From positions 1-27,756 of IMG/VR virus record IMGVR_UViG_3300025133_007463: DNA of 27,756 bases; one strand, written 5' to 3'. Both the position numbers and the translations under genes were made by a program. Of this stretch, positions 1 to 27,756 are shown piece after piece. The first letter of the stretch is position 1, and each line of letters starts with the position of its first letter. Under the pieces are notes generated by a model. That model worked only from the letters and a program-made list of their open reading frames with translations, did not search any database and had not been told where the DNA came from. This DNA is from a virus.

Positions 1-1504
1 TAATTATTTCACCTACTTTATGCCTTCTAATATACATAGGAGAGAAAATTGGCTCTACTCCTGTAGATGTGCCGAATACAATAGAAGTAGTTCCTACTGG
101 AGCGATTGTTAGTAACACAGCATTTCTAATTCCATGCTCTTTGATGAGCATACGAATACGGGCAGGAAGCTCTTTAGCAAATGGCTGTTTTAGATACTGT
201 GCGCGATCAAACGAGGGGAAAGGTGTTTTGTCTCTGGCAAGGTACGCGGACGAGATATACGCCTCATTTCTAATAGTAGTGAAGAGCCTTTCAACAAACT
301 CAAGCGACTTCTCACTACCATAACGATAACCAAGCTTGACCAACATATAATGAAGTCCTGTAACGCCCAATCCAATGCGTCTGGACCTATGCCCTACAGA
401 TCTACATTCCTCTGTGGGGAAATCATTAATAGTTAAAGTATTATCTAGGAATCTAACTCCCAAACGGATAGTTCTAGCGAGTTTTTTCCAATCTACATCT
501 AAACCATCTTCTAGCACCATATTACTTAGATTGATATGCCCTAAGCAACAATTACCATATGAGGGTAATGGGATTTCTCCGCAAGGATTAGTTTGTTGTA
601 TAGTTTCAAAATAATTAACGTTAGTATGCTTTTGCATATAGTCAATATTTAGAATACCTGGGTCACCTGATTCAATAGAGTGTGTCCAAATGTAATTCCA
701 AAGATCTCTAGCTTTATAATTAGCTTTTGCCGCAAAATCGAATACATCATCTGGATTCTCCAAATGATAAGCGTTGGCTCTTCCTATAGCGTCCTCTTCA
801 TTAAAAGCAGCAACCTGTACAGCTTTACTAGCACAGGTTACATTATAAATGTAATACTTCTTGTTGTTGAAGAAGAAATACCAATCCTCATCTAGCTCAC
901 AAGCTTCAATAAACCTATCTGTAATCATTACAGAGATATTGAAGTTAGTTAGTTGCTTCTTATCCAGTTTTACAGTTAGGAACTCTAGGATGTCTGGGTG
1001 AGTTACAGGTAGGGTGGCGATAAGGGCTGTACGTCTATTACCTCCAGCCTTTACATGGTGGCCAATCTCGTTAATCATCTTCATAACAGAGATCGAACCA
1101 GGAGCAGCATACTCCATATTTTGTATAGCGTCACCCTTAGGTCTAATGGCCCCAAAATTAAATCCTATGCCGCCTCCAGCACAGGAAATTTTATACATAT
1201 CTTGGATTGTTTTACCAATGGATTCTACGGAGTCTTCCGGCGTGATGGCATAGCAATTGAGCAGGTTTTGTTGACCAGCGTTCCTACCAGCACCAAAAAT
1301 AATTCGTCCACCAGGAATAAAATCAGCAGGAGCCAGGATGTCATAGAACTTTTTTCTGTATTTTTCTTTATCATCATCTTTTTCTACGGACGCAATCTCC
1401 CTAGCAATTACTTTTGACCTATCCCCCCAATGTCTCTCTCCAGGATATAAATATTTTAGATCGTAAATTTCTTTTCCGTAGCCTTCAATTTGGTAAACAC
1501 TCAT
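1..1504 (-). CDS. nrdJ: Class II (adenosylcobalamin-dependent) ribonucleotide reductase, C-terminus cut by window edge
   Basis: Reduces ribonucleotides to deoxyribonucleotides for phage DNA synthesis. I translated 501 codons from the ATG at 1504; the reading frame is open to base 1, so the C-terminus lies outside. Visible landmarks: Cys84 in LLNCYAI (first redox cysteine), the glycine-rich SCAGGGIGFNFG at 108-118, NRRTALIATLPVTHPDI near 156-171, the radical site NPCGEI at 306-311 (Asn306, Cys308, Glu310) and the partner Cys319, then APVGTTS with TGVEP near the end. The NPCGEI form and the closing P-x-G-T-x-S block are typical of B12-dependent NrdJ rather than NrdA. No ATP-cone or intein is seen in the visible part. 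The start codon overlaps the stop of the SbcC-like gene by one base (TAATG), implying translational coupling at the end of the replication operon. Class II assignment rests on motif style; regulation cannot be judged. Confidence 0.86.
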   Translation of the reverse strand, partial: MSVYQIEGYGKEIYDLKYLYPGERHWGDRSKVIAREIASVEKDDDKEKYRKKFYDILAPADFIPGGRIIFGAGRNAGQQNLLNCYAITPEDSVESIGKTIQDMYKISCAGGGIGFNFGAIRPKGDAIQNMEYAAPGSISVMKMINEIGHHVKAGGNRRTALIATLPVTHPDILEFLTVKLDKKQLTNFNISVMITDRFIEACELDEDWYFFFNNKKYYIYNVTCASKAVQVAAFNEEDAIGRANAYHLENPDDVFDFAAKANYKARDLWNYIWTHSIESGDPGILNIDYMQKHTNVNYFETIQQTNPCGEIPLPSYGNCCLGHINLSNMVLEDGLDVDWKKLARTIRLGVRFLDNTLTINDFPTEECRSVGHRSRRIGLGVTGLHYMLVKLGYRYGSEKSLEFVERLFTTIRNEAYISSAYLARDKTPFPSFDRAQYLKQPFAKELPARIRMLIKEHGIRNAVLLTIAPVGTTSIVFGTSTGVEPIFSPMYIRRHKVGEII

Positions 1505-3120
1505 TATCGCTTTAAACTTGTAACTCCTTTTTTCTTCACTACTTGTAGCGTATTTTTATCCTCAAGTAAATTTTTGAGGTATTTATTGTGCGTAATTATA
1601 AATAAATCCTTAGTTTTATTCAATTCTTCTAGTAATATATATAGACCTTGCACCCCCTCAAAGTCGAGATTTTCACCTACCTCATCTAGAAAAAGTACGT
1701 TAGTATGAGCATTAGTTGAAAAGAGTAGTAACTTTTGTAAGGCCATAGCAACAGCTAAATTTACTTTCTTTTTCTCGCCCCCTGATAGGCCAATAAAGTG
1801 TACTTGTCTGCCACCATTAAGGATTGTGTCTTGTAACTTCTCATCAAATGAGAGTCTAATATTTCCATTTGATAGGTAACTTAAATAATGGTTACACGCT
1901 TCATTAAAATACTCAAGAATATTACTAATTACATACCTAATTAAACCTTTCTCAGAGAACGCTACTTCCCAAAATTTCATAACCTCTAGAGTTTTATTTA
2001 GCTCCTTGTTATGTTTAATTGCTTTGTCTATCTTATCTTTAGCTTCAGCTATTCCTGCTTCTACATTAGACTCATCATTTATAAGATGAATGATAGATAA
2101 AATCTCATCGTATTGACTTGGGAAGATTTTAGGTTCTGATTTCTTAATCTTAGTTTTTAAAGGTCCCTTCTTTTTCTTTATAGCTTTTAGCTTCTCCTCT
2201 GCTTCCTTTAAATCTCTAAGATATCTATTTATATCCGCCTTATCTACAACTACCTCTGAAATATTATTGCAATAGTGGCAATATTCATCCTTAGAGTATT
2301 CACCTTCCGATATAGCATCTTCAAGATCATGAATAAGATTTTTTAAAGGTAACTCCTCTTGGTTAATTAAACTGCTTAGCTCCAACTTCGCACCTAAATG
2401 CTTTTGCTCTTGCTCTAAAAGCTCCTTATATGAATATTTTTCTAACTCATCTTGAGAAATGCCTAACTCGCCCAACTCAATAGTCTTATGCTTACTGATT
2501 TTGTGAAGCCTATTCTCCAGAATCTCTTTCTCTTTCTCATATTCCTTAATTAATGTATTGTTTACTTTTATCTGATTGTTAGCATCAGATTTAATATCTC
2601 TGATCTTATCTCGTTTAGTAAAGACATTATCCAGGTTTAGGAAATGTCTAATAATAGTTCTCTTATCTTCTGGTGAAGCTGATAAGAATTCAACTAAGTT
2701 GTGCTGACCAAAGACGGCGGAAGAGAGAAAGAGCTTGTAGTTTACCTCTAGAACTTCCTCGATCTTATCTTGTGTGTCTTTAGCCGATGCTTGTGTTAGG
2801 TTATCTTCCCCTACTACTAACTCAAGCTTTGTAGGTTTCTTACCTCTAGTAATAAATGTATCATCATTTATCTGTAGGATTACGTAGCAATCTTTCTTAG
2901 TTTGATTGTTAAGTAATGAGGCTTCGGTGGACTTGCGAATAGTCTTCCCAAATAATCCCCAAACTACAGCTTCTAATATAGAGCTTTTACCAGAGCCCAC
3001 AGATCCCCCATCATCTAGATTATTACCATCAATTAACGTAATACCTTTATAATCAGAAAAATCAATTTCCATATCCTTAATAGACATGAAATTATGTATG
3101 ATGATTTTATTTAGTCTCAT
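1504..3120 (-). CDS. SbcC/Rad50-like recombination ATPase subunit (T4 gp46-like)
   Basis: ATPase subunit of the Mre11/Rad50-type complex that processes DNA ends for phage recombination and recombination-dependent replication. The 538-residue protein has the expected order: Walker A GSVGSGKSS at 39-47, a Q-loop-like VFGQHNLVEF around 136-145, a coiled coil rich in Lys and Glu, a zinc-hook CHYC at 281-284 in the middle, a returning coiled coil to about 375, the ABC signature LSGGEKKK at 445-452, Walker B VLFLDE at 475-480 and an H-loop His511. Its length is close to T4 gp46 (about 560), well short of bacterial SbcC. The start overlaps the methyltransferase gene by 14 bp. The nuclease partner lies just upstream, separated only by that methyltransferase. 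Confidence 0.93.
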   Translation of the reverse strand: MRLNKIIIHNFMSIKDMEIDFSDYKGITLIDGNNLDDGGSVGSGKSSILEAVVWGLFGKTIRKSTEASLLNNQTKKDCYVILQINDDTFITRGKKPTKLELVVGEDNLTQASAKDTQDKIEEVLEVNYKLFLSSAVFGQHNLVEFLSASPEDKRTIIRHFLNLDNVFTKRDKIRDIKSDANNQIKVNNTLIKEYEKEKEILENRLHKISKHKTIELGELGISQDELEKYSYKELLEQEQKHLGAKLELSSLINQEELPLKNLIHDLEDAISEGEYSKDEYCHYCNNISEVVVDKADINRYLRDLKEAEEKLKAIKKKKGPLKTKIKKSEPKIFPSQYDEILSIIHLINDESNVEAGIAEAKDKIDKAIKHNKELNKTLEVMKFWEVAFSEKGLIRYVISNILEYFNEACNHYLSYLSNGNIRLSFDEKLQDTILNGGRQVHFIGLSGGEKKKVNLAVAMALQKLLLFSTNAHTNVLFLDEVGENLDFEGVQGLYILLEELNKTKDLFIITHNKYLKNLLEDKNTLQVVKKKGVTSLKR

Positions 3121-3841
3121 GTAAACGGTTAGTCATTATTTCTATAGCTTGAGGATTAGTATCCACTAAAACACAATTTCTATTATATGTTTTTGCTGAC
3201 TCCCCTAAAGTTCCGGACCCAGCAAAAAAATCTAACAGCAAATCACCTTCGTTAGAATGAACTTTTACAATTCTATTTAATACACCTAAAGGTTTTTGAG
3301 TAGGGTATCCTAATCTTTCCTTCCCATTAGTAGGTACAATAGTATGCCACCAAACATCAGTAGGTGTTTTACCTTTAGCTGCTTTTTCTTTACCTACTAG
3401 TCCTGGGGCCATGTAAGGTATTCTATCCATTTCATCAAAATTGAATGTATAATGCTTAGGATTTTTTACATACCAAAATATAGTATCGTGTTTTGAAGAC
3501 CATTTCTTTTTAGATCTTCCACCATAATCATATGCCCATATAATTTCATTAATAAACGAATCTCTACCAAAAATTTCATCTAACCAAATTTTCACATAAT
3601 GAGACTCATTTTTATCTACATGAACAAATATAGAACCTGTCTTTTCTAAAATTCTATAAGCTTCTACTAATTTTGGATATAAAAACTCTTTATAGTTCTC
3701 AAAAGAATCTTTATATTTGTTTCCATGTATTTGTTGTGTTTTTCCAGTATTAAATGGAGGATCAATATAAATCAAATTATATTTGTTATCCTCTTCATTT
3801 TCTAGAAATATTTTAGAATCTTTATGTACAATACTAATCAT
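3107..3841 (-). CDS. DNA N6-adenine/N4-cytosine methyltransferase, beta-class layout
   Basis: Probable site-specific DNA methyltransferase using S-adenosylmethionine. The 244-residue protein shows the catalytic motif IV DPPF at 27-30 near the N-terminus and the SAM-binding motif I FAGSGT at 206-211 near the C-terminus, i.e. catalytic before SAM-binding, as in beta-class N6/N4 enzymes. YPTQKP at 179-184, just before motif I, is also typical. The stretch between the motifs (about 90-175) is short and must hold the target-recognition region. No restriction endonuclease is adjacent, so it may be an orphan enzyme protecting phage DNA. It sits between the SbcD-like and SbcC-like genes, overlapping them by 8 and 14 bp, so it is co-transcribed with end-processing enzymes. 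DPPF does not by itself separate adenine from cytosine specificity. Confidence 0.9.
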   Translation of the reverse strand: MISIVHKDSKIFLENEEDNKYNLIYIDPPFNTGKTQQIHGNKYKDSFENYKEFLYPKLVEAYRILEKTGSIFVHVDKNESHYVKIWLDEIFGRDSFINEIIWAYDYGGRSKKKWSSKHDTIFWYVKNPKHYTFNFDEMDRIPYMAPGLVGKEKAAKGKTPTDVWWHTIVPTNGKERLGYPTQKPLGVLNRIVKVHSNEGDLLLDFFAGSGTLGESAKTYNRNCVLVDTNPQAIEIMTNRLHETK

Positions 3842-4856
3842 TTAATCTCTCGTAACCTTCTTTAATATCCTTCTCACTTAATTTAGTAGCATTCTTCTTG
3901 ATATAATCTTCAATGATTACGTCATTGATTTTGAATAAATGCCTTTGGGGGATATAATTACTTATATCCTCTGCGTATTTTGTTTGTTCAATTACAGGTC
4001 TAAATACTACATCAAGATAATTAGCATCATATTCAGCTAGAATCCTATCTTTATACCCTTGAGATATATCCTCTTCTAGCTTGGTGCTGACTATCTTAAC
4101 TAGAGTATAATAGTCGTTCCCATTTATGATTTCTTGGTATTTAGGCAACTCCCCTTCAGTACACACAATATGTTGTATACCAAAATCCATAGGGTATTCT
4201 AAGTACGTATAACCTTCATCATTATACTCAATCACCCCGTAATAATGGTTTCTGTTATGCTCTCCAAAGTTGGTTGAATATGGAGTACCTAAAGTTACTA
4301 CATTTTTGATTTGAGCATTAACATGAATGTGTCCCAAAATGCTAAAATTTCTAAAATGATCAAGATTGATATTAGAAATATCATCTGAATGAACAGAGTT
4401 AAAATCAAAATAACCAAAGTGACCAAAGACAATATCGCCTTCCTTAGCTGATTCCAACCCTTCGATAATTGTTTGAGGATGTTCATAATGCGGTACTATA
4501 GTTGTTGGTAGAAAATCCTTGTGAGTAAATCTTTGAGTGTGTTCTACTACATGAATACCTTTTCTAGCATTATGGAATAGTGAAAGGACTGTTACCCCAT
4601 TATCGCTCTTGGTTTCAGACTCATGGTTTCCTCTGATTATATAAATTCGTTTAGCTTTTATTTGATCTAAGATGTCCCTAAAAGCTAGAAGCTCAGAAGG
4701 TGTTGGTCTTCTTTTATCAAATACATCACCTAAGAACACTATTGTAGTATAATCATCTGTAGCAGCTAATCGTACAATAGTGTTTATTTGAGCTTGTAGA
4801 AATCCATAATGTTTATCTTTAAGGTGGATATCACCTATAATTAAAGCTTTATTCAT
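3834..4856 (-). CDS. SbcD/Mre11-like recombination nuclease subunit (T4 gp47-like)
   Basis: Metal-dependent phosphoesterase that, with the SbcC-like ATPase, cuts and resects DNA ends. Within 340 residues the calcineurin-like metal motifs are all present in order: GDIHLKD at 8-14 (Asp9, His11), GDVFDKR at 43-49 (Asp44), RGNHES at 75-80 (Asn77, His78), GHFG at 145-148 (His146) and GHIH at 175-178 (His176, His178). T4 gp47 is about 340 residues, so length matches. The C-terminal third has no motif I can name; in the family it carries the capping and ATPase-binding parts. The gene overlaps the upstream 60-codon ORF by 8 bp and the downstream methyltransferase gene by 8 bp. Confidence 0.93.
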   Translation of the reverse strand: MNKALIIGDIHLKDKHYGFLQAQINTIVRLAATDDYTTIVFLGDVFDKRRPTPSELLAFRDILDQIKAKRIYIIRGNHESETKSDNGVTVLSLFHNARKGIHVVEHTQRFTHKDFLPTTIVPHYEHPQTIIEGLESAKEGDIVFGHFGYFDFNSVHSDDISNINLDHFRNFSILGHIHVNAQIKNVVTLGTPYSTNFGEHNRNHYYGVIEYNDEGYTYLEYPMDFGIQHIVCTEGELPKYQEIINGNDYYTLVKIVSTKLEEDISQGYKDRILAEYDANYLDVVFRPVIEQTKYAEDISNYIPQRHLFKINDVIIEDYIKKNATKLSEKDIKEGYERLND

Positions 4857-5031
4857 TCTCTATTTCTTTTAGTAAATCTTGTAAATCTTCATACATATCT
4901 TCTTTGGCTGCATCCAACCCATCATAGTACGCAGCTTCGGAATCAGAAGAATACCAACCACCTTTTTCTTTGGATGGTTTATAATCAAAAGCTAATTCTT
5001 TAATCTTTTTTATTATTTGTTTTTTATTCAT
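4849..5031 (-). CDS. Small acidic hypothetical protein (60 aa)
   Basis: I do not recognise this protein. It starts with a Lys/Ile-rich amphipathic helix-like stretch, then has GGWYSSDSEAAYYDGLDAAK and a strongly acidic C-terminus (EDMYEDLQDLLKEIENE). No cysteines, signal peptide or membrane segment. It is supported as a real gene by tight packing: it overlaps the 49-codon gene upstream by 4 bp (ATGA arrangement at 5028-5031) and the SbcD-like gene downstream by 8 bp. The composition suggests a soluble, mostly helical protein; function unknown. Confidence 0.7.
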   Translation of the reverse strand: MNKKQIIKKIKELAFDYKPSKEKGGWYSSDSEAAYYDGLDAAKEDMYEDLQDLLKEIENE

Positions 5032-5177
5032 ATTACTTCAAGCCCCATCTCTTTAGCTACACGAAGACACGCTTCATAATGTTTATCACAGGTATGCAAA
5101 GACTTCTCACCTTTTTTATCGGTAAACGTCCAAACAATCATAGTCGTAGCACCGTCTTCACATAAAATGCAGTTCAT
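5028..5177 (-). CDS. Tiny zinc-finger-like protein (49 aa)
   Basis: Reading the minus strand from the ATG at 5177 gives 49 codons ending in TGA at 5028-5030. The protein begins MNCILCEDG (Cys3, Cys6) and later has HTCDKHYEAC (Cys30, His33), which together look like a CCCH zinc site. The gene fits its neighbours exactly: its ATG overlaps the stop of the upstream 69-codon gene as ATGA (5174-5177), and its stop overlaps the next ATG in the same way (5028-5031). Without it the stretch 5032-5173 would be the only unexplained gap in this cluster. Function unknown; CxxC plus CxxH suggests nucleic-acid or protein binding. Confidence 0.8.
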   Translation of the reverse strand: MNCILCEDGATTMIVWTFTDKKGEKSLHTCDKHYEACLRVAKEMGLEVI

Positions 5178-5383
5178 TTCAGCCTCACAGTTTTGCATTT
5201 AGGGCAAGAGGTCAAGTAAACTCGAACAGGGCTCTCTTCGTGCAAGCATTTATATACACCCGTATACTGTAAGAATAAATCTACAAACGTAACATCTTCA
5301 TCAGGGAGCGTCCAAACATCCTCTCCCTCTAACTTACCTTTATAAACTCCTCTCTCATCAAATCCACATGCTGCACATTTCAT
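5174..5383 (-). CDS. Small zinc-ribbon-like protein (69 aa)
   Basis: Hypothetical protein with paired cysteines at both ends: Cys3 and Cys6 in KCAACGF, Cys60 and Cys63 in TSCPKCKTV. Two CxxC knuckles separated by about 54 residues are the usual zinc-ribbon layout, with an acidic, probably beta-strand middle (EDVWTLPDEDVTFVDLF). The gene overlaps the 76-codon gene upstream by 4 bp and the 49-codon gene downstream by 4 bp, so it belongs to a chain of translationally coupled tiny genes between thyX and the SbcD-like gene. Target unknown; zinc binding is inferred from cysteine spacing only. Confidence 0.78.
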   Translation of the reverse strand: MKCAACGFDERGVYKGKLEGEDVWTLPDEDVTFVDLFLQYTGVYKCLHEESPVRVYLTSCPKCKTVRLK

Positions 5384-5610
5384 ACTTTAACCTCTCTGTA
5401 AATTGGGAAACCACTATGCCTACTCCCGACTCGCTCCCCTGTGTATTCAAAGATTCTAATTTCAATCTCAAGTACTTCATGGTAGTCAACAGGTTTATGC
5501 CACTCTGGTCTGGGTGAATACAGAGGTACTTTAATGACCGGAGGAGGGCTGTAAGTATCCCACCAGACCGTCCTCTCAGCACCGCATCTTGTGATTAGTC
5601 TAATGTTCAT
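5380..5610 (-). CDS. Small hypothetical protein (76 aa)
   Basis: Unrecognised. It opens with MNIRLITRCGAERTV and contains a proline-rich segment (YSPPPVIKVPLYSPRP) followed by predicted beta-strands (YHEVLEIEIRIFEYTGERV), giving the look of a small all-beta fold. One cysteine only, so not a zinc ribbon. The ATG directly abuts the TGA of the 77-codon gene upstream (TGAATG), and the 3' end overlaps the next gene by 4 bp, which supports it over the overlapping frame at 5358-5582. Co-transcribed with thyX; function unknown. Confidence 0.72.
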   Translation of the reverse strand: MNIRLITRCGAERTVWWDTYSPPPVIKVPLYSPRPEWHKPVDYHEVLEIEIRIFEYTGERVGSRHSGFPIYREVKV

Positions 5611-5844
5611 TCAACTCAACTCTTGCTTCATATAAAGCATCAGAAACTTCTCCGTCCCCAGGTCTACAGCCTTCGTAATACGTTTCCAATAACTCTTATT
5701 TAGAACTTCTCTATCCTTCCTCATAGCTTCTGGCTCACACTCTTCACACATATTAAACTCATTAAACCGTTCGGAAGCCTTAAAAATAATAATTAATTCT
5801 CCACACCCTTTGCAAAAGCCTGGACGACTGCTAATTGTTATCAT
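5611..5844 (-). CDS. Small two-CxxC zinc-binding protein (77 aa)
   Basis: Hypothetical protein with Cys11, Cys14 (CKGC) and Cys33, Cys36 (CEEC) close together near the N-terminus, the arrangement of a compact four-cysteine zinc knuckle. The rest (about 40-77) is charged and probably helical (EAMRKDREVLNKSYWKRI). It overlaps the end of thyX by 14 bp and abuts the following gene. Such proteins in phages are often nucleic-acid or RNA-polymerase binding, but nothing here proves that. Confidence 0.75.
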   Translation of the reverse strand: MITISSRPGFCKGCGELIIIFKASERFNEFNMCEECEPEAMRKDREVLNKSYWKRITKAVDLGTEKFLMLYMKQELS

Positions 5845-6496
5845 TCAAAGCCCCCCACGAAACAGGATAAAGTTCTTCCATGATTTTACCAATAGCTCTG
5901 GCATACTCTTGAGTCTCTAATTGAGCATGAGGATCGGTACGTTGTTTGTACAAGTGGTGCCAACCTAACAGAGATCCAGTTACATAAACGGTTGTGTACA
6001 TAGATTGAGGTAGGATCATGCGAGCCATTTCTGGTGCAGCACCCCTGTCTAAAAGAAACTGATAATCTATCAGGGCAAGCTCATAGTTATCGCTCACAAC
6101 AGTTGGAATATCCTCGCCTTTAAAAATCTCTAAAACCCCACCAGACCCTTGTTTAATACTACCTTCTGGTTTCTTTCGCCAAACAGCAGGTTCATAAAAC
6201 TCTGGTTCTTCTTTCACATACCTACGAGATACCTCACTCCAGCTAAAGCCTACCTGATGTTTTCCAAGCTGTCTTAGGACGAAGATAGGCATGTGCATAC
6301 GAAGGCTAATGTGAGGATGTCTGAAAGGAAGAAGATGTTTCTCTCTTGCAAGATAAGCAATAAGCTTTTCATCCTTCTCATCAAACTCATCTTTAACCTT
6401 ATCGAAGGAACATCTTGCAGCATTAACTACAGTCAGGTCGCTTCCTAAGGATTCAACGTAATGAACGTATCCTTTGTCTAGTACTTTAAACTTCAT
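5831..6496 (-). CDS. thyX: Flavin-dependent thymidylate synthase
   Basis: Makes dTMP from dUMP using FAD, NADPH and methylene-tetrahydrofolate. The 221-residue protein carries a ThyX signature in variant form: RQLGKHQVGFSWSEVSRRY at 75-93, where the classic RHRxxS is KHQVGFS, followed by EEPEFYEP. The C-terminal half has the other family blocks: APEMARMILPQSMYTT, TGSLLGWHHLYKQR and RTDPHAQLETQEYA. Length is typical. A purine-rich AGAGAG lies just before the ATG and can serve as the ribosome-binding site. It follows the DNA polymerase gene by 26 bp in the same operon, with NrdJ further downstream, so the phage encodes both ribonucleotide reduction and thymidylate synthesis. The KHQ variant is also known in phage ThyX proteins and should not mean loss of activity. 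Confidence 0.93.
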   Translation of the reverse strand: MKFKVLDKGYVHYVESLGSDLTVVNAARCSFDKVKDEFDEKDEKLIAYLAREKHLLPFRHPHISLRMHMPIFVLRQLGKHQVGFSWSEVSRRYVKEEPEFYEPAVWRKKPEGSIKQGSGGVLEIFKGEDIPTVVSDNYELALIDYQFLLDRGAAPEMARMILPQSMYTTVYVTGSLLGWHHLYKQRTDPHAQLETQEYARAIGKIMEELYPVSWGALNDNN

Positions 6497-6522
6497 GCTC
6501 TCTCTTTGCGTGATTTACAAGA

Positions 6523-8214
6523 TTACATTCTAACATATTCATATACCTCATTCATATTTAATACTTTTCCTTTGTCATCAAATTTAACAAGCTCACCATC
6601 ACCGAAGCTATGGCCTACTTCAACATCAACGTCGATCTTAACTCCTAAGTCAACATTTAGTACATTGCGCATATAAGGATTCTCTACCATGTGAACATAT
6701 AATAGCTCACAAACCTCTTCTATTTCACTCATTTCTGCTATGACTTCAATACTATCGTGTACTGTAGCCTGGATATACGACTCCATACCTCTACTCTCTA
6801 AAGCTTCATCTAAGGAGATTAGAGAACAAATAATCATATCAGAGGCAGAGCTTTGTACTGGGGCATTGATAGCTTGTCTAATAGCCCTTTGTTGGACGTA
6901 TTGTATTCCAGACTTAATGTTAGGTAGGTTTCTACGTCTTCCAAACAAGGATGATACATATTCATTAGCTCTTAAATCAATCTCTTGCTTTTGAATGTAC
7001 CTAGCAATACCAGGGAATTCTATTAAGTATTTCTCAATAATCTTCGCCGCTTTATTTAGTGGGATACCTTGGTTGTTTGAAAGAGTATGTTCTGATCCAC
7101 CGAATACGATAAGGAATGATACAGCCTTAGCTACTTGTCTTTCCTCTTTGGTAATCATACTCATATCTTTACCGTATAGTAAGGAAGCTGCATAAGTGTG
7201 AAGATCAAGCCCAGCATTAAAGGCTTCCATCATTTTAGTTTCGCCAGCTATCTCAGCAATAATTCTAAGTTCAGCAGATGCGAAGTCAGCAGCTATAAAC
7301 GCAAACCCAGGAGGAGCTACAATACCTCTTCTAATGTTTACTTCTGATTCTCTTGGTAGAGTATGAAAAGATACTCCTTTATTCTTAACTACCCTTTTGT
7401 TAGTCTCCGGATCTAATCTTTTACCTGCACCATACATAGAGCAAGTAAGTCTTCCTGTTCTAGCGGTATCGAGCTTATAAGTACTATAAATCTTCCCATC
7501 ACCATTGTAATTAAAAGCTTTGCGGATACCGTTGATATAGGTTTGCTTTAGCTTTGTATTAGATTTGTAACGCTGGAATAAAGATAGAAATGTTTGGGCT
7601 TTCTTTAAATGAGCTGTATCTAAAGATTGAATGACAAGATCTGCCATATTCTTATCTTTATCTTGCTTAGATTGCCTACCCTTAACAATCATAGGAGGTC
7701 TTTTTTCACCTGACTCCCTATAGTGAAGTTCAATTTTAATAAGAGAGTTTATAAGACTTCTTGATTCCTTATTAAGTGAGGGCTCTTTAGTATCAGTATA
7801 ATTAACTGGATACATACATAAAGAAGTATTTGTATCTTGCTCCCCTGATCCTTCTTTAATAAAGATAATTCTTCTCATCTGTTGGTCAGAGTTGAAGTTA
7901 ATATCTTCAGGCACAAACTCAAATCCAAGCATTTCTTTTTTGATCTGCTCGATCTTTTGAGTTAAATCCTCTCCAATCTCCTCAATCTTATCCATATCTA
8001 CGTAGAAGCCTTTTAGCTCCATCTTCGCAAATACAGGAAGTGCTTTTGCCATCAAAGCATCATTTAGATGAGATATCTTCTCTCTCTTTAATTCCTCTTC
8101 TAGAAGGTAGAATAGATCAAGGGTGCATTCTGTGTCATAAGCATTACCCTCTGCACATAAAAGAAGAGGGATCTTAGTCCAGTCAAATGTTTCTGGGTTA
8201 CGTATCGTTAACAT
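6523..8214 (-). CDS. Family A DNA polymerase, polymerase part (split from its exonuclease)
   Basis: Replicative polymerase subunit. The 563 residues contain motif A AADFASAELR (Asp310), motif B RQVAKAVSFLIVFGG (Arg359, Lys363, Phe367; Phe371 stands where Pol I has Tyr) and motif C ATVHDSIEV (His486, Asp487, with Ser488 replacing the usual Glu). RTGRLTCSM near 252-260 and GRRRNLPNI near 425-433 are further Pol I blocks. The first about 40 residues are not polymerase: GNAYDTECTLDLF at 23-35 matches the third exonuclease motif (Exo III, Asp27), while Exo I and Exo II are in the separate upstream gene. So the ancestral exonuclease-polymerase gene is divided inside the exonuclease domain. The two products may reassemble non-covalently; a 92-codon ORF lies between them and overlaps this start by 7 bp. 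Motifs A, B and C look intact, so polymerase activity is likely. Confidence 0.93.
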   Translation of the reverse strand: MLTIRNPETFDWTKIPLLLCAEGNAYDTECTLDLFYLLEEELKREKISHLNDALMAKALPVFAKMELKGFYVDMDKIEEIGEDLTQKIEQIKKEMLGFEFVPEDINFNSDQQMRRIIFIKEGSGEQDTNTSLCMYPVNYTDTKEPSLNKESRSLINSLIKIELHYRESGEKRPPMIVKGRQSKQDKDKNMADLVIQSLDTAHLKKAQTFLSLFQRYKSNTKLKQTYINGIRKAFNYNGDGKIYSTYKLDTARTGRLTCSMYGAGKRLDPETNKRVVKNKGVSFHTLPRESEVNIRRGIVAPPGFAFIAADFASAELRIIAEIAGETKMMEAFNAGLDLHTYAASLLYGKDMSMITKEERQVAKAVSFLIVFGGSEHTLSNNQGIPLNKAAKIIEKYLIEFPGIARYIQKQEIDLRANEYVSSLFGRRRNLPNIKSGIQYVQQRAIRQAINAPVQSSASDMIICSLISLDEALESRGMESYIQATVHDSIEVIAEMSEIEEVCELLYVHMVENPYMRNVLNVDLGVKIDVDVEVGHSFGDGELVKFDDKGKVLNMNEVYEYVRM

Positions 8215-8486
8215 ATTCTACCAAACCCCTGTTCAAGTTTCCATTGACCTGTTAAATTATAACGTATTATTGACTCTCTTAGAAAATCTTCCCAAACATG
8301 ACAAATTCTAAGACCTTCGGCACTTTCCCACCTAATATCTCCACTTTTTGTACTAAGTTTAACTTTTCGTTTTGTATTATCGTAACCTTTTAAAATCCAA
8401 TGAGCATTACTTTTACACCAATAAGGTCTAACAGTAACTTTACCTACTGATACTAAAAAAGGAATAGCTTCTTTAGGAATAATCAT
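8208..8486 (-). CDS. 92-aa ORF interrupting the DNA polymerase gene
   Basis: I do not recognise this protein. It is rich in Trp and basic residues, with segments such as VRPYWCKSNAHWILKGYDN, KRKVKLSTKSGDIRWE and HVWEDFLRESIIRY; the first half looks like beta-strands and the second helical. No HNH, GIY-YIG or LAGLIDADG motif is visible. It overlaps the exonuclease gene upstream by 4 bp (ATGA) and the polymerase gene downstream by 7 bp, so it occupies exactly the space where the polymerase gene is broken. It could be a remnant or accessory of a homing element, a polymerase accessory factor, or coding sequence that arose in an inserted segment. Coding status is likely from length and amino-acid make-up, not proven. 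Confidence 0.65.
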   Translation of the reverse strand: MIIPKEAIPFLVSVGKVTVRPYWCKSNAHWILKGYDNTKRKVKLSTKSGDIRWESAEGLRICHVWEDFLRESIIRYNLTGQWKLEQGFGRIC

Positions 8487-9481
8487 AAATCATTCACCTT
8501 TTCTGGGAAATATAACTTGACTAAATTCAATAATCCTTTTTGTACCTCTTCATCAACTATATGCATCATAACGGCGGTACATCTAATGTTTTGTGGGTTC
8601 CAACCTAATTTGTAGAGGAACTTCACATCAAATTGTGCGTTATGGAATATCTTCTTATTATTCTCGTTTTCCATTACGTTTTTCAGGAATTCTAGAAGAA
8701 CTTCTCTATCCTCACCTACAATTGGAGAGTCAAAATGGAAGACTGGGAATACCACATTATATTGCTTCGTAGATATTGCAAGGGTATGAATTTTATCTAT
8801 AGTAAAGTCTAACCCCTCAGTTTCGATATCAATTGCTATAGGCTCATCAGTTGTTAGTAGTTCTTGATAATTATCAAGTAAGCTTATATCATCAACAAAC
8901 GTATACTCTAGTTTGAACTCTTGAATGTCTACATCTAAGTTCTTATTAATAGCATTTCTAATATCAGCTTGGAAAGTAAACTTAAACTTAGGCTCCATGA
9001 TAACAGACCTAATATTAAATGCAGGTACTACAGGGATTCCCTCATATTCAAATCCTGTCCCCCTCTTATTCATTATTCCACTCTTTTTAGTAAGTAGCTT
9101 GAATGCTAAGTTACCTAATGGGATAATAAGTTTGGGTTTGACTTGATTGATAGTATGGTTGAGGTTGTCTCTACATTTATGAAAGTCCTGTGTCTCTAAT
9201 TCCTTTTCTTTAAGGGAGGGGCATTTAAATGCTGTATCAATCTCATATGAACCTCTATAGTTCAAACCCTCTAGGACGAGCTTTAAATATTCCTGCTCAT
9301 CGTAAGCCATAGCTTTAATGGCACCAAATTGATTTACAACATAACTACCAGTTAGAAATAACAGATCAGCCTCTTTTAGATTATCTCTTAGAATCTTATG
9401 CTCTGACTTGTTTTGGTTTAATACGGAACAACCTTCACATGATTTATGAAAATCATCAATAAATTTATCGAATAGATCCAT
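8483..9481 (-). CDS. UDG-like domain fused to DnaQ-like 3'-5' exonuclease (proofreading part of split polymerase)
   Basis: The 332-residue protein has two regions. Residues 1-185 look like a family 4 uracil-DNA glycosylase fold: four cysteines spaced for an iron-sulphur cluster (Cys15, Cys18, Cys87, Cys103) and KPKLIIPLGNLAFKLL near 116-130. The active-site loops look degenerate (TGSYVVNQFG at 44-53 instead of a clear GEAPG-type motif, FNIRS at 155-159 instead of HPS/HPA), so glycosylase activity is doubtful. Residues 210-332 carry Exo I AIDIETEGLD (Asp218, Glu220) and Exo II FHNAQFDVKFL (Asn281, Asp285). Exo III is missing here and is found at the start of the polymerase protein. First gene of the replication operon, preceded by a 20-bp divergent intergenic region with a promoter-like TATGAT. 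Confidence 0.83.
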   Translation of the reverse strand: MDLFDKFIDDFHKSCEGCSVLNQNKSEHKILRDNLKEADLLFLTGSYVVNQFGAIKAMAYDEQEYLKLVLEGLNYRGSYEIDTAFKCPSLKEKELETQDFHKCRDNLNHTINQVKPKLIIPLGNLAFKLLTKKSGIMNKRGTGFEYEGIPVVPAFNIRSVIMEPKFKFTFQADIRNAINKNLDVDIQEFKLEYTFVDDISLLDNYQELLTTDEPIAIDIETEGLDFTIDKIHTLAISTKQYNVVFPVFHFDSPIVGEDREVLLEFLKNVMENENNKKIFHNAQFDVKFLYKLGWNPQNIRCTAVMMHIVDEEVQKGLLNLVKLYFPEKVNDL

Positions 9482-9501
9482 TTTTTACACTATCATAAGT
9501 T
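9482..9501. promoter_or_regulatory. Divergent promoter region for exonuclease (-) and sigma factor (+) genes
   Basis: Only 20 bases separate two divergent start codons. On the plus strand TATCAT (9491-9496) is followed by 5 bases and the sigma factor ATG. On the minus strand TATGAT (9492-9497) is followed by AGTGTAAAAA and the exonuclease ATG. A -10 element so close to ATG leaves no room for a Shine-Dalgarno site on the plus side, implying a leaderless or nearly leaderless mRNA. The core on the minus strand (TATGATAGTGTA) matches that of the other divergent region (10428-10442) at 11 of 12 bases. No -35 element is evident. Confidence 0.5.
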
Positions 9502-9840
9502 ATGGCAAAATATATAGATAACAAAAGATTTGAAGAACTCATTATTGAATATCGCTCTGGAGATGTAACTAATGAGGAAGAGCTTATGAGCATGTTCTAT
9601 ACTCTTATAGGAAAGATTATTGATTCTTTTTCTTATAGTGTCCCAAAAGATGATGCATCCCAAGAATGCATTGTCTTGATACTACAAAAGTTGAAGACAT
9701 TTAACCCTGATAAGGGAAGTGCCTTCAACTTCTTCACCACTACGATTATTAATAATCTAAAGCGTCTATATACTAAAAATAAAAGATACTCAAAGAAGAT
9801 TGATAACTACATTGAGCATCTAAAAGAAGATTCACGTTAA
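9502..9840 (+). CDS. Minimal sigma-70 region 2 protein, T4 gp55-like late sigma factor
   Basis: Probable phage sigma factor directing host RNA polymerase to virion genes. The 112-residue protein has a region-2-like core: DDASQECIVLILQKLKTFNP at 50-69, then DKGSAFNFFTTTIINNLKRL at 70-89, the helix that in sigma factors binds the -10 element and beta-prime coiled coil. No region 4 is present, as in T4 gp55, and at 112 residues it is shorter than gp55 (about 185). One of only two plus-strand genes here; its 3' end overlaps the convergent thioredoxin-like gene by 9 bp. No Shine-Dalgarno sequence precedes the ATG; TATCAT sits 5 bases upstream. Another sigma-like or structural role cannot be excluded, but the F..FT..I.NN pattern is distinctive. 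Confidence 0.72.
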   Translation: MAKYIDNKRFEELIIEYRSGDVTNEEELMSMFYTLIGKIIDSFSYSVPKDDASQECIVLILQKLKTFNPDKGSAFNFFTTTIINNLKRLYTKNKRYSKKIDNYIEHLKEDSR

Positions 9841-10128
9841 TTTGTTATAAATATGGGGAAGATAATCTTCTACTAAAGTCTTCCCCTTCAATTCTACCAA
9901 AGCTGGTAGTTTACTAACTCTGAAGATAGCTGTACTATGAGGTACATCAAACGTATTAACCACATAAACATCTTTCTTCTTTTTAGAGGCTCTAACCTTA
10001 TCTAAAAGGTTATCTGACGCCTCATCCCACAAAGAGACAAATAAAAGTCTAGTAGACTCTTTTGTCTTCTTTTGTCTTTTTAGGAGGTTATTAAGTTGAG
10101 TACTTGTCTTTACGTTTAAGAGTGCCAT
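9832..10128 (-). CDS. Thioredoxin-fold protein lacking CxxC (98 aa)
   Basis: Residues 28-85 follow the thioredoxin beta-alpha-beta order: RLLFVSLWDEASDNLLDKV, a strand VYVVNTFDV, helix STAIFRV, and SKLPALVELKGK with the conserved cis-proline (Pro75) before the last strands. At the active-site position the sequence is SLWDEASDN, with no cysteine, so it cannot act as a disulphide reductase. It is therefore likely a binding module. Its start overlaps the stop of the 99-codon gene by one base, so the two form a small operon beside the sigma factor gene. Assignment rests on pattern only; the N-terminal 27 residues are basic and unassigned. Confidence 0.55.
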   Translation of the reverse strand: MALLNVKTSTQLNNLLKRQKKTKESTRLLFVSLWDEASDNLLDKVRASKKKKDVYVVNTFDVPHSTAIFRVSKLPALVELKGKTLVEDYLPHIYNKLT

Positions 10129-10427
10129 TAAATCTTCTCTACATCATCAGTAGTAACTTCTTCTACTGGCTTATGATAATCTTCTGGGTTAAGTGAACCT
10201 AATTGTTCTCTAGCTACTTCCTCAATCTGCTCTTTAAGTCTTTCAATACCATGAAAGAAAAGACTTCTAAGATATTCATCCTGGGATATAGTATCGGGCT
10301 TAGTTGTAGCCATAAAAGCTTTGAACCCTTCGGACTCTTCAGCACCTAATTTAATTGTTAATTTCATTCTATTTCTACTCCGTTCAGTTATTGTAACATT
10401 ACAATTTTTAAAAATTTGATCTGACAT
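10128..10427 (-). CDS. Hypothetical protein (99 aa), possibly ribbon-helix-helix-like
   Basis: Not recognised with confidence. Residues 20-65 read as one beta-strand (RMKLTIKLG) followed by two helices (EESEGFKAFMAT and SQDEYLRSLFFHGIERLKEQ), which resembles the ribbon-helix-helix DNA-binding layout; the tail is acidic. The start codon lies 5 bases after TATTAT on the minus strand, leaving no space for a ribosome-binding site, and shares its promoter region with the divergent nuclease gene. With the thioredoxin-like gene it forms a two-gene unit next to the sigma factor, so a transcription accessory role (as with T4 gp33) is possible but unproven. Confidence 0.68.
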   Translation of the reverse strand: MSDQIFKNCNVTITERSRNRMKLTIKLGAEESEGFKAFMATTKPDTISQDEYLRSLFFHGIERLKEQIEEVAREQLGSLNPEDYHKPVEEVTTDDVEKI

Positions 10428-10442
10428 ACACTATAATAGTCC
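10428..10442. promoter_or_regulatory. 15-bp bidirectional promoter with overlapping -10 elements
   Basis: Two divergent ATG codons are 15 bases apart. On the plus strand TATAAT (10432-10437) plus AGTCC leads to the nuclease ATG; on the minus strand TATTAT (10433-10438) plus AGTGT leads to the 99-codon gene. The two -10-like elements overlap by five bases, and both have exactly 5 bases before the ATG. Neither gene can have a Shine-Dalgarno site inside this space, so both mRNAs would start at or very near the ATG. Inference: leaderless promoters of a phage-specific class. Confidence 0.55.
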
Positions 10443-10958
10443 ATGGAAGATAATTATAACCTAGAAAATCTAAAAACTAAAAAGAGAATCAACGGAAAAC
10501 GTAAAGGTAATAAGTTTGAAAATGACTTAGCTAAAATACTTAATAAACGTTTTGACGTTAAAGAGTTTTCAAGAACTCCAGGTAGTGGAGCATACGCTAC
10601 TACACATAACTTACCTGATTACTTAACTATATATGGAGATTTAATTACTCCTCAGTACTTTAAGTTTGTTATTGAAAGCAAGAGAGGTTACAATAGTTTT
10701 AACTTATATGACTTATATGATGATACAAGCATCATTTTTAACTTTTTAGGTCAATGTGAAAAAGATTCTGAAAAAGCAAAAAAGGAGTCTTTAGTTATAC
10801 TAAAACAAGACAGAAAGAAAATTCTTGCTGCCTTGAAGACTGACCTTTTAGAAGGCCAATTAACTAATATTATTACGTTTGGTGAGTGTGGAGAATATTG
10901 CCTAGTATTACTAGATGATCTACTTGGACTCCCAAATACTTTCTTCTTTAATTATTAA
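10443..10958 (+). CDS. PD-(D/E)xK nuclease, Holliday-junction-resolvase-like
   Basis: Probable structure-specific DNA nuclease for recombination or packaging. In 171 residues: GKRKGNKFENDLAKIL at 18-33 with Glu26, SRTPGSGAY at 43-51, PDYL with Asp59, and VIESKRG with Glu78 and Lys80. This is the restriction-endonuclease-fold core (E...PD...ExK) with the R-x-P-x-SG element seen in archaeal Hjc-type resolvases. The C-terminal 70 residues are unassigned. It may replace T4 gp49 in function. It is a single-gene plus-strand unit whose 3' end overlaps the convergent 913-residue gene by 39 bp. A Hjc-like role is the best fit; a repair nuclease of the same fold is the alternative. Confidence 0.68.
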   Translation: MEDNYNLENLKTKKRINGKRKGNKFENDLAKILNKRFDVKEFSRTPGSGAYATTHNLPDYLTIYGDLITPQYFKFVIESKRGYNSFNLYDLYDDTSIIFNFLGQCEKDSEKAKKESLVILKQDRKKILAALKTDLLEGQLTNIITFGECGEYCLVLLDDLLGLPNTFFFNY

Positions 10959-13661
10959 ATCGAATAAGGTAGTTACTTTATCCTCTAACATATCACCAAA
11001 GGACTCGGTTGCTTTGTAATAGTCCATACCTCTTATATATTCTCGGTTAGCCTCTACGTTGAATTTTAGGGATGTAATAGTTTCACCCTCCATATTCTTG
11101 TTATTAAACTTATTGGCAGAGTAATATACTGAAACATAATTTAAAGGTCTACCAGTATTAGCTTCCCCAATATGAGGCCCCTTAAAGTTTATTCTGTTGT
11201 CTTTAGTGAACTCAATACTATATGGACCGACTTCAACCCCGTTTCTTCTAGCTTCTGCTTTAGACATATATAGTACGTTCTGTCCAGCATTTATAGCTTG
11301 TAGGATATTTCCTACTACATCGTATACTAATTCATTTTGAGAAACTAGATAAAGATCATTATTAGGTATATCTGTTACCTGCATTAGGGTAGGGTCAGCA
11401 CAACCACCATTCATAAGAGCCAACATAGCTAAACTATGTACGGCTTTTTTTTGTTTTATTGGGTCTGTCTGCCTCTTACTAAACACATCATACTTAAGTC
11501 TTTGTACGAACAAAGCTCCTGCAATATCTACGATATCCTTTTCTCTTAGCTCTTTGGAGTTATTAGATTTAATTTGCTTTAGGTGGAAGCTTAAACCACT
11601 TTCAAAGATATCAGAATCAATAAGGTCGTCTATAAGACCCATAATATATTTCTTCTGATCTGCTTCTAGGTTGGTACCGTCTTTATCCATCATCTTACCT
11701 AAACCAACAGAGAACAGTTTTTGTACGTCCATAAGACGAGTACCTAAATCCTCTACAATTCCATTTATAAAGGTTTCATCTAATCCAAACCTCTCCTGAT
11801 AATCGGCTGAGATTCCTTGTAAAGCTAGAGCGAACTTATCTTCTTGTCCTGTTGCAGCGTCCCTAAAAGCTTTCATCGCTTTTAAGATTCCGTCATATTT
11901 ATATCCACCTAAGTATACTGTAGTTTCCTTAGGCGAAAACATAGTCTTTAGACTGAAGTTCACGGAATCAAAACTTTCTCCCGTAGTACCAAACACATCG
12001 GCGGAAGATTTTAAAGTTTCACCAGATCCCAGGTTTCCAGTCTCTTGTTCCCTTTTAATGTGCTTATCAATCACTTCAGGGGGTACACCTTGATTAGCAA
12101 GCACCGATTCGGTGTATCCTTGAGGATAGTACTCAATAACGTCCGTTTTTGAGCCCAGGAAGATGTCCGTACCTACTTCCGACACACACCTTGGCCTACG
12201 TGCCGTTATGCCCTTAGAATTTATTTTTACGATACCTATGAGCAGGTTCTTGATCCAATCCCTTGCTTGCTCTGCTGTCCAGTCGATTGCGGCAGCTTTA
12301 TCGGCTTGTAATAGGAAATCCTTCACATCGTCGTCCGTCATACCATCAATATAACCAAAGGATTTTTTAAGTGTGTCAGTTAGGTAAACATTTTCTAAAG
12401 TGTCAATATCAGTAAGAGAATATCTAGCTACGTTATTTAGTCCTACGATTAATTCACCTCCAGCCCTATTCATAATCTCTAATAAGGTATCTCTAACATG
12501 TTCCACCATAGTCTCATTAACAAAACTATTAGAAACTAATGCGATTAACCTGGAGAACTTTTCTGATTCTAATCCTAAATGTTTAAAGGTGTACTTTATC
12601 TTATCTTCTGATATCTCTTGTATTGATGGGGCTTTCGTTGACCCTTCGTACTTATCTTTAATTTCAGTTTGAACTAACTTTAAAATATCGAACAATATTG
12701 GGCTAGCCTCTTGTGATATAGCAGCTCCATTAATACCATCATCACTATGGAATATTACAAATGATGTCTGTGGTGAATCACCTATAACAAGACTAAACTT
12801 ATCTGATATATCAAATAAAGTATTTTCATCCTCTAAGTATTTAGAAGTTTTAATTGACTCTATTAAACCGTAGTAATTATTAGCATAGAATTCAGCTTCT
12901 TCTGTAGGGATCACATAATCCTCTACTAACCTTTTAATCTTACCTTTAGATACAAAACCTTTCAAAGCCCTAAATCTAGTTGAAAGAGCCTCTTCGGTTA
13001 AATCACAAACTTGCTTGGATACATACTTCATAGAGTATGCAAACTTCTCATCCCTAGTTCCTACATCATCTTTAGCTGCCCAAGTAAAGTTTTTAAAATT
13101 ATCGTATTTGTTTTTAAGTCTGTGAAGGAAACTCTCTAAAGGCTCTACTGTTTGACAAATTACGTCTTTAATTCTTGATAAAGATTCAATATCTGGATCA
13201 ACTGGGGGTTGAAGCATTTCCCCATCAGGTCCAATTTCCCCCTCTTCATCGGACGCACCAGAAACAACATCCTCATCCCCCATCCCCTCTTGATCTTCAG
13301 GTGGAAGTAGCTTAGCCACAAATCTACCCCAAGGAGACCTTAGATCTTGAATGGACCCGATAGGCATACCATTATCATCTATTACTTTAATACCGTGAGC
13401 CCAACCATGGCCTAAACCCTTAATTACAACACCTTTATTAATAGTAGATTGGGAAGCAGATTTTTTCATCTCCAATCCAGGCATTTGAGGTACAGGTTTC
13501 CAATCATCAGTAGCGTTTGTTACTAATGTTTTAGCTGTTCCTTCCGCTGCCTGTAGCTTAGTATACATTTCAGGGTTAGTAACTTCCATATCTTCCAGAA
13601 GTACTAACCTTCTCTTTTTAAGCTGGCCGTAGCTATTTAATAAATCGTAATAGTATTGCAT
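10920..13661 (-). CDS. Large hypothetical protein (913 aa), probable virion-associated
   Basis: I do not recognise a family. The N-terminal 100 residues are mixed, followed by an acidic Gly/Asp/Glu-rich linker (about 115-150: EDQEGMGDEDVVSGASDEEG), then a long, mostly helical body. No signal peptide, membrane segment or clear enzymatic motif was found. There are scattered short Gly/Ser stretches but no long repeats. It follows the tail tube gene directly after a terminator and has its own promoter-like element: TATAAT at 13667-13672, 5 bases before the ATG. Position after sheath and tube and the large size suggest a structural or baseplate/internal virion component, which is an inference from context. 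The last 39 bp overlap the convergent nuclease gene. Confidence 0.75.
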   Translation of the reverse strand: MQYYYDLLNSYGQLKKRRLVLLEDMEVTNPEMYTKLQAAEGTAKTLVTNATDDWKPVPQMPGLEMKKSASQSTINKGVVIKGLGHGWAHGIKVIDDNGMPIGSIQDLRSPWGRFVAKLLPPEDQEGMGDEDVVSGASDEEGEIGPDGEMLQPPVDPDIESLSRIKDVICQTVEPLESFLHRLKNKYDNFKNFTWAAKDDVGTRDEKFAYSMKYVSKQVCDLTEEALSTRFRALKGFVSKGKIKRLVEDYVIPTEEAEFYANNYYGLIESIKTSKYLEDENTLFDISDKFSLVIGDSPQTSFVIFHSDDGINGAAISQEASPILFDILKLVQTEIKDKYEGSTKAPSIQEISEDKIKYTFKHLGLESEKFSRLIALVSNSFVNETMVEHVRDTLLEIMNRAGGELIVGLNNVARYSLTDIDTLENVYLTDTLKKSFGYIDGMTDDDVKDFLLQADKAAAIDWTAEQARDWIKNLLIGIVKINSKGITARRPRCVSEVGTDIFLGSKTDVIEYYPQGYTESVLANQGVPPEVIDKHIKREQETGNLGSGETLKSSADVFGTTGESFDSVNFSLKTMFSPKETTVYLGGYKYDGILKAMKAFRDAATGQEDKFALALQGISADYQERFGLDETFINGIVEDLGTRLMDVQKLFSVGLGKMMDKDGTNLEADQKKYIMGLIDDLIDSDIFESGLSFHLKQIKSNNSKELREKDIVDIAGALFVQRLKYDVFSKRQTDPIKQKKAVHSLAMLALMNGGCADPTLMQVTDIPNNDLYLVSQNELVYDVVGNILQAINAGQNVLYMSKAEARRNGVEVGPYSIEFTKDNRINFKGPHIGEANTGRPLNYVSVYYSANKFNNKNMEGETITSLKFNVEANREYIRGMDYYKATESFGDMLEDKVTTLFDLIIKEESIWESK

Positions 13662-13672
13662 GGTATATTATA
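13659..13672 (-). promoter_or_regulatory. TATAAT-N5-ATG start of the 913-aa gene
   Basis: On the minus strand TATAAT (13672-13667) is followed by ATACC and the ATG (13661-13659). This is the same spacing as at 9502 and on both strands of 10428-10442. It lies immediately after the U-tract of the upstream terminator, so termination and re-initiation occur within about 45 bp. No Shine-Dalgarno sequence is present. Confidence 0.5.
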
Positions 13673-13707
13673 GAAAAGCCCAGCCCAACTAATCATCGGG
13701 CTGGGCT
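13671..13707 (-). terminator. Rho-independent terminator after the tail tube gene
   Basis: Perfect 10-bp GC-rich inverted repeat AGCCCAGCCC (13677-13686) and GGGCTGGGCT (13698-13707) around an 11-base loop. Reading the minus strand, the hairpin is followed by TTTTCTAT. It lies 25 bp beyond the tail tube stop codon and would end the neck-sheath-tube transcript. The U-tract is short, so efficiency may be partial. Confidence 0.8.
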
Positions 13708-13732
13708 AAAAGTTGCTTTTAGTTAGTTAGGA

Positions 13733-14284
13733 TTATTCGCTATCTTGTACAATGAAATCATAACTAAAGACGCACTCAATCTCATGGAACTCATTTCTGG
13801 AATAATCCCAATCCATAGGATTCCAGGTTCTAATGAACGTACCAATATAAGTAGAGGCTGATATAGGACTTCTACAGTTATCTAATTGATAAACCTTAAT
13901 ATACCCTTTAGGAACTACATCACCATCAGAGTAGAAACATCCAGTTGTAGGATCATAAACCTTCTGGAATAATTCATAAAGTTTACTTAGTAGATTACCA
14001 TCCCTAAGGTTATCAAATGTGATAGTAAGCTCATCAGGAGTTACTTTACCAGGATAAAATACTTTATCGTTTACACGATCAACTTGAATCTTTTCAGATG
14101 CCATGCCACCTCCAGCTACTCTTTTTGCACCTAGAATAAAATTAGTATCTCCGTCAACCCCAGGAATGGAAATTTTAACTTCCCATTCATAAGCCCTGGT
14201 AGAGTCTACCAGATTAGATACTAAAGGTAACTGACCATCTTTATTGGTATTTCTTTGGTATTGGTCTTTATAAAAATCAGACAT
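13733..14284 (-). CDS. Tail tube protein (T4 gp19-like)
   Basis: Subunit of the inner tail tube through which DNA is ejected. The 183-residue length and pattern match the gp19 family: RAYEWEVKISIPGV near 30-43, ASEKIQVDRVNDKVFYPGK near 62-80, TPDELTITFDN, then GYIKVYQLDNC and a C-terminal FIRTWNPMDWDYSRNEFHEIECVFSYD, where many contractile-tail tube proteins have their conserved WP..w..l...s.e..e....fsyD block. It lies 3 bp downstream of the sheath gene, as in T4-like phages, and has a good Shine-Dalgarno AGGAG about 9 bases before the ATG. Confidence 0.88.
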   Translation of the reverse strand: MSDFYKDQYQRNTNKDGQLPLVSNLVDSTRAYEWEVKISIPGVDGDTNFILGAKRVAGGGMASEKIQVDRVNDKVFYPGKVTPDELTITFDNLRDGNLLSKLYELFQKVYDPTTGCFYSDGDVVPKGYIKVYQLDNCRSPISASTYIGTFIRTWNPMDWDYSRNEFHEIECVFSYDFIVQDSE

Positions 14285-14287
14285 AAA

Positions 14288-16366
14288 TTATGCTCCTAAA
14301 TCAGCAGTTTGAGCTACTAGGTTTACATCGAATACTAATACTTCAGCAGTTTTAGTAGGCTTAATTTCGATTCTACACCATAGTTCATTTCTCTCCTGTC
14401 TTGCAGGAGTGTTAGTAGTTTCATTACAAACTACTCTGAATTCATTAATACCTCTCTTAGTTTTAATATCTTGTAGTAGAGGATTAAGAGTATCTTCAAT
14501 AGTTTCCCATAGTAGAGCGTCATTAGGCTCAAAGATAAACTGTTGAGTTGAAGCTAAGATAAGCTTTCTTAGCTGAATCATAAGTCTGCGGACATTGATT
14601 CTATCTAGGGCTGACGCGGTTCTAGTGGAAGTACGTTGACCGAAAATAGTAATTCCTTTTTGCGGGAAGTTTACTATAGGGTTAATTACGTTTCCACCAC
14701 TATACATACTATCTCTATCACCTTTGTTTAGTTTTACTTCTACATCGGTAGGCTTAGTTAGTCTACCTCTACGGAAACCAGCAGGAGCAAACCAAGGATA
14801 GTTAGTAAAGTCTGTGTAAACCATTTGGCGTAATCCGTAAATAACAGGATCATACCATCTATCAGCACCATCAAATGTACTGAAAACTTTTACCCAAGGC
14901 CACATAATAGCAGCATAGGTACTGTTTATTGCAGACGTTCTTTCTAGCTTCTGTCCATTACTCCAATCAATAGCGTCCTGGGCTGTACCAATTCCGTAAG
15001 GAGGTGATACAACAGCTAGGAAATCTTGAGTAGTTTCGGCCAAAGTAACTAGAGCATTTTGTACATCTTCGTTAGTAATTCCAGGCACAGCAGCTAAAGA
15101 AATATTAAGAACGGGATCGTCTAGAGAATGCATACCTTCTTTTGGTTCTGTAGTAGCGTCACCAATTAGAGCTACAGCACGGGCAGCATCAGTCGCAGGA
15201 ATTCCATTAGTACCGGCAGTTAAAGCATAAGTACCTTGGATAAACTTAGTAAACGGTAAGGTAGCAGCACCAGAAGCTACAGCAATACCTCCACCTTGAA
15301 GACCTGAAGCGCCTGTAAAGCCTATAGCACTTAGATCAGCAGTAAAGTCTACAAGAGCGGTAGCATTAATATCAACTAGATCATCAACTAGGTTACCTTT
15401 TATAACATATGATACTAAGTTAGTTTCACCAGTATTAAGTACTGACTCTACAAAAGCAGCAGTATCAACAAGAGAAACTTTAAATGATTCTTTTACCGAA
15501 CCTGCTTCATAAACCTGTAGTAAGTTATGCTCACCACCTAAGGCTTCAATTCTTACAGAGTTACCACTAGTTGACCCGTCTGATTCAGTACCTTCATTAT
15601 AACCTTCACCAGGGTAAATTGACTCTACTAAATAGGCTACACCATTCGCTACTCCAGAGTTTACTTCCGTACCATAAACTGTTACAGTACTTGTATCAGC
15701 AGCAGCAGTACCAGCAATATCTAATTCTTGTAGTACAGCAAGACCAGTAGTGAATGTAGCGTTACTAAAAGCAGATACTTCTACATACGCACCAGAACCA
15801 GCATAAGTACCAACAATAGCGCCTTTAGTATTAGTTTCACTAGTATAATGTACACCAATTTTATCAGTATCTAAACCACCACCAATAATCTTTCTAAGGG
15901 CTTCAGCTTGGGTTCCAGTAGCACCTACAGTACCAGAAGGAACAGCAAACTCTTTAGCGGCGGGGAATTGAGCTACACCATTATTATCATATACTTGGGC
16001 CTTTAACCAAATACCTTCAGTTACGCCAAATCCATTAGCAGAAACATCAAGGGCAGGGCATCCACCAATTTTAATAGCAGCAGAAGCATCTACCGCATCA
16101 GTAGTTCCAGTACAGCGAATAAAATAAATTTGGTTGGTTACCTCTAATAGTTCTAAGGCAGCTTCTAAAGCTTGGCCTTCAATATCCTCATTAGGGGCAC
16201 CAAAAGTAGTTATTAGGTTTTCTGGGCTAGTAATTAAAGTAGCTACGTTTACAGGCCCTTTTGAGGCGAAACCTACAATACCTACAATAGACGAATTTAA
16301 TGACGGGACATAGTTTGAATTATTAGTTTCAACTACCTCAACGCCAGGAGAAAGGAATTTAGCCAT
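14288..16366 (-). CDS. Contractile tail sheath protein (T4 gp18-like)
   Basis: Forms the contractile outer sheath. The N-terminus SPGVEVVETN with SIVGIVGFASKGPVN and the FGAPNED block is the classic sheath start, and the C-terminal 160 residues contain DRINVRRLMIQLRKLILAST, FEPNDALLWETIEDTLNPLL, INEFRVVCNE and ELWCRIEIKPTKTAEVLVFD, the conserved sheath core that forms the inter-subunit mesh. The 692 residues are close to T4 gp18 (659); the middle (about 100-400) is Ala/Thr/Gly-rich and probably holds surface-exposed domains. The ATG is one base after the stop of the 58-codon gene. GAGGAG lies about 29 bases upstream, too far to be a normal ribosome-binding site, so coupling with the small gene is likely. 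Confidence 0.95.
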   Translation of the reverse strand: MAKFLSPGVEVVETNNSNYVPSLNSSIVGIVGFASKGPVNVATLITSPENLITTFGAPNEDIEGQALEAALELLEVTNQIYFIRCTGTTDAVDASAAIKIGGCPALDVSANGFGVTEGIWLKAQVYDNNGVAQFPAAKEFAVPSGTVGATGTQAEALRKIIGGGLDTDKIGVHYTSETNTKGAIVGTYAGSGAYVEVSAFSNATFTTGLAVLQELDIAGTAAADTSTVTVYGTEVNSGVANGVAYLVESIYPGEGYNEGTESDGSTSGNSVRIEALGGEHNLLQVYEAGSVKESFKVSLVDTAAFVESVLNTGETNLVSYVIKGNLVDDLVDINATALVDFTADLSAIGFTGASGLQGGGIAVASGAATLPFTKFIQGTYALTAGTNGIPATDAARAVALIGDATTEPKEGMHSLDDPVLNISLAAVPGITNEDVQNALVTLAETTQDFLAVVSPPYGIGTAQDAIDWSNGQKLERTSAINSTYAAIMWPWVKVFSTFDGADRWYDPVIYGLRQMVYTDFTNYPWFAPAGFRRGRLTKPTDVEVKLNKGDRDSMYSGGNVINPIVNFPQKGITIFGQRTSTRTASALDRINVRRLMIQLRKLILASTQQFIFEPNDALLWETIEDTLNPLLQDIKTKRGINEFRVVCNETTNTPARQERNELWCRIEIKPTKTAEVLVFDVNLVAQTADLGA

Positions 16367-16367
16367 G

Positions 16368-16544
16368 TTAGCAATTCTTAATAGTTAAATGTCTCCTCTT
16401 ATGGAGAGTCTTGATTTGTGTAGAAATATATCCTTCCGGAACTATTACGGTTTGTTTCGGCTTCAAGAATTTTATTTCTTTTCCTTTAGGGGTGTTTAGA
16501 TAAAGCTCAAACCCCTGTATACTATCATTTCTTATAGTTTTCAT
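16368..16544 (-). CDS. Small hypothetical structural-operon protein (58 aa)
   Basis: From the ATG at 16544 the minus strand reads 58 codons to TAA at 16368-16370, one base before the sheath ATG. The protein (start MKTIRNDSIQGFELYL, then KEIKFLKPKQTVIVPEGYIS and KRRHLTIKNC) has strand-rich sequence with a basic C-terminus. Its make-up (I..L.P...v.vP.g..t..i..L..r..L.I) resembles the short proteins often found next to structural genes in T4-like marine phages. It fills the otherwise empty 16367-16591 interval and would couple translation to the sheath gene. Function unknown. Confidence 0.72.
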   Translation of the reverse strand: MKTIRNDSIQGFELYLNTPKGKEIKFLKPKQTVIVPEGYISTQIKTLHKRRHLTIKNC

Positions 16545-16551
16545 TTTTCTA

Positions 16552-16580
16552 CTTATATTTACTATAAAGATTTAGTAAAT
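16552..16580 (-). promoter_or_regulatory. Candidate promoter with inverted repeat upstream of the 58-aa gene and sheath
   Basis: Reading the minus strand, an 8-bp perfect inverted repeat ATTTACTA/TAGTAAAT (16557-16580, 8-base loop) runs directly into AATATAAGTAG. TATAAG (16557-16552) is 7 bases before the ATG of the 58-codon gene. It resembles the T4 late element TATAAATA. The repeat is AT-only in character and too weak for a terminator; it may be an operator, a weak mRNA stem, or chance. Confidence 0.35.
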
Positions 16581-16591
16581 TATCAATATTT

Positions 16592-19500
16592 TTAGGTGTT
16601 TGAATCATAAAGTGAGGTTGGGATATTCGGAGCATCCATTATTTCTCCTGTTTTGTGAGATAATAATCCAATAAAAGGGGCAATAAAAGAAGACCAAACT
16701 CGTTCCGTTTCCCAACCGCCAGAGCCAAAATATGCGGCCTCTTGTCCTGCTGTTTGATTAAATAGTTTGATGGCACTTTCAGCATCAGTAGGTCTTTCCC
16801 AAGTATCAGTCATAGGAATAGAAATACCTACTACGTTAGAATTTTGTTTTTGTCCACCGTCTTCTAAGAAATATTGTGTCATTAAGATATATAACCACTC
16901 TGCAAATTTAATATTATTTGTAAGAAGGAATCCAGTATATAACATACTACCACATCTCATTTCAGCTACAGGAGTATAACCTCCTCCAACATAACCTGAT
17001 TTAAAATCCCATCCAACAACTTCTGTTGGAGGAGGATCATCAGTTGAATTTAATGTATTACTATGTAATACAAAATTTTGTGAGTATTCGTTTCCTATTT
17101 GGTCTGCATAATCCCAAAGATAATAAGGAAGCACTTCAAGAGTTCTTCTAAAACTATCCGCTACTACACTATCTAAACCAAAGAACGCCTGTAATATGCT
17201 CAATAACCCATTACTAAATAATGCAACCATGTAAAGTTGTTGTCCATCGAACTCTACAGGAGGTGCTCCAGAAGCATTTACCCCATCATATGTTCCATAA
17301 ATATGAGATTGGTCTGAAGTTAATGGATTATCCCTGCCGCCTACTGTACCTGTATTAGACGCATATAAATGATACAATAAAGCATATTGATTAGACCAAA
17401 CCCTATACTCGGTTCTTAAATTAGTTGAAGGGTGCTCAATTCTCATCCCTTCCGCAATTATATTACAATAAATGCCCCAACCTCTTTGGAAGTTAGGATA
17501 AATATTAGGAATTCGTCTACCCCATTGAATATCATTATCATTAATATTTTCTAATAATTTATCTAAGTTAAAGTTATTAGATTGATAATCGTTAGGGCCG
17601 TTAGCTTGTCCAGTATATAAACTATTTCTTACTTCATATGGGCATAAAATTGAAACTGCGTGGCAGGCTTCTTGTTTAGCAACCCATTTAGCAATACCTA
17701 AATTACACGACCAAATAAGAGGTTGTAAAGTTTGGTTAAATCTTGAGGAGTGATCTCCTTCATACGGCCCAAATTGAGATGTTGGATTAGGGTATTTAAA
17801 GTTTCTAACTACATTATAAGAAGCGGCTGACACATCAGCATCAACATCATAATATAATGTATTACTCCAAATAGACGGAGTACTCCATAATCTAGTAGGG
17901 GCTAAAGCTCTATCTTCTTGAGAGGTTGTAGTTGAATCATAAGAATACCAAGGCCACCAATATTGCGGCTGGTCTAGGCCGAAACCTAATGACCACGGAA
18001 TGTAAAGGCTATCTCCATTACTATCAGGGTTAGATGCTGCCATAGCTGACGCAGTAACTATATCTCCTGTAACATCTGTAATAGAGCTATCATGTCTTTG
18101 AATCTGATAGGTTAATTGTACCTGCGAAGCTCTCCATAACCACCTATTATTTTGCCAGCCATTTCTAAGGTGAACCAGAAAGCCCCCAGCTTTTCTAGAC
18201 CAAGAATGGCCGTATGGATGATAATAACCAGAAACCATGTTGGAAGTGGTTGTACCTATATTTTCAGTATAACCTCCCCAATTTCTAGTAAAGAAAAATT
18301 TATCATCTACATCACCTGTGTCGGCAGCTGTTTTAAGTGCATCAAAAGTTGTAGAACACCTATAATCCATTACATCCCAACCAGAGCCATCGAAAAATGG
18401 TCCATGTAAATGTTGATAATCTTCAGTAATTTGAGGTAAATAATCTCTTTGAGCACCAAATCCTGAAAGGTTATAATAAGAGTAATCCCCAGCCCTTACT
18501 TCACAATAATCTTTCATTTCTAGAAGTTCTAAGGCTTCGGCGGCACCTCCTACAGTATCGGGACCAATTACATAATGTCTAATAATTCTTTGTCTAGCTG
18601 GGAATAGCTGTTCATAATAATCGCCTGAACCATTATCTACAGGTTGAATAATATACCCGGCAGACGTATCCATACTAGGATCGTCAAATTCTGAATATAA
18701 TCTGTAACCAGAAGGTAGATTGGTTAATTGTATAGATTTAAACCAAACCTCTCCGGAGATTTCAGGATGTGTGTCACCCCCAACCCTAGGATCATTTGTT
18801 AAATCATAATTATCATTAGCTATTAGTAACCAGATATCTATTCCCGAGGTGTCACTTCTTCTAGTTACGAAAGATTGAACATTACCACAGGAATATAATT
18901 CATTAGTACTAACTAAACTATCATTGTAAATTAACGAGTGGAAACGTGTTTCATCAATTCTTTTTCCATCTCTGATAGTTTCTTGCTCCGTTAAGAAAGG
19001 ATAGGCCATCATAGGATCAACTACACCAACCACATCCATAGAAAATTCAACACCGCTTAAGGATAATGTAGCAAATTCATCCGATCCAGGTAAAGAAGTG
19101 CCACCAGTATTAGTTAAATAAGATGTACCTCCTCCACTAGCGGGACCAACAACTTGTACTACATCTACTTTATCATCAGCTGTATATGATACGGGGAACG
19201 TATCACAAGCACTACCATCAATATACAATGTTGGAATATTAGTTATGGTTACAGGAGTAATCGGTACAACAGCTTGTACTAATGGGTTAGAAATAGTATT
19301 TGGCTCAAGATATAATAATGGAGAACTACTTACTGGGCCTGTAATTACACTTAACAATTCTTCTCTATTACTAGACCCATTAATATTAGATACTGTAACG
19401 TCGAAATCCAAATTATACATACTTGGATTTACCGGGATATTAGCCGACACTATAGTATCAGAGACAATTACAGTAGAAAAAGTAACAGGACTTCCTCCGT

Positions 19501-21367
19501 AATCTACACTAGAAATTGATAATTTTGATCTATTATCATCACTACTATAATAAGGATCAATATAACCACTTAAATCAGTACCTTCTACTGTAAAATCTAT
19601 TGATGAAGGAACTAAACCATTATATCCATAAACAGTAGATGTATTTGTGTTAATAAATGGGGCCGGGGATATTTCCCAACCTCCTGCTAAGGATGATGTT
19701 TGTACTAAAGATCCACTTACTGTAACTGTAATATCAGCAGTTGTTCCTATATCACTAGCAGCAAATTCAGGGGTTAATATAGTAAGACCACTAAGAGTAG
19801 GAGAATCTACTACTGTAGCGTTTTGGCCCTTCATTGTAACAGAAATCTTACTAGCCTCTAAGAATCCTCCCCCAGAAAGTTGTAATTCTATAGAGGATGC
19901 CCAAGGACCAAAAGTAGGCGTAACACTACATAATTCTAAAGTCTCTCCTGGATCATATACACTTAGCTCTGGGACGACGATTAAATCTGTTCCAGTAGAG
20001 GAACCATTATAATTACTAACAGTAACATCAACAGTCCTACCAGCAATATCTTCCGTAATTAATATTGTACCAGAAACTACTAAATCACTAATTATAGTAG
20101 TGTCAAGTTCATAATCATCAATATATATTTTAGTTTTTAATGAATCCCCTACATAGTATGGGTCCAAGTAAGAATCAAATGCAGTACCAGATAACATAAT
20201 CTCTAAAGAGGAAGATGTAAACACATCACCTACTACAATAGAAGATGTTAACGTACTAACTTGTGGCACAGGAGAGATTTCAAAAAGATCAGTTACTCGT
20301 ATAGTCTGTTCTGTATCGGGATCTTTTACGGTTAGTGTTTTAAATGTCCCCGCATCAGAAGAGTCAAAAGGAGGCACATTTACTAGATAATTGTACTCAT
20401 CTAATAAAACAGTAGTACTAGCAGGAACATCGCCTACAATTACTAAGGTATCAACTTGAAAACCTGCACCTTCAATATTAAATGTTCTATTTAAATACCA
20501 AGGCCCAAATTCAGGAATCATATAATAAACTTCTAAATCCTCTGGATCAGAAGTTATTCCACTAGTACCTGTACTTCCGGGAAAGGTTCCAGGATCAACA
20601 GGATCTTGTGGTCTAGTAAAATCAGTAGGTCTATTGATAGGAGGATCAATAATTTGGTAAGTATCAATATTAAAGTCAGTAATTCTCCCATTAGAAGTAA
20701 GTAAGAATTCAGGATACGGGATATAAGCTTCAATCTCAAACCTAAAGGATTTCCTTAAAACTCTATCGCTACCATCACCAAGTACTACTTCAGAGTTATT
20801 ATTCTCCGTAACTAGGAATACTTTACTAATACCTAGATCGGTATGAATATCAATATGTGGGTTGAACTCTCCCCTTACTTGCTCAGTAATCTGATCCAAG
20901 TCAGACATATACTTAGACCACACATTGAAAGAATAAATAATGTTTACAGGTCTTGGGGCTAAAGTAACAACCCTCTCTACTTTATTTAGATTCTCGTTTT
21001 TTATAGTTTTGGTAACTAGGATATTTTTTGTTCTTACCCTATTATTATCCCCTTCCGAGTAATCCTGACTTAAAGTTAATGCAGGTAGAACAATATTGTT
21101 TTCCTGGTTAAGTTTGGCTATAGCCCTTTCTGGGTTAGCATGAAAACATTGTAATGATACCTCTTCATTTTCGGAATCAATGTATGAAAGGGTCTGGAAT
21201 CTTAGAATCATAGCCTCTAAGACTTTCCTATATACCTTACTTACATGATTAGCTTTTTTAGAGGCTTCTAAGATATAGTTAATTAGAATAGTCTTACTAT
21301 CCCTACCTAAATCACCTAAGCTAGAAAGATAAACTTCTCCTGAATTGATATCATTATAGTCTGTCAT
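16592..21367 (-). CDS. Tail-completion (gp15/gp3-like) domain fused to Ig-like array and large C-terminal module (1591 aa)
   Basis: Residues 1-245 look like the tail terminator/sheath-stabiliser found at this gene position in T4-like phages: helical start, APRPVNIIYSFNVWSKYMSD at 137-156, DQITEQVRGEFNPHIDIHTD at 158-177, and DRVLRKSFRFEIEAYIPYP at 201-219. A Pro/Gly/Thr linker follows (about 240-275). Residues 279-676 form four Ig-like (IPT/TIG-type) domains in A-B-A-B order: A at 279-365 and 478-567 (P.FGPW start, EISP end), B at 368-466 and 571-676 (DPYY and TVSN.NGSS). Residues 700-1591 are rich in Trp, Tyr, Asn and Gly, with GYYHPYGHSWSRKAGG and many W-x-x-W clusters; this part may be a sugar-binding or sugar-cleaving module, but I recognise no catalytic motif. 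A GAGGAAG Shine-Dalgarno precedes the ATG, which overlaps the upstream stop (TAATG). Confidence 0.72.
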   Translation of the reverse strand: MTDYNDINSGEVYLSSLGDLGRDSKTILINYILEASKKANHVSKVYRKVLEAMILRFQTLSYIDSENEEVSLQCFHANPERAIAKLNQENNIVLPALTLSQDYSEGDNNRVRTKNILVTKTIKNENLNKVERVVTLAPRPVNIIYSFNVWSKYMSDLDQITEQVRGEFNPHIDIHTDLGISKVFLVTENNNSEVVLGDGSDRVLRKSFRFEIEAYIPYPEFLLTSNGRITDFNIDTYQIIDPPINRPTDFTRPQDPVDPGTFPGSTGTSGITSDPEDLEVYYMIPEFGPWYLNRTFNIEGAGFQVDTLVIVGDVPASTTVLLDEYNYLVNVPPFDSSDAGTFKTLTVKDPDTEQTIRVTDLFEISPVPQVSTLTSSIVVGDVFTSSSLEIMLSGTAFDSYLDPYYVGDSLKTKIYIDDYELDTTIISDLVVSGTILITEDIAGRTVDVTVSNYNGSSTGTDLIVVPELSVYDPGETLELCSVTPTFGPWASSIELQLSGGGFLEASKISVTMKGQNATVVDSPTLSGLTILTPEFAASDIGTTADITVTVSGSLVQTSSLAGGWEISPAPFINTNTSTVYGYNGLVPSSIDFTVEGTDLSGYIDPYYSSDDNRSKLSISSVDYGGSPVTFSTVIVSDTIVSANIPVNPSMYNLDFDVTVSNINGSSNREELLSVITGPVSSSPLLYLEPNTISNPLVQAVVPITPVTITNIPTLYIDGSACDTFPVSYTADDKVDVVQVVGPASGGGTSYLTNTGGTSLPGSDEFATLSLSGVEFSMDVVGVVDPMMAYPFLTEQETIRDGKRIDETRFHSLIYNDSLVSTNELYSCGNVQSFVTRRSDTSGIDIWLLIANDNYDLTNDPRVGGDTHPEISGEVWFKSIQLTNLPSGYRLYSEFDDPSMDTSAGYIIQPVDNGSGDYYEQLFPARQRIIRHYVIGPDTVGGAAEALELLEMKDYCEVRAGDYSYYNLSGFGAQRDYLPQITEDYQHLHGPFFDGSGWDVMDYRCSTTFDALKTAADTGDVDDKFFFTRNWGGYTENIGTTTSNMVSGYYHPYGHSWSRKAGGFLVHLRNGWQNNRWLWRASQVQLTYQIQRHDSSITDVTGDIVTASAMAASNPDSNGDSLYIPWSLGFGLDQPQYWWPWYSYDSTTTSQEDRALAPTRLWSTPSIWSNTLYYDVDADVSAASYNVVRNFKYPNPTSQFGPYEGDHSSRFNQTLQPLIWSCNLGIAKWVAKQEACHAVSILCPYEVRNSLYTGQANGPNDYQSNNFNLDKLLENINDNDIQWGRRIPNIYPNFQRGWGIYCNIIAEGMRIEHPSTNLRTEYRVWSNQYALLYHLYASNTGTVGGRDNPLTSDQSHIYGTYDGVNASGAPPVEFDGQQLYMVALFSNGLLSILQAFFGLDSVVADSFRRTLEVLPYYLWDYADQIGNEYSQNFVLHSNTLNSTDDPPPTEVVGWDFKSGYVGGGYTPVAEMRCGSMLYTGFLLTNNIKFAEWLYILMTQYFLEDGGQKQNSNVVGISIPMTDTWERPTDAESAIKLFNQTAGQEAAYFGSGGWETERVWSSFIAPFIGLLSHKTGEIMDAPNIPTSLYDSNT
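19340..20533 (-). repeat. A-B-A-B tandem Ig-like repeats inside the 1591-aa protein
   Basis: Two units of about 200 residues, each an A domain followed by a B domain. A1 and A2 share P-x-FGPW, GxGF and EISP-x-P; B1 and B2 share a D-P-Y-Y motif, a matching strand order and TVSN-x-NGSS. Visible at the protein level only; the DNA copies have diverged, so the duplication is old. No frame break between copies. Confidence 0.7.
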
Positions 21368-21792
21368 TACTTCCTCTTCGCCTTCTTCGTAGCCTTCTTT
21401 TTAGCTTTCTTTCTTACTACTTTCTTTTTTACTACTTTCTTTTTAGGTGTGCCTTCAGGCTTTGGTTCCTTCGGCGGGTTGGGCACCCCAGTAGCAGGGT
21501 TTACTGATTGTCCAGTTTCATTTTTTGATTTTCTATTTAATCGTCTGAGGGCATTAGTTTCGTCTTTAGGCTTAATTAAAGAACTTTTTTCTGTTGGGGT
21601 CAAATGTCCTCTAGCACCAGGATTTCTTTGTAGGTCTGTATCTTTACGACTTTCTTCATCGCTTAATCCTTGTGCTGGGCCTTTTCTACCTCCAGTCTTA
21701 GTTCTATATCCAGGTCTTCTAGTTTCTTGTTCAACAAGCCTATTTCTTAGTTTGTTTATAGCTTTTAAAATAACTTTATCAAATGCGTCCAT
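21367..21792 (-). CDS. Lys-rich protein with histone-H1-like C-terminal tail (141 aa)
   Basis: Residues 1-95 are polar and basic with many Arg, Gly and Pro (RRPGYRTKTGGRKGP); residues 100-141 are almost only Lys, Pro, Val, Ala and Arg, ending PKKKVVKKKVVRKKAKKKAT followed by KKAKRK. This matches the style of histone H1 C-termini and bacterial H1-like proteins, which bind DNA without sequence specificity. Low complexity, no folded domain evident. Between the gp14-like neck gene (overlap 14 bp) and the tail-completion fusion (TAATG overlap), so it is made with the connector proteins. Possible roles: DNA binding at the neck, condensation of packaged or host DNA. No sequence family can be claimed from low-complexity similarity alone. 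Confidence 0.7.
   Translation of the reverse strand: MDAFDKVILKAINKLRNRLVEQETRRPGYRTKTGGRKGPAQGLSDEESRKDTDLQRNPGARGHLTPTEKSSLIKPKDETNALRRLNRKSKNETGQSVNPATGVPNPPKEPKPEGTPKKKVVKKKVVRKKAKKKATKKAKRK
21414..21443. repeat. Perfect 15-bp tandem duplication in the Lys-rich tail
   Basis: TTACTACTTTCTTTT occurs twice back to back on the plus strand (21414-21428, 21429-21443). On the coding strand it encodes the repeated Lys/Val pentads of the tail. The length is a multiple of three, so copy-number change would keep the frame, a simple route for the tail to grow or shrink. Confidence 0.85.
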
Positions 21793-22345
21793 CGTAATCT
21801 AATAGTGGGTCGGAGGTTTTTTGTAGATTAGTATCCACAATCTTGTCTGAATCTCTAAGTAGTTTGGCATGGGCGATTAAATGATAAATGCCATAAGCCT
21901 CGAAGGAGTCTTCTTGAACCTCAAAGATTTCATATTTTTGTTCTTGGAAGAAAGGTTTTAAAATATCACCTACAATCAAAGGTCTTCCAAGGAACCCTTC
22001 GATATATGATTTGTTGAAAGTAAAGATTTGTTCGTTAGTAAGCTCAATACCAAACTCATTTAAATGCTCCTCTAAAACAGTAGGAGTATAGTGACCTACT
22101 ACTATTATAGGCTCTTTTGATATTACTTTCTCTCGATCTTCCATATAAACTTCATCATAGTTTTCACTTTGATAATACTTGTATAAATACATCTTCGATC
22201 CAGACAGTCTAATGTTTTCAGCATCAATCTCATTGAACAGCTGAATATCAGCATTATCTATATCGAATAAATTAAGAGAACTTTCCTCTACCTCTTCTGG
22301 CAGAGGAACAATCCTATGGTTTACGTGGAAGTTCTTTTTACTCAT
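21779..22345 (-). CDS. Neck protein, T4 gp14-like
   Basis: Probable head-completion/neck protein joining the filled head to the tail. Of 188 residues, the second half carries the family-like run: FGIELTNEQIFTF near 98-110, GRPLIVGDILKP at 120-131, YEIFEVQEDSF at 138-148, then YGIYHLIAHAKLLRDSDKIV, ending in an Asp-rich tail with DPLLDYDG. In gp14 proteins the same order (R-P-x-x-G-D, F-E-I-x-x-V-E, y-x-l-x-x-k-l-x-r-x-S) is found. It follows the gp13-like gene by 1 bp, the T4 order 13-14. T4 gp14 is about 256 residues, so this version is shorter at the N-terminus. Assignment by motif memory and gene order. Confidence 0.62.
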   Translation of the reverse strand: MSKKNFHVNHRIVPLPEEVEESSLNLFDIDNADIQLFNEIDAENIRLSGSKMYLYKYYQSENYDEVYMEDREKVISKEPIIVVGHYTPTVLEEHLNEFGIELTNEQIFTFNKSYIEGFLGRPLIVGDILKPFFQEQKYEIFEVQEDSFEAYGIYHLIAHAKLLRDSDKIVDTNLQKTSDPLLDYDGRI

Positions 22346-22346
22346 T

Positions 22347-23207
22347 TTAGAACGTACTCATGAACGGAAGCTCTTCGAACTCATCTAGTAGCTCTCGTTT
22401 TAGGCTATCAATCTCGGCCCTACCCTCTTCCCTAAGCAATTGACCGTCTAGTTTCGCCCCACCACCAGGACCGGGTAGAACGTCATACTTGCTTCGAACA
22501 GCTCCTAGAATAAGCTTAGACGTAGCTAAAGCATACCTTTGGATCCAGTTTCGATAGGCTGGGTGGATAGTGTCGGAGTTTAACCCTCTATATATACAAA
22601 CTACAGGGTCAGGGGTTTGTGAGGGAAACGGAGCTAATTGTAAATATTTATTATCTATTACATCAAAAGTTCCTTCCTGACTTAGAATCTTTCGGATCTG
22701 CTCAATATGTGATTGTAACATATAGAACTCACCGACACTAAAATCAGAAAACAAGAAATTATCTTGGAAATACTTAATGAAGAAGTCAAACTCTAGTGTA
22801 TTAGATTGTGCTTGAATAGTTAATAAACTCTTTTTATAAACTACATACTCTAGATTATCTAGAACATATCTAGGTAGTTCATATAAGTTCTCACCAGCAG
22901 AGGCATCAAAAACCATCATTTGCTGGGTCCATAACGGGGCGTGATATGAGAAAGTAGTTACAGCCTCATCCATCGCTGTTTTTAATTGAAAGTCGGTTAG
23001 CTCTACTCTTACTGTAGGGTAACCTAACATAGATAATACATACGCTCTAACAGTCTCTTCAAACTTATTAAAGGATATATTGTCTGCTAAAGTAGTCTCA
23101 CCTAGAGAAGAGGTAATCTGACCATTAAGTTCTGCGTCACCGGCTACTCTACCTTTATATTCCGTAAAGGAATCGCCATAATTACTTAGATTCGGTTTGC
23201 TTGGCAT
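22347..23207 (-). CDS. Neck/head-completion protein, gp13-like
   Basis: The 286-residue protein has the pattern of the conserved structural protein placed after the capsid gene in many T4-like marine phages: VELTDFQLKTAMDEAVTTFS at 68-87, IEQIRKILSQEGTFDVIDNK at 168-187, NWIQRYALATSKLILGAVRS at 220-239 and LPGPGGGAKLDGQLL near 244-258. T4 gp13 (about 309 residues) occupies the equivalent position. It likely sits in the neck under the portal. It overlaps the 62-codon gene by 26 bp, so translation is probably coupled; AGGAAG lies about 13 bases before the ATG. Which named neck protein it equals needs structural comparison. Confidence 0.62.
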   Translation of the reverse strand: MPSKPNLSNYGDSFTEYKGRVAGDAELNGQITSSLGETTLADNISFNKFEETVRAYVLSMLGYPTVRVELTDFQLKTAMDEAVTTFSYHAPLWTQQMMVFDASAGENLYELPRYVLDNLEYVVYKKSLLTIQAQSNTLEFDFFIKYFQDNFLFSDFSVGEFYMLQSHIEQIRKILSQEGTFDVIDNKYLQLAPFPSQTPDPVVCIYRGLNSDTIHPAYRNWIQRYALATSKLILGAVRSKYDVLPGPGGGAKLDGQLLREEGRAEIDSLKRELLDEFEELPFMSTF

Positions 23208-23370
23208 TTTTCTTAGGTCTTCCTGGTTTTGGAGAAATCTTGTTTAAATACTTATAATTTAGAACCTCATCAGTCTCCACTATTTGATTAGGGCGAACTT
23301 CTACAATTATCCCGTCGATAAATAATAACATTGGGAACTTAGAAGTGCATTTGTATAAATATTTACTCAT
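23182..23370 (-). CDS. Small hypothetical protein (62 aa) opening the neck operon
   Basis: Not recognised. KFPMLLFIDGIIVEVRPNQIVETDE reads as beta-strands with a P-x-Q turn, and the C-terminus is basic (KPGRPKKNAKQTE). It is the first gene after the capsid terminator and overlaps the gp13-like gene by 26 bp. Its strand pattern and length recall the 58-aa protein before the sheath gene, but similarity is too weak to call them paralogues. TATAGA lies 11 bases before the ATG (TATAGAAATTCTACAAGATG), a possible weak promoter element; no clear Shine-Dalgarno. Confidence 0.68.
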   Translation of the reverse strand: MSKYLYKCTSKFPMLLFIDGIIVEVRPNQIVETDEVLNYKYLNKISPKPGRPKKNAKQTESK

Positions 23371-23390
23371 CTTGTAGAATTTCTATAAAA

Positions 23391-23428
23391 TAAAAAAGGA
23401 GGATGGTGGTTATTCCCACCATCCTCCT
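23391..23428 (-). terminator. Strong rho-independent terminator after the major capsid gene
   Basis: Perfect 13-bp stem AGGAGGATGGTGG (23397-23409) and CCACCATCCTCCT (23416-23428) with a 6-base loop. Reading the minus strand the hairpin is followed by TTTTTTATTTTAT. It lies 22 bp beyond the capsid stop codon and separates head genes from neck and tail genes. The strongest terminator in the window. Confidence 0.93.
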
Positions 23429-23449
23429 AGATCACTCTAAGCTATTGGT

Positions 23450-24937
23450 TTAGCCTAGTTCGTTGTTGGTAGCGTTCTTACCGAACGGATCACTAAGGAA
23501 CGTAGCGGTAGGACCTACAACTCTAATTACACGGTAGAATCTAGACGCAGGAGTAATTTCCGCCTTACCGTAACGGGTAAGGATACCTTTTCTTGGTTGG
23601 AAAGTAGCCGGGTCATGAATCAACGGTAGCTCTTGGAGAGGAATATACGGAGCGTATACGTATCCAGCATCCATCGGCGTTGAGCCTTTATATCCTACAA
23701 GGATTTCGTCTAGCGGGTACATCGGATCAATATATAGATCGTACTTACCAGCAAACTTACCTTTGTATTCAATAGAAGTGTTACCCATGTTAGTCGGCTT
23801 GTCAGGAGCAGCAATACCACCCTCTAACTTAGCAGCAGACTCTAGCATGGAACCAATTAGCGGTGACGTAAGCAACCAAGTACCAGGACCACGCATAGTA
23901 GTACGGTAGATATCTTGTGAAGCTTGGTTAATCAAGGCTAAAAGGTTAGCATAGACATGACCTTGGTGCTGTGGGGCACTAGGCAGAGCTGAACTGGAGA
24001 AGTCAATAACATAAATGTTAGTGTCGGTTCCAGCAGGGTTTGTAGTACCAGCATTGGCAAAGTCATATAGGTATTGAGCAGGAACGAATCCAGTACCATC
24101 ATCACCAAAGTTGTTTGCACTATCTTGGTCTAGGTAATCTCTATTCCAACCACCAACAGTACCACTTATATCATAAGCAATACCACGAAGGTCTTCAATA
24201 AGTTCACGGTCAATTTCTAAGCTTAGTTCTTTTGAAAGTAGATCGGTTAGTTCACTTTCTAGGCTTAAGTCATGATAGGCTTTTAGGTCTTGAGCCGCTT
24301 CGATGGTCCATAGGGCTCTCATCTTACGGGTCCTTGCTTCTACAGCTTGGTTCTCAATGTGGAAGTTGATTTCCGGAATACCAGTTCCAGACATCGCTTC
24401 ACCAGCACTAACATTAACACCTAAAATAGATGTACTGTCAGGCCAAGCAGCAATTTGACCGCCCATAGTACCGGACGCTGATCCAGTACCTTCATCAGTT
24501 AGTACATCAGAAGTATCAAACGGAGCGTCTGAATCTAACTCAATGTTATCACCAGCAGCATCACCGATAGCACTAGCAGTTAAATTACGATAGGTAAGGT
24601 TATACTTACTGTATACGGTTTGTGCATCTGTGCCAGAAACTCTATCATGGCCGATGTAGAAAATCTGGGAGACAGGTCCGTTCATTGGCTGAACACCACA
24701 GATTTTGTTTGCAAGAAGTTCGGGATATACTCTTCGAACAATAGGGAAAGCGAATTTTTGGAAGGTGCCTAGCTTACCAACGGTCGTCGCAGCGTCTTCA
24801 TCTACTCTAGTAGCTTTGAAAGCAGCCGCTTGGTTTTCCATTAGTTGAGCAGTTACCGTCTTAGTCCAATCGTCCTCAATTCCTTCGAGTACTGCGCCCC
24901 ATTTAGTTAGTAGGGCTTCGTTATTGGCATAGTCCAT
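23450..24937 (-). CDS. Major capsid protein (T4 gp23-like, HK97 fold)
   Basis: Main shell protein of the head, processed by the gp21-like protease. The 495 residues are near T4 gp23 (521). Signature blocks: FPIVRRVYPELLANKICGVQ at 64-83 with PMNGPVSQIFYI, later the helix with KMRALWTIEAAQDLKAYHDL, LSKELSLEIDRELI, GPGTWLLTSPLIGSMLES and the C-terminal PASRFYRVIRVVGP. The ATG has no Shine-Dalgarno sequence; instead TATAAT (24947-24942) sits 4 bases upstream, suggesting a dedicated promoter for this very highly needed protein. Preceded by the scaffold gene (19-bp gap), followed by a strong terminator, so it can be made as a separate short transcript. Confidence 0.96.
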   Translation of the reverse strand: MDYANNEALLTKWGAVLEGIEDDWTKTVTAQLMENQAAAFKATRVDEDAATTVGKLGTFQKFAFPIVRRVYPELLANKICGVQPMNGPVSQIFYIGHDRVSGTDAQTVYSKYNLTYRNLTASAIGDAAGDNIELDSDAPFDTSDVLTDEGTGSASGTMGGQIAAWPDSTSILGVNVSAGEAMSGTGIPEINFHIENQAVEARTRKMRALWTIEAAQDLKAYHDLSLESELTDLLSKELSLEIDRELIEDLRGIAYDISGTVGGWNRDYLDQDSANNFGDDGTGFVPAQYLYDFANAGTTNPAGTDTNIYVIDFSSSALPSAPQHQGHVYANLLALINQASQDIYRTTMRGPGTWLLTSPLIGSMLESAAKLEGGIAAPDKPTNMGNTSIEYKGKFAGKYDLYIDPMYPLDEILVGYKGSTPMDAGYVYAPYIPLQELPLIHDPATFQPRKGILTRYGKAEITPASRFYRVIRVVGPTATFLSDPFGKNATNNELG

Positions 24938-24947
24938 TTTAATTATA
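24935..24947 (-). promoter_or_regulatory. TATAAT-N4-ATG start of the major capsid gene
   Basis: On the minus strand AAATATAATTAAAATG spans the 19-bp gap between the scaffold stop and the capsid ATG. The -10-like element is 4 bases from the ATG, against 5 at the other sites, and no purine-rich ribosome-binding site is present. Transcription beginning 5-7 bases after TATAAT would start within or at the ATG. Inference from spacing. Confidence 0.45.
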
Positions 24948-24956
24948 TTTTAGTAA

Positions 24957-25583
24957 CTACGAATTGTGAGGCATTAGTCGCATAACCTCAGGTGTTAGAA
25001 GCTCATTTAATTCGTGAGGAGCTTCTTCAGGTTCTCTATCAGAATCTTCGGTTAGTACCAAAGCTTGTTCTGAAGAGTGGAATGGTTCAACATCATTTTG
25101 AGCTTCTTGTAATGATTCCTCTAAAAGACTTTTTTCTTCGTTAATATCTTCTAGAGTACTTTCAACAACTTTAACTCTTTTGGCTAATGAAGTAGCAGTA
25201 TCATATAGCTTACTGTTCGTTTCTAGCGCCTTAGCTAATTCTTCACTTAATAGCTCAACTTCTTCCGTTAGTTCTGTATTTGTAGTCATAACAGTACTTA
25301 CTTTAGAGTCAGCATCTTGTTCAGAAATATCTATGGCAAGAATAGAACGTACTTCTTCAAAAAGTCTAGCATTGTAAAAAGTCTCATTTTCAGCTTCTAG
25401 TTCCTTCATGGCTTGCTCTTTAATAGCATCCATCTTCATTCTAAGGAACGCAGATACTTTAGCATTTAATGATGTTACTTCTTTATCTACCTGTTCTTGG
25501 ATAGTATCCTGAACAAGACCCGCTATTTGATCTAGCGTTTCTTCAGTCAACCCTTCAGGTAGTAGTTCTGCAATTTTTTTCAT
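24957..25583 (-). CDS. Prohead scaffold/core protein (T4 gp22-like)
   Basis: Assembly scaffold that shapes the prohead and is then degraded by the protease. 208 residues, rich in Glu, Leu, Ala and Lys with almost continuous predicted coiled coil (for example TELTEEVELLSEELAKALET and VVESTLEDINEEKSLLEESL). N-terminal MKKIAELLPEGLTEETLDQI is typical of T4-like phage scaffolds; the LPEG sequence could be a site for the Glu-specific prohead protease. It lies directly between protease and capsid genes, the 21-22-23 order of T4. T4 gp22 is about 269 residues. Confidence 0.87.
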   Translation of the reverse strand: MKKIAELLPEGLTEETLDQIAGLVQDTIQEQVDKEVTSLNAKVSAFLRMKMDAIKEQAMKELEAENETFYNARLFEEVRSILAIDISEQDADSKVSTVMTTNTELTEEVELLSEELAKALETNSKLYDTATSLAKRVKVVESTLEDINEEKSLLEESLQEAQNDVEPFHSSEQALVLTEDSDREPEEAPHELNELLTPEVMRLMPHNS

Positions 25584-25624
25584 AGCAATGTGTTCTCATT
25601 TTATATGTATAACCCCATAAAGGA

Positions 25625-25630
25625 ATTATA
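25625..25630 (-). promoter_or_regulatory. TATAAT in the protease-scaffold gap
   Basis: The 55-bp gap between protease and scaffold genes contains TTTCTATAATTCC on the minus strand, ending 41 bases before the scaffold ATG. It would give a leader of about 35 bases for the scaffold mRNA. A second AT-rich block (CATATAAAATG) lies nearer the ATG. No good Shine-Dalgarno site is present. Weak evidence; AT-rich background makes chance matches likely. Confidence 0.3.
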
Positions 25631-25638
25631 GAAAATTT

Positions 25639-26676
25639 TTATTTTTTTCTTTTATGTTTTGCTCTTAGTCTATTAAGCAAAGCCTTTTGTCTTTTCTTTC
25701 TTTTGCTAGGAGAATCGACAGTCCTTTTACTTTTAAACTGATCTACTTCTCCGTCAAAAGCTTCATAATCAGAGGGAGTAAGAACATGTTGTGTTTCACT
25801 TGACCTAAATTTTCTAGAATGTAAGGTAGTGTCTGGTTCACTTGTTGAATCTTTTGGAAAATCTTTTTTAAAACTTTTTCCAGAAGGTTCTGAATACTTA
25901 GCTGATGATCTAGACTGCCTTCCTTCATAAACTACTAATTTAGTTTCAAGTAGTTCTTTTAATTGTTCTTTAATACTCATTTGTTTTCCTAAACCTTCTT
26001 GAATACATTCAGTAATAGATTTACCTTTATCAATAGACTTATTATAAGCATCTACATCAAAAGATACATCTTCCTCACCGGGAGTTAATTTTTCCTTTAA
26101 TAGATGAATTAGCAATTGCTCCTCTTTTACCTGGGCAATAGAGGTTTGTACAATAGCAGTAATTTCGGTAGATTCGGTTAGCCCTGGGAAGGCTCCTTTA
26201 GTTGAAGGGTCAGCTACGAGATCAAAACAAACTAGTTTATAATCTTCGTTTACTTGTGACTTACCTTCGTCAATAGGAGTTAAGGTTCCTAAACCTCTAG
26301 AAGAAATACCTAATGATACTCCTCCTTTGATTAGATCCTGAGCGACCTTACCTGCTGGGGTGTTAAGAAGGACAGCTTCACCAATTACATCATTACCTTT
26401 CATTTCAAGGGATGTGATTTTATGTGAAACATTCATTAACTTTACAGCATTATACTCTGGGTGGTCTAGCTCCCCAAGGAATCTGTTCTCATTGATGGAT
26501 TCTTGAACTTTAGTTACCTCACGCTCAAGAATAGCCTTAGGATAAATTCTTTTATTGTTATTCTCTTCTTCGGCTTTTTGGAAAATACCTTTAATCTTCA
26601 TCATACCATCAGCTTTAGATTCTGATAGTACTTGAAGGTTTTGGATAACAAACGTATCTGTAATTCTATTAGTCAT
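25639..26676 (-). CDS. Prohead core protease (T4 gp21-like serine protease) with basic C-terminal extension
   Basis: Cleaves capsid, scaffold and core proteins during head maturation. The first 190 residues contain the family blocks: NNNKRIYPKAIL at 39-50, FLGELDHPEYN at 67-76 (catalytic His72), NVSHKI, GEAVLLNTPAGKVAQDLI, GGVSLGISSRGLG at 118-130 (catalytic Ser at 125/126), and CFDLVADPSTKGAF. Residues from about 235 are an extra Ser/Lys/Arg-rich, probably disordered tail ending KRQKALLNRLRAKHKRKK. T4 gp21 is 212 residues, so the tail accounts for the 345-residue length; it may bind DNA or the scaffold, or be trimmed. Start overlaps the upstream stop (TAATG). Confidence 0.92.
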   Translation of the reverse strand: MTNRITDTFVIQNLQVLSESKADGMMKIKGIFQKAEEENNNKRIYPKAILEREVTKVQESINENRFLGELDHPEYNAVKLMNVSHKITSLEMKGNDVIGEAVLLNTPAGKVAQDLIKGGVSLGISSRGLGTLTPIDEGKSQVNEDYKLVCFDLVADPSTKGAFPGLTESTEITAIVQTSIAQVKEEQLLIHLLKEKLTPGEEDVSFDVDAYNKSIDKGKSITECIQEGLGKQMSIKEQLKELLETKLVVYEGRQSRSSAKYSEPSGKSFKKDFPKDSTSEPDTTLHSRKFRSSETQHVLTPSDYEAFDGEVDQFKSKRTVDSPSKRKKRQKALLNRLRAKHKRKK

Positions 26677-27746
26677 TAGTATTCTTCTTGTCTTCTTCTT
26701 ATAGCTCTTCTATGAGCTAATCTATGCCTTACATCATTACCACTTGAAGCAGCTAGTCCTTTCTTAAAATCAAACATTCTATCCCTTTTCCCTCTCTCCT
26801 GAGCAATTTGTTGTGGGGTACGAGGCTCATCACCTGTAGGCCCAAGATCTCCATCACCTTTCATTGGAGCTAATTTGCCTTTCTTATTTCTGTAGAAATT
26901 ATCTAAATTATTTTGTTTAATTTGGGCTACTGCTTTTGCTCTCTCTTGTTTCGCGATTTTAGGATTAAGTCTTCCGAAAGCTGCTCTTCTAGCCGCCCTT
27001 TGTCTAGAAATTCTAGCAAGCCTACCTCCTAAAGCAGTTTCAGGGGACTCTTCTCCTCTATCAGCAACAGGAATATCAGGGTGTTTAGGCCCCATATCTC
27101 TTTGGGCTATTGCGGCTTTAGCGTTTCTATTTACAGCCCTTATACCTCTAAATACATTAGCTCTAGATACTCCAGACTCCCTCTTAACTCTTCCAGTACC
27201 TATTTCTCGTCTACCGGATTCATCACCTTTTTTAGTGTTTACACTATAATCAGCATTAGGAGAAGATGGAGGAGTAGGTAAAATTTCAGATGGAACAACA
27301 CTATTAGGATCCAATTTCATAATTTTCTTCTCTTGGTCTATAGTATCTCTAAAGTGTTTTCCTCTATCAGCAGCATCTTTATGGTCTTGACTACCAAAAT
27401 ATCTATCACTATTAGCTCTATAGTTAGCTTCAATATCTGGCAAAGCTTTTTGCGCTCTTTTCTCTATATCAGCATCGCTAGGATCGATTCCTAAATCCCT
27501 ATACATTTTAGCAAAATCAGCACTTTTTCTAAGGTTTTTTAAGTCGGCTTCTCTAGTGGTTTTTCCTGCTTTTGCCTTTGCTAAAGCTCTCTTTTGAGCT
27601 ACTTTAGCCCTAAGCTCTTTTATTCTTTTAGATTGTTCAGGTGTAGGAGTGTTTGAGGGGGTTTTACCTCTTAATCTATCAAATCTAGCCTTTTCCTCAT
27701 CACTTAGTTCAGGGTTAGGAATGTAATCACCATAAGAAGGCTTCAT
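26676..27746 (-). CDS. Basic hypothetical head protein (at least 356 aa), possibly a prohead core protein
   Basis: Unrecognised; very rich in Arg, Lys and Ala (for example AKVAQKRALAKAKAGKTTRE, RISRQRAARRAAFGRLNPK, HRLAHRRAIRRRQ) with Pro/Ser linkers, so largely disordered or helical and DNA-binding in character. It lies immediately before the gp21-like gene, the place where T4 has the small prohead core genes 67 and 68. Its cleavage by the protease during maturation would be expected by analogy. The ATG at 27746 is the first in view, but the frame stays open to the window end (preceding codons Asp, Pro, Ser), so the true start may lie outside. Confidence 0.72.
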   Translation of the reverse strand: MKPSYGDYIPNPELSDEEKARFDRLRGKTPSNTPTPEQSKRIKELRAKVAQKRALAKAKAGKTTREADLKNLRKSADFAKMYRDLGIDPSDADIEKRAQKALPDIEANYRANSDRYFGSQDHKDAADRGKHFRDTIDQEKKIMKLDPNSVVPSEILPTPPSSPNADYSVNTKKGDESGRREIGTGRVKRESGVSRANVFRGIRAVNRNAKAAIAQRDMGPKHPDIPVADRGEESPETALGGRLARISRQRAARRAAFGRLNPKIAKQERAKAVAQIKQNNLDNFYRNKKGKLAPMKGDGDLGPTGDEPRTPQQIAQERGKRDRMFDFKKGLAASSGNDVRHRLAHRRAIRRRQEEY

Positions 27747-27756
27747 AGAGGGATCT

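Follow-up and report, generated by a model that had tools for sequence, protein, structure and literature searches.

The virus record analysed here, a 27,756-base stretch of DNA that we refer to as the window, raises the question of how expression begins at genes whose start codons lie only a few bases behind a -10-like box. The window (36.5% G+C) belongs to a T4-related phage and carries genes of T4 type, including a gp23-type capsid gene, a gp21-type protease gene, and genes for the sheath, the tube and SbcC/SbcD (gp46/47), and it also encodes ThyX and a split DNA polymerase A. A preliminary description of this sequence had noted that the hexamer TATNAT is separated by exactly five bases from the ATG at four starts, and had proposed that these sites represent a class of leaderless phage promoters. 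The arrangement is exact at all four positions, which read TATCAT-AAGTT-ATG (9502, plus strand), TATAAT-AGTCC-ATG (10443, plus strand), TATTAT-AGTGT-ATG (10427, minus strand) and TATAAT-ATACC-ATG (13661, minus strand). A further motif had been recognized at three of these starts. This motif is real, but the number was too low, as CTATNATA-N4-ATG is present at all four. The features relevant to the argument are as follows.

8483 to 9481, minus strand: exonuclease part of DNA polymerase A, divergent partner of the sigma gene (gap of 20)
9490 to 9497, plus strand: CTATCATA, -10-like box of the sigma gene with C at the W position; ATG 9502 follows after N4
9502 to 9840, plus strand: gp55-like sigma region 2 protein of 112 aa that may read the box (PF04542, PHROG 234, AlphaFold/Foldseek)
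10128 to 10427, minus strand: 99-aa protein, predicted leaderless start, conserved in relatives
10431 to 10439, no strand assigned: CTATAATAG palindrome, putative shared two-way -10 box, with N4 to ATG 10443 (plus) and to ATG 10427 (minus)
10443 to 10958, plus strand: PDDEXK/RusA-like nuclease gene, predicted leaderless start (PF24608, E 1e-20; PHROG 244)
10920 to 13661, minus strand: 913-aa protein, predicted leaderless start, N-terminus conserved from codon 2 on
13666 to 13673, minus strand: CTATAATA, putative one-way -10 box of the 913-aa gene; ATG 13661 follows after N4
13674 to 13707, minus strand: stem-loop AGCCCAGCCC/GGGCTGGGCT followed by TTTT, resembling a terminator, where the tail operon ends (by sequence inspection)
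24938 to 24947, minus strand: TATAAT-TAAA before the capsid ATG, rejected; unconserved in relatives, most of which have a Shine-Dalgarno sequence

Two aspects of this region were missed by the preliminary description: the sites at 10427 and 10443 form a single palindromic element, and ORF 9502 is a sigma-factor gene. Neither the 99-aa nor the 913-aa protein has a match in Pfam or PHROG. The terminator-like stem-loop directly adjoins the box of the 913-aa gene, and similar GGGCTGGGCTTTT tracts are located ahead of the box in many relatives.

Spacing between box and start codon in the window

The fixed spacing had been judged hard to obtain by chance, and this is borne out by shuffling. The four observed copies of CTATNATA-N4-ATG compare with an expectation of 0.17, and four were never reached in 100 dinucleotide shuffles; even for the looser TATNATA-N4-ATG, the pattern whose comparison with chance had been proposed, only 0.85 is expected in the window. 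TATNATA alone is not enriched there (18 found versus 25 expected), and thus the signal is carried by the fixed distance to the ATG.

The capsid gene had been described as a related case with TATAAT and four bases (TATAAT-TAAA-ATG, 24947 to 24938). We reject it as a member of the class and consider it a chance match, as the relatives do not retain the box and most orthologues instead have an AAGGAA-type Shine-Dalgarno sequence. The reported contrast with operon-internal genes that do have a Shine-Dalgarno sequence is confirmed by AGGAG ahead of the tail tube gene and GAGG ahead of the 1591-aa gene, whereas the match at thyX is weak (GAGAGAG).

Enrichment in related phages

Approximately 100 related loci were obtained when IMG/VR was scanned for matches to the sigma, capsid and nuclease proteins; a scan of genome contigs with the single capsid protein as query gave no match. 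After removal of near-duplicates, the relatives comprised 55 contigs (1.14 Mb). The sites in these relatives are phylogenetically correlated, and genes were called by a simple script that takes the longest ORF, such that counts per gene class are approximate.

When the distance d between CTATWATA and ATG is tabulated over the 55 contigs, 53 sites occur at d=4 and 24 at d=5, with 0 to 14 at any other distance, and a smaller second peak at d=16-17 corresponds to the mirror side of the same boxes. The 77 sites at d=4 and d=5 compare with 1 to 7 in Markov-shuffled sequence. Likewise, a search of the 16 longer records in their entirety yielded 34 examples of CTATWATA-N4-ATG and none of a reversed control pattern. 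There is no comparable spacing peak when W is replaced with C or G or when the leading C is omitted, and GTG or TTG starts behind CTATWATA give no peak in the 55 contigs, revealing a preference for AUG. The T4 late promoter box TATAAATA, considered as a candidate for the box of this family, also shows no spacing peak in these contigs and was set aside; the family box is CTATWATA. Among boxes near an ORF start, 73 of 151 lie at 4-5 bases, and an ORF of 40 codons or more begins at 80 of the 91 sites with d=3-6.

The d=4 and d=5 sites precede genes of 18 unrelated protein families, which include the 913-aa protein, the 99-aa protein, the sigma factor, the exonuclease part of PolA, the PDDEXK nuclease, a uvsW-like helicase and a glycosyltransferase, among others. 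Some boxes precede late-type genes (terminase, uvsW-like helicase), and others replication genes such as the polymerase exonuclease. Absence of this spacing at the starts of other units had been named as a finding that would refute the leaderless proposal, and instead the enrichment is present in the relatives. In 18 of the contigs, counting the window, the 913-aa gene has its box at this position. The DNA polymerase A exonuclease gene has a leaderless-type box in several relatives, and its copy in the window is expected to have a short leader. Protein conservation begins close behind the ATG, from residue 4 in the sigma factor and from codon 2-3 in the 913-aa family, and therefore the start codons we have assigned behind the boxes, which rely on sequence comparison, are very probably correct.

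A diverged relative is present on a 130.6-kb contig of the psbA-bearing single-cell genome Prochlorococcus sp. AG-409-P03. The signal there is weaker (two N4 sites and one N5 site), with a site retained at the start of the glycosyltransferase gene beside terminase and at one further divergent pair. Co-occurrence in a single-cell genome suggests, and does not prove, a photosynthetic host.

A palindromic form between divergent genes

Except at the central W, the extended sequence CTATWATAG is identical to its reverse complement. This palindrome is present at 40 of 47 divergent sites and at only 4 of 28 one-way sites (p=1e-9); one-way sites retain CTATWATA and its spacing but mostly lose the trailing G. 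Sixty copies of CTATWATAG were found, of which 38 are flanked on each side by an ORF start no more than 40 bases away and 13 are of the leaderless type in both directions; for five control palindromes of like composition, the numbers flanked by ORF starts on both sides are 0, 0, 0, 1 and 0. In the window, the starts at 10427 and 10443 lie 15 bp apart with N4 spacing in both directions, and the CTATAATAG site between them is conserved in nuclease orthologues.

A blind scan of IMG/VR with a minimal two-way pattern recovered divergent ORF pairs in 18 of the 120 matches listed, compared with 2 of the 120 listed for a permuted control pattern. Only this share of the matches listed was used for the comparison. 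The 18 pairs correspond to the sigma/exonuclease and nuclease/99-aa protein pairs of this family and to a terminase large subunit/glycosyltransferase pair, the last of which is also present in a contig of the family (G003). A single palindrome therefore appears to serve both directions at divergent gene pairs, an arrangement that appears to be new here, although its activity is predicted only from its sequence and placement.

Predicted transcription start and the leader

A pyrimidine precedes the ATG in 48 of 50 N4 sites and in 14 of 14 N4 families, compared with 40% at operon-internal genes. This pyrimidine and the A of the ATG make up a pyrimidine-purine initiator of the usual kind, located six bases after TATWAT. 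The conservation of an A in the third codon at N4 sites was due mostly to a few large families and was dropped from consideration. As the preliminary description had stated, a -35 element is absent: the best -35 matches are no better than those in shuffled sequence, and no upstream consensus was seen. No Shine-Dalgarno sequence was found in 69 box sites, where its position is occupied by the box. Among operon-internal genes, Shine-Dalgarno-like sequences are present in 41%, and GTG or TTG starts are called in 16%.

The nuclease gene provides a natural experiment. Its box is retained in 33 of 33 distinct sequences, but the ATG lies 4-5 bases away, without a Shine-Dalgarno sequence, in only four (the window, L009, L128 and L091). 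In the other 29 the distance is 16-28 bases (about 12-24 bases further out), and 26 of these 29 have GAGG, AGGT, AAGG or a similar sequence between box and ATG. In many of them this Shine-Dalgarno-like sequence starts with, or immediately beyond, base five after the box, the place taken by the A of the AUG in the leaderless arrangement. When all leadered cases are pooled, 81% have a pyrimidine as the fourth base and 95% a purine as the fifth. The orthologues are phylogenetically clustered and do not represent 29 independent events. Even so, this observed trade-off between leader and Shine-Dalgarno sequence supports the predicted start site. There is a counter-example: in some orthologues of the 99-aa family, box and ATG are separated by 9-12 bases without a Shine-Dalgarno sequence, which corresponds to a short leader.

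A sigma region 2 protein encoded at 9502

ORF 9502 matches Pfam PF04542 at 26.2 bits (cut-off 24) and PHROG 234, annotated 'late sigma', with an E-value of 9e-5; its orthologues match PHROG 351 in 17 of 23 cases and PHROG 234 in 6 of 23 (E down to 3e-5). The AlphaFold model has a pLDDT of 85, and its top Foldseek matches are sigma region 2 structures, with E-values above 0.01. T4 gp55 aligns in register at the N-terminus (YVNNKELLQAII versus YIDNKRFEELII), with a weak profile match. A search of the sequences of solved structures with the sigma profile gave no convincing match. On the basis of the PF04542 match and the Foldseek result for the predicted structure, we regard it as certain that ORF 9502 is a sigma region 2 protein. 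At 112 aa it lacks region 4, which fits a protein that recognizes promoters devoid of a -35 element, and it is plausible, by inference, that this gp55-like protein reads the -10-only box. The sigma gene itself lies behind CTATNATA-N4-ATG in 17 of 25 sequences (window included), and one clade has the gene without the box.

Proposed mechanism and alternative explanations

The best reading of these observations remains the leaderless promoter class that had been proposed: the fixed spacing in unrelated families, the missing GTG/TTG peak, the initiator, the absence of a -35 element and the appearance of Shine-Dalgarno sequences when a leader is present all support it, in the absence of mapped RNA 5' ends. 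Transcription would start at about the fifth base after the box, such that with N4 spacing the first base of the mRNA would be the A of the AUG, and the resulting leaderless mRNA would be translated from its 5'-terminal AUG without a Shine-Dalgarno sequence. At divergent genes, RNA polymerase may bind CTATWATAG in either orientation; in a gap of 14-16 bp the 9-bp element would yield two leaderless genes, and where the gap is longer, one of the two genes would be leaderless and the other leadered. The gp55-like protein would most likely bring host RNA polymerase to the box, which host sigma-70 perhaps also reads. We consider it probable, with the reservation that where transcription starts, whether translation is leaderless and which sigma is involved are all inferred without RNA data, that CTATWATA-N4/5-ATG is a -10-only leaderless phage promoter, two-way in its palindromic form and most likely read by the phage sigma.

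A possible alternative, which we hold only tentatively, is that these are leaderless and partly two-way promoters read by the host primary sigma factor, with the phage sigma reading other sites. The box resembles TATAAT, the -10 consensus of sigma-70; symmetric -10 boxes with -11A and -7T overlaid act in both directions with sigma-70 (PMC10268837); and replication genes as well as late genes lie behind the box. However, there is no -35 element and no upstream consensus to be seen, and a sigma consisting of region 2 only, which would suit such sites, is encoded by the phage itself, in most cases with its own gene behind the box. It is improbable that CTATWATAG is instead the operator of a dimeric regulator that represses both genes from between promoters located elsewhere. 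A 9-bp palindrome between divergent genes would suit this role, but one-way sites keep CTATWATA and its spacing while having the trailing G in only 4 of 28 cases, as a directional promoter would, which favours a promoter over an operator. Moreover, gaps of 14-16 bp have no room for a second promoter outside the opposite coding sequence, and an operator leaves unexplained both the fixed distance to the ATG and the preceding pyrimidine.

We give still less credence to a translational role, in which the box would be an AU-rich ribosome-binding enhancer within a longer leader. It does lie at the position of a ribosome-binding site, at starts that lack a Shine-Dalgarno sequence. Against this, most nuclease orthologues carry the box 12-24 bases further out and a separate Shine-Dalgarno sequence after it, one box serves both strands, and in divergent gaps of 14-16 bp a longer leader must begin inside the opposite gene. 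Coincidence in AT-rich DNA would be a natural concern at 36.5% G+C, where TATNATA is common by itself, but the controls (77 sites versus 1-7 in shuffles, and 34 versus 0 for the reversed pattern) refute it; the capsid instance alone is attributable to chance.

Returning to the promoter reading, a stronger form of it would be a dedicated promoter class, leaderless by design, with its own region-2-only sigma and with one 9-bp palindrome driving two divergent protein-coding genes. We are evenly divided on whether this stronger form is correct. If true, a promoter, two transcription starts and two AUGs are packed into about 21 bp, in an arrangement conserved across a diverse phage family. The same box, leaderless in some relatives and further out with a Shine-Dalgarno sequence in others, is a natural test of the trade-off between position and Shine-Dalgarno sequence. 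It also becomes possible to ask whether a sigma reduced to region 2 is sufficient for -10-only, orientation-neutral initiation, and the pattern offers a sequence rule for start codons and transcription units in uncultured phages.

Comparison with known systems

T4 late promoters (TATAAATA) are read by gp55 with gp33 and gp45 (PMC2988020), and the preliminary description had likened the present sites to them. The likeness extends to a single AT-rich -10-type box without a -35 element, a small region-2 sigma (gp55-like) encoded by the phage, and late-type genes behind some boxes. It does not extend to the box, which is CTATWATA and often palindromic, nor to its position: across approximately 100 kb of the T4 genome, the distance from TATAAATA to the ORF start that follows is 14-32 bases, with no closer case, whereas the family has its ATG 4-5 bases away. 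Furthermore, the family sigma has 112 aa and is only weakly matched to gp55, and the clamp and gp33 have not been shown. The gp45 clamp profile PF02916 has no match in the family; control genomes are equally silent, and this result is therefore uninformative.

The Far-T4 phages, with Rhodothermus phage RM378 (PMC4360716), resemble this family in being T4-type phages with a divergent gp23 and a split DNA polymerase A for which most evidence comes from environmental sequence. The capsid is about 30% identical to cyanophage gp23. Core genes for transcription regulation were reported as undetected in Far-T4 phages (PMC4360716), whereas the family has a recognizable sigma. We rejected RM378 as a carrier of these promoters, as no CTATWATA-N4/5-ATG site is present in the approximately 100 kb examined.

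Leaderless transcripts and bidirectional promoters are known, but separately; a limited literature search for the two together with phage returned only a broad review. Leaderless transcripts occur in mycobacteria (PMC4633059) and from the late TATG promoters of phiKZ (PMC5312081), and the family shares with them a predicted 5'-terminal AUG without a Shine-Dalgarno sequence. However, phiKZ uses a phage multisubunit polymerase, whereas the family has a sigma-type -10 box, a two-way form and hosts whose Shine-Dalgarno use is apparently normal. Symmetric bidirectional bacterial promoters usually have transcription starts 18 bp apart, with one product often antisense or non-coding (PMC10268837). 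CTATWATAG similarly has -11A and -7T reciprocally overlaid on the two strands, but in this family the predicted distance between starts is about 14-16 bp, and each direction yields a conserved gene, with both genes often predicted to be leaderless.

Variation in the proposed promoter box among related phages

Two conserved proteins are encoded behind CTATWATA, the proposed −10-only promoter box, and neither the 99-aa nor the 913-aa protein has any match in Pfam or PHROGs.

10128-10427, minus strand: 99-aa protein, conserved, box upstream
10920-13661, minus strand: 913-aa protein, conserved, box upstream
13674-13707, minus strand: terminator-like stem-loop, its T-run immediately adjoining the next promoter box

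This adjacency of T-run and box is found again in many relatives.

In one clade of sigma gene orthologues (L118, L051, L056, L125, L076 and L079), the box is absent upstream of the sigma gene, where a different conserved stretch, CATATAAATTATTAAGGTTC or a near variant, is located; unlike this gene, the 99-aa gene of the same clade retains the box. At eight other loci (L105, L152, L034, L141, L110, L107, L086 and L071), the box of the 99-aa gene lies 9-12 bases from the ATG and a Shine-Dalgarno sequence is absent. The predicted transcript of the 99-aa gene at these loci has a short leader and is not leaderless.

A relative of the phage is carried on contig QCKN01000003.1 (130.6 kb; loci L397-L404). 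The single-cell genome to which this contig belongs bears psbA and has Prochlorococcus in its title. Near 14.7-15.8 kb, the contig encodes four tRNAs (Arg, Leu, Asn and Ile).

DNA methyltransferase and DNA polymerase genes

3107-3841, minus strand: DNA methyltransferase gene, between the SbcC-like (gp46) and SbcD-like (gp47) genes
6523-8214 and 8483-9481, minus strand: DNA polymerase A, with its polymerase and exonuclease parts encoded separately

The two parts of the polymerase are separated by a small gene without a family match.
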